From positions 1,783,001 to 1,847,000 of the forward strand of contig NZ_JACGXA010000001.1 in the NCBI RefSeq assembly GCF_014138045.1: a DNA stretch of 64,000 nt. The letters run 5' to 3'. This document shows, in pieces, positions 1-64,000 of this stretch. Every line of letters starts with the position of its first letter. The first letter of the stretch is position 1. Origin of the DNA: Nocardioides ginsengisegetis. GTDB lineage: Bacteria > Actinomycetota > Actinomycetes > Propionibacteriales > Nocardioidaceae. A program made the position numbers and the translations under genes. The notes below the pieces were generated by a model. The model was not told the DNA's origin. It was given only the letters and a program-made list of their open reading frames with translations, and ran no database searches.

Positions 1-53
1 TTGCCCGACGTGGGGTTGGTGAGGAGCGCGATCTCGCGGGAGCTGCCGGTCAC
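1..53 (-). CDS. Diacylglycerol kinase family protein, N-terminal fragment
   Basis: Only the first 17 codons are inside the window, reading leftward from a GTG. The translation includes the peptide ALLTNPTSGK, which matches the opening strand and the N-P-x-S-G glycine-rich loop of the lipid/diacylglycerol kinase catalytic domain (DAGKc). Proteins of this family phosphorylate diacylglycerol or related lipids at the inner face of the membrane. A TAGTCT hexamer lies six bases before the GTG and there is no Shine-Dalgarno, so the message is probably leaderless and the gene has its own promoter although it follows the tat genes on the same strand. The assignment rests on one short motif; the rest of the gene is off the left end. 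Confidence 0.6.
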   Translation of the reverse strand, partial: MTGSSREIALLTNPTSG

Positions 54-59
54 GCGCCG

Positions 60-65
60 AGACTA
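60..65 (-). promoter_or_regulatory. Leaderless -10 element (TAGTCT) of the diacylglycerol kinase gene
   Basis: TAGTCT on the minus strand ends six bases before the GTG start at 53. The same arrangement (TANNNT, 6-7 bases, start codon) recurs at many genes in this window. Confidence 0.5.
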
Positions 66-84
66 GCGGCCGGAGGGGGTGCGA

Positions 85-510
85 TCAGCGCGAACGACGG
101 TGCTTCTCCGAGCCGATGCGGAGCAGCGCGGCGTAGCGGTCCGTTGAGGCGCCGACGGCCTTGGCCAGCCGGCTCAGGGCGTCGAGGACGACGTCGGCGC
201 TGAAGGACGTGCCGGGCACGGCCATCGTGAGCCGGCCCTCCACGGTGACCAGAAGGATCTGGCCGTGCCGCCAGGCCTGGTGGGCGTGCAGCCGCGCGCG
301 GTCGTCGGCGACCGGGACGGGGTAGGCCTCGTCGACCGCCAGCAGGTCGCAGGGCAGCTCGTCCTCGCCGGCGCTGGTCAGCCGGCCGAGCACGTGGTGG
401 CCGGTCCGGACGCCGAGGTCGGGCTCCCAGACGACGTCGCTCTCGCCGAGCCAGGCGGGCAGGTCGAAGGGATCGACGTCGACGAGGTCGAAGGTCTGGG
501 GCCCGCTCAC
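85..510 (-). CDS. Hypothetical protein, 141 aa, downstream of tatC
   Basis: I do not recognise a family. The protein is soluble in composition, with no signal peptide or membrane segment; it is acidic in its first half and ends in a basic tail (KHRRSR). The start is GTG at 510, 19 bases after the tatC stop on the same strand, so it is probably the third gene of the tatA-tatC transcript. Codon use is strongly G/C-ending like its neighbours, which supports a real gene. No function can be inferred beyond co-transcription with the Tat translocase genes. Confidence 0.65.
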   Translation of the reverse strand: MSGPQTFDLVDVDPFDLPAWLGESDVVWEPDLGVRTGHHVLGRLTSAGEDELPCDLLAVDEAYPVPVADDRARLHAHQAWRHGQILLVTVEGRLTMAVPGTSFSADVVLDALSRLAKAVGASTDRYAALLRIGSEKHRRSR

Positions 511-529
511 GGGGTGCTCACCGGGGCGA

Positions 530-1396
530 TCACAGGGGTGAGATCTCGTCGTCGGCCCACTGGTCGGTGCCGGTGGCGGCCCGCTTGCGGACCTTGGCGC
601 GGTCGACGGTGCGGGCCACGACCTCGGCGATGAGGAAGAGCACCAGCATCGGGACGGCCAGCATCAGCATCGAGAACGGGTCGGTGGAGGGCGTGGCCAC
701 GGCCGCGAAGACGAACGTGCCCAGGATGATCCACGGCCGGTAGCGCCCGATCGCCTTGCCGGACACGACGCCGGCGAGGTTGAGCATGATCACGAACAGC
801 GGGATCTCGAAGGAGATGCCGAAGACCAGCAGCATCCGGGTCAGGAAGGAGAAGTACTCGCCGAACTCGACGAGGTTCTGCAGCTGGGCCGGGGTGAACC
901 CGATCAGCACCTCGAGACCCTTGGGGAGCACGTAGTAGCCCGTCGCGACACCCACGAAGAACAGCGGGCCGGCGACCGCGGCGAACACCCGCGACCACTT
1001 CCGCTCCTTGGGGTGCAGGCCGGGGACGATGAAGCCCCAGATCTGGTAGAGCCAGTAGGGGCTGGAGACCACGATCGCGGCGACACCGCACAGCTTGAGC
1101 TGCAGCATCAGCGGCCCGGTGGCGCCCGCGACGTACGCCGTGGTCTGGGTCTTCTGGTCCAGCGCCTCGCGGGCCTGGTTGTAGGGGCCCAGGACGAGCT
1201 CGAGGAGGCCGCCGTGGGGCTGGCCGTAGAAGAACAGCGCCACGAAGAAGACCACGAACAGGAACAGCGCCGACCGGATCAGCCGGGCGCGGAGCTCGCG
1301 GAGGTGGTCCGAGAGCGCCATCCGGCCGTCCGGGCCGACGGGGTGCTGCGGTGCGCCGCGCAGCAGGCGCACGACACCGCCGACAGAGAACGCCAC
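530..1396 (-). CDS. tatC: Sec-independent protein translocase TatC
   Basis: TatC is the membrane receptor of the twin-arginine pathway and binds the signal peptide of folded substrates before TatA assembles the pore. The protein has the expected six transmembrane segments over about 250 residues. The conserved N-terminal stretch MALSDHLRELRARLIRS is present, as are a long periplasmic loop and the cytoplasmic motif with SFLTRMLLVFGISFEIPL. The tail is basic then acidic. A GTG at 1396 gives 288 aa but has no good ribosome site; the ATG at 1321 (MALSDH) is an alternative start. The gene lies seven bases after tatA, so the two are co-transcribed. Confidence 0.95.
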   Translation of the reverse strand: MAFSVGGVVRLLRGAPQHPVGPDGRMALSDHLRELRARLIRSALFLFVVFFVALFFYGQPHGGLLELVLGPYNQAREALDQKTQTTAYVAGATGPLMLQLKLCGVAAIVVSSPYWLYQIWGFIVPGLHPKERKWSRVFAAVAGPLFFVGVATGYYVLPKGLEVLIGFTPAQLQNLVEFGEYFSFLTRMLLVFGISFEIPLFVIMLNLAGVVSGKAIGRYRPWIILGTFVFAAVATPSTDPFSMLMLAVPMLVLFLIAEVVARTVDRAKVRKRAATGTDQWADDEISPL

Positions 1397-1403
1397 GGAG
1401 GGG

Positions 1404-1679
1404 TCAGGCAGTCGTGTCGTCGCGGTGCTGCTGCTCGCGCGCGAGGCGGTCGCGCTCGGCGTCGAGCTCGGCCTGGCGGGCGTCGAGCTCGCGCTGCTCG
1501 GGGGTCTTCATCTCGTCGTCGTCCGTCAGGCCCTTGGTCTCGGCCTTGAAGATCCGCAGCGCGCGGCCGCTGCCGCGCGCGAGCTCGGGGAGCTTGGAGG
1601 CACCGAAGAGCAGGATCACGACGGCCAGGATGATCAGGAGCTCGGGGGTCCCGAGGCCGGCGATGGCGAGCGAGTTCAT
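1404..1679 (-). CDS. tatA: Twin-arginine translocase pore subunit TatA
   Basis: TatA forms the protein-conducting channel of the Tat system. The sequence shows a short N-terminal transmembrane helix (about residues 8-24, ELLIILAVVILLF), the hinge FGASKLPELARGSG and an amphipathic helix, followed by a charged, coiled-coil-like tail rich in Glu, Arg and Gln. I chose the ATG at 1679 because GAGGA lies six bases ahead of it; a GTG at 1691 would add four residues. It heads the tatA-tatC pair immediately downstream of pafC, the usual actinobacterial neighbourhood. Confidence 0.93.
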   Translation of the reverse strand: MNSLAIAGLGTPELLIILAVVILLFGASKLPELARGSGRALRIFKAETKGLTDDDEMKTPEQRELDARQAELDAERDRLAREQQHRDDTTA

Positions 1680-1710
1680 GTGGGTCCTCACGTGGTGGAG
1701 ACGGACGTCT

Positions 1711-2721
1711 TCATCGTACGCCGGGGTGGTTGTAGAGGCTGAGGGCAGCCTGCGCGGCGTCGGTGAACGTGGTGGTGAGCTCCGGGGGGCTGATCACCCG
1801 GGCGTGCGGGGCCAGCCGGAGCAGCACGCGCTGGAGCCAGCGCTCGTCGGCGACCTGGAGCGCGACCTCGAGCCGGCCACGGGCGCGCTGGCGCACCGAC
1901 TCGACGGGGTAGTACTCGACGACCCAGCGGGCGGCCGGCTCGAGGAGCAGCCGGACCCGGGTGGTCTCGGACGACTGGGCGAAGAGGCCGTCGCCGAGGT
2001 CGCGCGGGGCCTCCGGAGGGGTCTCGATCGCCGTCTCGAGGACCTCCGCCTCGTGGATCCGGTCGAGCCGGAACAGCCGCGGCGCCTCGGCGCTGTGGCA
2101 CCACGCGTCGAGGTAGGCGAAGCCGTTGGCGGTCACGACGCCGCGTGGGTCGACGGTGCGCTCGGACTCCTCGTCGCGGGACGGCACGAAGTAGGTCAGC
2201 CGGACCTGGCGCTGGCGCCGGGCGGCGTCGCGGAGCCGGGCCTCCAGCCGCGACAGGTCCGCCTCGACCGGCTCGTCGCCGGGGTCGATCCGCGGCGCGG
2301 CGGTGCCCTCGGCGGCGGCCGCCTCGAGCTTGGCCAGCGCGCGGTCCACCACGACCCGGGTCTCGTCGGTGGCGCCGTTGCGGAGCGCCCGCAGCGCCAC
2401 GATGATCGCCGTGGCCTCGGTGGGAGTCAGCCGCAGGGGTCGGGCGAGGTAGTCGGCATTGGAGACGCGGATGACGCCGTCGGCCTCGGGGCCTTCGAGG
2501 GCGTCGAGATCGACGTCGATCAGGTCGTCGGGGTAGCCCCCGGGGAGGCCGCACATGAGGAGGACCTTGAGGTCCTTGACCAGCTGGTCGGCGGGCACGC
2601 CGAGCGCTGCGGCCGCGTCGTCGAGGCGGACCTGGCCGCGGGCGTGCAGGAACGGCACGAGGGTGAGGAGCCGGGCGACCTGGTCCTTGGCGCCGCTGGG
2701 TGCGGGACGGGCGGTGGTCAT
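1711..2721 (-). CDS. pafC: WYL-domain transcriptional activator PafC
   Basis: PafC (about 336 aa) is the partner of PafB. In mycobacteria the PafBC dimer activates the LexA/RecA-independent DNA-damage response. The N-terminus holds a degenerate winged-helix region (LVPFLHARGQVRLDDAAAAL). The centre contains a WYL-type domain that binds nucleic-acid ligands, here with the segment VRLTYFVPSRDEESERTVDP, and the C-terminus is a WCX extension. Its ATG overlaps the pafB stop as ATGA, which fits stoichiometric translation of the two subunits. No own promoter is seen. Confidence 0.92.
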   Translation of the reverse strand: MTTARPAPSGAKDQVARLLTLVPFLHARGQVRLDDAAAALGVPADQLVKDLKVLLMCGLPGGYPDDLIDVDLDALEGPEADGVIRVSNADYLARPLRLTPTEATAIIVALRALRNGATDETRVVVDRALAKLEAAAAEGTAAPRIDPGDEPVEADLSRLEARLRDAARRQRQVRLTYFVPSRDEESERTVDPRGVVTANGFAYLDAWCHSAEAPRLFRLDRIHEAEVLETAIETPPEAPRDLGDGLFAQSSETTRVRLLLEPAARWVVEYYPVESVRQRARGRLEVALQVADERWLQRVLLRLAPHARVISPPELTTTFTDAAQAALSLYNHPGVR

Positions 2722-3689
2722 GCCGCACCCCCGACCGCCGCGGTCAGCCGCGCCACGACCTCGTCGCGCAGGGTGGCCGGCTCCTCGACGAGGACGTCGG
2801 CGCCGTGGCCCAGGATCTCGTCGGCGAGTCCCTGACCGTTGCGGACCACGACGAGCCGGTCCCAGGCCGTGCCGGTGTCGGGACCGTCGACGCCCGTCTC
2901 GACGCTCTCGGCGACGCGGCGCAGCGCGAGGCCGGCGCCGGCGCGGACCAGGACGACGGCCCGCTCGGTGGTCGGGGCGGGCGCGAGCCGGCGGGCGGTC
3001 TCGCGCAGGTCGGTGCCGGCGGGGACGTCGTACGACGCGGGCTCGCCGGTCTTGCGCGCGGCGCCCTCGACGCGGGAGAGGCGGAAGACCCGCTCCTCGC
3101 CGCGGTCGGTGTCCAGGCCGACGGCGTACCAGCGACCGGAGTAGCGCACGACCCCCCACGGCTGCAGGTGGCGCGTGGTGGCGGTGGGCTGCCCCGAGCG
3201 GCGGTACTCGAACTCGACGGGGGTGCGCTCCTGGGTGGCCTCCCAGAACACGTCGAACGCCGGCTCGTCGGCGGTCAGGCGGGGCTGGGCGATGTCGAGC
3301 GCGGACACGTCGAGGGGCACGCCGAGCGCCGTGAGCTTGCGGACGGCCTCGGTCGTGGCCTCGGCCAGGCGGGCGTGCTCCCACACCCGCGTGGCCAGGC
3401 CGATGACCGCTGCCTCGTCGGCCTCGAGGTTGATCTCCGGCAGGGCGAACTCGTCGGGACGGATCCGGTAGCCGGGCTCGTCGTCGAAGAAGGCGTCCAT
3501 GTTGCCGACCTCGATCGGCACCCCGAGGCTGCGGAGCTCCTCCTTGTCGCGCTCGAACATCTTCTCGAACGCGTCGGTGGTGGAGTCCGGGTAGAGGATC
3601 CCGCGGATCCTCTCCTTGGACACGTAGGTGCGCTGGACGAGCAGCATGATCAGCAGGTTGAGCAGTCGCTCGGACTTCCGCACCGTCAT
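2718..3689 (-). CDS. pafB: WYL-domain transcriptional activator PafB
   Basis: PafB (323 aa) begins with a helix-turn-helix (RKSERLLNLLIMLLVQ, then SKERIR and the FERDKEELRSLG recognition region), followed by a WYL domain (VEFEYRRSGQPTATTRHLQPWG, with GRWYAVGLD downstream) and a WCX tail. It acts with PafC as a DNA-damage-responsive activator. A GGGGAG sequence upstream of the ATG at 3689 serves as ribosome site. It follows the FKBP lipoprotein gene and overlaps pafC by four bases, so pafB and pafC behave as one unit at the end of the pupylation locus. Confidence 0.93.
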   Translation of the reverse strand: MTVRKSERLLNLLIMLLVQRTYVSKERIRGILYPDSTTDAFEKMFERDKEELRSLGVPIEVGNMDAFFDDEPGYRIRPDEFALPEINLEADEAAVIGLATRVWEHARLAEATTEAVRKLTALGVPLDVSALDIAQPRLTADEPAFDVFWEATQERTPVEFEYRRSGQPTATTRHLQPWGVVRYSGRWYAVGLDTDRGEERVFRLSRVEGAARKTGEPASYDVPAGTDLRETARRLAPAPTTERAVVLVRAGAGLALRRVAESVETGVDGPDTGTAWDRLVVVRNGQGLADEILGHGADVLVEEPATLRDEVVARLTAAVGGAA

Positions 3690-3727
3690 GCCACTCCCCC
3701 GTCCACGTGCCCCTGTGTACTACGCCG

Positions 3728-4687
3728 TCAGCTCGCGCCGAGGATGTCGACGACGAAGTACAGCGTGTCGGTGCCCTTGATCCCGGCGGAGGGCTGGCCG
3801 GCCTTGCCGTAGCCGTCGGCCGGCGGGATCGCGAGGATCATCCGGCTGCCGATCTTGGCGCCGACCAGCGTCTTGTCCCAGCCCGGGATGACCTGGCCGG
3901 AGCCGATGCCGAACGAGACCGGGTCGCCCTTGCTGTAGGACTCGTCGAAGGGCTTCTTGCCGCCGTAGACCTGACCGAGGTAGTTGACCGTGATGGTCTG
4001 GCCCTTCTTCACGACCGCGCCGGTGCCCTGGATGAGGGCGGCCGAGTGGAGCTTGCCGTCCGGCTCGGGGGCCTTGGAGAAGTCGAGCGAGGTGACCGCG
4101 CCGTCCTTCTGGACCAGCTTCGGCGCCCAGGCGGGCGACGGCTTCGAGGCGCCCTTCGGGGCGTCGAGCGGCGGAGTGGGCTCGCTCATCAGGTCGATGA
4201 TGATCAGGACGGAGTCCTTGTTGCCGATGCCGAGCTGGGTGTTGCCGCTGGCGCCGAACGCCTTGTCGGCCGGGGCCGTGACGGCGATCCGGGAGCCGAT
4301 CGTGGCGCCCTTGATGGCGTCGACGAAGACGGGGCTGACCTTCTGGTCGTCGATCGTGAGGTCCTGCGGCTGCTTGGCGTCGTAGGTGCTGAACGCCTTC
4401 TTCTGGGTGAAGCCGTTGCCGATCCAGATGTTGGTGGTGACCGTGTCGCCGTCCTCGACGGTCGCGCCGTCACCTTCGGTGATCGTGGTGTTCTCGATCG
4501 TGTCGGCGGTCATCTTCCCCTTCCAGTCGACCGTCGGCTCGCTGCCGAAGTCGCCGGAGATGGAGACGGCGTCGAGGGCCTGGGAGCCGGAGTCGGACGA
4601 GGACCCGTCATCGCTGCCGCAGCCGCTGAGGGCGGCGACGAGCACGAGCGGGAGCAGGGCGAGCGGGAGGCGACGGAAACGTCGGGA
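3728..4687 (-). CDS. FKBP-type peptidyl-prolyl isomerase lipoprotein
   Basis: This is an exported lipoprotein. A basic N-terminus and hydrophobic stretch end in the lipobox LSGC at about residues 20-23, followed by a Ser/Asp/Gly linker. Two FKBP-like domains follow: a degenerate one (about residues 60-165) and a canonical one at the C-terminus with VNYLGQVYGGKKPFDESY, GQVIPGWDKTLVG and the catalytic-fold motif SRMILAIPPADGYG. The role is proline isomerisation and folding outside the membrane. I prefer the GTG at 4687 because AAGGTGA lies six bases upstream; a GTG at 4699 adds four residues. It lies between pafA and pafB but has no evident role in pupylation. Confidence 0.9.
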   Translation of the reverse strand, partial: SRRFRRLPLALLPLVLVAALSGCGSDDGSSSDSGSQALDAVSISGDFGSEPTVDWKGKMTADTIENTTITEGDGATVEDGDTVTTNIWIGNGFTQKKAFSTYDAKQPQDLTIDDQKVSPVFVDAIKGATIGSRIAVTAPADKAFGASGNTQLGIGNKDSVLIIIDLMSEPTPPLDAPKGASKPSPAWAPKLVQKDGAVTSLDFSKAPEPDGKLHSAALIQGTGAVVKKGQTITVNYLGQVYGGKKPFDESYSKGDPVSFGIGSGQVIPGWDKTLVGAKIGSRMILAIPPADGYGKAGQPSAGIKGTDTLYFVVDILGAS

Positions 4688-4763
4688 CACAGGGTTCACC
4701 TTCGGACGGGTAGCAGAACGCGCACACCCTATCCGGCGTACCTGAAAGGGTTCTGATGACCGG

Positions 4764-6125
4764 CTACATGCCGTCGATCAGGCGCTGAACCCGCTCGTCG
4801 TGGGCGCGGAAGGGGTCCTTGCACAGGACCGTGCGCTGCGCCTGGTCGTTGAGCTTGAGGTGCACCCAGTCGACGGTGAAGTCGCGCCGGCGCTCCTGGG
4901 CCTTGCGGATGAACTCCCCCCGGAGGCGGGCCCGGGTCGTCTGCGGCGGCACGGACTTGGCCTCGAAGATCTTCAGGTCGGTGGTGACCCGGGCGACGGC
5001 GCCGCGCTTCTCCAGGAGGTAGTAGAGGCCGCGGCCGCGGTGGATGTCGTGGTAGGCGAGGTCGAGCTGGGCGACCCGCGGGTGCCCCATCGGCAGGCCG
5101 TGCTTGGCGCGGTAGCGGTCGATCAGCTTCCACTTGATGACCCAGTCGATCTCGCGGTCGACCAGGCCGAGGTCGTCGGACTCGACGGCCTTCAGGCCGC
5201 GCTCCCACAGGTCGAGCGCCTGCTCGATGACCGGCGTGCTGATCTCGCGGCGGTCCACGAAGTCGCGGGCCTTGGAGAGGTACTCGGCCTGGATGTCGAG
5301 CGCGCTGGCCTCGCGGCCGTTGGCCAGGCGCACCTTGCGGCGGCCGGTGACGTCGTGGGAGATCTCGCGGATCGCACGGATGGGGTTCTCCATCGTGAGG
5401 TCGCGCATCACCACGCCCTCCTCGATCATCCGGAGGACCAGGTCGCAGCTGGCGACCTTGAGCATCGTGGTGGTCTCGCTCATGTTGGAGTCGCCGACGA
5501 TGACGTGGAGGCGGCGGTACTTCTCGGCGTCGGCGTGCGGCTCGTCGCGGGTGTTGATGATCGGCCGGCTGCGGGTGGTGGCGCTGGAGACGCCCTCCCA
5601 GATGTGCTCCGCGCGCTGGCTGACGGAGTAGCTCGCGCCCCGCGGGGTCTGGGTCACCTTGCCGGCGCCGACGATGATCTGGCGGGTCACGAGGAACGGG
5701 ATCAGCACGTCCGCGAGCCGGGAGAACTCCCCCGCCCGGCCGACGAGGTAGTTCTCGTGGCAGCCGTAGGAGTTGCCGGCCGAGTCGGTGTTGTTCTTGA
5801 AGAGGTAGATCTCGCCCTGGATGCCCTCGTCGTGCAGCCGCTGCTCGGCGTCGAGCAGCAGTCCCTCGAGGACCCGCTCCCCCGCCTTGTCGTGCGTCAC
5901 CAGCTCGACCACGTCGTCGCACTCGGGCGTGGCGTACTCGGGGTGGCTGCCCACGTCGAGGTAGAGCCGCGCGCCGTTGCGGAGGAAGACGTTGCTGCTG
6001 CGCCCCCAGCTGACGACCTTCCGGAAGAGGTAGCGAGCCACCTCGTCAGGACTCAGGCGGCGCTGGCCCTTGAACGTGCAGGTCACGCCGTACTCGTTCT
6101 CGATGCCGAAGATGCGCCGGTCCAC
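4764..6125 (-). CDS. pafA: Pup--protein ligase PafA
   Basis: PafA joins the C-terminal glutamate of Pup to substrate lysines using ATP, marking proteins for the proteasome. The glutamine-synthetase-like fold is evident: GIENEYGVT at the N-terminus, then [19 protein letters not shown], with D57 the likely catalytic aspartate. Further motifs are [19 protein letters not shown] and [19 protein letters not shown]. The length (453 aa) is normal for PafA. The GTG start is preceded at six bases by TACTCT and no Shine-Dalgarno, so it is probably leaderless. Separation from prcA by an inserted gene means it has its own promoter here. Confidence 0.97.
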
Positions 6126-6131
6126 TCACCC

Positions 6132-6137
6132 AGAGTA
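6132..6137 (-). promoter_or_regulatory. Leaderless -10 element (TACTCT) of pafA
   Basis: TACTCT on the minus strand lies six bases before the pafA GTG at 6125. Confidence 0.5.
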
Positions 6138-6180
6138 GTGGCCGGATGGCTGGTGTCCGGCTACTTCGGGGACTCGGTCA

Positions 6181-6244
6181 TTGCCGTTTGGTCCCCAACG
6201 GCAGGAAACCGGGCCCCGGTCATGCTGTTCGTGACCAATCGGTG
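6181..6244. repeat. Paired palindromic repeat, copy A (second arm decayed)
   Basis: The first arm (6181-6203) reads TTGCCGTTTGGTCCCCAACGG plus CA. It is itself an imperfect palindrome with 7-base ends TGCCGTT/AACGGCA. After an 18-base spacer rich in GGGCCC comes a second, inverted arm (6221-6244) that matches the intact arm of copy C at 18 of 24 positions. Related copies are at 7254-7316 and 26388-26452. The stop codon and last codons of the AbiEi/DUF559-type gene lie inside the decayed arm. Confidence 0.85.
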
Positions 6245-7188
6245 ACACCCATCTGCCTGTTCCAGCGCTGAACCAGCCGGCGACGTCCCGGTTCGGAGTA
6301 GAGCGAGTTGTCGACCAAGGTCCGCCAGGCACGCAGTCGCGCCATGACATGGCCGCGGTCCAGGTCCCGATCGACCTCGTGCATGGTCACCGCGGGATGG
6401 TTGAGCAGGTCGTCGAGTGTGAATCCGCGCCGCTGGTACCCAGCGCGTCCGAGCCCGCGTTCTCGGCGCAGGTCGACACGGTGTTGGTCCTTGCGCCGAT
6501 GGACCGCACCGTCGTACTCGTGCAGCTGCGTGGTCCCGACGACCAGCAAGTCAGCCTGACCCACCACGTTGCCGGCCTCGTCGTGGAGAAGTGCTTGCGG
6601 CTCGACTCGTATGTCCATGCACTCGTCGAACAGGCGAAGGACGGTCTCGCCTGCGGACTGGGACTTGGCGGTCGAGGCCTCCCACGCAGCGCGGAGGTTG
6701 CGTACGCCGGGTCGCCTGCTGTTCAGGACGCGCTTCATCGCCTCGGGCGTGATGTGTCCCAGTCGGCGTGCGGAGTCGATGAGCACCACGAGATCGAGGT
6801 GGCCGAGGTCTCGCGCGAGCCGCAGCAGGATCTGGTCCACCGGCTCGACCGGAAGCCCGTGCACCAGGCGCGGCGGTGAGGGCCGCAGGACCCGCGAGCA
6901 GAGAAGACCCGGCCGGCGAGGTCGCGGATCGTCCTGCCCGACCACGGCGAACACCGGAAGGTGTTCGGGGAGGGTGGGTGTGTGCCAGCCGAGCAGCGCG
7001 GCCGCGGTCAGGTGGGTGAAAGCTGCGCCCGCCGGCAGGACCAGCTGCCACACCTTCAGGTCGAGCAGGAACTCATCGAACGGGTCGAGGCCCTCCACCA
7101 CCTCACGGAAGGCGCCGTGACTGATGCGCTGAAAGCCCGTCTGCCGGATGTTGCCGCGCAGGATCGCGGGCGGCCGTCTTGTGGTCAT
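6220..7188 (-). CDS. AbiEi-like / DUF559-type PD-(D/E)XK nuclease-fold protein
   Basis: A protein of about 322 aa with two parts. The first half resembles the AbiEi-type antitoxin family seen in many actinobacteria (segments AFTHLTAAALLGWHTPTLP, RPRRPGLLCSR, DLVVLIDSARRLG). The C-terminal part looks like a DUF559/Vsr-type endonuclease fold: GETVLRLF, then GQADLLV, then HEYDGAVHRR, i.e. the E, D and E-x-D acidic positions of a PD-(D/E)XK core. Whether it cuts DNA is unknown and no partner toxin is adjacent. I used the ATG at 7188; a TTG at 7236 would extend it by 16 residues. It sits between two repeat copies and splits prcA from pafA, suggesting acquisition. Confidence 0.7.
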   Translation of the reverse strand: MTTRRPPAILRGNIRQTGFQRISHGAFREVVEGLDPFDEFLLDLKVWQLVLPAGAAFTHLTAAALLGWHTPTLPEHLPVFAVVGQDDPRPRRPGLLCSRVLRPSPPRLVHGLPVEPVDQILLRLARDLGHLDLVVLIDSARRLGHITPEAMKRVLNSRRPGVRNLRAAWEASTAKSQSAGETVLRLFDECMDIRVEPQALLHDEAGNVVGQADLLVVGTTQLHEYDGAVHRRKDQHRVDLRRERGLGRAGYQRRGFTLDDLLNHPAVTMHEVDRDLDRGHVMARLRAWRTLVDNSLYSEPGRRRLVQRWNRQMGVTDWSRTA

Positions 7189-7253
7189 GCCGGAAGCCTG
7201 CTGCGCAACCTGATCGAGGAAACCGCCGCGAAGCAATCTGTGGAAGACCGACG

Positions 7254-7316
7254 TGCCGTTTGGTCACCAACGGCATCAGTTAGGGCCCGAAATGTGCCGT
7301 TGGGGACCAAACGGCA
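7254..7316. repeat. Paired palindromic repeat, copy B
   Basis: The left arm (7254-7276) is TGCCGTTTGGTCACCAACGG plus CAT. The right arm (7295-7316) is the exact reverse complement of the left-arm sequence found in copies A and C. The 18-base spacer again contains GGGCCC. The element therefore folds as two hairpins or one long cruciform. It lies between prcA (stop side) and the AbiEi/DUF559-type gene. Confidence 0.9.
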
Positions 7317-7334
7317 GGACCCGAGACCCGGCGG

Positions 7335-8198
7335 TCAGAGGGGTGGGGCGGTGGGGGGCTCGCCGGAGGTCGGGTCCTCGAGGGGGGCGACGCCACCGCT
7401 GGAGGTGTCGGTGGGGTCGGTGGGGTCGTCGGGTGTGGGGGCGGACGAGGCCGGGCCGGGGTCGGTGTCGGCAGGCTCGGCGGGGGCGTGCTCGGCGGGG
7501 CCCCGCTCGCCGAGGAGCACGTCGAGGCGGGCCGGTGAGAGGCGGGAGAACTTGCGGGGCTGGATGCGGGTCCTGTCCAGGACGGCGACCTCGAGGTCCT
7601 CGGTCGGGATGACCCGGTCGCCGGCGTCGGAATGGCCCAGGGCGCCGACGGCGAGGGCCAGCGCGGAGGCCAGGTCGGAGCCCTCGGCGTAGCTCTTCTC
7701 GAGGTGGGAGGCCACGGTGTCGGCGGCGCCACCCATGACGGCGTAGCCGTGCTCGTCGGCCACCTGGCCGTCGTAGGTGAGCCGGTAGATCTGGTCGGCG
7801 GCGGCGGTGTCGCCGATCTCGGCCACGAAGATCTCCACCTCGTAGGGCTTCTCGCCGCCCGAGGAGAAGATCGTGCCGAGCGTCTGGGCGTAGGCGTTGG
7901 CCAGCCCGCGTCCGGTCACGTCGCGGCGGTCGTAGGCGTAGCCGCGCATGTCGGCCAGGCGTACGCCGGCGATGCGGAGGTTCTCGAACTCGTTGTAGCG
8001 ACCCACCGCGGCGAACGCGATCCGGTCATAGATCTCCGAGACCTTGTGCAGCGCCTGGGAGGGGTTCTCGGAGACGAAGAGGACGCCGTCGGCGTACTGG
8101 ACGGCGACGACCGACCGGCCCCGGGCGATGCCCTTGCGGGCGAAGTCCGCGCGGTCCTTCATCAGCTGCTCGGGCGAGACGTAGAACGGCATGCTCAT
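7335..8198 (-). CDS. prcA: 20S proteasome alpha subunit PrcA
   Basis: PrcA forms the outer heptameric rings of the 20S core and gates access to the PrcB chamber. The family pattern is clear from residue 1 to about 235 ([65 protein letters not shown]). Unusually, about 50 residues of Pro/Thr/Asp/Ser-rich sequence follow the core, making 287 aa against roughly 245-265 usual for the family. The gene starts one base after the prcB stop and has GGAGG eight bases ahead of its ATG, so it is translated from the pup-prcB-prcA transcript. Confidence 0.95.
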
Positions 8199-8199
8199 G

Positions 8200-9045
8200 T
8201 CAGCGGCCTCCCTGCTCGAGCGATGCGGCGGGGCCGTCGGGGCGCGTCATCCGGCCCGCGATCACCCGGTCGGCGATCTCGGCGACCTCGGAGTCGGGCA
8301 TCCGGCGTCCGCCGTCGGCGGTCATCACCTGGACGACGGGGAAGATCCGGCGGGTGATGTCGGGGCCTCCGGTCGCGGAGTCGTCGTCGGCGGCGTCGTA
8401 CAGCGCCTCGATGACGGCCTGGACGGTCAGGTCGGCCGTCAGGTCGTCGCGGTAGAGCTTCTTCAGCGAGCCGCGGGCGAACAGCGAGCCCGAGCCGACC
8501 GAGTGGAAGGCCGTCTCCTCGTAGCGACCGCCCGTCACGTCGTAGCTGAAGATGCGCCCCTGGGAGTGGTTGAGGTCGTAGCCGGCGAAGAGCGGGACGA
8601 CGGCCAGGCCCTGCATGGCCATGCCGAGGTTGGCGCGGATCAGCGCCGCGAGCCGGTTGGCCTTGCCGTCCATCGAGAGCGTGCTGCCCTCGATCTTCTC
8701 GTAGTGCTCGAGCTCGGTCTGGAACAGCCGCACCATCTCGACCGCGAGGCCCGCGGTGCCGGCGATGCCGACCGCGGAGAACTCGTCGGCCGGGAAGACC
8801 TTCTCGATGTCGCGCTGGGCGATGATGTTGCCCATCGTCGCCCGGCGGTCACCGGCCATGACGACGCCCCCGGGGAACGTCGCCGCCACGATCGTGGTGC
8901 CGTGCGGGGCGAGGTCCCCGGCGTGGCCCTGCGGGAGGGTACGCCGTGCGGGGAGCAGGTCGGGTGCCTGCTGGGAGAGGAAGTCACTGAAGGACGAGGA
9001 GCCCGGGACGAGGTACGCCGCGGGCAGGCGCGGTGACTGGCTCAC
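8200..9045 (-). CDS. prcB: 20S proteasome beta subunit PrcB
   Basis: PrcB is the proteolytic subunit, made as a precursor. The propeptide is 49 residues and processing before [12 protein letters not shown] would expose Thr50 as the nucleophile. Downstream motifs [14 protein letters not shown] (the catalytic-site Asp and Arg region) and the later lysine/serine positions are conserved. It starts with GTG, and its start overlaps the pup stop as GTGA, giving the conserved pup-prcB-prcA order. Length (281 aa) is typical. Confidence 0.96.
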
Positions 9046-9239
9046 TGGCCACCCTTCTGGATGAACGACTTCACGAAGTCCTCGGCGTTGGTCTCGAGGA
9101 CGTCGTCGATCTCGTCGAGGATCGCGTCGACGTCGTCGTCCAGCGACTCCTTGCGCTCGGCCACGTCGCTCTCGGGAGCTGCCTGGGTGGCGTCCTCGGT
9201 CTCCGAGGACTTGCGGGGTTGCTTCTGCTCCTGTGCCAT
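9042..9239 (-). CDS. pup: Prokaryotic ubiquitin-like protein Pup
   Basis: Pup is a 65-residue, intrinsically disordered tag. The sequence is highly acidic, with a central helical segment (about residues 30-55, [20 protein letters not shown]) that binds the coiled coil of ARC. It ends in KGGQ. The terminal Gln must be deamidated by Dop to Glu before PafA can ligate it. AAGGAG (9246-9251) serves as ribosome site, and a TAGGGT element (9264-9269) indicates a promoter between dop and pup. Confidence 0.97.
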
Positions 9240-9263
9240 GTCGTTCTCCTTCGGCTCACTACG

Positions 9264-9269
9264 ACCCTA
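9264..9269 (-). promoter_or_regulatory. -10 element (TAGGGT) of the pup-prcB-prcA operon
   Basis: TAGGGT on the minus strand lies 24 bases before the pup ATG, ahead of a clear AAGGAG ribosome site, so pup-prcBA can be transcribed apart from dop. Confidence 0.45.
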
Positions 9270-9309
9270 GCGAGTCGGTGGTGCCCCGGTGCGGGACCGA
9301 CGCGGAATT

Positions 9310-10818
9310 TCAGCGGGTGAGTGCGGCGAACAGCTGTTCGGCGGTGTCGCAGCGGTCCAGGAGCTCGCCGACGTGGGCCTTGCTGCCCCGCATCGGGTCG
9401 ATCGTGGGCACCCGCTGGAGGGACTCGCGGCCGGGCAGGTCGAAGATCACCGAGTCCCAGGACGCGGCGGCGACGTGCTCGGCGTACTTCTCCAGGCAGC
9501 GTCCGCGGAAGTAGGCCCGGGTGTCCTCCGGAGGGTCGTGCATGGCGACCTCGACCGCGTGGTCGTCGAGCAGCCGCTCGATCCGGCCCATCCCCACCAG
9601 CCGGTGGTAGAGGCCCTTCTCGGGCCGGATGTCGGAGTACTGGTAGTCGATCAGCTGCAGCTTGGCGTCGTCCCAGGCGAGCCCGTCGCGGGAGCGGTAC
9701 TGCTCGAGCAGCTTGAGCTTGGCGACCCAGTCGAGCTCGGTCGCGCACAGCATCGGGTCGCGCTCGAGCCGGCCGAGCACGGACTCCCACCGGGCCAGCA
9801 CGTCGACCGTCTGGGGGTCGGCGTCGTTGCCGAGCCGGTCCTCGACGTACTTGCGGGCGAGGTCGAGGTACTCCAGCTGGAGCTGCACGGCCGTGAGCTT
9901 GCGGCCGTCGCGCAGGCTGATGGTCTGCTGCAGGGTCGGGTCGTGCGACACCGCGCGCAGCGCCGAGACCGGGCCGTCGACGGTCAGGTCGCCGGTGAGG
10001 AACCGGTCCTCGATCATCGCCAGCACCAGCGCGGTGGTGCCGACCTTGAGGTAGGTGGAGATCTCCGACAGGTTGGCGTCGCCGATGATGACGTGCAGGC
10101 GGCGGTACTTCTCCGGGTCGGCGTGCGGCTCGTCGCGGGTGTTGATGATCGGCCGCTTGAGCGTCGTCTCGAGGCCGACCTCGACCTCGAAGAAGTCGGC
10201 GCGTTGGCTGACCTGGTAGCCGTGCTCGCGGCCGTCCTGACCGATGCCGACCCGTCCCGCGCCGCACACGACCTGGCGGCTGACGAAGAACGGCGTCAGG
10301 TGCCGCACGATGTCGGCGAACGGGGTCGAGCGGCGCATCAGGTAGTTCTCGTGGGCGCCGTACGACGCCCCCTTGTTGTCGGTGTTGTTCTTGTAGAGCG
10401 TGATCGGGGCGCCACCGGGGAGCTGGCCGGCGCGGCGCTGCGCGTCGAGCATCACCTGCTCTCCCGCCTTGTCCCAGCGCACGATGTCGAGGGGCGTGGT
10501 GACCTCGGGCGTGGAGTACTCCGGGTGCGCGTGGTCGACGTAGAGCCGGGCGCCGTTGGTGAGGATGACGTTGGCCAGCCCCATGTCCTCGTCGGTCAGC
10601 TGCGAGGGGTCGGCGACCTGGCGGGACATGTCGAAGCCGCGCGCGTCACGCAGCGGCGACTCCTCCTCGAAGTCCCAGCGCGCGCGGCGGGCCTTCACCG
10701 TCGCCGACGCGTAGGCGTTGACGACCTGCGAGGAGGCGACCATCGGGTTGGCCAACGGCTGCCCGACCACCGAGATGCCGTACTCGACCTCGGTGCCCAT
10801 GACGCGACGCACACTCAT
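9310..10818 (-). CDS. dop: Pup deamidase/depupylase Dop
   Basis: Dop converts the C-terminal Gln of Pup to Glu and also removes Pup from substrates. It is a paralogue of PafA, with [11 protein letters not shown] at the N-terminus and [18 protein letters not shown], in which D95 is the likely catalytic aspartate. [19 protein letters not shown] and [19 protein letters not shown] follow. The roughly 35-residue insert after the first motif (about residues 40-75), the Dop-loop that separates Dop from PafA, is present. The 502 aa length fits. A TAGGCT element six bases before the ATG suggests a leaderless message. Confidence 0.96.
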
Positions 10819-10824
10819 GCCGCG

Positions 10825-10830
10825 AGCCTA
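10825..10830 (-). promoter_or_regulatory. Leaderless -10 element (TAGGCT) of dop
   Basis: TAGGCT on the minus strand lies six bases before the dop ATG at 10818; no ribosome site is present. Confidence 0.5.
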
Positions 10831-10878
10831 CGCGTCGGCACCAGTGACGGGCGTCGCCTCGCGGGGGCATCCTGAGGC

Positions 10879-11502
10879 ATGGGCATCTGGGCGGAGCACG
10901 TCGTTCCCCGCATCGTGGAGAAGTCGTGCGGCATGAAGGAGACCGGTCCCTTCCGGGACGAGGCGTGCGTCGGGCTGACCGGCCGGGTGCTGGAGATCGG
11001 CTTCGGGTCAGGCCACAACGTCGACCACTACCCCGCCGAGGTGACCGGGGTCGCCGCCGTCGAGCCCTCCGACACCGGGTGGCGGCTCTCGGAGCGCCGG
11101 CGCGAGCGCAGCCGGGTGCCGATCGAGCGGTCGGGCCTCGACGGCCAGGCGCTGGACGCGGCGGACGCGAGCTTCGACTCCGCCCTCTCGACGTTCTCGC
11201 TGTGCACGATCCCCGACCCGGTCCAGGCGCTGCGCGAGGTGCGGCGCGTGCTGCGACCCGGCGGGACCCTGCACTTCGCCGAGCACGGCCTGTCCCCCGA
11301 CGAGCGCGTACGCCGCTGGCAGCACCGGCTCGAGCCGGTCCAGCGCCGGGTCGCCGACGGCTGCCACCTGACCCGTGACATCCCCGCGCTCGTGGCCGAG
11401 GCGGGCTTCGAGGTGACCGACCTGCGCACGACGTACCTGCCGGGGCCCGCGCCGAGCAGGCCCTTCGGCTACGTCTACGTGGGCCGGGCGACCCGGACCT
11501 GA
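10879..11502 (+). CDS. Class I SAM-dependent methyltransferase
   Basis: The protein has 207 aa. A Rossmann methyltransferase fold is shown by motif I (VLEIGFGSGHNVDHYP), an acidic post-I strand (AAVEPSD), the motif IV region (DASFDSALSTFSLCTIPDP) and VRRVLRPGGTLHFAEHG. This is the UbiE/ArsM-like small-molecule group; the substrate cannot be told. It is transcribed against the surrounding proteasome genes, divergent from dop and convergent with arc (11 bases apart), so it is a stand-alone gene within the locus. Confidence 0.85.
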   Translation: MGIWAEHVVPRIVEKSCGMKETGPFRDEACVGLTGRVLEIGFGSGHNVDHYPAEVTGVAAVEPSDTGWRLSERRRERSRVPIERSGLDGQALDAADASFDSALSTFSLCTIPDPVQALREVRRVLRPGGTLHFAEHGLSPDERVRRWQHRLEPVQRRVADGCHLTRDIPALVAEAGFEVTDLRTTYLPGPAPSRPFGYVYVGRATRT

Positions 11503-11512
11503 CCGCCGCCGA

Positions 11513-13267
11513 TCAGAGGTACTGACCCGTGTTGGACACGGTGTCGATCGACCGGCCCGGCTCGGTGCCCTGCTTGCCGGTGATGAGCGTGCGGATGAAG
11601 ACGATCCGCTCGCCCTTCTTGCCGGAGATGCGGGCCCAGTCGTCGGGGTTGGTGGTGTTGGGGAGGTCCTCGTTCTCCTTGAACTCGTCCACGCACGCCT
11701 GGAGCAGGTGCTGGACGCGGAGCCCCTTCTGGTCGTGGTCGAGGAGGTCCTTGATCGCCATCTTCTTGGACCGGTCGACGATGTTCTGGATCATCGCGCC
11801 GGAGTTGAAGTCCTTGAAGTAGAGGACTTCCTTGTCGCCGTTGGCGTAGGTGACCTCGAGGAAGCGGTTCTCCTCGGACTCGGTGTACATCCGCTCGACC
11901 GCGGCCCGGATCATGCCGGCCACACAGGCGGCCCGGTCGTTGCCGAACTCCGCGAGGTCGTCGGCGTGCAGGGGCAGCGTGGCTGTCAGGTATTTGGAGA
12001 AGATGTCGCGCGCCGACTCGGCATCGGGCCGCTCGATCTTGATCTTCACGTCGAGGCGGCCGGGCCGCAGGATCGCCGGGTCGATCATGTCCTCGCGGTT
12101 GGAGGCGCCGATGACCAGGACGTTCTCGAGCAGCTCGACGCCGTCGATCTCGCTCAGCAGCTGGGGAACGATGGTGTTCTCGACGTCGGAGGAGACGCCC
12201 GAGCCGCGGGTGCGGAACAGCGAGTCCATCTCGTCGAAGAACACGATGACCGGCGTGCCCTCGCTGGCCTTCTCACGGGCCCGCTGGAAGACCAGGCGGA
12301 TGTGCCGCTCGGTCTCGCCGACGTACTTGTTGAGCAGCTCGGGGCCCTTGATGTTGAGGAAGTAGGACTTCCCCTCCTGGCCGGTCTTGGCCGCGACCTT
12401 CTTGGCGAGGCTGTTGGCGACCGCCTTGGCGATCAGCGTCTTGCCGCAGCCGGGAGGGCCGTAGAGCAGCACGCCCTTGGGCGGCTTGAGCTCGTGCTCC
12501 TTGAAGAGCTCGGGGTGGAGGTAGGGCAGCTCGACGGCGTCGCGGATCTGCTCGATCTGGTTGATCAGGCCGCCGATCGCGGAGTAGTCGATGTCCGGGA
12601 CCTCTTCGAGGACCAGCTCCTCGACCTCGGACTTCGGGACCTTCTCGTAGACGTAGCCCGCGCGCGAGTCGAGCAGCAGCGAGTCGCCGGCGCGGAGGGT
12701 CTGGCCGCGCAGCGGCTCCGCGAGGCGCACGACCCGCTCCTCGTCGGCGTTGGCGATGACCAGGGCGCGGTCGCCGTCCTCGAGGAGCTCCTTGAACATC
12801 ACGACCTCGCCGACCTGCTCGAACTCGAGCGCGGCGACCACGTTGAGCGCCTCGTTGAGCATGACCTCCTGGCCACGCTGGAGGTCGTCGAGGTCCACCG
12901 AGGGGCTGACGTTGACGCGCAGCTTGCGGCCGCCGGTGAAGACGTCGATGGAGTCGTCCTCGTTGCGGGCCAGGAACGTGCCGAAGCCGGCCGGCGGCTG
13001 GGCGAGCCGGTCGACCTCCTCCTTGAGCTTCATGATCTGGTCGCGGGCCTCGCGGAGCGTCTGGGCGAGCCGCTCGTTCTGCGACGTGACGCCCGCGAGC
13101 GAGCGCTGGGTGTCGGCCAGGCGCAGCTCGAGGCTGCGCGAGTGGGACGGTGCGTCGCTCAACCGGCGGCGGAGATCGGTGACCTCAGCCTCGAGGAAGC
13201 GCAGCTGGTTCTCGAGCTCGTCCGGGCTGCGACCACCCGCGCTGGAAACGCCTTCTGATGTGGACAT
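11513..13267 (-). CDS. arc: Proteasome-activating AAA ATPase ARC (Mpa)
   Basis: ARC unfolds pupylated proteins and feeds them into the 20S core. An N-terminal coiled coil (about residues 15-90) binds Pup. Two OB-fold domains (about 95-225) precede the AAA module, which has Walker A GPPGCGKT at about 270-277 and Walker [11 protein letters not shown] about 60 residues later. The protein ends in Q-Y-L, the penultimate tyrosine that opens the alpha-ring gate. I chose the ATG at 13267, eight bases after AGGAGG; a GTG at 13276 is too close to that site. A TAGGGT element lies at 13291-13296. Confidence 0.96.
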
Positions 13268-13290
13268 CAGCGTCACCTCCTGTGCAGTTG

Positions 13291-13296
13291 ACCCTA
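13291..13296 (-). promoter_or_regulatory. -10 element (TAGGGT) of arc
   Basis: TAGGGT on the minus strand lies 23 bases before the arc ATG, followed by AGGAGG, a conventional leadered arrangement. Confidence 0.45.
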
Positions 13297-13371
13297 CCCG
13301 CGTAGGCCCCCAGAGGAAGGGGATAACCCGCGGTGTTGGTCACGATTTGGGCCAGGAGTGGTCACTCCGGG

Positions 13372-14322
13372 TCACTCCGCGGCGTCCTCCGGGACCCCGG
13401 GGGGCCGCGGACCGGTGTAGTCCGGTCCGTAGGCGCCCGGCGCCGGACGGCGCTTCTTCAGCGGCGGCCGCTCCCCCGGCGCCATCCGGCGCGCGGTCAC
13501 GAGGAACGCGGTGTGCCCGATCATCTTGTGGCCCGGGCGAACCGCGAGACCCTCGACGTGCCAGTCGCGGACCATCGACTCCCACGGCTGCGGCTCGGTG
13601 AAGCCCCCGTGCACGCGCACCGTCTCGCAGAAGCGGGACAGCTGCGTCGTGGTGGCGACGTACGCACAGACGATGCCGCCGGGGCGGAGCGCGTCGGCGG
13701 CCGCGTCGAGGCAGTCCCAGGGCGCGAGCATGTCGAGGATGATGCGGTCGGCCTGGTCCCCGGAGGCCGGCAGCTCCTCGGCCAGGTCGCCCAGGCGCAG
13801 CTCCCAGGCGGGGTGCTCGCCGCCGAAGAACTGGGTGACGTTCTGGCGTGCGACGTCCGCGAACTCCTCGCGGCGTTCGTACGACGTGACCTTGCCGTGC
13901 GGCCCGACGGCCCGCAGCAGCGAGCAGGTCAGGGCGCCCGAGCCGACGCCGGCCTCGACGACGTGGGCGCCGGGGAAGATGTCGGCCATCGCGATGATCT
14001 GGGCGGAGTCCTTGGGGTAGACGACGGCCGCGCCGCGCGGCATCGAGACCACGAACTCCGAGAGCAGCGGGCGGAAGACGAGGTACTCGCCGCCGGCCGA
14101 GGACGTGACGGTGAAGCCCTCCTCGCGGCCGATCAGCTCGTCGTGCTCGAAGTGGCCGCGGTTGGAGAAGAAGCGCTTGCCGGGCTCGAGGGCGATGTTG
14201 TGCCGGCGGCCCTTGCTGTCCAGGAGCCGCACCCACTCGCCGGCCCGCAGCGGGCCGCGGTGCACGCCCGACCAGGCCTCCTGCGGGATGTCGTTCACGG
14301 GCTCGTCAGGGGTCTCGGACAT
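13372..14322 (-). CDS. trmI: tRNA (adenine-58-N1)-methyltransferase TrmI
   Basis: TrmI places N1-methyladenosine at position 58 of the tRNA T-loop. The N-terminal small domain (GPLRAGEWVRLLDSKGRRH, FSNRGHFEHDELIG) and the methyltransferase core (ADIFPGAHVVEAGVGSGAL, YERREEFADVA, DRIILDMLAPW) are characteristic. The C-terminus is a short Pro/Lys/Arg-rich tail. It is the usual neighbour of arc. A TAGGGT element lies seven bases before the ATG, with no ribosome site, so it is probably leaderless. Confidence 0.93.
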   Translation of the reverse strand: MSETPDEPVNDIPQEAWSGVHRGPLRAGEWVRLLDSKGRRHNIALEPGKRFFSNRGHFEHDELIGREEGFTVTSSAGGEYLVFRPLLSEFVVSMPRGAAVVYPKDSAQIIAMADIFPGAHVVEAGVGSGALTCSLLRAVGPHGKVTSYERREEFADVARQNVTQFFGGEHPAWELRLGDLAEELPASGDQADRIILDMLAPWDCLDAAADALRPGGIVCAYVATTTQLSRFCETVRVHGGFTEPQPWESMVRDWHVEGLAVRPGHKMIGHTAFLVTARRMAPGERPPLKKRRPAPGAYGPDYTGPRPPGVPEDAAE

Positions 14323-14329
14323 GCGCCGA

Positions 14330-14335
14330 ACCCTA
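14330..14335 (-). promoter_or_regulatory. Leaderless -10 element (TAGGGT) of trmI
   Basis: TAGGGT on the minus strand lies seven bases before the trmI ATG at 14322. Confidence 0.5.
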
Positions 14336-14353
14336 GGACATCGCTCCGGTGGG

Positions 14354-15508
14354 TCAGCGACCGGAGGCGCGGAAGGCGCGGTCCACGTCGGCGGTCGAGA
14401 GCACGCCGTAGATGCTGCCGTCCTCCTCGAGGAGGAGGTACTCCTCGGCCGGGGCCCGGCTGATCGCGAGGACGAGGTCCTCGCCGGTGATCGTGGCGGG
14501 GAGGCTGAGGCCCTCGCCGAGGGTGCGGGCCACCGCGGAGACGGCCACCCAGGGGCGCCGGTCCTCGGGAGTCGCCAGCAGCGCGGCCTCGCTCACCACG
14601 CCCACGGGATGGCCACTGCCGGTGACGGTGACGATGGATCCGGCATGGGCCTCCTGGGCACGGCGCACCGCCTCGGCCAGCGGCAGGTCGTCGGGGACGG
14701 CGAGGGTACGGCGGGCCAGGTCCCGGGCGACCAGGCTGGGCAGGCGGCGCCGCAGCCGGGCCGAGGCCATGGCCGCGGTGGACCCGGACCACAGGAACAT
14801 CGCCACGACGAAGGCGAGGACGAAGTCGAGGACCTCCGGACGGGTCCCGAAGACCGCCTCCTGGGCCAGCGGCCAGGCCAGCACGGCGACGGCGGTGATC
14901 CGGCCGCCCCACCCGGCGACGATCGTGCCGCGGTGGACGTTGCCCGTCACGCCCCACACGATCGACTTCAGCACGCGGCCGCCGTCGAGCGGCAGGCCCG
15001 GGACCAGGTTGAGGACGCCGACGAGCAGGTTGGCCCCGGCCAGCCCCTCGACGGCCATCAGGAGCAGGCCGTCGGGGGTCAGGAACCAGAGCCCCAGGGC
15101 CAGGCCGCCGACCGCCAGGGAGGTCAGCGGGCCGACGACGGCGATCCAGAACTCCTGGCGCGGCTTGCGGGCCTCGCCCTCGATCGCCGTCATGCCGCCG
15201 AGGAAGTGCAGGGTGATCGAGGTGACCGGGAAGCCGTAGCGCCGCGCCATGAGCGCGTGCGATGCCTCGTGGAGCAGCACCGAGAGGTAGAGCACGACCG
15301 CGAAGGCCAGCCCGGCGACGTACTTCAGGGGGCCGAGCCCGGGCGAGACCTGCTCGACCCGCGGAGCCATGATGATGGCGATCAGGCCGGCGACGAGGAA
15401 CCACGACGAGGTCACCAGGACGTCGCTGCCCGCGATCGTGCCGACCTTGAAGGTCCCCGGGGGTCGGCGGGGTGGCGCGGGGGCATCACCGGAGCGGTCA
15501 TCAGGCAC
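14354..15508 (-). CDS. Site-2 protease family (M50) membrane metallopeptidase with CBS domains
   Basis: This protein (384 aa) has about six transmembrane helices carrying the M50 zinc sites: HEASH within LLHEASHALMARRYG, and the second ligand motif NLVPGLPLDGGRVL. A cytoplasmic pair of CBS domains occupies the last 120 or so residues (GSIVTVTGSGHPVGVVSEAAL, YGVLSTADVDRAF). Such proteases cut substrates within the membrane; the CBS pair usually senses adenine nucleotides. The target is unknown. Starting GTG follows a TAGCCT element by six bases (leaderless). It is divergent from the RecB-like gene. A second M50-CBS protein lies at 21267. Confidence 0.92.
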   Translation of the reverse strand: MPDDRSGDAPAPPRRPPGTFKVGTIAGSDVLVTSSWFLVAGLIAIIMAPRVEQVSPGLGPLKYVAGLAFAVVLYLSVLLHEASHALMARRYGFPVTSITLHFLGGMTAIEGEARKPRQEFWIAVVGPLTSLAVGGLALGLWFLTPDGLLLMAVEGLAGANLLVGVLNLVPGLPLDGGRVLKSIVWGVTGNVHRGTIVAGWGGRITAVAVLAWPLAQEAVFGTRPEVLDFVLAFVVAMFLWSGSTAAMASARLRRRLPSLVARDLARRTLAVPDDLPLAEAVRRAQEAHAGSIVTVTGSGHPVGVVSEAALLATPEDRRPWVAVSAVARTLGEGLSLPATITGEDLVLAISRAPAEEYLLLEEDGSIYGVLSTADVDRAFRASGR

Positions 15509-15514
15509 ACCTCG

Positions 15515-15520
15515 AGGCTA
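15515..15520 (-). promoter_or_regulatory. Leaderless -10 element (TAGCCT) of the M50 protease gene
   Basis: TAGCCT on the minus strand lies six bases before the GTG at 15508. Confidence 0.45.
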
Positions 15521-15579
15521 TCCGACCGGTCCCCGCACGACCGGGGCGCGTGTCCGGGGCGAGTGTCCGTGGCCTCACC

Positions 15580-15585
15580 TAGGGT
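15580..15585 (+). promoter_or_regulatory. Leaderless -10 element (TAGGGT) of the RecB-like gene
   Basis: TAGGGT lies seven bases before the ATG at 15593; no ribosome site is present. Confidence 0.5.
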
Positions 15586-15592
15586 GGCCCGC

Positions 15593-16534
15593 ATGAGTGA
15601 GGTGCAGCGTCCAGCGTCCCCCGCCGAGCGGGTGTCGACGCCCGTCGACGGCGTCGACGTCCTGGGAGCGCTGTCCCCCAGCCGTGCCGGCGACTTCATG
15701 ACCTGCCCGCTCCTCTACCGCTTCCGCACGATCGACCACCTGCCGGAGCCCTTCTCCCCCGACGCCGTGCGCGGCACGGTCGTCCACAAGGTGCTCGAGG
15801 ACCTCTTCGACCTCCCCGCCGAGCAGCGCACCCCCGAGCAGGCCCGCGACATGCTGGGGCCGGCGTGGGATCGGCTGCTGGAGGAGGAGCCGGAGATCGC
15901 CGAGATGTTCGTCCCGCCCGCGGGTGGCGACACGGGCGTGCCCGAGCTGGGCGCCTGGCTGACGTCGTGCCGGGAGGTGCTCGACCGCTACTTCACCATG
16001 GAGGACCCGCGCCGCCTCGAGCCCGCCGAGCGCGAGCTCTACGTCGAGACCCTGCTGGAGTCCAAGCTCCTGCTGCGCGGCTTCGTGGACCGCATCGACG
16101 TCGCCCCCGACGGCGCGATCCGGGTGGTCGACTACAAGACCGGGCGCTCGCCGGGTGAGATGTTCGAGGCCAAGGCGCTGTTCCAGATGAAGTTCTACGC
16201 CCTGGTGCTGTGGCGCACCCGCGGGGTGGTCCCGGCGATGCTCCAGCTGGTCTACCTCGGCAACGGCGAGATCCTCCGCCACGTCCCCGACGAGGCCGAC
16301 CTGCTCGCGACCGAGCGCAAGGTCGAGGCGATCTGGCACGCCATCCAGCGGGCCGAGGAGTCCGGAGACTGGCGCCCCAACCGGGGCCGGTTGTGCGACT
16401 GGTGCAGCCACCGGGCCGTCTGCCCAGCGTGGGGTGGCACTCCCCCGCCGCTGCCCGAGCGCCAGCCGCTCACGCTCGCCGAGCCGCTGGACGACCCGCT
16501 CACTGAGCAGCTGGCCGGAGGGCCGACGGCCTAG
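15593..16534 (+). CDS. RecB-family PD-(D/E)XK exonuclease
   Basis: A stand-alone nuclease domain of 313 aa, without a helicase. It shows LSPSRAGDFMTCPLLYRFR at the N-terminus, GTVVHKVLEDLF (catalytic-domain helix), GFVDRIDVAPDGAIRVVDYKTG (the D and D-Y-K-T nuclease motif) and, near the end, CDWCSHRAVCPAW. The single N-terminal cysteine plus three C-terminal cysteines match the iron-sulfur staple of AddB/Cas4-like nucleases. Such proteins are common next to trmI/arc in actinobacteria and probably act in DNA repair. An earlier in-frame extension has no start signal, and the ATG at 15593 fits the leaderless promoter. Confidence 0.9.
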   Translation: MSEVQRPASPAERVSTPVDGVDVLGALSPSRAGDFMTCPLLYRFRTIDHLPEPFSPDAVRGTVVHKVLEDLFDLPAEQRTPEQARDMLGPAWDRLLEEEPEIAEMFVPPAGGDTGVPELGAWLTSCREVLDRYFTMEDPRRLEPAERELYVETLLESKLLLRGFVDRIDVAPDGAIRVVDYKTGRSPGEMFEAKALFQMKFYALVLWRTRGVVPAMLQLVYLGNGEILRHVPDEADLLATERKVEAIWHAIQRAEESGDWRPNRGRLCDWCSHRAVCPAWGGTPPPLPERQPLTLAEPLDDPLTEQLAGGPTA

Positions 16535-16541
16535 CGGCCTG

Positions 16542-17186
16542 TCAGTCGTCCCCCAGGCCGTTGCGCTCGACCCAGAGCGCGGCCTGGGTCCGGTCGGCGA
16601 CGCCGATCCGGGCGAAGGCAGAGGTGAGGTGCGCCTTGACCGTGCGCTCGCTGATGTCGAGCCGGCGGCCGATCTGCTTGTTGGCCAGCCCCTCGCGGAC
16701 CAGCCGGAGCACCTCCGTCTCGCGGGTGGTCAGCTGCACGTCGCGGGAGCCGGCCCGGATGCCCAGCAGGGTGCGGGCGGCCCGCGGGTGGATGGGCGAC
16801 TCGCCCCGGCTCACCGCGCGGATGCCGTCGAGCACGTCGTCGGGGTCGGCGTCCTTGAGGAGGTAGCCCACGGCGCCGGCGTCGAGCGCGGCGAGGATCC
16901 GCTCGGAGTCGGAGTAGGACGTCAGCACCAGCACGTCGACGCCGAGCTTCTCGGCCACGATCGTCCGGGTCGCGCTCACCCCGTCGACCTCGGGCATCTG
17001 CAGGTCCATGAGCACCACGTCGGGCCGCAGCCGGCGTACGGCCTCGAGCGCCTGGGCGCCGTTCTCGGCGTGACCGACCACCTCGATGTCGGCCGTGCCG
17101 CTGAGAAGCTGCTCCAGCCCGGCCCTGATCACCGCGTGGTCGTCGACCAGGACGACGCGGATCGGTGTGGCCTCAGCGCGCGTCAT
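16542..17186 (-). CDS. NarL/FixJ-family response regulator
   Basis: The protein has 214 aa. The receiver domain carries the acidic pocket LVDDH and phospho-acceptor D61 in VVLMDLQMPEVDG, with the switch threonine in VLTSY and lysine in LLKDA. A LuxR-type HTH follows (LTTRETEVLRLVREGLANKQIGRRLDISERTVKAH). It is the output partner of the kinase encoded immediately upstream, whose stop overlaps its start as ATGA. The regulated genes are unknown. It is convergent with the RecB-like gene, eight bases apart. Confidence 0.93.
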   Translation of the reverse strand: MTRAEATPIRVVLVDDHAVIRAGLEQLLSGTADIEVVGHAENGAQALEAVRRLRPDVVLMDLQMPEVDGVSATRTIVAEKLGVDVLVLTSYSDSERILAALDAGAVGYLLKDADPDDVLDGIRAVSRGESPIHPRAARTLLGIRAGSRDVQLTTRETEVLRLVREGLANKQIGRRLDISERTVKAHLTSAFARIGVADRTQAALWVERNGLGDD

Positions 17187-18433
17187 CGGACGTCGACCTC
17201 CATGTGCACCGTGGTCCCCTCACCGGGAGAGGATCGCACCTCCATCCGGCCTCCGCTGTCCCGGACCAGGCTGCGCAGCCCCCGGAGGCCGAAGTGCCCC
17301 TCCTCGCGGGGTGCGTCGACGTCGAAGCCGACGCCGTCGTCGACGACCTCGAGGGCGACGCGGCGCGCGTCGCCGCGCACGGTGACGGCCAGCGTCGAGG
17401 CCTGCGAGTGGCGGATCGCGTTGCGCACCGCCTCCTGCGCGACCCGCCACAGCGCGGCGGTCTGCGGCACGGAGGCGAACTCCGCGCCCTCCACCGAGAC
17501 CGAGGCCGCGATGTCGGCCGTCGCCGCGGGGGCCGTCAGGTCCGCCAGGGCCGCCGCGAGCCCCTCGGGGTGCAGGTCCGGCGGGTGGATCTCCGCCAGC
17601 AGGGACCGCAGCGCCTTGAGGCCGTCGCGCAGCGAGCTGCCCGCCGTCGCGAGGGTCGAGCGGGCCTCGTGGGGGGTGCCGGGCTCGCGCTCGAGGGCGG
17701 AGATCGAGAAGGCGGTCCCCGCCAGGTCCTGGACCACGCCGTCGTGCAGGTCGCGGGCGATCCGGCGGCGCTCGGCGTCGGAGGCGTCGATGGCGACCTG
17801 CAGCAGCCGCTCGCGCTCGTGGCCGGCGCGGGTGAGCTGGCGGGTCAGCAGGCTCAGCATCAGCGTCACGATGATGACGAGCAGCGCGAGCGGCCCGATG
17901 GTCACGAGGCGGAACGAGGAGAAGATCTCCTGGCTGCGGGACTCGACGTCGGTGAGCGGATAGCTCACCTCGAGCAGCAGCGGGGTGCCGTCGGCGGCCC
18001 GGATGCGGGTGTAGGTCTCGACCAGGTGTTCGCTCTCGCGGAGCTGGAAGCTGGTGCGGGCCGAGGCGAGCGTGGCCCGGCGGTCGTCGTCGAGGGGCTC
18101 GCCCAGGCCGATCAGCCGGGCGTTGGTCGAGTAGATGACGCTGCCGTCGCCACGTCGGACACTGAGCGTGTCGAACCCCTCCACGCCGCGCACGCGCTGG
18201 CGGGCCACCTTGTCGAAGCGGTCGATGGCTCCCGGCTTCAGGTTGATCAGCGACCGGGGGATCCTCAGGCGCTGCACGAACTGGCCAAGCAGGGGCGTGG
18301 TCCGGGTGGCCTCGGCGATCGCCTCGTCGGTCGCTGCCCGTGCGGCGAGGTTCTGCGTGCCGAGCACGATCGCGACGAAGGTGAGCACGCCGACCACGAG
18401 GAACACGGTGACCGGGCTGCGCAGGTATCTCAT
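17183..18433 (-). CDS. NarL-type sensor histidine kinase
   Basis: A protein of about 416 aa. The first transmembrane helix is at residues 8-25, an extracellular sensing domain runs to about 170, and a second helix is at 177-197. A HisKA_3 dimerisation domain with H230 (ERRRIARDLHDGVVQDLAG) is followed by a HATPase domain with VVDDGVGFD and FGLRGLRSLV. The extracellular region resembles no family I can name. The start ATG at 18433 is the first plausible one before the membrane helix; the longer open frame upstream is not expected to be coding. It pairs with the response regulator downstream. Confidence 0.9.
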   Translation of the reverse strand: MRYLRSPVTVFLVVGVLTFVAIVLGTQNLAARAATDEAIAEATRTTPLLGQFVQRLRIPRSLINLKPGAIDRFDKVARQRVRGVEGFDTLSVRRGDGSVIYSTNARLIGLGEPLDDDRRATLASARTSFQLRESEHLVETYTRIRAADGTPLLLEVSYPLTDVESRSQEIFSSFRLVTIGPLALLVIIVTLMLSLLTRQLTRAGHERERLLQVAIDASDAERRRIARDLHDGVVQDLAGTAFSISALEREPGTPHEARSTLATAGSSLRDGLKALRSLLAEIHPPDLHPEGLAAALADLTAPAATADIAASVSVEGAEFASVPQTAALWRVAQEAVRNAIRHSQASTLAVTVRGDARRVALEVVDDGVGFDVDAPREEGHFGLRGLRSLVRDSGGRMEVRSSPGEGTTVHMEVDVR

Positions 18434-18522
18434 CGGCCCAGCCCGGGCAGGGGACGAGCGAGGCGGGACACGGACGGCCTTCCTGACGCGGGAGTGCACA
18501 GGATAGGCCGGGTCGGCCTCCG

Positions 18523-18918
18523 TCAGAGGTCGACCTCGCCGCGGCAGACCTCGCCGGTGTCGTCGTTCTCGGCGCGGAACACGACGGTGTCGGGACCAGC
18601 GAGGTCCACCATCGTGCGCACCACGCGGAAGGAGAGGTCGGCGTCCTTGGCCTTCACGTCGCCGGTGTAGGAGACGTCGCCGTTGTGCTTGAGCCGCCAC
18701 GACCAGACGTCGTTGTCGTCGCTCCACACGACCCCGACCACCTGGAGGTGGCCGTCGTCGTCGGGCGTGACCTTGAGCTTGTAGGTGCTCGGGCCGCTGC
18801 AGGAGTCCACGTCCTTCGCAGTCCCGCCATCACTCGCCACCGCGCCAGGCGCGATGGAGAGGGCCGCTGCGCTCAGCACGAGGCTGAGCACGATGGCGGG
18901 ACTGCGTCGGATATGCAT
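18523..18918 (-). CDS. Secreted hypothetical protein
   Basis: A protein of about 131 aa with a clear signal peptide: MHIRRSP, a hydrophobic core (AIVLSLVLSAAALSI) and a likely cleavage after PGAVA. The mature part is about 100 residues, beta-rich in character (YKLKVTPDDDGHLQVVGVVW, WSWRLKHNGDVSYTGDVKA), with two cysteines that could form a disulfide (one near the N-terminus, one six residues before the end). No family is recognised. It lies 89 bases upstream of the kinase gene on the same strand; a link to the sensor is possible but unproven. An upstream in-frame start would place the signal peptide internally and is unlikely. Confidence 0.7.
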   Translation of the reverse strand: MHIRRSPAIVLSLVLSAAALSIAPGAVASDGGTAKDVDSCSGPSTYKLKVTPDDDGHLQVVGVVWSDDNDVWSWRLKHNGDVSYTGDVKAKDADLSFRVVRTMVDLAGPDTVVFRAENDDTGEVCRGEVDL

Positions 18919-19030
18919 GCGAAACCAGCTCCTGGTTGCGGAGGCGGGTTCCCCCGAGTGGCACGATCCTCTCCTGAAGAGGTCTGGACCGCCATTGTCC
19001 GGTGGTACTAGCACCTGTGGCTAGTCATGC

Positions 19031-19046
19031 AGGGCCGATCGGCCCT
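19031..19046 (-). terminator. Short palindrome after the HAD phosphatase gene
   Basis: AGGGCCGATCGGCCCT forms a six-base-pair GC stem with a GATC loop, starting at the stop codon of the HAD gene. There is no U-tract, so termination is only suggested. Confidence 0.35.
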
Positions 19047-19798
19047 CAGCAGGACGCACGGTACGTCGCCCACACGGCCGCGACGTCGAGGTCGGCCAGC
19101 GTGTCGGCGAAGACCCGCCGCTCCCCCGCCAGCACGGTGACGTGGTGGGGGACGACCAGCACCCCGCAGCCGGCCGCGACCGCGGAGCGGGTGCCGGTGT
19201 CGGAGTCCTCGATGGCGAGGCAGTCGGCCGGGTCCACGCCGAGCCGCTCGGCGGCGGTCAGGTAGGGCTCGGGGTGCGGCTTGCCGCGGTTGACGGCGTC
19301 ACCGGTGACGACGACGTCGAAGGCCGAGGCGGGCAGCGCCGCCAGGATCGGGTCGACGAAACGCTGGTAGGACATCGTGACCAGGGCGCAGGGGACGCTG
19401 CGGTCGTGCAGCTCGTGCAGGAGCTCGACGGCGCCAGGCCGCCACGGCACCTGCTGGCGGACCCGCTCGACGACCCCGTCGAGGAGCTCCTCGACGATGT
19501 CCTCGGGCTCTCGGTCGATGCCCATGTGCCGCCGGATGTAGCGGCCCGACTCGAGCAGGTCGTTGCCGACCAGGTTGAGGGCGTGCTCGCGCGACCACGT
19601 GCCGCCGTACCGCTCGGCGAGCGCGAACTCGGTCTCGATCCAGTAGGGCTCGGTGTCGACGAGGGTGCCGTCCATGTCCCACAGGACGGCCGCCGGCAAC
19701 GGCCGCGCGCGATCGGGGCCCTCAGCTGCAGGTTCACGAGAAGACGCGGTAGTCAGGATGCCCTCCGAAGCGGTCCAGGCGACAGGCCGTGCGAGCAC
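19046..19798 (-). CDS. HAD-superfamily (subfamily IA) phosphatase / beta-phosphoglucomutase-like
   Basis: The haloacid-dehalogenase motifs are in order: motif I WDMDGTLVDTEP, motif II VTMSYQ, lysine of motif III in VNRGKPHPEPYLTAA, and motif IV IEDSDTG. These belong to the beta-phosphoglucomutase/phosphoglycolate phosphatase group acting on small phosphorylated sugars; the substrate is not evident. The start is uncertain. The GTG at 19798 lies only two bases after a TAGGGT element, too close for a leaderless start, and the first 30 residues before RPLPAAVLWDMDG look non-conserved. It follows the aldolase gene by 69 bases on the same strand. Confidence 0.85.
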   Translation of the reverse strand: MLARPVAWTASEGILTTASSREPAAEGPDRARPLPAAVLWDMDGTLVDTEPYWIETEFALAERYGGTWSREHALNLVGNDLLESGRYIRRHMGIDREPEDIVEELLDGVVERVRQQVPWRPGAVELLHELHDRSVPCALVTMSYQRFVDPILAALPASAFDVVVTGDAVNRGKPHPEPYLTAAERLGVDPADCLAIEDSDTGTRSAVAAGCGVLVVPHHVTVLAGERRVFADTLADLDVAAVWATYRASC

Positions 19799-19867
19799 TC
19801 ACCCTAGGACCGGGCTGTGCCGCACCCGTCACCGCATCGGAGAACCGTCGCCGCGGGGCGGCGACGA

Positions 19868-20905
19868 TCAGACCGGCTGGTCGCTGATGGCCTCCATGGC
19901 GGGGCGGTAGCTCCCGCGCCGCGCAGCGCCGTTCAGGCGGGCGCGATGCAGCAGGGCTGCCTGGGCCGCCCGGGTGTTCCTGGGGTCACCCGCCCAGGCA
20001 TGCAGGACGGGTGCCTGCAGAGCCCGGCCGAAGGAGAAGCTCAGCTGCCAAGGCTGGGCGCCGTGCCGGTTCAGCGCGTCCAGACGGCTCGTGGCGGCGT
20101 CGTCGGGCTGTCCGCCGGAGAGGAAGACCAGCCCCGGGACTGCCGCCGGCACGGTCTCCCGCGCGACCTCGATGGTGCGAGCCGCGATCTCCTCGTCGCT
20201 GGCGGCGTCTGAGTGGTCGAGGCCCGGAAGCACCATGTTGGGCTTGAGGAGGGTCGCCTCGAGCACGACCCGGTGACGGGCAAGCTGCGCGTAGACCGCT
20301 CGCAGGACCTCGGTGGTCACGTGGGCGCACCGGTCGATGCTGTGAGCGCCGTCCATGAGCACCTCGGGCTCGACGACGGGCACCAGTCCGGCCTCCTGGG
20401 CGAGGGCGGCGTATCGCGCCAGCGCATGTGCGTTGGCCTCGACGCAGGTGGCCGAAGGCAGCCCGGCCCCGATCCGGAGGACCGCACGCCACTTGGCGAA
20501 CCTCGCTCCCAGGGCGGCGTACTCCTCCAGCCTCGAGCGCAGTCCGTCGAGCCCTTCGGTGACGACCTCGCCCGGGAACCCGGCGAGCGGCCTCGTGCCC
20601 CCATCGACCTTGATCCCCGGGATGATGGAGCGCTGCCGGAGAAGGTCGGGGAAGGCAGTGCCGTCCGCGGCGCACTGTCGAATCGTCTCGTCGAACAGGA
20701 TGACGCCGCTGATGTGGGCGTCCAGCCCCGGAGTGGCGAACAGGATCTCGCGGTAGGCACGTCGCACCGGCTCCGTCGACTCCACGCCGATGGTCGCCAG
20801 CCGCTTCGCCATGGTGGGCGCGCTCTCGTCGGCAGCGAGGATGCCCTTGCCCGGGGCCACCAGCTCCCGCGCCGTCCGGGCCATCGCTTCGAGCGGTCCG
20901 GACAT
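19868..20905 (-). CDS. Class I fructose-bisphosphate aldolase
   Basis: This enzyme cleaves fructose 1,6-bisphosphate by Schiff-base chemistry. The eukaryote-like class I pattern is clear: GKGILAADESAPTMAKRL at residues 20-35, FAKWRAVLRIG, VVEPEVLMDG, and the Schiff-base lysine K221 in LEATLLKPNMVLPG. The length (345 aa) matches the family. The ATG at 20905 has GGAGG just upstream; a longer frame reaching 21016 would run through the regulatory region. A palindrome matching the DosR-like box (21016-21029) lies 111 bases upstream, so hypoxic control is plausible (inference). Confidence 0.93.
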   Translation of the reverse strand: MSGPLEAMARTARELVAPGKGILAADESAPTMAKRLATIGVESTEPVRRAYREILFATPGLDAHISGVILFDETIRQCAADGTAFPDLLRQRSIIPGIKVDGGTRPLAGFPGEVVTEGLDGLRSRLEEYAALGARFAKWRAVLRIGAGLPSATCVEANAHALARYAALAQEAGLVPVVEPEVLMDGAHSIDRCAHVTTEVLRAVYAQLARHRVVLEATLLKPNMVLPGLDHSDAASDEEIAARTIEVARETVPAAVPGLVFLSGGQPDDAATSRLDALNRHGAQPWQLSFSFGRALQAPVLHAWAGDPRNTRAAQAALLHRARLNGAARRGSYRPAMEAISDQPV

Positions 20906-21000
20906 CACGCCTCCACCAGTTCCGCGGTGGCGCCGAGACACGCACGGTGGATCATCGCGATCTCCTTCAGCAGCGGGATTGCCTCCAGAGAAGCTCACTG

Positions 21001-21120
21001 GTGCTCCGCAGACCATGGCCCAAGGTCCCCTTCGGCACGCCGGAGGGCCTGCACGACCAGGTCGATGTCCACGACCCGGAACCGCCCTCTCCGATCGCCC
21101 TCATCGCGACCTCGGGCTGA
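21001..21120 (+). CDS. Possible small ORF, 39 aa, between the aldolase and M50 genes
   Basis: A GTG-initiated frame of 39 codons ending in TGA has strongly G/C-ending codons and a protein-like composition (P-rich, ending PSPIALIATSG). There is no good ribosome site and the opposite strand also has an open frame here. A DosR-like box overlaps its start. It could be a small protein, a remnant of a decayed gene, or chance in GC-rich DNA. Confidence 0.2.
   Translation: MLRRPWPKVPFGTPEGLHDQVDVHDPEPPSPIALIATSG
21016..21029. promoter_or_regulatory. Candidate DosR-like box (TGGCCCAAGGTCCC)
   Basis: Matches GGGACCAAGGTCCC at 12 of 14 positions, with an intact right half. It lies 111 bases ahead of the aldolase start. 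Confidence 0.4.
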
Positions 21121-21179
21121 ATGGGCGCATCCAGGGCCGTTGGCCGCCTGGCGGCCCGGGCCACGAGGCACCCGACCGG

Positions 21180-21193
21180 GGGCCGTTGGACCC
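21180..21193. promoter_or_regulatory. Candidate DosR-like box (GGGCCGTTGGACCC)
   Basis: Matches the doxX-promoter box GGGTCCTTGGACCC at 12 of 14 positions. It lies 74 bases ahead of the site-2 protease ATG. Confidence 0.4.
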
Positions 21194-21266
21194 TGCTCCG
21201 GAGACATCCGGAGCGGTGGAGTGGAAGGCAGCGACCTCGTGACGTGCCGGAAGGAAGCGGGTCCCG

Positions 21267-22457
21267 ATGAGCATCGGCAAGGCGGACGGGCGCGCCGTAC
21301 ACCCCGCAACGGGCGGCGCGCGCGGTGACACCCCGTTCGGTGCCGGCGCGCCGTTGGGCCGGTGGTTCGGGGTCCCCGTCCGGGCGCACCTGTCCGTGCT
21401 CGTCGCCATGGCGCTCTTCGCGGTGCTCATCGCCACCGTGGAGATGCCCGCGACCCTGCCGGACTCGTCTGTCTCGAGCTACTGGGCCGCCAGCGTGGTG
21501 ATGGCCCCGCTCTTCTTCGCCACCCTGCTCGCGCACGAGGTCGCGCACGCCGTGACCGCACGTCACTACGGCATCCGGGTCCGGCGCATCACCCTGTGGA
21601 TGCTGGGAGGCCTGACCGAGCTCGAGGGCGAGGCGCCCGACCCGCGAGCGGACGCCGTGATCGCGGCTGCAGGACCGGCGACCAGCCTCGCGATCGGCGC
21701 CGTCTGCGCCGCGTCCGCGTGGCTGACGAGCGGCTGGACCCTGGTCTCGGCGGCCCTGAACTGGCTCGCCGGCATCAATGTGCTCCTCGGAGTCTTCAAC
21801 CTCCTGCCCGGCGCTCCCCTGGACGGCGGTCGCATCCTCCGGGCCACGCTGTGGTGGCGCGGTCACGACCGGGAAGCTGCTGCCGCCAAGGCGGCCCGGG
21901 CGGGACGCATCCTGGGGATGATCCTGGTCGGTCTCGGCGTCGTCGAGGTCTTCGCCGGAGCGGTCCTCGGGCTCTGGACCGCGCTGATCGGCTGGTTCAT
22001 CCTCAACGGCGCGGCCACCGAGGGCTACGCCGTGCGTGCCGAGAGCCTGGCCGGGCTGACCGTGCGGGACGCCATGACCGCCACCCCCCAGGTCTTCCCG
22101 GACTGGTCGACCGTCGCGGAGTTCTTCGCCAGGATCAGCCCCGACGCCGCCCGCCAGGGCATCTTCCCCCTGATCGACATCGACGGCGGACTGAGCGGAG
22201 CCGTCACCCTTCCGATGCTGACGACGATCGCGCGGGACAGAATCGCCACGACCCGGCTGCGCGACGTCAGCCCTCGCCAGGCCCTGCTGACCACGACGCC
22301 GGCCCAGGACCTGAGTGCGCTGCTGCTTCCCCTGCACCTGCGGGGAGGCATCGCGATCGTGCTCGACCAGGGCCACCCGGTCGGCGTCGTGACGGACGGC
22401 GACCTGGCCCGCCTGGCCGCCATCGCCCGCGGTCGCTCCACGGCGACGGGAGCCTAG
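21267..22457 (+). CDS. Site-2 protease (M50) with CBS domains, Rip3-like
   Basis: A 396 aa membrane metalloprotease. Zinc motif HEVAH lies in LLAHEVAHAVTARHYG (about residues 92-107), the second ligand motif is NLLPGAPLDGGRILRATLWW, and there are about six hydrophobic helices. The C-terminal third is a divergent CBS pair (VRDAMTATPQVFPDW at its start, GHPVGVVTDGDLARLAA at its end). The pattern resembles mycobacterial Rip3 (Rv2625c), which belongs to the DosR regulon; a DosR-like box lies 74 bases upstream here. Its substrate is unknown. It is more diverged in its CBS part than the M50 protein at 14354. Confidence 0.9.
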   Translation: MSIGKADGRAVHPATGGARGDTPFGAGAPLGRWFGVPVRAHLSVLVAMALFAVLIATVEMPATLPDSSVSSYWAASVVMAPLFFATLLAHEVAHAVTARHYGIRVRRITLWMLGGLTELEGEAPDPRADAVIAAAGPATSLAIGAVCAASAWLTSGWTLVSAALNWLAGINVLLGVFNLLPGAPLDGGRILRATLWWRGHDREAAAAKAARAGRILGMILVGLGVVEVFAGAVLGLWTALIGWFILNGAATEGYAVRAESLAGLTVRDAMTATPQVFPDWSTVAEFFARISPDAARQGIFPLIDIDGGLSGAVTLPMLTTIARDRIATTRLRDVSPRQALLTTTPAQDLSALLLPLHLRGGIAIVLDQGHPVGVVTDGDLARLAAIARGRSTATGA

Positions 22458-22480
22458 CCGGCGGGCCCGCGAGAGGCAGG

Positions 22481-26218
<3,738 letters not shown>

Positions 26219-26274
26219 CGCGAGTCCTCTCGTGAGGGCCGGATCTCCCCCGTGTGGCGAGGCCGGCCTCCCCC

Positions 26275-26280
26275 AGCCTA
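26275..26280 (-). promoter_or_regulatory. Putative -10 element (TAGGCT) of metH
   Basis: TAGGCT on the minus strand lies about 57 bases ahead of the TTG start. The leader between them can pair GGCCGG (26237-26242) with CCGGCC (26263-26268). This is a plain hairpin, not a recognised riboswitch. Confidence 0.35.
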
Positions 26281-26387
26281 GAAAGGCTGTCCACAACGTG
26301 GACCGGCTTTTCACATGCTGGCTACGGATCGTCATCGTCCCACCGGCCGTTGGCCGCGCGAAATCCTCGTCGCTGTGGATGTCCGGC

Positions 26388-26452
26388 ATGCCGTTTGGTC
26401 CCCAACGGCACGTTTCGGGGCCGGAAACATGCCGTTGGTGACCAAACGGCAT
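26388..26452. repeat. Paired palindromic repeat, copy C (most complete)
   Basis: The left arm (26388-26410) contains TGCCGTTTGGTCCCCAACGG. An 18-base spacer follows (26411-26428), in which GTTTC and GAAAC can pair. The right arm (26429-26452) contains TGCCGTTGGTGACCAAACGG in opposite orientation. Both outer ends read ATGCCGTT/AACGGCAT. It lies between the divergent metH and PAC2 genes, 64 bases before the PAC2 start, and is free of coding overlap. Confidence 0.9.
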
Positions 26453-26504
26453 GTCCCGGCGGCCCCCGGCGCGCCGCACGCAGCCACGCCGACGGCCCGG
26501 CAAC

Positions 26505-26510
26505 TAGGCT
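26505..26510 (+). promoter_or_regulatory. Leaderless -10 element (TAGGCT) of the PAC2 gene
   Basis: TAGGCT lies six bases before the GTG at 26517; no ribosome site is present. Confidence 0.5.
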
Positions 26511-26516
26511 GGACGG

Positions 26517-27365
26517 GTGATCGAGATCGACGACGCCCCCGACCTGGTGGACCCCGTGGTGATCGCGGCCTTCGAGGGGTGGAACGACGCCGCGGATGCC
26601 GCCTCCTCCGTGGTCGACCACCTCATCAAGGTGTGGAACGCGCGCATCGTGGGGGCCATCGACCCGGAGGAGTTCTACGACTTCCAGGTCAACCGGCCGG
26701 TTGTCGGCACCGACGACAACGGGCACCGTCGCCTGACCTGGCCGAGCACCCAGATCGCGATCGCCTCCCCGCCCGACCTGGACCGCGACGTGATCCTGGT
26801 CCGCGGCATCGAGCCCAACATGCGCTGGCGGCAGTTCTGCGCCGAGCTCCTCGCCGCCTGCGACGACCTCGGTGCCGAGCTGGTCATCACCCTCGGTGCG
26901 CTGCTGGCGGACACCCCGCACACCCGCCCGATCCCGGTGACCGGGACGGCCACCGAGCCCGAGCTGGTGGACCGGCTCAAGCTGGAGCAGTCGACGTACG
27001 AAGGACCCACGGGCATCGTCGGGGTCTTCCAGGACGCGTGCGTGCGCCTCGACATCCCGGCGGTCTCCTACTGGGCGGCCGTGCCGCACTACGTCGCGCA
27101 GCCGCCGTGCCCCAAGGCGACGCTGGCGCTGATCGGCCAGCTCGAGGACCTGCTCGAGGTGAGCATCCCGCTGGGCGACCTGCCCGAGGACTCCCGTGCC
27201 TGGGAACGTGGCGTCGACGAGCTCGCCGAGGAGGACGAGGACGTGGCCGACTACGTTCGGGCGCTCGAGGAGACCCGCGACACGACCGACCTGCCGGAGG
27301 CGTCCGGCGAGGCGATCGCGCGGGAGTTCGAGCGCTACCTCAAGCGCCGCGACGACGACGAGTAG
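26517..27365 (+). CDS. PAC2-family protein
   Basis: A 282 aa member of the PAC2 superfamily, related to eukaryotic proteasome-assembly chaperone 2 and common in actinobacteria. Typical segments are VVIAAFEGWNDAADAAS at the N-terminus, IVGAIDPEEFYDFQVNRP, VILVRGIEPNMRWRQFC and ELVITLGALLADTPHTRPI. The C-terminal 60 residues are acidic, then basic. In bacteria its role is unsettled; presence in a proteasome-encoding genome invites, but does not prove, an assembly role. It is convergent with mshC (three bases between stops) and divergent from metH. Confidence 0.9.
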   Translation: MIEIDDAPDLVDPVVIAAFEGWNDAADAASSVVDHLIKVWNARIVGAIDPEEFYDFQVNRPVVGTDDNGHRRLTWPSTQIAIASPPDLDRDVILVRGIEPNMRWRQFCAELLAACDDLGAELVITLGALLADTPHTRPIPVTGTATEPELVDRLKLEQSTYEGPTGIVGVFQDACVRLDIPAVSYWAAVPHYVAQPPCPKATLALIGQLEDLLEVSIPLGDLPEDSRAWERGVDELAEEDEDVADYVRALEETRDTTDLPEASGEAIAREFERYLKRRDDDE

Positions 27366-27368
27366 GGC

Positions 27369-28604
27369 TCAGAGCGAGAGGCCGAGCGCGGCGTCCAGCA
27401 CCGAGATCATCGTGACCGCGGCGTCGCGGTCGCTGGTGTCGGCGAGCTGGTCGATGCCGAGGGTGGCGTCGGCCCAGGCGTCGACGGCCGCCACGGCACG
27501 CGGGGCGTCGAGGTCGTCGGCCAGCGCCGCGAGGATCTCCTCCACGACCGGCGCGGCCGGTGCACCGGCACCGAGCGACAGCGCCTTGCGCCAGCGGTTG
27601 ACGTCGTCGAGGGAGTCCCAGAGCTCGGCGTCCAGCCACTCCCAGTCGCTGCGGTAGTGGTGGCGCAGCAGCGTGAGCCGGATCGCCATCGGGTCGACGT
27701 CGCTGTTGCGCAGCGCGGACACGAAGACCAGGTTGCCGCGCGACTTGGACATCTTCTCGCCGTCGTAGGCGACCATGCCGGCGTGGGCGTAGGCCTTGGC
27801 GAACGGCGCGTCGGTCACGACCTGCGCCTCGCCCGCGCACATCTCGTGGTGCGGGAAGACCAGGTCGCTGCCGCCGCCCTGGACGTCGAAGGCCTGCCCC
27901 AGGAACTCCAGCGCCATCGCGGTGCACTCGATGTGCCAGCCGGGGCGGCCCTTGCCGAACGGGCTCTCCCAGGACGGCTCACCCGGGCGCTCGCCGCGCC
28001 ACACGACGCAGTCGAGCGGGTCCTTCTTGCCGGCGCGGTCGGGGTCGCCGCCGCGCTCGGGGAAGATCCGCAGCATCTCGTCACGGTCGAAGCCGGAGAC
28101 GTCCCCGAACTTCGGGTCGGCGGTCACCGAGAAGTAGAGGTCGTCCTCGACGCGGTAGATCGCCCCGGTCTCCTGGAGCTTCTCGATGAGCGCGATCACC
28201 AACGGGATCGACTCGACCGCGCCGATGTAGTGGTCCGGCGGAAGCACGCGCAGGGCGACCATGTCCTGGCGGAACAGCTCGGTCTCGCGCTCGGCCAGCT
28301 CGACCCAGTCGACCTTGACCTTGGTGGCCCGCTCGAGCAGCGGGTCGTCGACGTCGGTGACGTTCTGGACGTAGGTGACCTCGTGGCCGGCGTTGCGCCA
28401 GGCCCGGTTGAGCAGGTCGAAGGCGACGTAGGTGGCGGCGTGGCCCATGTGCGTGGCGTCGTACGGCGTGATGCCGCAGACGTAGAGGCGGGCGGCGCCG
28501 TCGGGGCTGGTCGTGACCCGGCCACCGGACGCGGTGTCGTGCAGGGTCACGGGCGGGCCCTGGACGGTCAGGGTCGGAACGGTCGGCGACTGCCACGTAC
28601 GCAT
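27369..28604 (-). CDS. mshC: Cysteine:glucosaminyl-inositol ligase MshC
   Basis: MshC joins cysteine to GlcN-inositol in mycothiol synthesis. It is a cysteinyl-tRNA-synthetase relative lacking the tRNA-binding tail. The sequence shows [19 protein letters not shown] (HIGH-like signature, HMGH), [10 protein letters not shown] (zinc/cysteine site) and the signature loop KMSKSRGN. The length of 411 aa is typical. Its presence shows that the organism uses mycothiol as thiol buffer. A TAGGCT element lies seven bases before the ATG (leaderless). Confidence 0.96.
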
Positions 28605-28611
28605 GCCGTGA

Positions 28612-28617
28612 AGCCTA
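28612..28617 (-). promoter_or_regulatory. Leaderless -10 element (TAGGCT) of mshC
   Basis: TAGGCT on the minus strand lies seven bases before the mshC ATG at 28604. Confidence 0.5.
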
Positions 28618-28628
28618 GAGGGTGCGCC

Positions 28629-29408
28629 TCAGAACGGCGGCCACGGGACCGCGGGCCACTCGCCGCGCGGCGCGGGCATCCGGCCCCGGGCGACCAGCCG
28701 CTCGCAGCGCCGCCGGGTCGCCTCGATCTCGAGCGGGGACAGGTGGAAGCCGAGCTCGTCGCCGAGCGCGCCGTCCAGCGCCTCCCGCACGGCGCGGACG
28801 CCCGCGAGCTCCTCGGCCGAGAGCGGCTCGTCGAGCCAGCCCCACAGGACCGTGCGGAGCTTGGGGTCGGTGTGGAAGGTGACGCCGTGGTCGACGCCGT
28901 AGCGGTGCCCGTCGCCCATCTCCAGGACGTGCCCGCCCTTGCGGTCGGCGTTGTTGACGACGATGTCGAAGACGGCCATCCGGCGCAGCGGGGCGGAGTC
29001 CTCGTGGATCAGCGAGACGGGCCGGTCATGCCCGTCGATCCCGTCGAAGACGTGCCTCCAGCCGTCGGGGACCTCGCCCTCGGCGACCAGGGTCACCGCG
29101 ACCTGCTCCTCGTCGGGCTCCTGCCAGCGCTGCACCATGCCGAGGCCGTGCGGTCCCTCGCGCAGCCAGGTCTGGGGGACGACGTCCCAGCCGATCGCCT
29201 CCGAGACGAGGTACGCCGCCAGCTCACGTCCGGCCAGCGTGCCGTCGGGGAAGTCCCACAGGGGCCGCTCCCCCGCGACCGGCTTGTAGACGACCTTCAC
29301 GTCCCCGATCTCGCCGACGAACGTGGCGTTCGAGGCGGGCAGCACCCGCCCGTGCAGGACGATCTCGTCCTCGAGCAGCGCCGTGTCAGGCGGGCCGACG
29401 CGGGTCAC
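28629..29408 (-). CDS. SCO1664-family protein (kinase-fold)
   Basis: This 259 aa protein belongs to an actinobacterial family named after Streptomyces SCO1664, related to phosphatidylinositol 3/4-kinase-like folds. Visible features are a lysine in KVVYKPVAGERPLWDFPDG, REVAAYL-like REL/AAYLVSEAIGW, a catalytic-loop-like FDIVVNNADRKGGH, and YGVDHGVTFHTDPKLRTVLWGW corresponding to the metal-binding D-H-G segment. The substrate is unknown. It starts with GTG six bases after the DUF3090 stop and is co-directional with DUF3090 and the histidine phosphatase, a conserved set beside mshC. Confidence 0.85.
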   Translation of the reverse strand: MTRVGPPDTALLEDEIVLHGRVLPASNATFVGEIGDVKVVYKPVAGERPLWDFPDGTLAGRELAAYLVSEAIGWDVVPQTWLREGPHGLGMVQRWQEPDEEQVAVTLVAEGEVPDGWRHVFDGIDGHDRPVSLIHEDSAPLRRMAVFDIVVNNADRKGGHVLEMGDGHRYGVDHGVTFHTDPKLRTVLWGWLDEPLSAEELAGVRAVREALDGALGDELGFHLSPLEIEATRRRCERLVARGRMPAPRGEWPAVPWPPF

Positions 29409-29414
29409 CGGCGA

Positions 29415-29993
29415 TCACGGGTCCCGGCGACGGAACCCGTTGGCGCGCACGCAGAGGTGGCCGTCGGGGTCGATGGGGTTGCCGCAGAACGGGCAGCTCG
29501 GACGACCCGCCTCGAGCACCTGCGCGGCGCGCTTGACGAAGGCCCGGGCGGCACCGGCCGGCAGCCGGACCAGGAAGATCTCGTCGGGCTCGGGCTCCTC
29601 GAAGTCCTCGTCGACCTGCTCCGGGGAGATCACGGCCGCCTCCATGTAGGGGAAGACCTCGATGACCACGCGCTCGTCGTCGGGGTCCCACGAGAGGGTC
29701 ATGGTCCCGGCGCGGAACTCCTCCTCGATCGGCTGCTCCAGCGGGTCGGCGTCCTCGAGGCCGATCGGCGCGACGGCCGGGATCATGGCCTCGTTGAGCT
29801 CGCTGGCCATCACCTCGTCGAGCAGCTCGTCGATGCGTTCGGCGAGGGCCGCGACCTGCTGCTTCTCCAGGGCGACGCTGACCAGGCGCGCGCCGGAGCG
29901 CGCCTGCAGGAAGAAGGTGCGGGAGCCGGGCTCGCCGACCGTGCCCGCGACGAACCGTTCCGGCGGGTCGAATCCGTGGACGAGGGGTGCCAT
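29415..29993 (-). CDS. DUF3090 family protein with zinc-ribbon tail
   Basis: The 192 aa protein matches the actinobacterial DUF3090 family: an N-terminal HGFDPPERFVAGTVGEPGSR, a long acidic middle, and near the C-terminus CPFCGNPIDPDGHLC, which holds a CxxC pair and a further cysteine that could bind zinc. Function is unknown. It stands between a histidine phosphatase and the SCO1664 kinase-fold protein, so the three probably work together. The ATG at 29993 follows a TAGGGT element by seven bases (leaderless); a longer frame upstream lacks a start signal. Confidence 0.87.
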   Translation of the reverse strand: MAPLVHGFDPPERFVAGTVGEPGSRTFFLQARSGARLVSVALEKQQVAALAERIDELLDEVMASELNEAMIPAVAPIGLEDADPLEQPIEEEFRAGTMTLSWDPDDERVVIEVFPYMEAAVISPEQVDEDFEEPEPDEIFLVRLPAGAARAFVKRAAQVLEAGRPSCPFCGNPIDPDGHLCVRANGFRRRDP

Positions 29994-30000
29994 GGCGCCA

Positions 30001-30006
30001 ACCCTA
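30001..30006 (-). promoter_or_regulatory. Leaderless -10 element (TAGGGT) of the DUF3090 gene
   Basis: TAGGGT on the minus strand lies seven bases before the ATG at 29993, overlapping the last codons of the phosphatase gene. Confidence 0.5.
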
Positions 30007-30741
30007 GGACGTCGCGGAAGCGGGACCCGCTCCCCCACCCACGGCCGCGTCGGCGTTCTTGCGTGCCCTGCCCTTCGCACTGCCCTTCGAACCGGCCTTC
30101 GGGCGCGGCGCGAGCCAGCCGAGGTCGCCGGCGTGGGTGTTGGTCGCCAGGACGTAGGGGCGGCTGCTGGTGTAGCGCACGATCGAGATCGACGCCGGGT
30201 CGACGTTGATCCGCTGGAAGAGGTCGAGGTGCATGCCCAGCGCGTCGGCCAGGATCGACTTGATGATGTCGCCGTGGCTCACCGCGACCCACACGCCGCC
30301 GGCTCCGTGCTGCGACTCGACCGCCGCGTCGTGGCGACGTACGGCGGCCACCGCGCGGGCCTGCATGGCGCCGAGCGACTCACCTCCGGGGAAGGTCGCG
30401 GCCGACGGCTGCGCCTGGACCGTGGCCCACAGCTTCTCCTTGGCCAGGTCCTTGAGCGGCCGGCCCTGCCAGTCGCCGTAGTCGCACTCGGTGATGGCCC
30501 GGTCGCTGGAGATCGTCAGCGGGCCGTGCTGAGCGCCCATGATCGCCTTGGCCGTCTGCCGGCACCGCTCGAGGGGGCTGCTGACGATCGCGGCCAGCGG
30601 GACCGTACGGAGCCGCTCGGCCGCGCGCGTGGCCTGCCCCTGCCCGGTCTCGTCCAGCTTCACGCCCGGGAGCCGGCCCGCCAGCACGCCCGTGGCGTTG
30701 GCGGTCGTCCGGCCGTGTCGCACGAGGATCACGGTTGCCAT
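30004..30741 (-). CDS. Histidine phosphatase, MSMEG_4193 family
   Basis: A 245 aa branch-1 histidine phosphatase. The nucleophile is in LVRHGRTTANA (RHG at residues 8-10), the second arginine pair in SSPLERCRQTA, an acidic proton donor in ECDYGDWQG, and the second histidine in VAVSHGDII. The C-terminus is a basic, Gly/Ala-rich tail. It resembles phosphoglycerate-mutase-like phosphatases but belongs to the conserved actinobacterial group found with DUF3090 and SCO1664 proteins. The substrate is unknown. A TACAGT element lies seven bases before the ATG. Confidence 0.9.
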   Translation of the reverse strand: MATVILVRHGRTTANATGVLAGRLPGVKLDETGQGQATRAAERLRTVPLAAIVSSPLERCRQTAKAIMGAQHGPLTISSDRAITECDYGDWQGRPLKDLAKEKLWATVQAQPSAATFPGGESLGAMQARAVAAVRRHDAAVESQHGAGGVWVAVSHGDIIKSILADALGMHLDLFQRINVDPASISIVRYTSSRPYVLATNTHAGDLGWLAPRPKAGSKGSAKGRARKNADAAVGGGAGPASATS

Positions 30742-30748
30742 GTCCGGG

Positions 30749-30754
30749 ACTGTA
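30749..30754 (-). promoter_or_regulatory. Leaderless -10 element (TACAGT) of the histidine phosphatase gene
   Basis: TACAGT on the minus strand lies seven bases before the ATG at 30741, in a 32-base intergenic region shared with corA. Confidence 0.5.
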
Positions 30755-30761
30755 GTGGGAC

Positions 30762-30767
30762 TACCGT
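30762..30767 (+). promoter_or_regulatory. Leaderless -10 element (TACCGT) of corA
   Basis: TACCGT lies six bases before the corA GTG at 30774. The two divergent -10 elements are only seven bases apart. Confidence 0.5.
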
Positions 30768-30773
30768 GACGAC

Positions 30774-31754
30774 GTGATCGTCGACAGCGCCCTGTACCGC
30801 AAGGGAGTCCGGGTCCCCGTGGACTGCGGACCCTCCGACCTCCACGAGATGCGCTCGCGGGTGACCGAGCCCGGGGACTTCGTCTGGATCGGGCTGCACG
30901 AGCCCAGCGAGGCCGAGCTCGAGGACGTCGCCATTGCCTTCGGCCTGCACCACCTCGCGGTCGAGGACGCGGTCAATGCCCACCAGCGCCCCAAGCTCGA
31001 GCGCTACGACGACAGCCTCTTCCTGGTGCTCAAGACGCTCTGGTACGTCGACGCGGAGGACGCCGTCGAGACCGGCGAGATCAACATGTTCGTCGGCGAG
31101 GACTTCATCGTCACCGTGCGGCACGGCCAGGGCTCCGAGCTGCACTCCGCGCGCGAGCACCTCGAGGGGCGGGAGGCGGTGCTCAACCACGGACCCTCCG
31201 CCGTCGTGTACGCCGTGTGCGACCGGGTCGTCGACGGCTACACCGACGTCGTCGCCGAGCTGGAGATCGACGTCGACGAGGTCGAGGAGTCGGTCTTCTC
31301 CCCCGCCCGCACCAACGACTCGGTCCGCATCTACACCCTCAAGCGCGAGATCGCCGAGGTACGCCGCGCGGTGATGCCGCTGCGCGAGCCCATGCGGCGG
31401 TTCTCCTCGGGCCTGGTCCCCGGCATCCAGGAGGAGGCGGCGCCGTTCTTCCGCGACGTCGCCGACCACCTGGCCCGGGCCGCGGAGGTCGTGGACACCC
31501 TCGACGGCCTGCTGTCCACGGCGTTCGAGGCGCACCTCGCCCGGATCTCGGTCCAGCAGAACGAGGACATGCGCAAGATATCCGCCGGTGTCGGCCTGGT
31601 GGCCGCGCCGACCCTGATCGCGGGCGTCTACGGCATGAACTTCGCGCACATGCCCGAGCTCGGGTGGTACTGGGGCTACCCGTTCTCGATCGCCCTGATG
31701 GTGCTGACCTCGGTGGCCCTGTGGGTGTTCTTCAAGAAGTCCGGCTGGCTCTGA
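30774..31754 (+). CDS. corA: Magnesium/cobalt transporter CorA
   Basis: A 326 aa CorA-family ion channel. A large cytoplasmic domain (residues 1-260) with acidic helices is followed by two C-terminal transmembrane helices. The diagnostic Y-G-M-N selectivity signature (AGVYGMNFAHMPEL, near residue 285) lies between them. The protein ends in the basic FFKKSGWL. It imports Mg2+ and possibly Co2+ or Ni2+. The start is a GTG with a leaderless-type promoter. A hairpin terminator follows directly. Confidence 0.94.
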   Translation: MIVDSALYRKGVRVPVDCGPSDLHEMRSRVTEPGDFVWIGLHEPSEAELEDVAIAFGLHHLAVEDAVNAHQRPKLERYDDSLFLVLKTLWYVDAEDAVETGEINMFVGEDFIVTVRHGQGSELHSAREHLEGREAVLNHGPSAVVYAVCDRVVDGYTDVVAELEIDVDEVEESVFSPARTNDSVRIYTLKREIAEVRRAVMPLREPMRRFSSGLVPGIQEEAAPFFRDVADHLARAAEVVDTLDGLLSTAFEAHLARISVQQNEDMRKISAGVGLVAAPTLIAGVYGMNFAHMPELGWYWGYPFSIALMVLTSVALWVFFKKSGWL

Positions 31755-31758
31755 GCCC

Positions 31759-31780
31759 GACCCCGGGTCGGCCCGGGGTC
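31759..31780. terminator. Hairpin terminator shared by corA and uppP
   Basis: GACCCCGGG-TCGG-CCCGGGGTC forms a perfect nine-base-pair stem between the convergent corA and uppP stops. No U-tract, as is common in actinobacteria. Confidence 0.6.
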
Positions 31781-32606
31781 AGGTCGCGCTCATCGTGTTG
31801 GTGGCCAGCAGGCCGATGAGCACCAGCGCGAGGACGACGCGGTAGGGCACGAACCACACGATCGAGTGGTGCGCGACGAAGCGCAGCAACCATGCGATCG
31901 CGGCGTACGCGACGACGAAGGAGACGACGGTGCCCACGACCGTCTCCCCCACCCCGATGTCGCCACCCAGGGCGTCCTTGAGCTCGAAGAGTCCCGCAGC
32001 GAGCAGGGCCGGGATGGACAGGAAGAAGCTGAGCCGGGTGGCGGTGACGCGGTCCAGGCCGCGGAGCAGGCCGGCGGAGATGGTGGCGCCGGAGCGGGAG
32101 ACGCCCGGCACGAGCGCGGCGATCTGGGTGATGCCGACGACGATGGAGTCGACGAGGCCGAGCTCGCGCTCGGTGCGGGTCTGCCGGCCGAGGCGCTCGG
32201 CGACGACCATCACGGCGCTCCACACGAGCAGGCCGGTCGCGACGACCCACAGCGAGCGCAGGTCGTTCTTGATGACGTCCTTGAGCAGCAGCCCGGCGAT
32301 GCCGACCGGGATGGTGCCGACGATGACGTACCAGCCCATCCGGTGGTCCAGCTGGCCGCGGTACTCCGGCTTGACCAGGCCGAGGGTCCAGGCCCGGACG
32401 ATCTTCCAGATGTCCTTGAAGAAGAAGAGGATCACCGCGGCGATGGCGCCCATCTGGATGACGGCGGTGAAGCCGGTGACGGCGGGGTCCTCGAGGTCGA
32501 GGCCCAGCATCTTCTCCACGATCGTGAGGTGGCCGGTGCTGGAGACCGGCAGGAACTCGGTGAGCCCCTCCACGATCCCGAGGATGATGGCGTCGAAGTA
32601 GTCCAT
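31779..32606 (-). CDS. uppP: Undecaprenyl-diphosphatase UppP (BacA)
   Basis: UppP recycles the C55 lipid carrier for peptidoglycan and polymer export by removing a phosphate from undecaprenyl diphosphate. The catalytic motif 1 GIVEGLTEFLPVSSTGHL at residues 10-27 and motif 2 LVPGVSRSGATISAGL are intact, and about seven membrane helices are present. The length of 275 aa is normal. It also gives some bacitracin tolerance in other bacteria. It is convergent with corA. Confidence 0.95.
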   Translation of the reverse strand: MDYFDAIILGIVEGLTEFLPVSSTGHLTIVEKMLGLDLEDPAVTGFTAVIQMGAIAAVILFFFKDIWKIVRAWTLGLVKPEYRGQLDHRMGWYVIVGTIPVGIAGLLLKDVIKNDLRSLWVVATGLLVWSAVMVVAERLGRQTRTERELGLVDSIVVGITQIAALVPGVSRSGATISAGLLRGLDRVTATRLSFFLSIPALLAAGLFELKDALGGDIGVGETVVGTVVSFVVAYAAIAWLLRFVAHHSIVWFVPYRVVLALVLIGLLATNTMSAT

Positions 32607-32713
32607 GGTGGTCGCAAGGGTACGAGTCCCACCTGCCGTTCACCTGACCCCCCGCGTGAACGCCGCGTGTCCGGACTTCGACGTGGCGCGCGTGGTCCCG
32701 TGCGTCTGCCGGA

Positions 32714-32719
32714 TACGGT
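32714..32719 (+). promoter_or_regulatory. Leaderless -10 element (TACGGT) of the aldo/keto reductase gene
   Basis: TACGGT lies seven bases before the ATG at 32727; no ribosome site is present. Confidence 0.5.
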
Positions 32720-32726
32720 TGCGCCC

Positions 32727-33674
32727 ATGCAGCAGCGGTCTGTCGGCGCCACCGGCCTCAAGGTGTCCCGGCTGGGTCTCGGGACGATGACGTGGGGTCG
32801 GGACACCGACGAACACGAGGCCCGTGACCAGCTCATCGCGTTCGCCGAGGCCGGCGGCACCCTCCTCGACACGGCGGCCGGCTACGGCAACGGCGCGTCC
32901 GAGGAGCTGATCGGCACGCTGATCGGCGACGTGGTCGCCCGCGACGAGATCGTGCTGGCCACCAAGGCCGGCATCAGCTCGGCCCGCGGGTCGCGGCAGT
33001 ACAACACCTCGCGCGGCCACCTCCTCGCCTCGCTGGACGCGTCCCTGAAGCGGCTCGACGTCGAGCACGTCGACCTGTGGCAGGTCCACATCTGGTCCGA
33101 CGAGACGCCCCTGGAGGAGACGCTGTCGGCCTTCGACATCGCGGTCTCGTCCGGCAGGGCGTCGTACGTCGGGGTGTCGAACTACACCGGCTGGCAGACC
33201 GCGCAGGCCGCCACCTGGCAGCGCGCCGTCCCCGGCCGGGCGGTGCTGGCCTCCACCCAGGTGGAGTACTCCCTGCTCAACCGGGCCGTCGAGCACGAGG
33301 TCATCCCGGCCGCCGAGGCGCTCGGCCTGGGCGTGCTGCCCTGGTCGCCGCTGGGCCGCGGCGTGCTGACCGGCAAGTACCGCTCGGGCACGCCCGCCGA
33401 CTCCCGCGCCGCCTCCTCGCACTTCGCCAACTTCGTCAGCGCCTACTTCGGGGACCGGTCCGCGCAGATCGTCGAGGCCGTGGCCCGCGCGGCCGAGGGG
33501 CTGGGCTGGAGCTCGCTCGAGGTCGCCCTCGCCTGGGTGCGCGACCGGCCCGGCGTGACCGCCCCGATCGTCGGCGCCCGCACCGCCAACCAGCTTCGCG
33601 GTGCCCTCGGGGTCGAGGAGCTGACCCTGCCCGCCGAGATCGTCGAGGCCCTCGACGACGTCTCCGGGGACTGA
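32727..33674 (+). CDS. Aldo/keto reductase
   Basis: A 315 aa NADPH-dependent oxidoreductase of the AKR superfamily. The catalytic tetrad can be placed: Asp and Tyr in LLDTAAGYGNGASEELIG, Lys in LATKAGISS, His in LWQVHIW. Cofactor-binding segments follow, PWSPLGRGVLTGKYR and PIVGARTANQLRGAL. It is of the YghZ/AKR11-like kind acting on small aldehydes; the substrate is unknown. The DUF5703 gene follows after three bases, so they share a transcript. Confidence 0.92.
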   Translation: MQQRSVGATGLKVSRLGLGTMTWGRDTDEHEARDQLIAFAEAGGTLLDTAAGYGNGASEELIGTLIGDVVARDEIVLATKAGISSARGSRQYNTSRGHLLASLDASLKRLDVEHVDLWQVHIWSDETPLEETLSAFDIAVSSGRASYVGVSNYTGWQTAQAATWQRAVPGRAVLASTQVEYSLLNRAVEHEVIPAAEALGLGVLPWSPLGRGVLTGKYRSGTPADSRAASSHFANFVSAYFGDRSAQIVEAVARAAEGLGWSSLEVALAWVRDRPGVTAPIVGARTANQLRGALGVEELTLPAEIVEALDDVSGD

Positions 33675-33677
33675 GCC

Positions 33678-33914
33678 GTGGCCTCCCGCCACATGAGCGC
33701 CCGCGACAAGGCCCGGGAGCGGGCCCGCGGGGTGGAGTGGGAGTTCGACCGGGTGACGTTCTCGCGGGAGTTCCCGCGCGGGGTGGTCACCAAGCTCCTC
33801 GTCGAGCGTGCCGAGCACGGCGGCTGGGAGCTCGACCGGGTGCACATCACGCCCGACGGCACCCGCCGCGTCGTGCTGCGCCGCAAGATCATCCGGGCTG
33901 TGCGGACGGCCTGA
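33678..33914 (+). CDS. DUF5703 family protein
   Basis: A 78 aa basic protein starting with GTG directly after the reductase stop. It matches the small actinobacterial DUF5703 family (VEWEFDRVTFSREFPRGVV, GGWELDRVHITPDGTRR), whose core is a two-strand/helix unit with conserved tryptophans. Function unknown. Overlapping transcription with the reductase suggests only co-expression. It is convergent with the sigma factor gene, six bases apart. Confidence 0.85.
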   Translation: MASRHMSARDKARERARGVEWEFDRVTFSREFPRGVVTKLLVERAEHGGWELDRVHITPDGTRRVVLRRKIIRAVRTA

Positions 33915-33920
33915 CCAGCG

Positions 33921-34415
33921 TCAGGTCGTGGCCGTGGAGGGCTTCTCGTCCGACTGCTGGCTGCGGAGGTGGGCCAGCGCGTCGCGCGTGTGGGACTTGA
34001 CCGTGCCCACCGAGATGCCGAGGGCTGCGGCGGTGTCGGCCTCGGAGAGGTCGTCGAAGTAGCGCAGGACCAGGACGGCGCGCTGTCGCGGCGACAACCT
34101 GCGGAGATCCTCGAGCAACGCCAGGCGATCCGCGGTGTCGGGGCCCTCGTGCTGCGGCACGTCCGGGACCTCCTGCGTGCTCGTCTCGCGCCAGCGGCGA
34201 CGTCGCCACCGGTTGACCGACTCGCGGGCGAGGACCTTGCGGACGTAGGGCTCGGGGCGGTCGCCGAGGCGGCTCCACCTCGGGACGACCTTGATGAGGG
34301 TCGTCTGCACGAGGTCCTCGGCGTCGTCGTGGTCACCGGTGAGCAGGTAGGCGGTGCGCAGCAGCGCGCCCCTGCGGGCGACCACGAACGCCTCGAAGTC
34401 GACGTACCCGGTCAT
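33921..34415 (-). CDS. SigE-family ECF RNA polymerase sigma factor
   Basis: A 164 aa sigma-70 group IV factor of the small actinobacterial SigE-like subset. Region 2 covers about residues 10-78 (RGALLRTAYLLTGDHDDAEDLVQ), and region 4 about 105-155 (LSPRQRAVLVLRYFDDLSEADTAAALGIS, then VGTVKSHTRDALAHL). It directs polymerase to an unknown promoter set. Its ATG overlaps the stop of the upstream membrane-protein gene as ATGA, so the putative anti-sigma partner is translated first. Confidence 0.92.
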   Translation of the reverse strand: MTGYVDFEAFVVARRGALLRTAYLLTGDHDDAEDLVQTTLIKVVPRWSRLGDRPEPYVRKVLARESVNRWRRRRWRETSTQEVPDVPQHEGPDTADRLALLEDLRRLSPRQRAVLVLRYFDDLSEADTAAALGISVGTVKSHTRDALAHLRSQQSDEKPSTATT

Positions 34416-35419
34416 GACACACCGCCCTGCGGGGTGAGCGCCTCTCCGATCAGGTCGGTGGCGAAGGTGGCTCGCAGCGGTGCGCCTTGCAGGGCGACCA
34501 CCTGACGCAGGTTGGGATCGCTGAAGGCGGGACCGTCGTGGACGTCCAGGGCGACCACCTGGTCGTTGGGGTCGTGACCCAGCAGCGTGTGGGTACCGAT
34601 GACGCCCAGGACGTCGCACAGCCAGGGCACCTGGAACTCGGATCCCCCCTGGGGATTCTCGGTCCCGAGCCGGCCGGTGCTGTCCGTGACGGTCGGTGGC
34701 GTCGAGCAGTCCGGGTGCTCGAGGACCGGCTCGGGGGGCACGAGGGCGAAGCCTGCGGTGAACGCGTAGTAGTCGACCAGCCTCGGCTCCGTGCCCGGCT
34801 GCCACACCCAGGCGTCCGCGTCCCCACCCCGCGCGCCGTCGTGGCCGAAGAGGTGGGTGGCATCGACCCAGGTGAAGCCCGGCCGGGTCTGGATGGCGGG
34901 CCTGACGTCGTCGCCGGTCACCAGGTCGTGGACGACCAGGTCTCGCGTCGGGGACAGGTAGGCCACCCGTCGGCCGTCGGCCGACAACGCCACGTCCTGG
35001 CCCGTCACCTCGGAGTCGTACCGGGGCAGGTCCAGCGACAGCGTGCCGAACGTCCCGGTCTCCGCGACGAGGGCCACGACCTGCGGCACCCTGCCGCCCG
35101 AGGGAGGCGTCAGCCAGAGCGCCGCGAGCGGGCCGGGAGCCGCGCCCAGCCTCGGCAGGTCCGCGCGCCCGGGATAGTTCAGGGGAAGCGTGAACCCCAG
35201 GGTCCCTGCCGGCTCCACGCGGGAGTGGTCGCCCGCTCCCCCGGCCAGCCGGAGCCCGATCCCGGCACCGAGGGCGCCGACCACCAGCAGGCAGGCAGCC
35301 ACGGCCGCCACCCGCCGGCGGCGGGCCCGCCTGCCGCGCGACCAGAGCTCCGCGGGGGGCTCTCCGCCCGTCGGGGCGCCCTCGGCCAGCCCCGCGAGCC
35401 GGTCCTGCAACGTGTCCAT
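34412..35419 (-). CDS. Membrane-anchored putative anti-sigma partner
   Basis: The 335 aa protein has a short cytoplasmic N-terminus (about 38 residues with RDLAGLAEG-like MDTLQDRLAGLAEG), a basic stop RRARRRR, one transmembrane helix at about residues 38-58, and an extracytoplasmic domain of about 275 residues with repeated beta-propeller-like stretches (DVALSADGRRVAYLSPTRDLVV). The layout suits an anti-sigma or sensor partner of the sigma factor that it overlaps, although no zinc-binding anti-sigma motif is visible. The ATG at 35419 follows GGGAGG by six bases. Confidence 0.7.
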   Translation of the reverse strand: MDTLQDRLAGLAEGAPTGGEPPAELWSRGRRARRRRVAAVAACLLVVGALGAGIGLRLAGGAGDHSRVEPAGTLGFTLPLNYPGRADLPRLGAAPGPLAALWLTPPSGGRVPQVVALVAETGTFGTLSLDLPRYDSEVTGQDVALSADGRRVAYLSPTRDLVVHDLVTGDDVRPAIQTRPGFTWVDATHLFGHDGARGGDADAWVWQPGTEPRLVDYYAFTAGFALVPPEPVLEHPDCSTPPTVTDSTGRLGTENPQGGSEFQVPWLCDVLGVIGTHTLLGHDPNDQVVALDVHDGPAFSDPNLRQVVALQGAPLRATFATDLIGEALTPQGGVS

Positions 35420-35447
35420 CGCTGCCTCCCTTTCCAAGCCTCACCCA

Positions 35448-36578
35448 TCAGTACGCGATGGGCGAGGCCTCCGGAGGGGGCGCGGGTCCCGTCAGTTGTT
35501 CCGCCACGTGCGTCGCGACCTGCGCCGGCGCCCCCGGCGGGAACGGGATGACGCTGCTGGCGTTGATCTCGCACAGCACGAACCGTGGTTCGTCCTCGCC
35601 GTGGACGGAGTCGGCGATCAGCAGGTCGATGTCCCACAGCGCCGGCAGGTCGCCGGCCCGGAGCCCTACCTCCCGGAGCGTGCTGGGCACCCACTCCGTC
35701 TCCAGACGGTGACGCAGCGTCGCGAAGGCGGGCTCCTCGGGCGGGTACATCGTCTTGGGTGACGGAAGCCCCATCACCTCGTGCGCCGACGGGCCTGTGC
35801 CCGGGACGACCCGGAGCGGACCGTCCGGGACGGCCCCGCTGGGGTACTGGCGGGCGAACCCGACCACCTGCCCACCCACGAGGTAGCAGCGGACGATGCC
35901 GCTCGTGACGCCACTGACGAACTCCTGGTCGACCAGTGCGCCCGCTCCGCCCCAGGCGTCGAACGCGCCAGCACAGGTGTCGACGAGCCGGGTCAACGGC
36001 ATGGTCACGCTCGACCCGTCCCGGATCCGCGCATGCTGGACCGCCACGAGTTGTGCCGGACCGGGTGTCGTCGCCGTCGGGCCATCGGGCAGCCTCACCT
36101 TCCACACCGTCCGCCCGCCGTTGCCGCGGGTCGCCTTCAGGACCCGGACCCCGTCGGCGGCGAGCCGATGCGGAAACTCGGCGTGGAGCTGCTCGACGCT
36201 CCGGTACAGGTGGGCGTCGCTGCCCCACGACATCTGCCGGGTCGCCACCAGCACCTCCTTGGTGCCCAGCCGGTCGACCGTGTCCGGGTGAGCGCTCACC
36301 CACACCCCAGCCGCGGCGACCCCGCGCAGCAGCTCGTCCAGGCCGTGCCGGTCACCGTCGTCGCTGAGCGGGTCCGCCCACACCAGCACGCCGTCGACAC
36401 CGTCGAGTGCCGCTGCCGTCCCGGCCTCCCGACCCTCGGCGTAGGGCACCGGAACCACGTGGAGGCCGTGCTCGCGGAGCGCTTCAGCCATGGGCGTCAG
36501 CCGCGGGTGCAGGGCACGTTCCGGCCCGGGGGCCCGGAACAGCACCGCGACCCGTGCGACCTCGTCGGCGTCGACCAC
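35448..36578 (-). CDS. ATP-grasp family protein (Cj0069-like)
   Basis: A 376 aa protein resembling the Cj0069/DUF-type ATP-grasp group. The N-terminal domain has a Rossmann-like beginning (VAVLFRAPGPER). The ATP-grasp core includes VRVLKATRGNGGRTVWKV (nucleotide loop lysines), DQEFVSGVTSGIVRCYLVGG and, near the end, FVLCEINASSVIPFPPGAP, whose E and N match metal-binding positions. The reaction is probably carboxylate-amine ligation but the substrates are unknown. Start is GTG with a TAGTCT element six bases ahead (leaderless). Confidence 0.75.
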   Translation of the reverse strand: MVDADEVARVAVLFRAPGPERALHPRLTPMAEALREHGLHVVPVPYAEGREAGTAAALDGVDGVLVWADPLSDDGDRHGLDELLRGVAAAGVWVSAHPDTVDRLGTKEVLVATRQMSWGSDAHLYRSVEQLHAEFPHRLAADGVRVLKATRGNGGRTVWKVRLPDGPTATTPGPAQLVAVQHARIRDGSSVTMPLTRLVDTCAGAFDAWGGAGALVDQEFVSGVTSGIVRCYLVGGQVVGFARQYPSGAVPDGPLRVVPGTGPSAHEVMGLPSPKTMYPPEEPAFATLRHRLETEWVPSTLREVGLRAGDLPALWDIDLLIADSVHGEDEPRFVLCEINASSVIPFPPGAPAQVATHVAEQLTGPAPPPEASPIAY

Positions 36579-36584
36579 GCCCCG

Positions 36585-36590
36585 AGACTA
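36585..36590 (-). promoter_or_regulatory. Leaderless -10 element (TAGTCT) of the ATP-grasp gene
   Basis: TAGTCT on the minus strand lies six bases before the GTG at 36578. Confidence 0.5.
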
Positions 36591-36656
36591 GGGTGCGCCG
36601 CCTCCGCGCGGCGCGGTCGACGGACGGGAGGCGGCCACGGATGGGAGGCTGGCACC

Positions 36657-37220
36657 GTGCGGACACTGACCTACGCGATGAACGTGACCCTGGACGGCTA
36701 CATCGCCGCGCGCGGCGATGACATCGGCTGGGGGGTGCCCGGAGCCGAGCTGCACCAGTGGTACAACGACCGAGCCCGCGAGATCGGTGTCTCGCTCTAC
36801 GGCCGCAAGCTGTGGGAAGTGATGAGCGCGCACTGGCCGACCGCCGACCAGCAGCCGGACGCCGACCCCATCGAGGTGGAGTTCGCCCGCATCTGGCAGG
36901 CGACGCCGAAGGTGGTGTTCTCCTCGACGCTCGACGAGGTCAGCGGAAACGCACGCCTCTTCGCTGGTGACGCCGTCGCCGAGATCGCCCGGCTGAAGGC
37001 CGACGACGGTGCTCCGATGGAGATCGGCGGTGCCACCCTCGCCGGCGCGGCGATGCGCGCCGGCCTGATCGACGACTACCAGGTGGTCACGCACCCGGTG
37101 CTGGTCGGAGGCGGCACGCCGTTCTTCAGCGCGCTGGACTCCTGGGTGAACCTGCGGCTCGTGGAGACCAGGACGTTCCCGGACGGCGTGGTCCTGTCCC
37201 ACTACGAATCACGACGCTGA
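36657..37220 (+). CDS. Dihydrofolate reductase family (RibD C-terminal-like) protein
   Basis: A 187 aa protein of the RibD-C/DHFR-like fold: YAMNVTLDGYIAARGDD at the N-terminus, YGRKLWEVMSAHWPTA, VFSSTLDEVSGNARLF, EIGGATLAGAAMRAGLIDDY and HPVLVGGGTPFF. These stand-alone proteins are NADPH-dependent reductases of unknown substrate; classical folate function is unlikely. The GTG at 36657 is preceded at eight bases by GGGAGG, which decides the start. Confidence 0.87.
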   Translation: MRTLTYAMNVTLDGYIAARGDDIGWGVPGAELHQWYNDRAREIGVSLYGRKLWEVMSAHWPTADQQPDADPIEVEFARIWQATPKVVFSSTLDEVSGNARLFAGDAVAEIARLKADDGAPMEIGGATLAGAAMRAGLIDDYQVVTHPVLVGGGTPFFSALDSWVNLRLVETRTFPDGVVLSHYESRR

Positions 37221-37257
37221 CCCCGCAAACCGGACGCAGGACGTCCGCCTCCCGGGG

Positions 37258-37263
37258 TACGTT
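37258..37263 (+). promoter_or_regulatory. Leaderless -10 element (TACGTT) of the acetyltransferase gene
   Basis: TACGTT lies six bases before the GTG at 37270; no ribosome site. Confidence 0.45.
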
Positions 37264-37269
37264 GCCGGC

Positions 37270-37860
37270 GTGTCCGACTACACGATCAAGGCACTCACGC
37301 CCGAGACGTTCGACGACTTCGCCGCGCTCGTCGAGCGGAACAAGGGGATGTTCGCGAGCTGCTGGTGCACGTGGTTCCACCCGGCGTGTGCGGAGAAGGG
37401 CCAGACCGCTGAGGGCAACCGGGCGCTCAAGCAACGCCTCGTGGCCGACGGGATCGCGCACGCGGCGCTGGTCTACGACGGCGACCAGGCCGTCGCCTGG
37501 GCGGAGTACGGCTCCCCCGACGAGCTGCCCAACATCCACCACCGCAAGGAGTACGACGCCACCGCCGAGCGACTGCCCGACTACCGCGTCACCTGCATCC
37601 TGGTCGAGCGCGGCCACCGCGGTCAGGGCCTGGCGGCGGTCGCCCTGCGCGGAGCCGTCGAGCTGATCGCGCAGGCCGGCGGCGGCCGCGTCGAGGGCTA
37701 CCCGCACGACACCGCCGGGGTCCGGAAGAAGAACTCGTCGTTCCTCTACAACGCCACCCGCGCGATGTACGAGCGCGAGGGGTTCACCTACGACCGGCCC
37801 AAGGGCCAGGGCAACTGCGTGATGGTGCGCGAGGTGGCCGCCAGCACGAGCGTCCCGTGA
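37270..37860 (+). CDS. GNAT-family N-acetyltransferase
   Basis: A 196 aa acetyltransferase. The acetyl-CoA-binding motif A is visible as VTCILVERGHRGQGLAAVALRGA (R/Q-x-x-G-x-G/A form), followed by the helix LIAQAGGGRVEGYP and a terminal YEREGFTYDRP. The N-terminal half has a Cys/Trp-rich region (FASCWCTWFHPACAEKG) unusual for the superfamily but known in one GNAT subgroup. Substrate unknown. It is convergent with the M20 peptidase gene four bases on. Confidence 0.87.
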   Translation: MSDYTIKALTPETFDDFAALVERNKGMFASCWCTWFHPACAEKGQTAEGNRALKQRLVADGIAHAALVYDGDQAVAWAEYGSPDELPNIHHRKEYDATAERLPDYRVTCILVERGHRGQGLAAVALRGAVELIAQAGGGRVEGYPHDTAGVRKKNSSFLYNATRAMYEREGFTYDRPKGQGNCVMVREVAASTSVP

Positions 37861-37864
37861 GACC

Positions 37865-39220
37865 TCAGATGTCGTCGAGGAACCGGTCGAAGACCCGGGC
37901 CCCGAACTCCAGCGCGTCGACCGGCACCCGCTCGTCGACCCCGTGGAACAGCGCGGTGAAGTCCAGGTCGGACGGCAGCCGCAGCGGCGCGAAGCCGTAG
38001 GAACGCATCCCGAGCTTGTTGAAGTGCTTGGCGTCGGTGCCGCCGCTCATGAGGTACGGCGCCACGATCGCGTCGGGGTCCTCGGCGAGGATCGAGCGGC
38101 TCATCGCGTCGACCAGGTCGCCGTCGTACGGCGTCTCCCACGGCTGCTGCTTGGAGACGTAGTCGATGTCGATGCGGTCGCCGCACAGCTCGGCCAGGGT
38201 CGCGAAGAACTCGTCCTCGAACCCCGGCAGGAAGCGGCCGTCGACGTGGGCGGACGCCTCGGTCGGGATGACGTTCACCTTGTAGCCGGCGCCGAGCATG
38301 GTCGGGTTGGTGGTGTTGCGCAGCACCGCGCCGAGCATCCGGGCCGCTCCCCCGAACTCCTCGACCAGGGCCTCGGCGTTCTCCGGCGTGGCCTCGGTGC
38401 CGGCGAGCTCGGCGACGGCGGCCAGCAGGGTCTTCATCGTGGGCGTGAGGCGGACCGGCCAGTCGTGGGCGCCGATGCGCGCGACGGCGGCGGCGAGCTC
38501 GGTGACGGCGTTGTCCCGGTTGATCATGGAGCCGTGACCGGCCCGGCCCCGTGCGGTCAGCTTCATCCAGGCCATGCCCTTCTCGGCGGCCTCGATGAGG
38601 TACATCCGGCGACCGCGCACGGTGGTGCTGAAGCCGCCCACCTCGCCGACCGCCTCGGTGCACTGCTCGAGCTCCTCACGTGCCACGCCCAGCAGGTGCT
38701 CGGCGCCCTTGTGGCCGCCCGCCTCCTCGTCGGCGGTGAAGCAGAGGACCACCGGACGGTCCGGGACCCGGCCGGCCCGGGCGCGCGCCCGCACGACCGA
38801 GAGCAGCATCGCGTCGAAGTCCTTCATGTCCACCGCGCCCCGGCCCCAGACGTAGCCGTCGCGGATCTCGCCGGAGAACGGGTCGACCTGCCAGTCCTCG
38901 GCGGCCGCGGGCACCACGTCGAGGTGGCCGTGCAGCAGCAGGGCGCCCTGGTCGGGCCGGGCCGCGCCGGTGCCGCCCCAGGTCGCGATGAGCGACGTAC
39001 GGCCGGGCTCGGACTCGTGGAGGCGGCTCTCGATGCCGACCTCGTCGAGCAGCGAGGCCACCAGCTCGGCGGCCTTCCGCTCCCCCGGACCCTCCTCCTC
39101 GCCGTAGTTGGAGGTGTCGATCCGGATCAGGTCACGGCACAGCTCGACGACCTCGGCGGCGGGGTCGTGACGCGGGTCGGAAGCGGCCTGCAGGCTGGGG
39201 TCGGACGTGGGGTCGGACAT
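37865..39220 (-). CDS. M20/M28-family zinc peptidase
   Basis: A 451 aa di-zinc hydrolase of the M20 (ArgE/DapE/CPG2) group. Metal ligands and catalytic residues are seen in LLLHGHLDVVPA, YVWGRGAVDMKDFDAML, LCFTADEEAGGHKGAEHLL and, near the end, SGGTDAKHFNKLG. The dimerisation domain lies between. It probably hydrolyses dipeptides or acylated amino acids in the cytoplasm; no signal peptide is present. It stands alone between the acetyltransferase and tRNA-Leu. Confidence 0.93.
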   Translation of the reverse strand: MSDPTSDPSLQAASDPRHDPAAEVVELCRDLIRIDTSNYGEEEGPGERKAAELVASLLDEVGIESRLHESEPGRTSLIATWGGTGAARPDQGALLLHGHLDVVPAAAEDWQVDPFSGEIRDGYVWGRGAVDMKDFDAMLLSVVRARARAGRVPDRPVVLCFTADEEAGGHKGAEHLLGVAREELEQCTEAVGEVGGFSTTVRGRRMYLIEAAEKGMAWMKLTARGRAGHGSMINRDNAVTELAAAVARIGAHDWPVRLTPTMKTLLAAVAELAGTEATPENAEALVEEFGGAARMLGAVLRNTTNPTMLGAGYKVNVIPTEASAHVDGRFLPGFEDEFFATLAELCGDRIDIDYVSKQQPWETPYDGDLVDAMSRSILAEDPDAIVAPYLMSGGTDAKHFNKLGMRSYGFAPLRLPSDLDFTALFHGVDERVPVDALEFGARVFDRFLDDI

Positions 39221-39298
39221 GGGGCCAGCATGTCATCTCCCAGTGGTGGGGCCGATGTGAGTTCTGGGGCTTCCCTTTGATACGGTTCCTTCGCACTC

Positions 39299-39387
39299 GT
39301 CCGGGTGGCGGAATTGGCAGACGCGCTAGCTTGAGGTGCTAGTGCCCGTATTAGGGCGTGGGGGTTCAAGTCCCCCCTCGGACACCA
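39299..39387 (+). tRNA. tRNA-Leu (anticodon GAG)
   Basis: An 89-base class II tRNA including an encoded CCA end. The acceptor stem pairs GTCCGGG with CTCGGAC (one G-U), the anticodon arm CTAGC-TTGAGGT-GCTAG carries GAG at 39333-39335, a long variable arm (GCCC/GGGC) follows, and the T-arm GGGGG-TTCAAGT-CCCCC is intact. It reads CUC/CUU leucine codons. Confidence 0.97.
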
Positions 39388-39400
39388 GCAGGACAACGAG

Positions 39401-39425
39401 AAGGACCGGGTCTGACCCGGTCCTT
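39401..39425 (+). terminator. Terminator after tRNA-Leu
   Basis: AAGGACCGGGT-CTG-ACCCGGTCCTT gives a perfect 11-base-pair stem followed by CTTC. It may also serve the leftward operon ending at 39454. Confidence 0.8.
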
Positions 39426-39453
39426 CTTCGCATTTCGCACCCCGCCGAGACCG

Positions 39454-39867
39454 CTACGCCGGCAGCAGGCGGCGCCCGGTGATCTCGCGGGCGGCGATCC
39501 GCACCAGCAGGCTCCGCTGGCCCTCGGCCCACGGGATCAGGTCCGCGGCGGCCGGGTGGTCGGCGACGTCGACGTACGTCGCGTGGCCGCGCAGCAGGAC
39601 GCTCCACCCGGACTGTGTGTAGTCGTCGAACTCGTCGATCTGGAAGGAGGCGTCGGCCGAGCGCAGGTGCGACGCGAGCGTGGCGTGGGGCGAGAGCCGC
39701 AGCAGGACGCTGCGCCCCTCCACGACGTAGTTGACCGGGATGACGACGGGGCCGTCCTGGTCGCAGTAGGCGACCCGGCCCACGTGGTGCTCGCCCAGCT
39801 GCTCGAGGCACTCGGCCTCCGAGAGCTCCTTGAGGTGGCCGGGGAACCATCGTTCGTTGGTGCTCAT
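39454..39867 (-). CDS. Pyridoxamine 5'-phosphate oxidase-like protein
   Basis: A 137 aa split-barrel flavin-type protein (PNPOx family). The N-terminus HLKELSEAECLEQLGEHHVGRVAYC, then PVVIPVNYVVEGRSVLLRLS, match the fold; the likely cofactor is FMN or F420. Similar proteins (for example Rv3129 and Rv0080 in M. tuberculosis) are in the DosR regulon, as far as I recall. It is the last gene of a three-gene operon in which each start overlaps the previous stop. AAGGGA precedes the ATG. Confidence 0.88.
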   Translation of the reverse strand: MSTNERWFPGHLKELSEAECLEQLGEHHVGRVAYCDQDGPVVIPVNYVVEGRSVLLRLSPHATLASHLRSADASFQIDEFDDYTQSGWSVLLRGHATYVDVADHPAAADLIPWAEGQRSLLVRIAAREITGRRLLPA

Positions 39868-40601
39868 CGCTGTCCCTTTCGTCGATACCCCGAGGGTCGC
39901 GCCGGCGACGCCTCTCCCTCCAGAGCCGGGCGGCCCGTGGCTGCGGGACCATCGACCCGCTCCCCCGCGCGCTCGCGGAGGCCGATGAGCATGTCGCGGG
40001 ACATGACGAAGTCGGCGGGCACGATCAGCAGGTGTGCCCCCAGGGTCAACCACCACGGACGGGTCCGGGCTCGCCAACGGAAGACCAGTCGGGTCGCCCC
40101 GCCGCCGGGCTCGGGGGTCAGGACAAAGCTCCACGTCCAGTTGATGCGGGCCCTGTCCCGGACCCGCCAGGACAGCGGCAGGTGCGTGGTGGACTGCAGG
40201 ACGAGCCGCTGCCCGGGCTCGCACTCGCGCACCACGAAGAAGCACTCGGTGTCCGGGCGGCCGTCGGGGACCAGGTCTCCCACCTCGAGCTGCTGGAAGT
40301 CGTCGAGCACGCGGTCCGCGCTCGGCAGGTTGTCGGGGAACAGCAGCACGTCCACCCAGCGGGCGGTGTACCAGCCGCCGCGGTGCCAGCCCACCTGGGC
40401 CAGCCACGGCCAGACGCGGGCCGGCGGGGCCGGGATCGTGATGGCGTGGGTGACCTGTATCTGCGGGCGGCCCACGAGGTCGTCGCCGGGCATGGCCGCC
40501 CGGCGCTCCTCGCGGGAGGTCCCGTAGGTGCGGCCCAGCCACTGGAGCGCGAGGTAGCCGGCCGCGAGGCCCGCGGCGCCGGCCCGCTGCCGGGCGATCA
40601 C
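39864..40601 (-). CDS. SRPBCC-family protein with N-terminal membrane-like segment
   Basis: A protein of about 245 aa starting with GTG at 40601, overlapping the upstream stop as GTGA. The N-terminal 25 residues are hydrophobic. The rest is a START/SRPBCC-like hydrophobic-pocket fold: ITIPAPPARVWPWLAQVGWHRGGWY, then VGDLVPDGRPDTECFFVV, WTWSFVLTPEPGGGATRLVFRW and a C-terminal helix. The bound ligand is unknown. The longer frame extending into the upstream gene is a shadow. It sits between a polytopic membrane protein and a flavin-type protein and is likely under DosR-like control. Confidence 0.82.
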   Translation of the reverse strand: MIARQRAGAAGLAAGYLALQWLGRTYGTSREERRAAMPGDDLVGRPQIQVTHAITIPAPPARVWPWLAQVGWHRGGWYTARWVDVLLFPDNLPSADRVLDDFQQLEVGDLVPDGRPDTECFFVVRECEPGQRLVLQSTTHLPLSWRVRDRARINWTWSFVLTPEPGGGATRLVFRWRARTRPWWLTLGAHLLIVPADFVMSRDMLIGLRERAGERVDGPAATGRPALEGEASPARPSGYRRKGQR

Positions 40602-41881
40602 GGGACACTCCGCACGTCTGCGGAGCGGCCCAGCCAGATCAGCAGGCCTCCGATGGCGGTGTAGAGCGGGTGGAAGAAGCTGAGCTCGTGGATGAACGCC
40701 AGCTCGACCACGATCCACCCCACGAGCACGACGCCCGTGACGACGGCCGCCAGCGGCGTACGTCGGTCGCCGAGGAGTGCGAGGACCGCCAGCACCGTGT
40801 TGGGCAGCGCCACGGCGAGCGCCAGCGCGACCGCGGCGAGGACCGGGCTCCCGGCGGGCAGGCGCGCCTCGATCGTGGCGCCGAGGTCCAGGCTCCCGGA
40901 CGCGAGGCCCCAGGCGCCGCCGACGGCGGCGACGGCGTTGAGGGCCGCCACCCAGCCCAGCACGCTGCGGTGCGGCTGCGGGCGCCAGGTCCCCGAGGAC
41001 GTCGCGACCGGGCCGGCGCGGTGCAGCAGCACCGCGGCCGGCGCGATCCCGACCAGGGCCAGGACGAGGAACACCGGCACCAGGGCGTCCGAGGCGACGG
41101 AGGAGGCGGGATCCGCGGCGTGTCCCCAGGCCTGGTCGATCGCGACCCCGAGGGCCTCGACGACCCAGAACACCGAGCCGGCAGCGGCCAGCGCCCAGCG
41201 CCGGGGGTCGGCCCGCCACACGCCGGTGCCCAGCCAGAACATCACCGGCAACCAGAAGGCCAGGTCCTGCACGAAGACCGGGTTGGTCGTCAGCCCGGTG
41301 CCGTCCAGGAGTTCCGTCGGGTGCGACCCCGCCAGCGCCGGCAGCACCTTGGCCAGCCAGGCGGCCGCGTTCAGCGCCGCGACGACCCAGATGTAGAACG
41401 CGACCCATCGGGCCGGCGTCACGACGCGCTCCGGGGCACGCCGCCAGACCCGGAGCGACCCCGTCACCAGCGAGAGGATGGCCAGGCCCAGCATCGCCTC
41501 GTAGAGCAGGAAGAAGCGGTTGAAGGGGGTGGCGAGCACGAACATCACGGCGTTGTAGAGCAGGTACGCCGTCACGCCGGTCACGACGATCTCGCCCCGG
41601 CGCGACCCGCGGGCGGCGGCCACGGCGGAGGCGGCGAGGAGGGGCAGTCCCACGACGAGGATGACCAGGGCGGTCCCCCGTGCCGACCCGATCATGACGT
41701 CGGGCCCGGACAGGACGTCCGGGAGCAGGACGGTGCCGGCGGACGCCACGAGCGTCACGACCCCCAGGGCCACGGTCAGCGGGCTGACGACGAGGCGAGG
41801 AGGGGGCGGGCTGCCCACGGCCTGGCCGGACGGGGGTGCGTCGTGCTCGCGCACGAGGCCGGGAGACGACTGCCGGGTCAT
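40598..41881 (-). CDS. Polytopic membrane protein of unknown function
   Basis: A 427 aa protein with about ten hydrophobic helices from residue 35 to the end, in two similar-looking blocks. No family is recognised. Notable segments are YNAVMFVLATPFNRFFLLYEAM and VELAFIHELSFFHPLYTAIGG near the C-terminus, with conserved-looking His/Phe residues inside the membrane. It heads the operon with the SRPBCC and PNPOx genes. GGAGG is only one base from the ATG. A GAGCGT hexamer lies six bases upstream, so it may be leaderless. Two tandem DosR-like boxes follow at 41909 and 41939. Confidence 0.8.
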   Translation of the reverse strand: MTRQSSPGLVREHDAPPSGQAVGSPPPPRLVVSPLTVALGVVTLVASAGTVLLPDVLSGPDVMIGSARGTALVILVVGLPLLAASAVAAARGSRRGEIVVTGVTAYLLYNAVMFVLATPFNRFFLLYEAMLGLAILSLVTGSLRVWRRAPERVVTPARWVAFYIWVVAALNAAAWLAKVLPALAGSHPTELLDGTGLTTNPVFVQDLAFWLPVMFWLGTGVWRADPRRWALAAAGSVFWVVEALGVAIDQAWGHAADPASSVASDALVPVFLVLALVGIAPAAVLLHRAGPVATSSGTWRPQPHRSVLGWVAALNAVAAVGGAWGLASGSLDLGATIEARLPAGSPVLAAVALALAVALPNTVLAVLALLGDRRTPLAAVVTGVVLVGWIVVELAFIHELSFFHPLYTAIGGLLIWLGRSADVRSVP

Positions 41882-41887
41882 GCCTCC

Positions 41888-41893
41888 ACGCTC
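41888..41893 (-). promoter_or_regulatory. Putative -10 element (GAGCGT) of the membrane-protein operon
   Basis: GAGCGT (compare TAGCGT at sulP and cydA) lies six bases before the ATG at 41881 and exactly 45 bases from the distal DosR-like box. Confidence 0.35.
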
Positions 41894-41908
41894 GCGGGCG
41901 GGGCCGCC

Positions 41909-41922
41909 GGGACCAAGGGTCG
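41909..41922. promoter_or_regulatory. DosR-like box (GGGACCAAGGGTCG), proximal of a tandem pair
   Basis: The left half GGGACCAAGG is intact, the right half is shifted by one base. It lies 28 bases ahead of the membrane-protein ATG and its centre is 30 bases from the second box. Confidence 0.55.
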
Positions 41923-41938
41923 ATGCTCCGTCGGAGGC

Positions 41939-41952
41939 GGGACCAAGGTCAT
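41939..41952. promoter_or_regulatory. DosR-like box (GGGACCAAGGTCAT), distal of a tandem pair
   Basis: Matches the palindrome GGGACC-AA-GGTCCC at 12 of 14 positions and stands 45 bases from the putative -10. Confidence 0.6.
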
Positions 41953-41974
41953 CGGACCACGACGGCGCACGGCG

Positions 41975-42004
41975 GCGGCCCGGGTCCACAGGGACCCGGG
42001 CCGC
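41975..42004 (-). terminator. Strong hairpin downstream of doxX
   Basis: CGGCCCGGGTCC-ACAG-GGACCCGGGCCG is a perfect 12-base-pair stem (13 with one flanking pair), 25 bases after the DoxX stop. It separates doxX from the promoter of the next operon. Confidence 0.65.
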
Positions 42005-42029
42005 GCCGTCGAGGCACTGCCCGCGAGGG

Positions 42030-42617
42030 CTAGCGCAGGACCTTCCAGCGACGGACGATCGCGGTGCGTGCCCACAACTTCCCGGCACCCCAGGTGTCGC
42101 CCGCGTAGGTCAGCCCGAGGACGACCATCGACACGGCGCCGAGGATGTGGTCGTCGATGACCGGGTTGTTGTCCGGGAGCAGGTAGACCGACCACATCAT
42201 CAGGTAGAGCAGGGCTCCGGCTGCCGCGGCGATCCGCATGCCGATCCCGAAGGTCAGTGCGGTGCCGATGCCCAGCAGGCCGAGCATGAACAGCCAGTCG
42301 GCCCAGGCCGACCCGGCGATGGAGTGGTAGAAGCTCTCGAACGGGCCCTTGGCCCCGAACTTCAGGAACCCCTCGGTGGGGCTGCCGCCGTTGATCCACG
42401 CCGCGTCACCGAACCGGTCGAGGTGACCGGCCTGGTCGTAGCCGGTGTGGTAGCCGAGCGCGAGCAGCTTGTCGAAGAACGCCCAGAGGAAGGTCAGTCC
42501 GAAGGCCATCCGGAGGACCGCCAGGGCGCGGGTTGCGTAGGTGGTGAGGCCGCGCGGCTGCTCGGCCACGTGGTGCGTCACCAGGCCGCTGTGGATGCGG
42601 TCGTGGATGGTGGTCAT
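42030..42617 (-). CDS. DoxX-family membrane protein
   Basis: The 195 aa protein has four or five transmembrane helices: ALAVLRMAFGLTFLWAFFDK (the usual DoxX opening), a helix at WLFMLGLLGIGTALTFGIGM, then AAAAGALLYLMMWSVYLLP, and ILGAVSMVVLGLTYAGD. DoxX proteins associate with respiratory or redox membrane complexes and with thiol stress in mycobacteria; biochemical activity here is unknown. The ATG at 42617 has GAGGAGGGT upstream. A perfect inverted-repeat DosR-like box lies 95 bases ahead. Confidence 0.85.
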   Translation of the reverse strand: MTTIHDRIHSGLVTHHVAEQPRGLTTYATRALAVLRMAFGLTFLWAFFDKLLALGYHTGYDQAGHLDRFGDAAWINGGSPTEGFLKFGAKGPFESFYHSIAGSAWADWLFMLGLLGIGTALTFGIGMRIAAAAGALLYLMMWSVYLLPDNNPVIDDHILGAVSMVVLGLTYAGDTWGAGKLWARTAIVRRWKVLR

Positions 42618-42660
42618 GGTGACCCTCCTCGATGTTGTCGTCGGATCTTCTTCTGCCTCC

Positions 42661-42666
42661 ATCCAA
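42661..42666 (-). promoter_or_regulatory. Putative -10 element (TTGGAT) of doxX
   Basis: TTGGAT on the minus strand lies 45 bases from the box at 42712. Assigned mainly because that spacing recurs at other boxes. Confidence 0.3.
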
Positions 42667-42711
42667 CGGCCGGGCGGCACGGCCCGGGAGAGGAGGACGT
42701 CGCCGCCGGGC

Positions 42712-42725
42712 GGGTCCTTGGACCC
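42712..42725. promoter_or_regulatory. DosR-like box (GGGTCCTTGGACCC)
   Basis: A perfect palindrome apart from the central TT, a variant with A/T exchanged at the fourth and eleventh positions. It lies upstream of doxX and 36 bases past the stop of the acyl-CoA synthetase gene. Confidence 0.55.
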
Positions 42726-42761
42726 CTTCCCGGCGGCGAACGGCCCCTCGACGAGGGCGCG

Positions 42762-45479
42762 TCAGGGCGCGGGGCGCAGCTTGCGCGGCACCCCGTCGTC
42801 GGCGGGGCGCGCCGGCGGCGACAGGCGCACCTTCACGTCGACGCAGGCCGCCCCCGCCTCGGACATGATGACGGGGTTGAGGTCCATCTCCGCGAGCTCG
42901 GGCACCTCGACCGCCAGCTGGCCCACGGCCTGCAGCAGCGCCTCCAGGGCCGCCACGTCCACGGGCTTCGCGCCGCGGTGGCCGGCCAGCAACGGCCAGA
43001 TCCGGAGCCGCCGGACCGCACGGGCCGCGTCGACCGCGGTCAGCGGCGGCAGCAGGAAGACGCGGTCGTCCCACACGTCGGTGGCCACTCCCCCGGCGGC
43101 CACCATCACCAGCGGCCCGAAGCCGTCGTCGCGGACCACGCCGACCGCGACCTCGACGCCGGCCGGCACCTGGGCCTGGACGAGCAGCTCGGGCTCGGGC
43201 ACGCCGAGCTTCAGCTCGAGGTCGGCGGCGGCCTCGAGCACCTCGTCGGGAGCCTTGAGGCCGGGCCGGACGAGGCCCCGCTCGGTCTTGTGCACCACCG
43301 CCGGGTCGGCGGCCTTGAGCACCACCGGATAGCCGATCTCGTGCGCGGCGGTGAGGATCCGCGACAGCCTCCGCTCGACCCGGCCACCGAGCACGTCGAT
43401 CCCGTAGGCCGACAACAGCTCGCGGCACTGCGCGGGCCGCAGCCACCCGTCGGTGCCGGCCTCTGCCAGCGCGGCGTCGACCACCGGACGGGCGCGGTCC
43501 CCCGCACCCGGGGTCCGCACGACTGCGGGCACGGCCGGCGTGTCCAGCCATGCGGCGTACGACGCGGCGTGGGCGAGGGCGCGGGTGGCGTCCTCGACCG
43601 ACCGGAAGGCGGCGAACGCACGGGACGAGTCCTCGGGGACCGCCGCGCCGCCCAGGGCCACCAGTAGGAGCGGCTTGTCGACCAGCCCGGACCGCGCGTC
43701 CGCGAGGGCGCGCAGGAACCCGTCCGCGTCGGTCACCTTCGTGGCGGCGACGATGACGAGCACCGCGTCCACCTCGTCGGAGGCCAGCACGGTCTCGGTC
43801 GTCGCGAGCAGGCCGTCGGCGCTGGCCGCGGCGCCCAGGTCGATCGGGTTGCTCAGGCCTGCGGCGCCCGGCATCCGGGCGGTGAGCGACTCCTGGAGAA
43901 CCGGGCTGAGCTCGGGCACGACGAGCGCCCCGGCGGTCGCCGAGTCGGCAGCCAGGACTCCCAGTCCGCCGGCGTTCCCGACGATGGCCAGCCGGGGGCC
44001 GGACGGCAGCGGCTGGCTGGTCAGCAGCCGGGCCGCGTCCGCGAGCTCCTCGAGGCTGCTGCAGCCGATCACGCCGGACTGTGCGAACAGCGCGTCGACA
44101 CCCACCGTGGGAGCTGCCGCGGCGGCGGTGTGGGAGGCACCGGCCCGGCGCCCACCGGTGGAGCGCCCGCCCACCACGGCCAGGAGGGGCTTGCGCTGGG
44201 CGAAGCGTCGGGCGATCCGGGCGAACTTGCGGGCGTTGCCGAACGACTCGAGGTAGAGCGCAGCGGCACTGACGCGGGGGTCGTCCATCCAGGCCGCGAG
44301 CAGGTCGTTGCCGGAGACGTCGGCCTTGTTGCCGAGGGAGACGAACGAGGCGAGACCGGCGCCGGACTCCCGGGCCAGGTCGAGCAGCCCGATGCCGACG
44401 CCGCCCGACTGGGACGCCACCGCGAGGCCGCCGGGCTGGGGCAGGCCGCGCGTGAACGTGGCGTTGAGGCGTACGTCGGCGTCGGTGGTCATCACGCCCA
44501 GGCAGTTGGGGCCGACGAGCCGCATGCTGTGCCGGCGGGCGATGGCGACGAGCTCGCGCTGGGCCTGTGCCCCGTCGCTGCCCGCCTCGCCGAAGCCGGA
44601 GGTCAGGATCACCGCGGACCGGGCCCCCGCGTGCGCCGCGTCGCGGACCACGTCCAGCACCCGGCCGGCCGGGACCGCCACGACGACCAGGTCGACGGGG
44701 CTCCCGATCGCGGCCAGGTCGGGGACGACCCGGGCTCCCGAGACCTCGGGGAGCGCCCCCGAGCCGCCGGGGTGGACGACGTACACCTCGCCGGTGAAGC
44801 CGCCGTCGGCAACCTCCTCCAGGACCGCACGCCCGACGCCGCCGCCGGAGCGACGTACGCCGACCACGGCGATGCTGCGGGGGTAGAGGAGCGGGGCGAG
44901 CGACCGCGCCTCGGCGCCGGCCTCGCGGGCGTCGGCCGCGGCGACCGCGCGCTCGGTCGCGGCCGTTCCCATGTGGAAGGTCACGACGCCCGTGTCGGTC
45001 CGGCGCTGGAGGTCGAAGCCGCAGTCGGCCAGGACGCGGAGCATGGCGTGGTTGTCCACGAGGACGTCGGCGGTGAACTCCAGGATCCCCCGGCCGCGCG
45101 CCTCGGCGGCCAGGTGCTCGAGCAGGAGGGTGCCGAGGCCGAGCCCGTGTGCGGAGTCCGCCACGAGGAAGGAGATCTCGGCGGTGCCCTCGGCCATCAC
45201 CTCGGCGCTCGCCACGGCGACGAGGTCGCCGCCCACCAGGGCGACGAGCGCGAGCACCTCGGTCGAGCCGACCGCCGCGGCCAGGTGCTCGGCGTAGTCG
45301 TGGCCGGCCGCACGGTTGAGTCCGAAGAACCGCATCCGGAGGTTCTCCTCGGCCAGGTGGTCGTGCAGGGCGAGCAGCCCCTCGTGGTCCGACGGAACGA
45401 CGCGGCGAATGGTCGCGATCGTGCCGTCCGCGAGTAGTACGTCGACCGCCGCCACGGGTTGTGCCGGCGCGCTGGTCAT
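42762..45479 (-). CDS. GNAT acetyltransferase / ADP-forming acyl-CoA synthetase fusion
   Basis: A 905 aa fusion. Residues 1-165 form a GNAT domain (ENLRMRFFGLNRAAGHDYAEH; acetyl-CoA loop near DSAHGLGLGTLLLEHLA). The CoA-binding domain (about 180-310) has SIAVVGVRRSGGGVGRAV and VGPNCLGVMT. The succinyl-CoA-ligase-like flavodoxin domains carry the phospho-histidine in GASHTAAAAA. A C-terminal ATP-grasp domain (about 690-890) has VVLKAADPAVVHKTERG and MDLNPVIMSEAG. Such proteins make acyl-CoA plus ADP from acid and ATP or acetylate other enzymes; which applies here is unclear. It overlaps the SHOCT gene as ATGA. Confidence 0.9.
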   Translation of the reverse strand: MTSAPAQPVAAVDVLLADGTIATIRRVVPSDHEGLLALHDHLAEENLRMRFFGLNRAAGHDYAEHLAAAVGSTEVLALVALVGGDLVAVASAEVMAEGTAEISFLVADSAHGLGLGTLLLEHLAAEARGRGILEFTADVLVDNHAMLRVLADCGFDLQRRTDTGVVTFHMGTAATERAVAAADAREAGAEARSLAPLLYPRSIAVVGVRRSGGGVGRAVLEEVADGGFTGEVYVVHPGGSGALPEVSGARVVPDLAAIGSPVDLVVVAVPAGRVLDVVRDAAHAGARSAVILTSGFGEAGSDGAQAQRELVAIARRHSMRLVGPNCLGVMTTDADVRLNATFTRGLPQPGGLAVASQSGGVGIGLLDLARESGAGLASFVSLGNKADVSGNDLLAAWMDDPRVSAAALYLESFGNARKFARIARRFAQRKPLLAVVGGRSTGGRRAGASHTAAAAAPTVGVDALFAQSGVIGCSSLEELADAARLLTSQPLPSGPRLAIVGNAGGLGVLAADSATAGALVVPELSPVLQESLTARMPGAAGLSNPIDLGAAASADGLLATTETVLASDEVDAVLVIVAATKVTDADGFLRALADARSGLVDKPLLLVALGGAAVPEDSSRAFAAFRSVEDATRALAHAASYAAWLDTPAVPAVVRTPGAGDRARPVVDAALAEAGTDGWLRPAQCRELLSAYGIDVLGGRVERRLSRILTAAHEIGYPVVLKAADPAVVHKTERGLVRPGLKAPDEVLEAAADLELKLGVPEPELLVQAQVPAGVEVAVGVVRDDGFGPLVMVAAGGVATDVWDDRVFLLPPLTAVDAARAVRRLRIWPLLAGHRGAKPVDVAALEALLQAVGQLAVEVPELAEMDLNPVIMSEAGAACVDVKVRLSPPARPADDGVPRKLRPAP

Positions 45480-45721
45480 CGGCTCTCCATCGTGGAGAGC
45501 AGGCGGAGGTACTGCTCGTCGTCGATCTCGCCGGCGGCCAGTCGTCGGCGCAGCAGGGCCACCGAGTCGTCCTGGGGTCGTCCGGTCAGACTGCCGGCCC
45601 CGTGCCGCGCGGTCAGGTAGCCGGCCGCGAACATGGCCGCCGCCGTCACGATCCACACCAGCACCAGCAGCACGGCGGTGAGGCCGTCGCCTCCACCACC
45701 CATACCGAATCCGTCCATCAT
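45476..45721 (-). CDS. Short membrane protein with SHOCT domain
   Basis: An 81 aa protein with a Gly/Met-rich N-terminus (MMDGFGMGGGGDG), one transmembrane helix (about residues 14-36), a linker, and a C-terminal SHOCT motif (LLRRRLAAGEIDDEQYLRLLSTM). SHOCT domains are small helical units, often mediating oligomerisation of membrane proteins. AGGAGG lies seven bases before the ATG pair at 45721. It is the first gene of a unit with the acyl-CoA synthetase fusion. The box at 45789 stands 23 bases from a TAGCGT -10 (45760-45765). Confidence 0.85.
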   Translation of the reverse strand: MMDGFGMGGGGDGLTAVLLVLVWIVTAAAMFAAGYLTARHGAGSLTGRPQDDSVALLRRRLAAGEIDDEQYLRLLSTMESR

Positions 45722-45759
45722 CGCCCTGCCTCCTGATCCTCGACGCTGCGTCGCCCTCG

Positions 45760-45765
45760 ACGCTA
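45760..45765 (-). promoter_or_regulatory. -10 element (TAGCGT) of the SHOCT/acyl-CoA synthetase operon
   Basis: TAGCGT on the minus strand, 23 bases from the box at 45789 and about 38 bases ahead of the start codon. Confidence 0.45.
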
Positions 45766-45788
45766 GAAGGGCGCGGGACGGCTGATCA

Positions 45789-45802
45789 GGGCACAAGGTC
45801 CC
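45789..45802. promoter_or_regulatory. DosR-like box (GGGCACAAGGTCCC) shared by divergent genes
   Basis: Twelve of 14 positions agree with GGGACCAAGGTCCC. It sits between the SHOCT operon (gap 23 to its -10) and sulP (gap 46 to its -10). Confidence 0.55.
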
Positions 45803-45848
45803 GAGCGGGATGACCGTCGACCTGCACGCACGACGGCCTCCGGACCCC

Positions 45849-45854
45849 TAGCGT
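45849..45854 (+). promoter_or_regulatory. Leaderless -10 element (TAGCGT) of the SulP gene
   Basis: TAGCGT lies six bases before the ATG at 45861 and 46 bases after the box at 45789. Confidence 0.5.
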
Positions 45855-45860
45855 GTCCGC

Positions 45861-47549
45861 ATGGAGGCGCGCATCCCGGTGCCCGACTGGGCCCGGCACT
45901 ACGAGCGGGGCTGGCTGCGCGGCGACCTGCTGGCGGGCGTGACGGTCACGGCGTACCTCATCCCCCAGGTGATGGCCTACGCCCAGCTGGCCGGGCTGCC
46001 GGCAGTGGCGGGGCTCTGGGCGTCGGTGGGCGCCCTGCTCGGGTATGCCCTGCTGGGGTCCTCGCGCCAGCTCTCGGTGGGGCCGGAGTCCACGACGGCG
46101 CTGATGACGGCGGCCGCCCTCGGGTCGGTCCCCGGCGCGCTCGCCGACCCCGGCGCGTTCGCCGCGGCGCTGGCGCTCGCGGTGGCCCTCTTCTGCCTGC
46201 TGGGGCGACTCGGACACCTCGCCGCCCTGTCGGACCTGCTCTCACGGCCCGTCCTGGTCGGCTACCTCGCCGGGATGGCCGCGATCATGGTGAGCTCCCA
46301 GCTGGGCAAGCTGCTGGGCTTCGCCGTCGTCGGCGACGGCTTCCTGCAGGAGGTCTCCTTCACGGTCCACCACCTGGGCGACACCCGTGTCCCGGCACTG
46401 CTCCTGGGCGGCCTGACCCTCGTGGCGATGCTCGTGAGCTCGGCCGTCTGGCCGCGGGCCCCGGTCGCCCTGGCCGGGATCCTGGCGGCGACGGCAGCCG
46501 CGGCCCTGCTCGACCTGGAGGCGCACGGGGTGCGGCTGGTCGGGACGATCGCCGTCGGGGTGCCGCACCCCGGCCTGCCTGCGATCTCGGCCGGGGACGT
46601 GACCGGTCTCCTGCTGCCCGCGCTGGGGGTGGCCTTCGTGGGCTTCACCGACAACATCCTGACCGCCCGGGGGTTCGCGGCCCGCCACCAGCAGGCGATC
46701 GACCCGCAGCGGGAGATGCTCGCGCTCGGCGCCGCCAACCTCGGCTCCGCCCTGCTGCACGGCTTCCCGGTGAGCAGCAGCGGCAGCCGCACCGCGATCG
46801 CCGACGCCGTCGGCGGCCGGAGCCAGCTCACCAGCGTCGTCACGGTCGTCTGCACCGTGCTGGCCCTCGTGACGGCCGGTCCCGTGCTGGCCGCGTTCCC
46901 GCTGCCGGCGCTCGGCGCCGTCGTGGTGTACGCCGCGGTGCGGCTCGTGGACGTCCGGGAGCTGGTCCGCTTCGCCCGGTTCCGCCGCAGCGAGCTCGTC
47001 CTCGCCCTCGCCACGACCCTGGCCGTCCTCGTCGTGGGCGTGCTGGACGGGATCCTCGTGGCGATCGCGCTGTCCGTGCTCGACCTGCTGCACCGGGTGG
47101 CCCGCCCGCACGACGCGGTCGAGGGCTACGCCCCAGGCGTGGCCGGGATGCACGACGTCGCCGACTACCCCGACGCGAGGCGCGTGCCCGGCCTGCTCGT
47201 CTACCGCTACGACTCGCCGCTGTTCTTCGCCAACGCCGAGGACTTCCACCGCCGCGCGCTGGCGGCAGTCGACGCCAACGAGACGCCGGTGGAGTGGTTC
47301 GTGCTGAACACCGAGGCGATCGTCGAGGTCGACATCACCGCCGTCGACGTGCTGGAGAACCTGCGCGCCGAGCTGGAGCGGCGCGGCATCGTGATGGCGC
47401 TGGCCAGGGTCAAGCAGGACCTCCGCGGCGACCTCCTGCCGACCGGGCTCCTGGACCGGATCGGCGAGGACCATGTCTTCCCGACCCTGCCGACCGCCGT
47501 GGCAGCCTTCGAGGCGTGGCGGGACGACCGCCGTCCCGACGCAGGGTGA
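45861..47549 (+). CDS. SulP-family anion transporter with STAS domain
   Basis: A 562 aa SLC26/SulP-type transporter. The membrane part (about residues 20-410) shows the family signature in TVTAYLIPQVMAYAQLAGLPAVAGLW, with SRQLSVGPESTTALM and FPVSSSGSRTAIADAVGGRSQ. A cytoplasmic STAS domain (about 440-555) follows, with FANAEDFHRR and VLNTEAIVEVDITAVDVL. Substrates in the family include sulfate, bicarbonate and other anions; the specificity is not evident. M. tuberculosis Rv1739c, a SulP next to DosR-regulated Rv1738, is a parallel. It is convergent with the response regulator gene. Confidence 0.93.
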   Translation: MEARIPVPDWARHYERGWLRGDLLAGVTVTAYLIPQVMAYAQLAGLPAVAGLWASVGALLGYALLGSSRQLSVGPESTTALMTAAALGSVPGALADPGAFAAALALAVALFCLLGRLGHLAALSDLLSRPVLVGYLAGMAAIMVSSQLGKLLGFAVVGDGFLQEVSFTVHHLGDTRVPALLLGGLTLVAMLVSSAVWPRAPVALAGILAATAAAALLDLEAHGVRLVGTIAVGVPHPGLPAISAGDVTGLLLPALGVAFVGFTDNILTARGFAARHQQAIDPQREMLALGAANLGSALLHGFPVSSSGSRTAIADAVGGRSQLTSVVTVVCTVLALVTAGPVLAAFPLPALGAVVVYAAVRLVDVRELVRFARFRRSELVLALATTLAVLVVGVLDGILVAIALSVLDLLHRVARPHDAVEGYAPGVAGMHDVADYPDARRVPGLLVYRYDSPLFFANAEDFHRRALAAVDANETPVEWFVLNTEAIVEVDITAVDVLENLRAELERRGIVMALARVKQDLRGDLLPTGLLDRIGEDHVFPTLPTAVAAFEAWRDDRRPDAG

Positions 47550-47553
47550 CCGC

Positions 47554-48201
47554 TCAGCTGCCGAGCAGCTTCGTGGCGAGCACGGCCGCCTGGGTGCGTC
47601 GTTCCAGACCGAGCTTGGCCAGGATCGTGGAGACGTAGTTCTTCACCGTCTTCTCCGCCAGGAAGAGCCGCTCGCCGATCTGCCGGTTGGTGAGCCCCTC
47701 GGCGATGAACCCGAGGACCTTGATCTCCTGCTCGGTCAGCCCCTGGAGCTCCGAGGCGACCTGGGGGCCGGAGCGCACCCGGTCGAGGACCCGCACGGTC
47801 AGGGCCGGGTCGATGAGCGACTGGCCGGCGGCGACCAGCCGGATGGCGTTGACGAGGTCGCCGCGGCGTACCTCCTTGAGGACGTAGCCGGCGGCCCCCG
47901 CCATGATCGCGGAGAAGAGGGCGTCGTCGTCGTCGTACGACGTGAGGATCAGCGCCCGCAGGTCGGGGTCGACCGACCGGATGGTCCGGCACACCTCGAT
48001 GCCGGAGCCGTCGGGGAGGCGGGCGTCCAGGACCGCGACGTCGGGTCGCAGCGCCGGGATGCGGCTGGCCGCCTCCTCGGCCGAGCCCGACTCCCCGATC
48101 ACGGTGATCTCCCCCGTGGCCTCGAGCATGCTGCGCAGGCCCGCCCGGACCACCTCGTGGTCGTCGAGCAGGAACACCGTGATCTTCGGGGAGTCGGTCA
48201 T
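47554..48201 (-). CDS. dosR: DosR/DevR-like NarL-family response regulator
   Basis: The 215 aa protein strongly resembles mycobacterial DosR, more than it resembles the other NarL regulator in this window. The receiver has FLLDDHEVVRAGL, phospho-acceptor D59 in DVAVLDARLPDGSGIEVCR and the switch region LILTSYDDDDALFSAI. The HTH has GLTEQEIKVLGFIAEGLTNRQIG, then FLAEKTVKNYVSTILAKLGLERRTQAAV, identical to DosR over most DNA-contacting positions as I remember it. It should activate the island in low oxygen or NO. ATG 48201 is leaderless-type (TCGAAT six bases ahead). Two boxes upstream suggest autoregulation. No kinase gene is adjacent. Confidence 0.9.
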   Translation of the reverse strand: MTDSPKITVFLLDDHEVVRAGLRSMLEATGEITVIGESGSAEEAASRIPALRPDVAVLDARLPDGSGIEVCRTIRSVDPDLRALILTSYDDDDALFSAIMAGAAGYVLKEVRRGDLVNAIRLVAAGQSLIDPALTVRVLDRVRSGPQVASELQGLTEQEIKVLGFIAEGLTNRQIGERLFLAEKTVKNYVSTILAKLGLERRTQAAVLATKLLGS

Positions 48202-48207
48202 GGGCCC

Positions 48208-48213
48208 ATTCGA
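48208..48213 (-). promoter_or_regulatory. Putative -10 element (TCGAAT) of the dosR-like gene
   Basis: TCGAAT on the minus strand lies six bases before the ATG, overlaps the weak box at 48210, and is 67 bases from the perfect box at 48281. Confidence 0.3.
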
Positions 48214-48223
48214 CCAAGGTCGG
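48210..48223. promoter_or_regulatory. Weak DosR-like box (TCGACCAAGGTCGG)
   Basis: The inner palindrome GACC-AA-GGTC is intact. It overlaps the expected -10 region of the regulator gene, a position that would suit feedback repression. Confidence 0.4.
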
Positions 48224-48280
48224 GGCGTCGTCGGGAGGAGCACGAGGTCCCTCTCGCCCGGACTCCCGGCCCGTGCCGGC

Positions 48281-48294
48281 GGGACCAAGGTCCC
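48281..48294. promoter_or_regulatory. Perfect DosR-like box (GGGACCAAGGTCCC)
   Basis: An exact palindrome GGGACC-AA-GGTCCC lying between the stop of the universal-stress gene and the start of the dosR-like gene. Confidence 0.7.
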
Positions 48295-48295
48295 G

Positions 48296-49180
48296 TCAGA
48301 CGGGCGCCGGCACCACGGCCACGGGGCTCGAGGCGTGCTCGACCACCGCCGCGGTGATGGTGCCGAAGAGCACGCCGGACACCGCGCCGCCGTGGTGGGC
48401 GCCGATGACCACCAGGTGCATGCGTGATCCCTCGCGGACCAGGCACTCGTCGGGCCGGCCGCGACACAGCTCGGTGTGCACCGGTACGTCCGGGAACTTG
48501 TCGGCCATGTCCTTCACCGTCCGCGCCAGGAGCCGGCGGGCCTCGTGCAGCCGGGCGTCCCTCTCGACGTCCGTGGCCGCGGCCGCAGCGAGGTCGACCG
48601 CCGGGCAGTGCATGACCGTGAGCGGGAGGCCGCGCGTGGAGGCCTGCCGGTAGGCGAACTCGAGGGTCCCGGCCGAGTGCTGTGTCCCGTCGATCCCGAC
48701 GAGCACGCCGTGCCGCTCCAGCCCGGGGTTCCCGGGGCGGACCACCACCACCGGGCAGGCCGGGTGGCGGGTCAGCGCGACACCGACAGAGCCGAGGAGC
48801 AGGCTGGCCAGGGGTCCGCGCCCGCGCGACCCGACCACCAGCAGGGCCGCGTCGGACGAGGCCTCCAGCAGGGCTCCACGGGGATCGCCGAGCACGAGGC
48901 ACTCGTGGACGTCGACGCCGGGAGCATGGTCCAGGACCGCAGCCCGGGCGGTCGCGAGCAGCGCGTGGCCGTCGGTGACCAGCGCGTCGAGCACCGCTCC
49001 CCGGTCCACGCCCGGCTCCCCGGCCCAGGTGGTGGCGGCCGCCCCGATGGTGTGCAGGAGGGTGAGGGGACGGCGCTCCAGCGCCGCCTGCTCCGCCGCC
49101 CAGGCCACGGCCCGGGTCGAGGAGGTCGATCCATCGACCCCGACGACGATGCTGCCGGGGCGGACGTCGACGCCCGTCAC
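48296..49180 (-). CDS. Universal stress protein, tandem domains (ATP-binding type)
   Basis: A 294 aa protein with two USP domains (about residues 8-145 and 155-290). The first ends in VVGSRGRGPLASLLLGSVGVAL, the full G-x2-G-x9-G-S ATP-binding signature. The second has a degenerate version (GAHHGGAVSGVLFGT). Paired USPs of this kind, such as Rv2623, slow growth in hypoxic mycobacteria. Start is GTG, overlapping the flavoprotein stop as GTGA, and the dosR-like gene follows. Of the five USPs here it is the only one with an intact ATP motif. Confidence 0.92.
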   Translation of the reverse strand: MTGVDVRPGSIVVGVDGSTSSTRAVAWAAEQAALERRPLTLLHTIGAAATTWAGEPGVDRGAVLDALVTDGHALLATARAAVLDHAPGVDVHECLVLGDPRGALLEASSDAALLVVGSRGRGPLASLLLGSVGVALTRHPACPVVVVRPGNPGLERHGVLVGIDGTQHSAGTLEFAYRQASTRGLPLTVMHCPAVDLAAAAATDVERDARLHEARRLLARTVKDMADKFPDVPVHTELCRGRPDECLVREGSRMHLVVIGAHHGGAVSGVLFGTITAAVVEHASSPVAVVPAPV

Positions 49181-50385
49181 GGGAGCCCCACGTAGCCGTG
49201 CTTGCTCTTCCAGAGGAAGTACTTCTCGAAGGCCAGCTTGAACGCGTGGGCCTGCGGGCCGGGGATCAGCACTCCGTGCTTCCGCGGGGGCATCATCTTG
49301 TCGGCCAGGATGATGACGCCGTTGTTGCCGGCGTCCATCACGCAGAGCGCCGGGATGTCCCCGAAAGCCTTGTGCACCACCGGCTCCTCCCCGCGGACCT
49401 GGGCGGCGATGTTGCGCGCCGCCGCGTGCGCCTGCTGCTCGGTCGGGAACCCCGTCTTCGGGACGCCGACCGGCACCGCGGTGGTCCAGGGGACGTCGAC
49501 GGCGGCGGCCACGCCCACGGCGTACACGTGGGGGTACTTGAGGGACTGGTAGGTGTCGTGGACGGCCACGAAGCCCCGGTCGTCGGTCAGGCCGTCCACG
49601 GCGCTGACGACGTCCTGCCCCCGGAACGCCGGGACCACCATGGCCCAGGCGAAGTCCAGGGTGCGTCCGTCGGACAGCCGCAGGGACCGCTCGTCGACCG
49701 ACTCCATGGCCGCGTTCGTGATCGTCTCGATCCCGTTCATCCGGGTGAACATCCCCAGCAGCTGCTCGCCGTGCGGCAGCCCGCCGATGCCGAAGTGCCC
49801 CAGGAACGGCTCGGCGGTGACGTAGGTGAGCTTGACCTTCTTGTCCAGCCCGGCCCGCTTCAGGCGGTAGGCGGTGTTGAAGAGGAACTCGTACGCCGCG
49901 CCGAAGCAGCCGGCCCCCTGGGTCGCGCCGATCACGACGTCACCGGGGTCCTCCAGGAAGCGGGTCCAGTCGCGCGCGGCCGCGAAGGCGTCCGGGACGG
50001 TGGTGATGGTCGAGGCGTGCCCACCCAGGCCGATCCCGGGGACCGTGTCGAGGTCGTTGCGGAAGCCGGTGGCCAGGACGAGGTAGTCGTAGTCGTGGCT
50101 GGCTCCGGACTCGGTGACGACGGTCTGCGCGGTCGGGTCGATGTGCGTGGCGGCCTCGTGGACGAAGTGGACACCGTGGGCGTCGAGCGTCCGGTCGACA
50201 CGGAAGCTGATGTCCTCGAAGGTGCGCTTCCCGAAGGGCACCCAGATGAGGGACGGGGTGAAGACGAACCGGTCGGACGGCGAGACGACGGTGACGTCGA
50301 CGTCGGGGCCGAGCTCGTCCTTGAGCGCCAGCGCCGCCGTGAGGCCGCCGAAGTTGCTGCCGAGCACGAGGACCTTCGTGGACAT
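49177..50385 (-). CDS. FAD-dependent oxidoreductase, sulfide:quinone reductase-like
   Basis: The 402 aa protein has the two-dinucleotide-fold layout of sulfide:quinone oxidoreductases and type II NADH dehydrogenases. VLVLGSNFGGLTAALAL binds FAD at the N-terminus, DYDYLVLATGFRNDLDT and the second fold (GATQGAGCFGAAYEFLFN) follow, then VYAVGVAAAVDVPWT, and a membrane-contact C-terminus. Cysteines are few (near GAGCFG and ALCVMDAG), so the SQR assignment is uncertain. It probably feeds electrons to the quinone pool used by cytochrome bd nearby. ATG 50385 follows AGGAGG by seven bases. A weak box and GAGAGT -10 precede it. Confidence 0.85.
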   Translation of the reverse strand: MSTKVLVLGSNFGGLTAALALKDELGPDVDVTVVSPSDRFVFTPSLIWVPFGKRTFEDISFRVDRTLDAHGVHFVHEAATHIDPTAQTVVTESGASHDYDYLVLATGFRNDLDTVPGIGLGGHASTITTVPDAFAAARDWTRFLEDPGDVVIGATQGAGCFGAAYEFLFNTAYRLKRAGLDKKVKLTYVTAEPFLGHFGIGGLPHGEQLLGMFTRMNGIETITNAAMESVDERSLRLSDGRTLDFAWAMVVPAFRGQDVVSAVDGLTDDRGFVAVHDTYQSLKYPHVYAVGVAAAVDVPWTTAVPVGVPKTGFPTEQQAHAAARNIAAQVRGEEPVVHKAFGDIPALCVMDAGNNGVIILADKMMPPRKHGVLIPGPQAHAFKLAFEKYFLWKSKHGYVGLP

Positions 50386-50418
50386 GGTCAAACCTCCTGT
50401 GGTCGTCCGGGTGCTTCG

Positions 50419-50424
50419 ACTCTC
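50419..50424 (-). promoter_or_regulatory. Putative -10 element (GAGAGT) of the flavoprotein-USP operon
   Basis: GAGAGT on the minus strand is 46 bases from the weak box at 50471. Confidence 0.3.
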
Positions 50425-50470
50425 GTCGGACCGGACCGCCCCGCATCAGGGCGCTTCGGGCACCGTCCGG

Positions 50471-50484
50471 AGGACCAACGTCAC
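50471..50484. promoter_or_regulatory. Weak DosR-like box (AGGACCAACGTCAC)
   Basis: The left half GGACCAA is intact, the right half is degenerate. It overlaps the cydDC stop codon and lies 86 bases before the flavoprotein start. Confidence 0.35.
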
Positions 50485-53400
50485 CCCACGGCCGGCTCGT
50501 GGGAGCCGTCGAGCCGCAGGACGTGGTCGAGGTGGTCGAGGCCGACGCTGCCGTGGGTGATCCAGAGGACCGACCGGCCGTCCGCGGCCCCGAGCACCTC
50601 GTCCGCGATGCTCGTCGCGGTGGCGGTGTCGAGGTGGGCGGTGGGCTCGTCGAGGACGAGCACGGGCTGGTCGGCGAGCAGGGAGCGGGCGATCGCCAGC
50701 CGGGTGCGTTCACCCCCGGAGACGTCGGCGTTCCCGTCGCCGAGCCAGGTCCCGAGCCCGTCCGGGAGGCTGTCGACCCACGGGCCGAGGCACGCCTGCC
50801 GCAGCGCCGTCTCGACCTCCTCGTCGGTGGCTCCAGGGCGCGCGAACCGGACGTTCTCCACCAGCGTGGTGGCGAAGACGTGCGGGTCGTCGTCGACCAG
50901 GCCGACGGCATGCCGGACCTCGCGCAGGGGCAGGCGGTCCAGCTCGGCGCCGCCCAGGCTGATCCGTCCGCCGTCCGGGTCGATGAAGCGCAGCAGCAGG
51001 GCCGCCACCGTGCTCTTGCCCGACCCGGACGGGCCGACCAGCCCGACCCGCTCCGCGGGCCCGATCGCCAGCGACAGCTCCTCGAGCACGGGCGCCCCGT
51101 CCCACGAGGCAGCGACCTGCTCCGCCGAGACGGCGTACGGCGCGCGGGCGGTGACCGGGCCGCGTGGCTCGCGCACCGCCGGCGGCGTCTCGGCGAGCGA
51201 CGCCAGCCGCGTGGCCGCCGCCCGGGTCCGGGCCGCGACGGAGCCGGCCTCGGCCAGCGGGGTCGTGACCTCGAGCAGGGCGAGGGGCAGCAGGACCAGC
51301 AGCGCGGAGACGGGTCCGCTCACGTCACCCGCGACCACCGCGGGAGCCAGCAGCTCCCCCGCCAGCGCCATGGCGGCGCCGGTGACGAGCAGCAGCGCGG
51401 CCCGTGCCAGCGCCGGCCAGCGCGCGGCACGGACGGCCGCACCGGCCAGTCCGTCCGCGACGGCGCCCACCTGCTCCGCCGCCGAAGGGCCGGCCTGCCA
51501 CATCTCCAGGTCCTCGGCGACCTGGGTGACCTCCACGGCTCGCCGCGAGAGCTCCGCACGCGCCGCGACCAGGCGTCCCTCCGCACGGGCGCTGCCGCGA
51601 CGGGCCAGGCCGAACGCCGCGAGTCCGGCCACCGGCCCCGCCACCGCCACCGCGACGCCGAGCGCCGGCAGCGCCGAGCCCGCGAGGAGGGCGGCACCGG
51701 ACCCGACGAGGACGGCGCCGGCCAGGGGCGAGCGGACCCGCACCTCCCGGTCGACCACCGCGTCGACGTCGTCGACCACCGACGCGAGGAGGTCGCCACG
51801 CCGACGGCCGAGACGGCCGGGCGTCAGCGGGACGAGGGCGTCGTACACCTCGACGCGCCGGTCGGCGAGCAGCCGCAGTGCCACGTCGTGCGAGCGCAGG
51901 CGCTCGGCGTAGCGCAGGACCGGGCGTGCCAGCCCGAACGTGCGGACGGCGACGATGGCCACGAGGAGGGTGAGCACGGGCGGCCTCGTCGAGGCCTGGA
52001 CGATCAGCCAGCCGGCGGTGGCGGTCAGCGCCACGCCGGAGCCCGACGCGAGGGCGCCGAGCAGCCGGCTCACGGCCAGCGACCGACGTGTCGAGGGCAT
52101 CGGGGTGAGGTCGGGCGTCGGCGCCTCGAGCCCGGGGGCAGGTGCCGCGGACCGACGGGCGTGCGGCGGCGATGACGGTCGTGCTGCCGGAGCGTGGATC
52201 TCCACGACGTGCTCGGCCAGGGCAGCGAGGGCCGGCCGGTGGGCCACGACGACCACCGCCGCGGTGCGCCCGAGCTCCACGATGGTGTCGGCGATGACCT
52301 GCTCGGTCAGGTCGTCGAGGTGGGCCGTGGGCTCGTCGAGCAGGACCCAGTCACGACCGGCGAGGACGACGCGGGCGAGCGCGAGCCGGGCGCGTTCGCC
52401 GGCCGAGAGGTTGGCGGCGTCCTCCGACACCGGGCTCGCCAGGCCGGCCGGCATGGCCCGGACGCGCTCCTCGAGGGCGACCCGGCCCAGGACCTGCCAC
52501 AGCTCGGAGTCGGGGGCGTCGGGCGCAGCGAGCCGCAGGTTGTCGGCGATGCTGCCGGAGACGAAGACGGGTCGCTGCGGGAGCCAGGCGACGCGACGAC
52601 GCCACTCGTCTCCCCCGACGGGTCGGCCGCCGACGGTCACGCTGCCGGACTGCGGCTCGACGAGGCCGGCCAGGACACCCAGGAGGGTCGACTTGCCGCA
52701 GCCGGAGGGGCCGGTCATGACCGTCACCCCGCGGGCGGGCACGGTCAGGTCGAGGTCGTGCAGCGCCGGGGCGGTGCGGCCGGGATGGGTCACGCGGAGG
52801 CCGCGGACCACGATCGGGTCGTCGGTCGGCACCCCATCGTCCGAGGGCGGGGCCTGACCGGAGCCGTCGAGGAGGTCGCTGACCTGCTCGAAGGTCGCGG
52901 CCCCCTCGGCCGCGGCGTGGAACTCGGCGCCCACGCGGCGCAGCGGCCAGTAGGCCTCGGGGGCCAGCAGCAGCACGACCAGGGCGGTGTGCAGGCCGAT
53001 CCCTCCCTGCGCCAGGCGCAGGCCGACCACGACGGCCACCAGCGCCACGGACAGGGTCGCGACGAGCTCGAGCACGGCCGAGGAGGCGAAGGCGATCCGC
53101 AGGGTGGCCATCGACGCGCGCCGGTAGCGGTCGGTGACCCTCCGGATCGTGGCCGACTGCACCTCGGCGCGGTTGTGCGCCACCAGCGTGGGCAGCCCGC
53201 GCACCACGTCGAGGAAGTGGCCCGAGAGGGAGGACATCGCCCGCCACTGCCGCTCGGCGCGCTCCCGGGTGGCCAGCCCGACCAGGGCGCCGAAGACCGG
53301 GACGAGCGGGAGGGTGGCGACCACGATCAGGGCGCTGACCGGGTCCAGCGCGGCGATGGCGACCACGGTGACCGGTGGCAGGACGACCGCCAGCACGAGG

Positions 53401-53798
53401 GCCGGCAGGTAGCGGGTCAGGTAGGGCTCGGAGGCCGCCACGCCACGCGTGACCAGGGCCGCCCAGTCGCCTGCCGCCCGCGGCGTACGACGCGCGTGGT
53501 CGGCGACGAAGCCCCGGACGAGGCGACGACGCAGGTCCGAGCCGACCGCCGCGGCGGCCCGGGCCGCGCACAGGTCCACGAGCACGCCCGCCGCGGCCCG
53601 GGCCGCGAGGACGCCGACCACCAGGAGCCCGGCGCGGGGCACGTCCCCGTGCCGGACCACCGCGAGCACGAGACCGGCGACCGCCCAGGCCTGGACGATG
53701 ACCAGCACGCTGCCGACGACTCCGCCGGCGACCACCCCGGCGAGGGGGCGCCCCGCAGGCCGCAGGTGGTGGCGCAGCCGGGGATCGGTGGGCCTCAC
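50481..53798 (-). CDS. cydDC: Fused CydD-CydC ABC exporter
   Basis: A single chain of about 1105 aa joins two complete ABC half-transporters. The CydD-like half (about residues 1-540) has six helices and an ATPase with Walker A GPSGCGKS, signature NLSAGERARLALAR and Walker B WVLLDEP. A Pro/Ala linker leads to the CydC-like half (about 565-1105), with GPSGSGKS, DVSGGERTRLAIAR and LVLDEP. CydDC exports thiols needed to assemble cytochrome bd. In most actinobacteria the fused form is usual. The GTG start overlaps the cydB stop as GTGA. Confidence 0.93.
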   Translation of the reverse strand: MRPTDPRLRHHLRPAGRPLAGVVAGGVVGSVLVIVQAWAVAGLVLAVVRHGDVPRAGLLVVGVLAARAAAGVLVDLCAARAAAAVGSDLRRRLVRGFVADHARRTPRAAGDWAALVTRGVAASEPYLTRYLPALVLAVVLPPVTVVAIAALDPVSALIVVATLPLVPVFGALVGLATRERAERQWRAMSSLSGHFLDVVRGLPTLVAHNRAEVQSATIRRVTDRYRRASMATLRIAFASSAVLELVATLSVALVAVVVGLRLAQGGIGLHTALVVLLLAPEAYWPLRRVGAEFHAAAEGAATFEQVSDLLDGSGQAPPSDDGVPTDDPIVVRGLRVTHPGRTAPALHDLDLTVPARGVTVMTGPSGCGKSTLLGVLAGLVEPQSGSVTVGGRPVGGDEWRRRVAWLPQRPVFVSGSIADNLRLAAPDAPDSELWQVLGRVALEERVRAMPAGLASPVSEDAANLSAGERARLALARVVLAGRDWVLLDEPTAHLDDLTEQVIADTIVELGRTAAVVVVAHRPALAALAEHVVEIHAPAARPSSPPHARRSAAPAPGLEAPTPDLTPMPSTRRSLAVSRLLGALASGSGVALTATAGWLIVQASTRPPVLTLLVAIVAVRTFGLARPVLRYAERLRSHDVALRLLADRRVEVYDALVPLTPGRLGRRRGDLLASVVDDVDAVVDREVRVRSPLAGAVLVGSGAALLAGSALPALGVAVAVAGPVAGLAAFGLARRGSARAEGRLVAARAELSRRAVEVTQVAEDLEMWQAGPSAAEQVGAVADGLAGAAVRAARWPALARAALLLVTGAAMALAGELLAPAVVAGDVSGPVSALLVLLPLALLEVTTPLAEAGSVAARTRAAATRLASLAETPPAVREPRGPVTARAPYAVSAEQVAASWDGAPVLEELSLAIGPAERVGLVGPSGSGKSTVAALLLRFIDPDGGRISLGGAELDRLPLREVRHAVGLVDDDPHVFATTLVENVRFARPGATDEEVETALRQACLGPWVDSLPDGLGTWLGDGNADVSGGERTRLAIARSLLADQPVLVLDEPTAHLDTATATSIADEVLGAADGRSVLWITHGSVGLDHLDHVLRLDGSHEPAVG

Positions 53799-54814
53799 CG
53801 GGCGGTGGCGGGGGCGTGGTCCGCCGGGATGTGCTCGACGGTGATCCGGCGACGGAACACCCAGTAGCTCCAGCTCTGGTAGAGCAGCACGAGCGGGGTG
53901 AAGACCGCGGCGACGACCGTCATGATCTTCAGCGTGTACGCCGTGGCCGCGGCGTTGGTGGTCGTCAGGCTCGCGCCGTCGGCCAGCGTCGTGGGCATGA
54001 CGTCGGGGAACAGCGCGACGAAGAGGCCCGCCACGCCCAGCGCGATGGCTACGAACGTGCCGCAGAAGGCCCAACCCTCGCGGGCGGCGCCGACCGCCAC
54101 GAGTCCCGCGACGAGGGCGACGGCCGCTCCGACGAAGAGCAGCCCCGAGGCGAGGTCGCCGCTGTCGAGCTGGGTCCAGAGCAGGAAGGCCACGGTCACC
54201 CCGGCGGCGAGGATCCCGAGCCGGGCCGCGAGGGCGCGCGCCTCGTGGCGGATGGGCCCGTCGGTCTTGAGCGAGACGAACACCGCGCCGTGGGTGAGGA
54301 AGAGCAGGGCGGTCGTGAGTCCACCGAGCAGGGCGTAGGGGTGGAGCAGGTTGAAGAACCCACCGACGTACTCCCCGTCCGCGGCGATCGGGACCCCGTG
54401 GACGATGTCGGCGAAGGCCACGCCCCACAGCACGGCCGGCACCCACGAGCCGACGATGATCGCGATGTCCCAGCGGCCGCGCCAGGCGACGCCGTGGCCC
54501 TTGGCGCGGTACTCGAAGGCGACGCCCCGCACGATCAGCGCCAGCAGGATCAGCAGCAGCGGCAGGTAGAAGCCGCTGAACAGGGTGGCGTACCACTCCG
54601 GGAACGCCGCGAACGTCGCGCCGCCGGCCACGAGCAGCCACACCTCGTTGCCGTCCCAGACCGGTCCGATGGTGTTGATGAGCACCCGTCGCTCGACCTC
54701 GTCGTGGGCCAGGATCGGCAGCAGCATGCCGACCCCGAAGTCGAACCCCTCCAGGGTGAAGTAGCCGATCCACAGGACGGCGATCAGGCAGAACCAGACG
54801 GTCGTCAGCTCCAT
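53795..54814 (-). CDS. cydB: Cytochrome bd oxidase subunit II CydB
   Basis: A 339 aa protein with eight or nine membrane helices and the CydB opening TTVWFCLIAVLWIGYFTLEGFDFG (the conserved GFDFG). NTIGPVWDGNEVWL, FAAFPEWYATLFSGFYLPL and AFEYRAKG follow. It partners CydA in the high-affinity quinol oxidase that works at low oxygen. It starts 17 bases after cydA and runs into cydDC with a four-base overlap. Confidence 0.96.
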   Translation of the reverse strand: MELTTVWFCLIAVLWIGYFTLEGFDFGVGMLLPILAHDEVERRVLINTIGPVWDGNEVWLLVAGGATFAAFPEWYATLFSGFYLPLLLILLALIVRGVAFEYRAKGHGVAWRGRWDIAIIVGSWVPAVLWGVAFADIVHGVPIAADGEYVGGFFNLLHPYALLGGLTTALLFLTHGAVFVSLKTDGPIRHEARALAARLGILAAGVTVAFLLWTQLDSGDLASGLLFVGAAVALVAGLVAVGAAREGWAFCGTFVAIALGVAGLFVALFPDVMPTTLADGASLTTTNAAATAYTLKIMTVVAAVFTPLVLLYQSWSYWVFRRRITVEHIPADHAPATAR

Positions 54815-54831
54815 GTCGGTGTCTCCTCGGC

Positions 54832-56265
54832 TCAGTAGGCGAACGCCAGCGGGCGGTCGGTGTCGTCGGGTCCCACGGGCTCGGGGAGCGGCTCCGCGCC
54901 GGCGCGGATGTAGGTCAGGACGAGCCGGACCTCGATCACGGCCAGCACGGCGTAGACCACCGTGAAGGCCAGCAGGGAGGTCAGGACGGTGCCGGCGCCG
55001 ACCCCCGGAGAGACGGCCTGGGCAGTTGTCATCAGGCCGAAGACCGCCCAGGGCTGGCGGCCCATCTCGGTGAAGATCCAGCCGAAGGAGTTGGCCGCGA
55101 CCGGCAGCAGCGGCATGGCGATCGCCAGCCACAGCCAGAACCGGCCCGTCGGCGCGCGACCCCGCCGGGTGGCCAGGAGGATCAGCGCGGCCCCGGCCGC
55201 CGCGAGGAGGCCCAGGCCGATCATCAGCCGGAACGACCAGTAGGTCACCGGGACGATCGGCGTGTAGTCGCCCGGCGAGTAGTACGCCGCGCCCGGGTCG
55301 GTGCCGTAGGTCCGGCGGTACTCCGCCCGCAGCTGGTTGATGCCCTGGACCTCGCCGTCGAAGTGCCCGGTGCCCAGGAACGACAGCAGGCCGGGCATCT
55401 CGATGATGTTGGTGGCCGTGGACCCGTCCAGCTTCCCGATGGTCAGCAGGGAGAACGGCGCGTGGTCGGTGGTGTCGTACAGGCCCTCGGCGGCCGCCAT
55501 CTTCATCGGCTGGACGTCGGTCATGATCTTGCCCTGGACGTCGCCGCTGACGACGACGCCGAGTGCCGCCACCAGCGCGACGGCCGCGCCGGTGCGCACC
55601 GCGCGCAGGTACATCCTGCGGTCGTCCTCCTCGTCGCGGGTGCGGCGCATCGACCAGAACGCCACGCCGACCACGAATCCTGCACCGGTCAGGTAGGCGG
55701 ACAGCACCACGTGCGGGAAGGTCGCCAGCTGGACCTTGTTCAGCAGCACGGCGGCGAAGTCGTGCAGCTCGGCGCGACCGGTGTCCGGGTTGAACCGATA
55801 GCCGACCGGGTGCTGCATCCAGGAGTTCGCCGCGAGGATGAAGTAGGCCGAGAGGAGCGTGCCGACGTGCACGATCCAGATGCAGGCGGCGTGCACGCGG
55901 GCGGGCAGCCGGTCCCAGCCGAAGATCCAGAGCCCGAGGAACGTGGACTCCAGGAAGAAGGCGAGCAGCCCCTCGATCGCGAGCGGCGCCCCGAAGATGT
56001 CGCCGACGAAGCGCGAGTAGTCGCTCCAGTTCATCCCGAACTGGAACTCCTGGACGATGCCCGTCACCACGCCGATGGCGAAGTTGATCAGGAAGAGCTT
56101 GCCGAAGAACTTGGTGAGCCGCAGCCAGTGCTCGTGGCCGGTCCGCACCCAGGCGGTCTCGTAGCCGGCCACGATCGCCGAGAGTCCGATGGTGATCGGC
56201 ACGAAGAGGAAGTGGTAGACGGTGACGATGCCGAACTGCCAACGGGCGATGTCGAGGGGGTCCAA
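54832..56265 (-). CDS. cydA: Cytochrome bd oxidase subunit I CydA
   Basis: The 477 aa protein carries the haem ligands and quinol site. H18 is in FGIVTVYHFLFVPITIGLS (haem b595 ligand), and another axial His lies further in. The Q-loop is short (about 470-residue class), and GRQPW lies in TEMGRQPWAVFGLMTT. Its role is to keep respiration going under micro-oxic or nitrosative conditions. The start is TTG at 56265 with AGGAG seven bases ahead. The -10 TAGCGT overlaps the stop of the preceding USP gene, and a perfect DosR-like box lies 45 bases further up, inside that gene. Confidence 0.96.
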   Translation of the reverse strand: MDPLDIARWQFGIVTVYHFLFVPITIGLSAIVAGYETAWVRTGHEHWLRLTKFFGKLFLINFAIGVVTGIVQEFQFGMNWSDYSRFVGDIFGAPLAIEGLLAFFLESTFLGLWIFGWDRLPARVHAACIWIVHVGTLLSAYFILAANSWMQHPVGYRFNPDTGRAELHDFAAVLLNKVQLATFPHVVLSAYLTGAGFVVGVAFWSMRRTRDEEDDRRMYLRAVRTGAAVALVAALGVVVSGDVQGKIMTDVQPMKMAAAEGLYDTTDHAPFSLLTIGKLDGSTATNIIEMPGLLSFLGTGHFDGEVQGINQLRAEYRRTYGTDPGAAYYSPGDYTPIVPVTYWSFRLMIGLGLLAAAGAALILLATRRGRAPTGRFWLWLAIAMPLLPVAANSFGWIFTEMGRQPWAVFGLMTTAQAVSPGVGAGTVLTSLLAFTVVYAVLAVIEVRLVLTYIRAGAEPLPEPVGPDDTDRPLAFAY

Positions 56266-56310
56266 CGGGCGCTCCTGGGCGGTCGCAGAAGAGGACGGGC
56301 GTTCGTGAGA

Positions 56311-56316
56311 ACGCTA
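56311..56316 (-). promoter_or_regulatory. -10 element (TAGCGT) of the cydA-cydB-cydDC operon
   Basis: TAGCGT on the minus strand contains the USP stop codon TAG and lies 45 bases from the box at 56362. Confidence 0.45.
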
Positions 56317-57216
56317 GGAGCCCCCGAGACCGCCCGGCACGGTCGGACGGGCCGCCTTGGCGGGACCTTGGTCCCGTGCCGCGGGGACCGTCGGGTCGAC
56401 GACCAGCACCGGGCACGCGGCCTCCCGGAGCAGGGCGCACACCACCGGTCCCAGGTGGCTGCCGACGGGCAGGAGGTGGTGGTGTCGACCCAGGACGAGG
56501 GCGGAGCACTCGCGTGACTCCGAGAGCAGTGCGTCGACCGGCCGACCACGCCAGGCCACCACCTGGGCCGCGACGTCGGGGAACTCCTCCAGCACCGGGG
56601 CGACCCGGTCGCGCAGGGTCGTCTCGACGTACGCCGGGTCCTCCACGACGCAGACCAGCCGCAGCGTGCCGGTGGTGCGCTGGGCCATCTCGAGGGCGGT
56701 GCGCACCACGGAGAGGGCGGGGTCGGGCTCTACGCCCACGCAGACGGGTCGCTGGTCCCACTCCTTGCGGCGCCAGGCCGAGGGAACGCACAGCACCGGC
56801 GCGTGGGACCTCGCGGCGATCCCCCCGAGATGGGCCAGCACGGTGAGTCGGCCACGGTGCTCGGGCCCGCGCTGCAGGACCACGACCGAAGCCCCCGCGC
56901 TGCGGGCCACCACGGCGTCCACGACCGCGCCCTCGAGCAGCTCGGTGGTGACCGCCACCTGACCCTGGGTCCGCTCGCGCAGCCGTTGCTCGGCGCGGTA
57001 CAACCGGGAGAGCGCGGCCTGGCGTGCCGGCGGGTCGGCGAGGGACAGCCGGTCGGGAGACGTCGGCACGAGCAGGCCGGGACCCGACGCGACGTGCACC
57101 AGCCCGATGTCGCTCCCCCGCGCTGCGGCCTCGACGGAGGCGGCGTCCAGCAGGGCGTCCAGGTGGACCTGCGTGCCGACCGCGGCGAGCACGGGCCGCC
57201 GAGTCTCGCTGGCCAT
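56314..57216 (-). CDS. Universal stress protein, tandem domains
   Basis: A 300 aa protein of two USP domains (about residues 6-145 and 155-290). Neither has the G-x2-G-x9-G-S ATP signature (first ASVVVLQRGPEHRGRL, second ALVLGRHHHLLPVGSHLG), so it may not bind ATP. GAGGAG six bases ahead of ATG 57216 gives the start. The gene follows a single-domain USP by nine bases and precedes cydA. Its 3' end houses the DosR-like box for cydA. Confidence 0.9.
   Translation of the reverse strand: MASETRRPVLAAVGTQVHLDALLDAASVEAAARGSDIGLVHVASGPGLLVPTSPDRLSLADPPARQAALSRLYRAEQRLRERTQGQVAVTTELLEGAVVDAVVARSAGASVVVLQRGPEHRGRLTVLAHLGGIAARSHAPVLCVPSAWRRKEWDQRPVCVGVEPDPALSVVRTALEMAQRTTGTLRLVCVVEDPAYVETTLRDRVAPVLEEFPDVAAQVVAWRGRPVDALLSESRECSALVLGRHHHLLPVGSHLGPVVCALLREAACPVLVVDPTVPAARDQGPAKAARPTVPGGLGGS
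56362..56375. promoter_or_regulatory. Perfect DosR-like box (GGGACCTTGGTCCC) inside the USP gene
   Basis: An exact palindrome lying in the last 60 bases of the USP coding region, 97 bases ahead of cydA; there it encodes R-D-Q-G-P. Confidence 0.7.
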
Positions 57217-57225
57217 GGTCGCTCC

Positions 57226-57687
57226 TCAGCCGACCGGCGTTGCGGTGGGTTCGACGACGACCACCGGGCACGGCGCGAGGAGCGAGCAGGTCTCCCCCAC
57301 CCCGTCGCGGTGACGCGGGAGGGTCGTGGGCCGGGGCGCGCCGACCACGAGGAGGTCCCCCCTCCGGGCGAGGGCCAGCATGGCCTCGACGGGACGGGCG
57401 TTCGCCACCTCCAGGTTGATCGCCGCGGGCCGGTGCACGACGCGGGCGAGCGCCGCGTCGACAGCCTCGTGCTGGGCGAGCACGGCCCGGGCGCGCGGCT
57501 CGCAGAAGTGGCCCGGCACCTCGTGGATGAAGACCTCTCCGGGGTCGGGCCACGCGGTCACGACGTGGATCGTCCGGCCTCCGACCGTCGCGACCTCCAG
57601 GGCCCACGTCAGGGCCTGGATGCTCGAGTCCGAGCCGTCGACGCCGACCACCACGCGTCCGCGCGCCGCGTCGTCCCGCTCCGTCAT
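57226..57687 (-). CDS. Universal stress protein, single domain
   Basis: A 153 aa single USP domain: GRVVVGVDGSDSSIQALTWALEVA at the N-terminus (the usual strand and Asp), and LLVVGAPRPTTLPRHRDGVG where the ATP loop would be, which lacks the glycine pattern. AAGGAG lies six bases before ATG 57687, which decides the start over a longer frame to 57711. It lies between the beta-CASP nuclease gene (42 bases) and the tandem USP gene (nine bases), so the three are likely one transcript. Confidence 0.88.
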   Translation of the reverse strand: MTERDDAARGRVVVGVDGSDSSIQALTWALEVATVGGRTIHVVTAWPDPGEVFIHEVPGHFCEPRARAVLAQHEAVDAALARVVHRPAAINLEVANARPVEAMLALARRGDLLVVGAPRPTTLPRHRDGVGETCSLLAPCPVVVVEPTATPVG

Positions 57688-57729
57688 GATCTTCTCCTTC
57701 TGGATTCCCACACATGTTGCTTCGGCCCG

Positions 57730-59115
57730 TCAGTCGAGCCGGACCCGCTCACCCAGGCGCGGTACGACGGCGCACCAGCCCAGCTCGTCCCGCACCCGCT
57801 GCGCCATCGCCTCGGCCGCACTCGGCTCGCCGTGGACGACGTACACCGTGCTCGGCGGCTCCGTGGCCCGGCCCAGCCACGCGGTCATGTCCTCGGCATC
57901 GGCGTGCACGGAGAAGTCGTCGACCTGGACGACCTCGGCCCGCACCGGGACGTAGCGCCCGTGGATCTTGACCTGCCGGACCCCGTCCAGCAGCTGGCGT
58001 CCCCGGGTCCCCTCGGCCTGGTAGCCGGTCAGGACCACGCTGTTGCGGCTGTCGGGCAGCTGGTGGGCGAGGTGGTGCACGACCCGGCCACCGGCCGCCA
58101 TGCCCGACGCGGAGATGACGATGCAGGGGAACGAGGGCCGGTTGAGCCGCATCGAGTGCTCGGGGTCCCGCACGGCCCGCAGGTCCAGCCCGTCGAGCGC
58201 CTCGAGCAGGACCCGTGCCTCCGGCCGCAGCTGCGGGGAGGGTGCGGAGACCGCGCGGCGGTAGACGTCGAGCGTGGCCAGGGCCATCGGACTGTCGACG
58301 AACACGGGCAGCCGCGGCACGCGGCCCTCCTGCGTGAGGCGGTGGAGCGCGACGAGCACGAGCTCGGTGCGATCGACCGCAAAGGCCGGGATCAGCACCG
58401 AACCGCCCCGGCCGATCGTGCGCCGGATGGCCGCCGCGAGGTGCTCGGGGTCCGGGTCGGGGTGCCGGCGATCGCCGTACGTCGACTCGATCACCATCAC
58501 GTCCGCGGGCACCGGGGCGGCCGGTGGCAGCAGCAACGGGTGCCGGTCCCGGCCCAGGTCGCCGGTGAACAGCACGCGGGACGGTCCCGCCTCCAGGAGC
58601 ACGGTCGACGAGCCGAGGATGTGCCCGGCGGGACTGAGCGTCCCCCGCACGTCGCGGGCGAGGTCGGTCGGCACGCCGTACTCGACCGGCTCGAAGAGGG
58701 GCAGGGTCTTCTCGACGTCGCTGTCGTCGTAGAGCGGCAGTGCCGGGTGGTGCTTGCTGTAGCCCGAGCGGTTGGCGTAACCGGCGTCCTCGGCCTGGAG
58801 GTGGGCGCTGTCGCGGAGCACGATCTCCGCCAGCTGGGCCGTCTCGCGGGTGCACACGATGGGGCCCGAGAACCCGTCGCGCACCAGCCGCGGGAGGAAC
58901 CCGCAGTGGTCGAGGTGGGCGTGCGTCAGGGCCAGCCCCTCGATGCTCGACGCGGGGATCGGCAGCTCCTCCCAGTTCCGTCGCCGGAAGTCAGGGAGTC
59001 CCTGGTAGAGGCCGGCGTCGACCATCACCCGCTCGTCGCCGAGGTCGACGGCGAACCGGCTCCCGGTCACGGTGCCCGCGGCGCCCAGGAAGGTGAGGAA
59101 CGGGCTGGCGCTCAT
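57730..59115 (-). CDS. Metallo-beta-lactamase/beta-CASP RNA-processing-type hydrolase
   Basis: The 461 aa protein has the metallo-beta-lactamase motifs (FLGAAGTVTGSRF at the start; LTHAHLDHCGFLPRLV with H-x-H-x-D-H; FTGDLGRDRHP). A beta-CASP region (VMVIESTYGDRRHPD; DRTELVLVALHRLT; CIVISASGMAAGGRVVHHL) and a final HADAEDMTAWL follow. It belongs to the YSH1/CPSF73-like group (COG1236) of RNA nucleases. A role in RNA turnover under stress fits the setting. It overlaps the DUF1918 gene as ATGA. Confidence 0.92.
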   Translation of the reverse strand: MSASPFLTFLGAAGTVTGSRFAVDLGDERVMVDAGLYQGLPDFRRRNWEELPIPASSIEGLALTHAHLDHCGFLPRLVRDGFSGPIVCTRETAQLAEIVLRDSAHLQAEDAGYANRSGYSKHHPALPLYDDSDVEKTLPLFEPVEYGVPTDLARDVRGTLSPAGHILGSSTVLLEAGPSRVLFTGDLGRDRHPLLLPPAAPVPADVMVIESTYGDRRHPDPDPEHLAAAIRRTIGRGGSVLIPAFAVDRTELVLVALHRLTQEGRVPRLPVFVDSPMALATLDVYRRAVSAPSPQLRPEARVLLEALDGLDLRAVRDPEHSMRLNRPSFPCIVISASGMAAGGRVVHHLAHQLPDSRNSVVLTGYQAEGTRGRQLLDGVRQVKIHGRYVPVRAEVVQVDDFSVHADAEDMTAWLGRATEPPSTVYVVHGEPSAAEAMAQRVRDELGWCAVVPRLGERVRLD

Positions 59116-59330
59116 CGTGACCCGCCGGGGGCGGTCGGGGGGTGCTCCTCGTGGTCGACCCAGGCGTCCGGGCCGGGGAAGAAGAGCCCCTCGTGCCCGG
59201 TGTCGGACCAGCGGACCCGGTAGGGCGGAGAGCCGTCGTCGTGCGGCACACCGATGATCTCGGCGTCACGGACCGGTCCGCCGAGGGTGCGGCTCGGCAC
59301 GACCAGCCGTTCGCCCTTGCGTGCATGCAT
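59112..59330 (-). CDS. DUF1918 family protein
   Basis: A 72 aa protein of the DUF1918 family: KGERLVVPSRTLGGPVRDAEII, then GVPHDDGSPPYRVRWSDTGHEGLFFPGPDAWV. This is the same small beta-rich fold as mycobacterial Rv0569, a DosR-regulon member, and Rv2302. Biochemical function is unknown; DNA or RNA binding has been suggested for relatives. Start ATG 59330 follows GGAGG. The gene overlaps the beta-CASP gene. Its promoter has a GAGGGT hexamer (59365-59370) 23 bases from the box at 59394. Confidence 0.88.
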   Translation of the reverse strand: MHARKGERLVVPSRTLGGPVRDAEIIGVPHDDGSPPYRVRWSDTGHEGLFFPGPDAWVDHEEHPPTAPGGSR

Positions 59331-59364
59331 GACTGCCTCCGCTCTCGGGACTGCTGGTGAGACC

Positions 59365-59370
59365 ACCCTC
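59365..59370 (-). promoter_or_regulatory. Putative -10 element (GAGGGT) of the DUF1918 operon
   Basis: GAGGGT on the minus strand is 23 bases from the box at 59394, the same gap as in the SHOCT promoter. Confidence 0.35.
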
Positions 59371-59393
59371 GCGAGCGTCTGCCGCGCCCGACA

Positions 59394-59407
59394 GGGTCCT
59401 TGGTCAT
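59394..59407. promoter_or_regulatory. DosR-like box (GGGTCCTTGGTCAT) shared by divergent genes
   Basis: Left half as in the doxX box, right half degenerate. It lies 64 bases from the DUF1918 start and 60 bases before the P-type ATPase ATG. A second weak match (GGGCCATTGGCGCG) is at 59415-59428. Confidence 0.5.
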
Positions 59408-59467
59408 CGGTTGCGGGCCATTGGCGCGACCGGCCGCGGGCCCCAGACTGGCCACGGAGGAGGCGCG

Positions 59468-62179
59468 ATGCCGGACCAGCAGCCACGAGCACCGCTGATC
59501 GGTCCCGCCCCCGCGACGGCCGACGACGTCTCGGCGGACCTCCTCCTCCGGGACGCGACGACCGTCGTCGACCGACTGGGGTCCGGCCCCGACGGCCTCA
59601 CCCAGGACGAGGCGGCGCGCCGACTCGTGGAGAGCGGTCCCAACGAGCTGTCGGTGGCGAGGACCTCGGGCCTGCTCGGCGCCCTGGTGCGCCAGCTCAC
59701 CCACCCGCTCGCCCTGCTGCTCTGGGCCGCGGCCGTCCTCGCGGCCACCACCCAGGGGGCCACCCTGGCCGTCGCGATCACCTGCGTCATCGGCATCAAC
59801 GCGGCCTTCGCGCTCGGCCAGGAGCGGCACGCCGAGCACGCGGTCGCGGCACTCGCGCAGTACCTCCCCCCGCACGCCACGGTGGTCCGCGGCGGCCGGG
59901 AGCTCTCGGTGGAGGCCCGCCAGGTCGTGCCCGGGGACCTCCTCGTCGTGGAGGAGGGTGTCGCCATCTGCGCCGACGCCAAGATCGTCACGGGTGCCGT
60001 CGAGTGCGACCTGTCCGCGGTCACGGGCGAGTCCGCTCCGGCCGTGCGCCAGGCCGGGGCCGATCCCCAGCGGAGGCTGGTCGACGCCGGCGACGTCCTG
60101 CTCTCCGGCACCACCTGCACGTCCGGCGAGGCCCGGGCGGTGGTCGTGCACACCGGCATGGTGACCGAGCTCGGCCGCATCGCCGGGCTGAGCAGCAGGA
60201 CCGGCCACGAGTCGAGCCCGCTCGAGCAACAGGTACGCCGGGTGGCCTGGCTGATCGCCGCGGTGGCCGTCGGCGTGGGCCTGGCTTTCCTGCCCCTCGG
60301 CGTGCTGGCCGGCCTGGGACTCGGCGACGCCGCCGTCTTCGCGATCGGGCTGCTGGTCGCCAACGTCCCCGAGGGCCTCCTCCCGACCATCACCCTCGCG
60401 CTGGCCGTCGGGGTCGCCGAGCTGGCCCGGCGGGGCGGGCTCGTCAAGCGCCTCAGCGCCGTCGAGACGCTCGGCTCCACGGACGTGATCTGCACCGACA
60501 AGACCGGCACGCTCACCCAGAACCGGATGCAGGTGCACAGCCTGTGGGGGCCGTCCGGCCGCTCCGCTCCCCATGACGCGACCGCGGAGGCGATGGCGAC
60601 GGTGCTGCGGCGGTGCACGAGCGCCGACCCCGGGTCCGGGCACGGCGACCCCACCGAGCTGGCCCTGCTGAAGGGGGCCGAGCGCCTCGGCGTCCCCGAC
60701 CACGACGGCACGGTGACGCGCACCTTCCACTTCGACCCACGCCTGCGACGGATGTCGGTGGTGGTCGTGAGAGGCGCCGGCCGCCGCCTGTGCACGAAGG
60801 GGGCGCCCGAGTCGGTCCTCGAGCTGTGCGACACGGTCCTCGACGAGGAAGGTCGGTCGCAGACGTGGACGCCCTCCGACCGCGCCGACGTCGAGCTCCG
60901 GCTCGACCGGCTCGCCGACCAGGGGCTCCGGCTGCTCGCCTGCGCGGTCAGGCAGCTGGCACCGGACGACCCGGAGGGCGACCGGGAATCACTCGAGCGG
61001 TCGCTCACGCTCGTCGGGTTCGCCGCCCTGACCGACCCGCTGCGGGACGCCGTCCCGGACGCCATCGTCCGGGCCCACCGTGCGGGCATCACCGTGCACG
61101 TCATCACCGGTGACAACGGACGCACGGCCGGGGCGATCGCGCTCGAGGCCGGCATCGGAGCCGGGCACGGCCGCCCGCACGTGGTCAACGGGTCCAAGCT
61201 CGAGGCGATGGCCGACGACGAGGTCGACGCGATGCTGGGCTCGGGGCGCGAGATCGTCTTCGCCAGGAACACGCCCGAGGACAAGCTCCGGATCGCCTCG
61301 CGGCTCCAGGCCCTCGGGCACGTGGTGGCCATGACGGGCGACGGGGTGAACGACGCCCCGGCCCTCCGCCGGGCGGACATCGGCGTGGCGATGGGGCGTT
61401 CGGGGACCGATGTCGCCCGCGAGGCCGCGACCATGGTGCTCACCGACGACGACTTCGCCACGATCATCGGCGCGGTGCAGGCAGGACGCCGCGTCTACGA
61501 CAACGTCCGCAAGTTCATCCTCTACATCTTCGCGCACGCGATCCCGGAGATCGTGCCCTTCCTGCTGTTCGCGCTCTCCGGTGGCGCCATCCCGCTCGGG
61601 CTGACCGTGACCCAGATCCTCCTGATCGACCTCGGGACCGAGACGCTGCCTGCGCTCGCACTGGGGCGCGAGGCCGAGGAGCCCGGCATCATGGCGCGTC
61701 CCCCGCGTCGGCGGACCGAGGGGATCATCACCGGGCAGATGCTGCTGCGCGCGTGGGCCCTGCTGGGGATCGCATCCGCGGTCCTCGTGACCGCCGGCTT
61801 CCTCTGGGTCCTGTGGTCGGGCGGCTGGCGACCGGGTGACTCCGTGGCCCCCGGGACCCGGTTCCACGAGCGCTATCTCGAGGCGACCTCGATGACGTTC
61901 GCCGGGATCGTCGCCTGCCAGGTCGGCACCGCGATGGCCGCGCGCACCGACCGGGTCTCGCTGTTCCGCATCGGGTTCCTGACCAACCCGCTGCTCCTCC
62001 TGGGCATCGTCCTCGAGCTCGCGCTCACCGCCCTGGTGCTCTACACGCCCGCCCTCCAGGACCTGCTCGACACGCGCCCGCTGGGTGTCCCGCAGGTGCT
62101 GGCGCTCGCCACGTTCCCCGTGGTCGTCTGGGGCGTCGACGAGCTCTACCGGTGGCGACGCCGCTCGGTCAGGACGTGA
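59468..62179 (+). CDS. Cation-transporting P-type ATPase, CtpF-like (type II)
   Basis: A 903 aa type II P-ATPase. An N-terminal cation-ATPase domain precedes the actuator motif [26 protein letters not shown] leads to the phosphorylation site D344 in [10 protein letters not shown]. The nucleotide domain has [11 protein letters not shown], and the hinge is [22 protein letters not shown] (near 620). About six helices end the protein. By analogy with CtpF of M. tuberculosis, a DosR-regulon Ca2+-type pump, it may export a divalent or alkali cation; the ion is unproven. GGAGGAGG precedes ATG 59468, and the longer frame is not expected. Confidence 0.93.
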
Positions 62180-62705
62180 CGCCCGAGGGCGTCGCGCCCG
62201 CCATCTCCGCGAGCCGCCTCCCCCACGCGTGCGCGCGCTCGGTCTCGCCGTCGGCCAGCGGCCCCTTGAGGTCGGTGACGTAGAAGCTCGTGGGATGGTC
62301 CAGCATCACGAGCCCACGACGCCGCAGCCGCTTCACGGCCCGGCGGGCGGCCGATCCGGGCAGGTGCCGCACCTTGTCGATGCGGGTGTCGAACACGGCA
62401 GCCGCCACGTGCGGCTTCCCGGCCGCGTCGAGGCCGTCGAGCCACTCCCGGAGCCCGGTCGGTGCGTGCGCGGGGGCGGCACCCTGCTGCACGGCGCTGT
62501 CCCGGGTCGAGCGGCGGCTCATCGAGAACCCGTGCGTCGGACCTCCGACCACGAGGACGTCGCAGTCGGCGAGGACCCCTGGGCCGGCCGCGGCGACGTC
62601 GAGCACCGCGGTCACGGACCCAGCAGACTCGAAGCCCGCTGCGACGGCCCGGGCCACGTGCTCGGTGTTGCCGAACATCGACTCGTAGACGATCACGGTG
62701 CGCAT
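62169..62705 (-). CDS. Flavodoxin-domain protein
   Basis: A protein of about 178 aa with a flavodoxin-like fold: [21 protein letters not shown] (FMN phosphate loop S-M-F-G-N-T), [16 protein letters not shown] (isoalloxazine loop) and [10 protein letters not shown]. It probably carries electrons or acts as a menaquinone-dependent-oxidoreductase-like module. ATG 62705 has GGGAGGAG about eight bases ahead. A GTG at 62714 overlaps the USP stop but has no ribosome site. Its last codons overlap the end of the P-type ATPase gene by 11 bases tail to tail. Confidence 0.88.
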
Positions 62706-62710
62706 CGTGC

Positions 62711-63679
62711 TCACTCCTCCCGTGCCCCGGCGGCCTCGAGCTCCAGGTCCTGGACCTCGGCGATCACGTCCTGGGCCGGCAGCACCATCACCGGGCAGGG
62801 AGACCGCTGCAGGAGCGCCCGAGCCGTGCTCCCGAGGTTGGCCGCGGGCGGGAAGCCGTGCGCCCGGCGGACCAGCACGAGCAGGTCCGGGCTCTCGACC
62901 TCCTCGAGGAGGGCGTGCACGGCCTGGTCGTGGACCGACCTGACCTCGACGTCCACGTGCGGGAACTGGGCCCGCTCGCCCGCGAGGAGCTCCTCGACGT
63001 CACCCGCCGCGGCCGCCGACCAGGCCGCCTCGCGCGTCCGGGTGACGATGCGGTCGTCGTACATGTTCGGCAGGGACCAGGCGTGCACGACCACGAGACC
63101 AGCCCCGCGCGCCGATGCCTCCCGGAAGGCGGCAGCGAGGAGCTCGGCGGAGTGGCGGGACGACTTCAGCCCGACGACGACACGACCCGGGCCGGTCGGC
63201 GGGCTCCAGTCCGCCGGGACCGAGACGACCGGACGGTCGGCGCGCGCCATGACGCCCATCGTGACCGCGCCCGTGTAGATCCGCCGGAGCGGCGTCACCG
63301 TCTCGTGTCCCAGCACGATCATCCGGGCCTCGCGTGCGACCTCCACCAGGGTCGGTACGGTCCGTCCGACGCGCAGGAGCTGCCGGCACCGCACGGCCCC
63401 GGCGTGTCCCGCGGCCGCGCCGGCGGCCTGCTGGAGCACGGCTCGTCCGATCGCCTCGATATCGCTGTCCAGGTCCGTCGGGAAGATGTCGGTGGTGGGT
63501 GCGAGCGCCGTGAAGTCCGGGAGGACGTGGACGATGTCCAGACCCACCCCGAGCCGTGCTGCCTCGAGGGCGGCGTACTGGACCGCCCTGGCGCTCCCAG
63601 CGCTGCCGTTGGTGCCGACGACGATGCCGTTGCCCGGTTTCTCGGTGCCCGGCTTCTCGTCGCCCAGTTTCTCGGACAT
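62711..63679 (-). CDS. Universal stress protein, tandem domains
   Basis: The 322 aa protein has a Lys/Glu-rich leader (about 15 residues), then two USP domains (NGIVVGTNGSAGSARAVQYA and GRVVVGLKSSRHSAELLAAA as their first strands). Neither keeps the ATP-binding glycine signature (MIVLGHETVTPLRRIYTGAV; LVLVRRAHGFPPAANLGST). GAGGAG lies six bases before ATG 63679. It is in line behind the alcohol dehydrogenase gene (27 bases) and ahead of the flavodoxin gene. Confidence 0.9.
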   Translation of the reverse strand: MSEKLGDEKPGTEKPGNGIVVGTNGSAGSARAVQYAALEAARLGVGLDIVHVLPDFTALAPTTDIFPTDLDSDIEAIGRAVLQQAAGAAAGHAGAVRCRQLLRVGRTVPTLVEVAREARMIVLGHETVTPLRRIYTGAVTMGVMARADRPVVSVPADWSPPTGPGRVVVGLKSSRHSAELLAAAFREASARGAGLVVVHAWSLPNMYDDRIVTRTREAAWSAAAAGDVEELLAGERAQFPHVDVEVRSVHDQAVHALLEEVESPDLLVLVRRAHGFPPAANLGSTARALLQRSPCPVMVLPAQDVIAEVQDLELEAAGAREE

Positions 63680-63706
63680 GGTGTGCTCCTCGCTCGCGTC
63701 GGCCGA

Positions 63707-64000
63707 TCAGGCCCGATAGCTGTCGTTGGGGACGACCACGGCGCGGCCCCGGATCGTGCCGTGCTCGAGCTGGCGGTAGGCCTCGGCGGCGTCGTCGAGG
63801 GTGAAGAGCGTGGTCTCGGCCCGGAGCAGGCCGCGCGCGCCGAGGTCGAGGACCTCCACGAGCTCGCGCCGGTTGCCCCAGTACGTCGTCTGGACGCTCA
63901 CCTCGTAGGGCAGGCCGAAGAACGACACCGGCAAGGTGCCGCCGGCGATGCCGACGATGGTCAGGTCGCCGACCTGCCGCATGCTCGCCGCGGCCAGTGC
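63707..64000 (-). CDS. Zinc-type alcohol dehydrogenase, C-terminal fragment
   Basis: The reading frame is open from the right edge of the window to a stop at 63707-63709; about 97 codons are inside. MRQVGDLTIVGIAGGTLPVSFFGLP and YWGNRRELVEVLDLGARGLL, then TLFTLDDAAEAYRQLEHGTIRGRAVVVP, are the end of the Rossmann domain and the C-terminal strand of a medium-chain zinc alcohol dehydrogenase (AdhP/AdhA type). The catalytic zinc domain lies beyond the window. It begins the operon leading to the USP and flavodoxin genes. Confidence 0.85.
   Translation of the reverse strand, partial: ALAAASMRQVGDLTIVGIAGGTLPVSFFGLPYEVSVQTTYWGNRRELVEVLDLGARGLLRAETTLFTLDDAAEAYRQLEHGTIRGRAVVVPNDSYRA

Follow-up and report, generated by a model that had tools for sequence, protein, structure and literature searches.

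The window, i.e. the whole stretch of 64,000 nucleotides of the Nocardioides ginsengisegetis genome analyzed here, contains an island of stress, redox and respiratory genes around a response regulator, RR1. The originally predicted set, i.e. the regulator, universal stress proteins (usp), SulP, a PNPOx-like protein, a DUF1918 protein, a flavodoxin, CydA, CydB, CydDC and a P-type ATPase, is present approximately where it was expected. The genes are as follows.

39454..39867, minus strand, PNPOx-like protein (PF12900)
40598..41881, minus strand, membrane protein, probable start ATG 41881 behind GTGGAGGC; no Pfam match (a slightly longer version was searched)
42030..42617, minus strand, DoxX-like membrane protein (PF07681, E 0.039, weak and below the cut-off)
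42762..45479, minus strand, acyl-CoA synthetase (NDP-forming type) with a GNAT domain
45861..47549, plus strand, SulP-type anion transporter with a STAS domain
47554..48201, minus strand, RR1, DosR/DevR-type response regulator (Response_reg and GerE)
48296..49180, minus strand, universal stress protein with two Usp domains
49177..50385, minus strand, pyridine nucleotide-disulphide (FAD) oxidoreductase; the closest NCBIfam model is of the sulfide:quinone reductase type, below its cut-off
50481..53708, minus strand, cydDC, fused CydD-CydC exporter (TIGR02857 and TIGR02868, above cut-off)
53795..54808, minus strand, cydB, cytochrome bd subunit II (PF02322, E 1e-107)
54832..56265, minus strand, cydA, cytochrome bd subunit I (PF01654, E 8e-167)
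56314..57216, minus strand, universal stress protein
57226..57687, minus strand, universal stress protein
59112..59330, minus strand, DUF1918 protein
59468..62179, plus strand, P-type cation ATPase, matched best by calcium P-type ATPase models but under their curated cut-offs
62169..62705, minus strand, flavodoxin-like protein
62711..63679, minus strand, universal stress protein
63707..64000 and on past the window edge into the adjoining stretch L020:1-771, minus strand, zinc alcohol dehydrogenase

The island extends past the window edge, where a further box (L020:870) is followed by more usp, CBS, fur-type and peroxidase (KatG-type) genes. An integrative genomic island at the tRNA-Leu gene (39299-39387) was considered and rejected: no far-side repeat of the tRNA, at a length of at least 14 bp, was found in the window and the 40 kb downstream.

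Boxes of the island

The palindromic boxes, given without strand, are listed below with their scores.

39945..39958, candidate box GGGACCATCGACCC, 12.6 bits, uncertain; 77 bp before the PNPOx gene and within the preceding gene
41939..41952, box GGGACCAAGGTCAT, 15.8 bits; ~57 bp ahead of the probable membrane protein start at 41881
42712..42725, box GGGTCCTTGGACCC, 12.0 bits, weak; 94 bp ahead of the DoxX-like gene
45789..45802, box GGGCACAAGGTCCC, 13.8 bits; separates the divergent SHOCT/acs-GNAT and SulP genes
48281..48294, perfect box GGGACCAAGGTCCC, 22.3 bits; 79 bp ahead of the RR1 start
50471..50484, box AGGACCAACGTCAC, 11.7 bits, weak; ~85 bp ahead of the FAD oxidoreductase gene, overlapping the cydDC stop
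56362..56375, perfect box GGGACCTTGGTCCC, exact consensus; 96 bp ahead of the cydA start, within the final 62 bp of the upstream usp gene
59394..59407, box GGGTCCTTGGTCAT, 10.7 bits, weak; separates the divergent DUF1918 and P-type ATPase genes
L020:870-883, box GGGACGTTGGTCCC, 18.2 bits; in the divergent region shared by the zinc alcohol dehydrogenase and the next usp gene

Nine boxes had been proposed for the window, and seven of them (41939, 42712, 45789, 48281, 50471, 56362 and 59394) reach at least 10 bits with a matrix trained on the relatives. We rejected the other two, both of which stay below 9 bits with that matrix: in 41909 (GGGACCAAGGGTCG) the second arm is shifted out of register, and the arms of 48210 (TCGACCAAGGTCGG) are different ones. 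They score 7.7 and 4.5 bits, respectively, with a matrix made from the other seven boxes of the window and L020:870. The candidate at 39945 is absent from the earlier list; the same sequence also occurs before an Hsp20 gene (L024:11986) and inside a usp gene (L028:11411), at 12.6 bits each.

The perfect copies at 48281 and 56362 are exact (GGGACCWWGGTCCC), as had been claimed, and the base composition predicts 0.0036 such copies per window. The 4.46 Mb genome has three exact copies (expected 0.25 per genome), two of them in the window, and under random placement at least two of three would fall in 64 kb with P = 0.0006. At a threshold of 10 bits, the relatives-trained matrix places 10 sites in the 31.2 kb of the island (window positions 39001-64000 plus 6.2 kb past its edge), compared with 2 in the window's remaining 39 kb and 2 in control stretches totalling 160 kb. 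Site 42343, one of the ten, falls within the DoxX-like gene and was set aside as probably due to chance. The box density in the island, with this matrix trained on relatives only, is ~16 times that in other DNA of the genome. The matrix scan covered 444 kb of the genome and the consensus pattern scan the whole genome. When 3 mismatches are tolerated, the plain consensus shows no enrichment over the window as a whole (134 vs 144 expected), and it is the good sites that carry the claim; four of the 11 genome sites with at most one mismatch are intragenic. Boxes are also found elsewhere in the genome, i.e. before a CBS gene, at a locus with an Hsp20 gene and at a sensor-kinase locus, and the predicted single regulon island is therefore not compact.

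Conservation in relatives and promoter architecture

We searched de novo for palindromic half-sites in 81 kb of intergenic DNA from 37 relatives' loci around the regulators. GGGACC came out on top, with 6 exact sites and 20 with at most one mismatch vs 1.55 expected, and the free centre is WW in 24 of 26 sites. In nine loci of other actinobacteria GGGACC and GGGACG are joint top (6 vs 0.29 expected each), and two Streptomycetaceae loci around RR relatives give GGGCCG. GGGACC falls outside the top 8 half-sites when the intergenic DNA of the window alone is used.

In the 37 loci, a matrix trained on the window finds boxes at 83 of the 204 genes that belong to island or satellite families and at 32 of the 441 others; with one permuted matrix the first count came to 53. 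Outside the family the separation is weak in Micromonosporaceae (24/108 island-family genes vs 31/295 others) and in a mixed group (7/31 vs 6/66), and there is none in Frankia (1/13 vs 1/66) or Streptomycetaceae (0/5 vs 1/15).

Conservation was counted in congeners and order-mates with the window genome left out. Of 29 congeneric cydA loci, the best-scoring of 51 congeneric matches, 20 have a box ahead of the gene, and the remaining 9 cydA promoters have none at the threshold. The corresponding counts are 19/29 for the DoxX-like gene, 7/11 for Hsp20, 7/29 for RR and 0/29 congeneric loci for DosS-like genes. None of 200 column-permuted matrices equalled the real counts (maxima 10 for cydA, 3 for DoxX-like, 4 for Hsp20 and 4 for RR), with P values that are too small since the relatives are not independent. 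In 18 of the 39 congeners having both genes, cydA lies within 10 kb of a DosS-like gene (~0.2 expected). Judged from these comparisons, the GGGACC-WW-GGTCCC box is a conserved promoter element in the relatives.

In each of the cydA, DoxX-like and RR sets, with the window's own promoters included, the best secondary match is at +22 bp relative to the main box, and these secondary matches are individually weak or degenerate (-3.1 bits for the window cydA). A TAnnnT hexamer, a putative -10 element, follows at +45/46 in 11 of the 21 cydA promoters that have a box, vs 3 of 966 other positions; 3 of 8 RR promoters have it as well, and 0 of 19 in the DoxX-like set. The cydA and SulP promoters of the window fit this spacing of 45-46 bp after the main box, and for SulP, counted from box 45789, the second match is at +21 and TAGCGT follows at +46. 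The RR1 promoter has neither a clear second match nor the hexamer. The main box would have its centre near -64 and the second box near -42, where it would overlap the -35 region, and two DosR dimers might bind there side by side and recruit RNA polymerase.

Regulators, kinase and the reading of the boxes

RR1 is of the DosR type, as predicted from the sequence. It is 57% identical to DevR, which is also its closest solved structure (3c3w, E 2e-71; the next is VraR, 8e-41), and the recognition-helix segment is identical. This segment, FLAEKTVKNYVS, and the phospho-Asp segment VLDxRLPDG are common to RR1, DevR, a N. caldifontis protein and a second DosR of the genome, RR2. RR2 is 80% identical to RR1 and is encoded at 3.01 Mb, 1.18 Mb away. 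Next to it, convergently arranged as in many relatives, lies the one DosS-type kinase found in the genome. The GAF domain of this kinase matches DosT (2vzw, E 8e-51) and DevS (2y8h, E 5e-47) and still has the HPPM segment known from the haem domain of DevS/DosT; it is a putative haem domain. Among the matches listed for RR1, RR2 and the DosS-like kinase, no NCBIfam model reaches its cut-off. RR1 has no kinase gene beside it, and the HisKA_3 kinase at 17183-18727 was rejected as a local partner: together with the regulator at 16542-17186, which is 40% identical to RR1, it forms a separate NarL-type pair and is not DosS-like.

The earlier observation mostly holds. Its DosR-type regulator, its promoter-placed boxes and its stress and micro-oxic genes are supported, and the box is conserved in relatives; local control and a single compact island are not supported as stated. 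We consider it probable that the island belongs to a regulon of the DosR/OsdR type: DosR-like regulators are predicted to recognize the GGGACC-WW-GGTCCC boxes and, at low oxygen, would activate cytochrome bd, the universal stress proteins and further genes for survival. The DosS-type kinase might sense the loss of O2 (or NO/CO) and phosphorylate both DosR copies, and RR1, carrying its own perfect box, may amplify the response.

Control by the local regulator had been proposed, but RR1 cannot be assigned as the controller since the 80%-identical RR2 shares its helix segment and adjoins the only DosS-type kinase found. It is possible, albeit tentative, that RR2 reads the island boxes and that RR1 is a redundant or decaying duplicate of little role; the pairing with the kinase, its convergent order being common in relatives, and the shared helix segment would suit this. 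RR1 nevertheless retains the phospho-Asp segment and the helix, is itself preceded by a perfect box, and groups with the N. caldifontis protein at 100/96 support, hence it is not obviously decaying. In this 113-row tree the deep part, which would place DevR relative to other NarL-type regulators, is unsure, with a single outgroup branch of 9 changes per column and a long DevR branch.

A search of the genome with RR1 gives 49 matches, strong and weak, which include about ten full-length NarL-type regulators at 31-40%, and the boxes could in principle serve one of these NarL/LuxR-family regulators or an unrelated factor, the proximity of RR1 being coincidental. We regard this as unlikely, as the box density peaks around the genes of DosR relatives, the frame GGGnC-N4-GnCCC is that of the DevR and OsdR sites, and the half-site of the two Streptomycetaceae loci equals the published OsdR half-site (PMC5069765).

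A further explanation is that cydABDC answers to Rex or Crp, the arrangement of Streptomyces and M. smegmatis, with the box irrelevant there. A Rex homologue is encoded in the genome (PF06971 above cut-off), but of 30 cydA upstream regions one (L194) contains a near-perfect Rex/Crp-like site, and another two differ from the Crp pattern by no more than 2 mismatches. The window cydA upstream region is at least 6 mismatches from Rex (outside the ten best) and 4 from Crp, which leaves this explanation quite improbable.

Finally, the palindromes might be chance or coding by-products of a 72% GC genome with ordinary gene content, as 41909, 48210 and 42343 seem to be and as the absent or weak excess over controls at 2-3 mismatches would allow, but the exact copies, the relatives-trained matrix, the WW centre and the cydA/DoxX-like footprint make this very improbable, and for the good sites the conservation counts largely refute it at cydA and the DoxX-like gene.

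Comparison with known systems

A DosR-type regulon outside the mycobacteria, OsdR/OsdK of Streptomyces coelicolor, was published earlier (PMC5069765). The likeness covers a DosR-type regulator, WW-centred palindromes in the same frame, a box before the regulator gene, and usp, alcohol dehydrogenase and PNPOx targets in one neighbourhood, which in S. coelicolor has eight sites and 20 of 22 genes as targets (PMC5069765). The systems differ in that the OsdR half-site is GGGCCG whereas relatives of this genus have GGGACC, and osdR-osdK is an operon whereas RR1 has no adjoining kinase; nitrate reductase genes are listed for OsdR, and its target table has no cyd gene (PMC5069765).

The DosR/DevR systems of M. 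tuberculosis and M. smegmatis have a regulator 57% identical to RR1 with the same recognition-helix segment. Their DosR half-site is GGGACT, whereas it is GGGACC here. Further likenesses are a GAF-domain DosS/DosT kinase and usp and Hsp20-type genes, and their tightly spaced sites, with the proximal one at -35, would have a counterpart in the weak second matches here (PMC3029386, PMC7739888, PMC5360333). M. tuberculosis has two kinases and one regulator, while this genome has one kinase and two regulators (PMC3029386, PMC7739888, PMC5360333). DosR is best known from mycobacteria, and the cydAB genes of M. smegmatis are reportedly outside its DevR regulon (PMC7739888). In Streptomyces avermitilis, the same terminal-oxidase operon, cydA1B1CD, is described as being under another low-oxygen-linked regulator, Rex, and has a Rex operator (PMC5355995); the window cydA has a DosR-type box and no Rex operator within 6 mismatches among those listed.

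Among the papers listed from the open-licence literature we found no DosR-regulon account for Nocardioides, one that touches both subjects being about a ketoglutarate enzyme, and papers beyond that literature are possible; the half-site variant GGGACC is new as far as we searched, and so is cytochrome bd as a target that is conserved and often linked. We lean slightly towards the reading that in this genus DosR has been rewired from dormancy to a direct respiratory switch that acts through a conserved box on the high-affinity oxidase operon cydABDC, replacing Rex (Streptomyces) or Crp (M. smegmatis), and that in this genome two regulators share one oxygen kinase, an arrangement inverse to that of M. 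tuberculosis. The conserved cydABDC box, and the fact that 18 of 39 congeners have the operon linked to dosS-like genes, suggest that oxygen sensing by DosS and the choice of terminal oxidase were wired together in one actinobacterial lineage and apart in others. The evolution of dormancy regulons thereby becomes testable beyond the mycobacteria, and three half-sites, i.e. GGGACT, GGGCCG and GGGACC, can be compared across closely similar regulators.

Two DosR-type regulators and one kinase

The gene that the original prediction placed in control of a hypoxia island at 39454-64000 encodes a regulator (RR1) that is indeed DosR-type. Among solved structures it matches M. tuberculosis DevR/DosR best (3c3w, E 2e-71); VraR (8e-41) and NarL (2e-31) come after it. 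Aligned with DevR it shows 57% identity, and the segment FLAEKTVKNYVS of the recognition helix, where we take the DevR DNA contacts K179, K182 and N183 to lie, is identical in both. The nearest named relative, a Nocardioides caldifontis protein, is 82% identical to RR1, which points to a Nocardioidaceae genome, probably of Nocardioides. The two proteins pair (support 100/96) in a 113-row tree, which we read for shallow groups only because the outgroup and DevR branches are long. A search of the same genome found a second DosR-type protein (RR2) with 80% identity to RR1, matching at 3012930-3013559; both fall within a 33-row set of the tree, mostly Nocardioides. The genes are as follows (L028 is another stretch of this genome).

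47554-48201, minus strand: RR1, with Response_reg and GerE domains
L028:13609-14259, minus strand: RR2, convergent with the kinase gene
L028:11959-13566, plus strand: DosS-type kinase, GAF-GAF-HisKA_3-HATPase

The first GAF domain of the kinase matches DosT (2vzw, 8e-51) and DevS (2y8h, 5e-47), with nHPPMgtFLGVPVRVRg aligned to HPPMRTFLGVPVRVRD; the histidine of the HPPM segment is presumably the haem ligand (H149 in DevS). Searching the genome with the kinase returned itself and nine weaker matches, mainly over the kinase half. In many relatives' loci the regulator adjoins a convergent DosS-like gene in the same layout as RR2. Since RR2 is the copy paired with the kinase in this way, RR1 is the additional DosR copy, with no kinase gene adjoining.

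The palindromic box

We ranked all palindromic 6+2+6 half-sites in the intergenic DNA of 37 loci around relatives of the regulator (Nocardioidaceae, two titled Propionibacteriales only). The top half-site was GGGACC, that of the proposed box GGGACC-WW-GGTCCC, with 6 exact copies and 20 at up to one mismatch against 1.55 expected. GGGACC and GGGACG were joint top in nine loci of other actinobacteria (6 versus 0.29 expected each), and GGGCCG, the published OsdR half-site (PMC5069765), led in two Streptomycetaceae loci (9 versus 0.63). Neither GGGACC nor GGGCCG ranked top in the Micromonosporaceae and Frankia loci. Another palindromic half-site, CCCGCG, has 25 exact copies in the intergenic DNA of 25 Micromonosporaceae loci, and 31 at up to one mismatch against 3.9 expected.

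A free-centre collection gave 26 sites, 24 of them with a WW centre (about 2 expected at this composition). The matrix built from these sites, without the genome's own sequence, finds at 10 bits or more 10 sites in the island (31.2 kb), 2 in the remaining 39 kb of the window and 2 more across control stretches totalling 160 kb. GGGACC is outside the top 8 half-sites of the window's own intergenic DNA. We also trained a matrix on eight boxes of this genome (seven of those first listed, plus L020:870 on the stretch past the window's high edge) and applied it to relatives. It matched within 250 bp upstream of 83/204 genes best matching island or satellite family proteins versus 32/441 other genes. 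With columns permuted, the count averaged 4.9 and peaked at 53 of 204, certain permuted matrices being close to the original; as the relatives also lack independence, the P value is not relied on.

Across the genome (4.46 Mb, 6 contigs, the window being G000:C1:1783001-1847000; scanned by consensus), GGGACCWWGGTCCC has three exact copies, at 48281 before RR1, at 56362 before cydA and at 1701402. At up to one mismatch there are 11 sites, 4 inside genes and 7 in the 250 bp ahead of a start; starts were called from codon bias, some being set by eye (membrane protein 41881, CBS gene L028:9940). The seven upstream sites are these.

two in the window
L020:870
1701402
1255236
3009191, before the CBS gene
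3782516

At up to two mismatches, 97 places compare with 73 for the reversed control; given this weak excess, the two-mismatch sites are mostly chance.

Several box loci lie elsewhere in the genome. The third perfect box (L023:9902-9915, G000:C1:1701402) precedes a small allene-oxide-cyclase-like secreted protein, with a PAS-HisKA_3 sensor kinase further downstream (L023:10580-12595); this locus is possibly a further input to the DosR network. At L024:9936-12587 a one-mismatch box is followed by a 98-aa ORF without a Pfam match and a GAF-ANTAR protein. The opposite strand there has a PAS/HisKA_3 stretch, and the locus ends with an Hsp20 gene that is preceded, at 105 bp, by a candidate box. The second DosR locus (L028:9891-14259) comprises the CBS-domain gene with its upstream box, a usp gene with two domains, the kinase and RR2.

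Conserved promoters and cytochrome bd

Orthologue promoters were examined in the best-scoring relatives for boxes that reach 11 bits in the 250 bp before the start. A cydA match was found in 52/59 congener genomes, own included, and 20 of the 29 best-scoring loci, the window's own left out, have a box 57-129 bp before the start (96 bp in the window). The DoxX-like gene, found in 30/59 genomes, has it in 19 of 29 other loci examined, Hsp20 in 7/11 at scattered distances with unsure starts, and the regulator in 7/29, seven of these 29 loci being from other genera of the order. These four counts were not matched by any of 200 matrices with permuted columns (maxima 10, 3, 4 and 4). No box was found before DosS-like genes (0/29 loci).

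When promoters, those of this genome among them, were aligned on the box, the best secondary match fell at +22 in the cydA (n=21), DoxX-like (n=19) and regulator (n=8) sets, with mean scores of -1.1, -5.4 and -2.3 bits over backgrounds near -15; these matches are consistent in position and weak as sites. Offsets 21 and 22 are also the two best among 45 for 16 box-gene pairs of the own genome, where RR1, ADH, USP and others have no clear second box. A TAnnnT hexamer lies 45 or 46 bp past the box in 11/21 cydA promoters (3/966 at other positions), 3/8 regulator promoters (2/368) and 0/19 DoxX-like promoters. The window's cydA has TAGCGT at 45, and its second match, at 22, is weak (-3.1 bits). 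SulP has TAGCGT at 46, and its second match, at 21, is good (8.8 bits). Assuming that transcription begins some 7 bp past the hexamer, the boxes would be centred near -64 and -42. M. tuberculosis DevR sites are described as closely packed, the start-proximal one overlapping -35 (PMC3029386).

Downstream of box 56362 are CydA, CydB and a fused CydD-CydC (TIGR02857 and TIGR02868 above cut-off). In 18 of 39 congeners having both genes, cydA is within 10 kb of the DosS-like gene, about 0.2 being expected; in the own genome it is near RR1 and not near the DosS-like gene. PMC7739888 reports that in M. smegmatis cydA hypoxia induction persists without devR and that cydAB is not among the 49 genes of the DevR regulon, and its title names Crp MSMEG_6189 as the inducer. 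Rex binds cydA1B1CD in S. avermitilis (PMC5355995). A Rex homologue is encoded in the own genome; a near-perfect Rex-like operator occurs in 1 of 30 cydA upstream regions, and the window's cydA is not that one. An FAD oxidoreductase adjoining the SulP transporter (49177-50385, before the cyd operon end) is closest to type III sulfide:quinone reductase, far below cut-off, and a sulfur or quinone link is possible.

Island edges and the OsdR system

A tRNA-Leu gene flanks the island directly on its low side, and no repeat of it was found on the far side.

39299-39387: tRNA-Leu (GAG)

Past the window edge, CBS, usp, Fur-family and catalase-peroxidase-type genes extend the island (L020:1935-6188), and a large hybrid sensor kinase with PAS, HisKA, HATPase, receiver and Hpt domains (L020:6240-8957) adjoins the peroxidase gene.

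As far as we searched the open-licence literature, three points appear new: GGGACC as the half-site variant of a lineage, cytochrome bd as a predicted target that is conserved and often linked, and the combination of two DosR copies and a single kinase. Box binding, oxygen sensing, phosphotransfer and expression are predicted throughout. The window holds the same kind of system as that of OsdR in S. coelicolor. According to PMC5069765, OsdR binds DevR target promoters and recognises AGGGCCGATCGGCCCT, its eight sites near osdR cover 20/22 genes, and its targets include usp, alcohol dehydrogenase and PNPOx genes, with no cyd gene in the target table.
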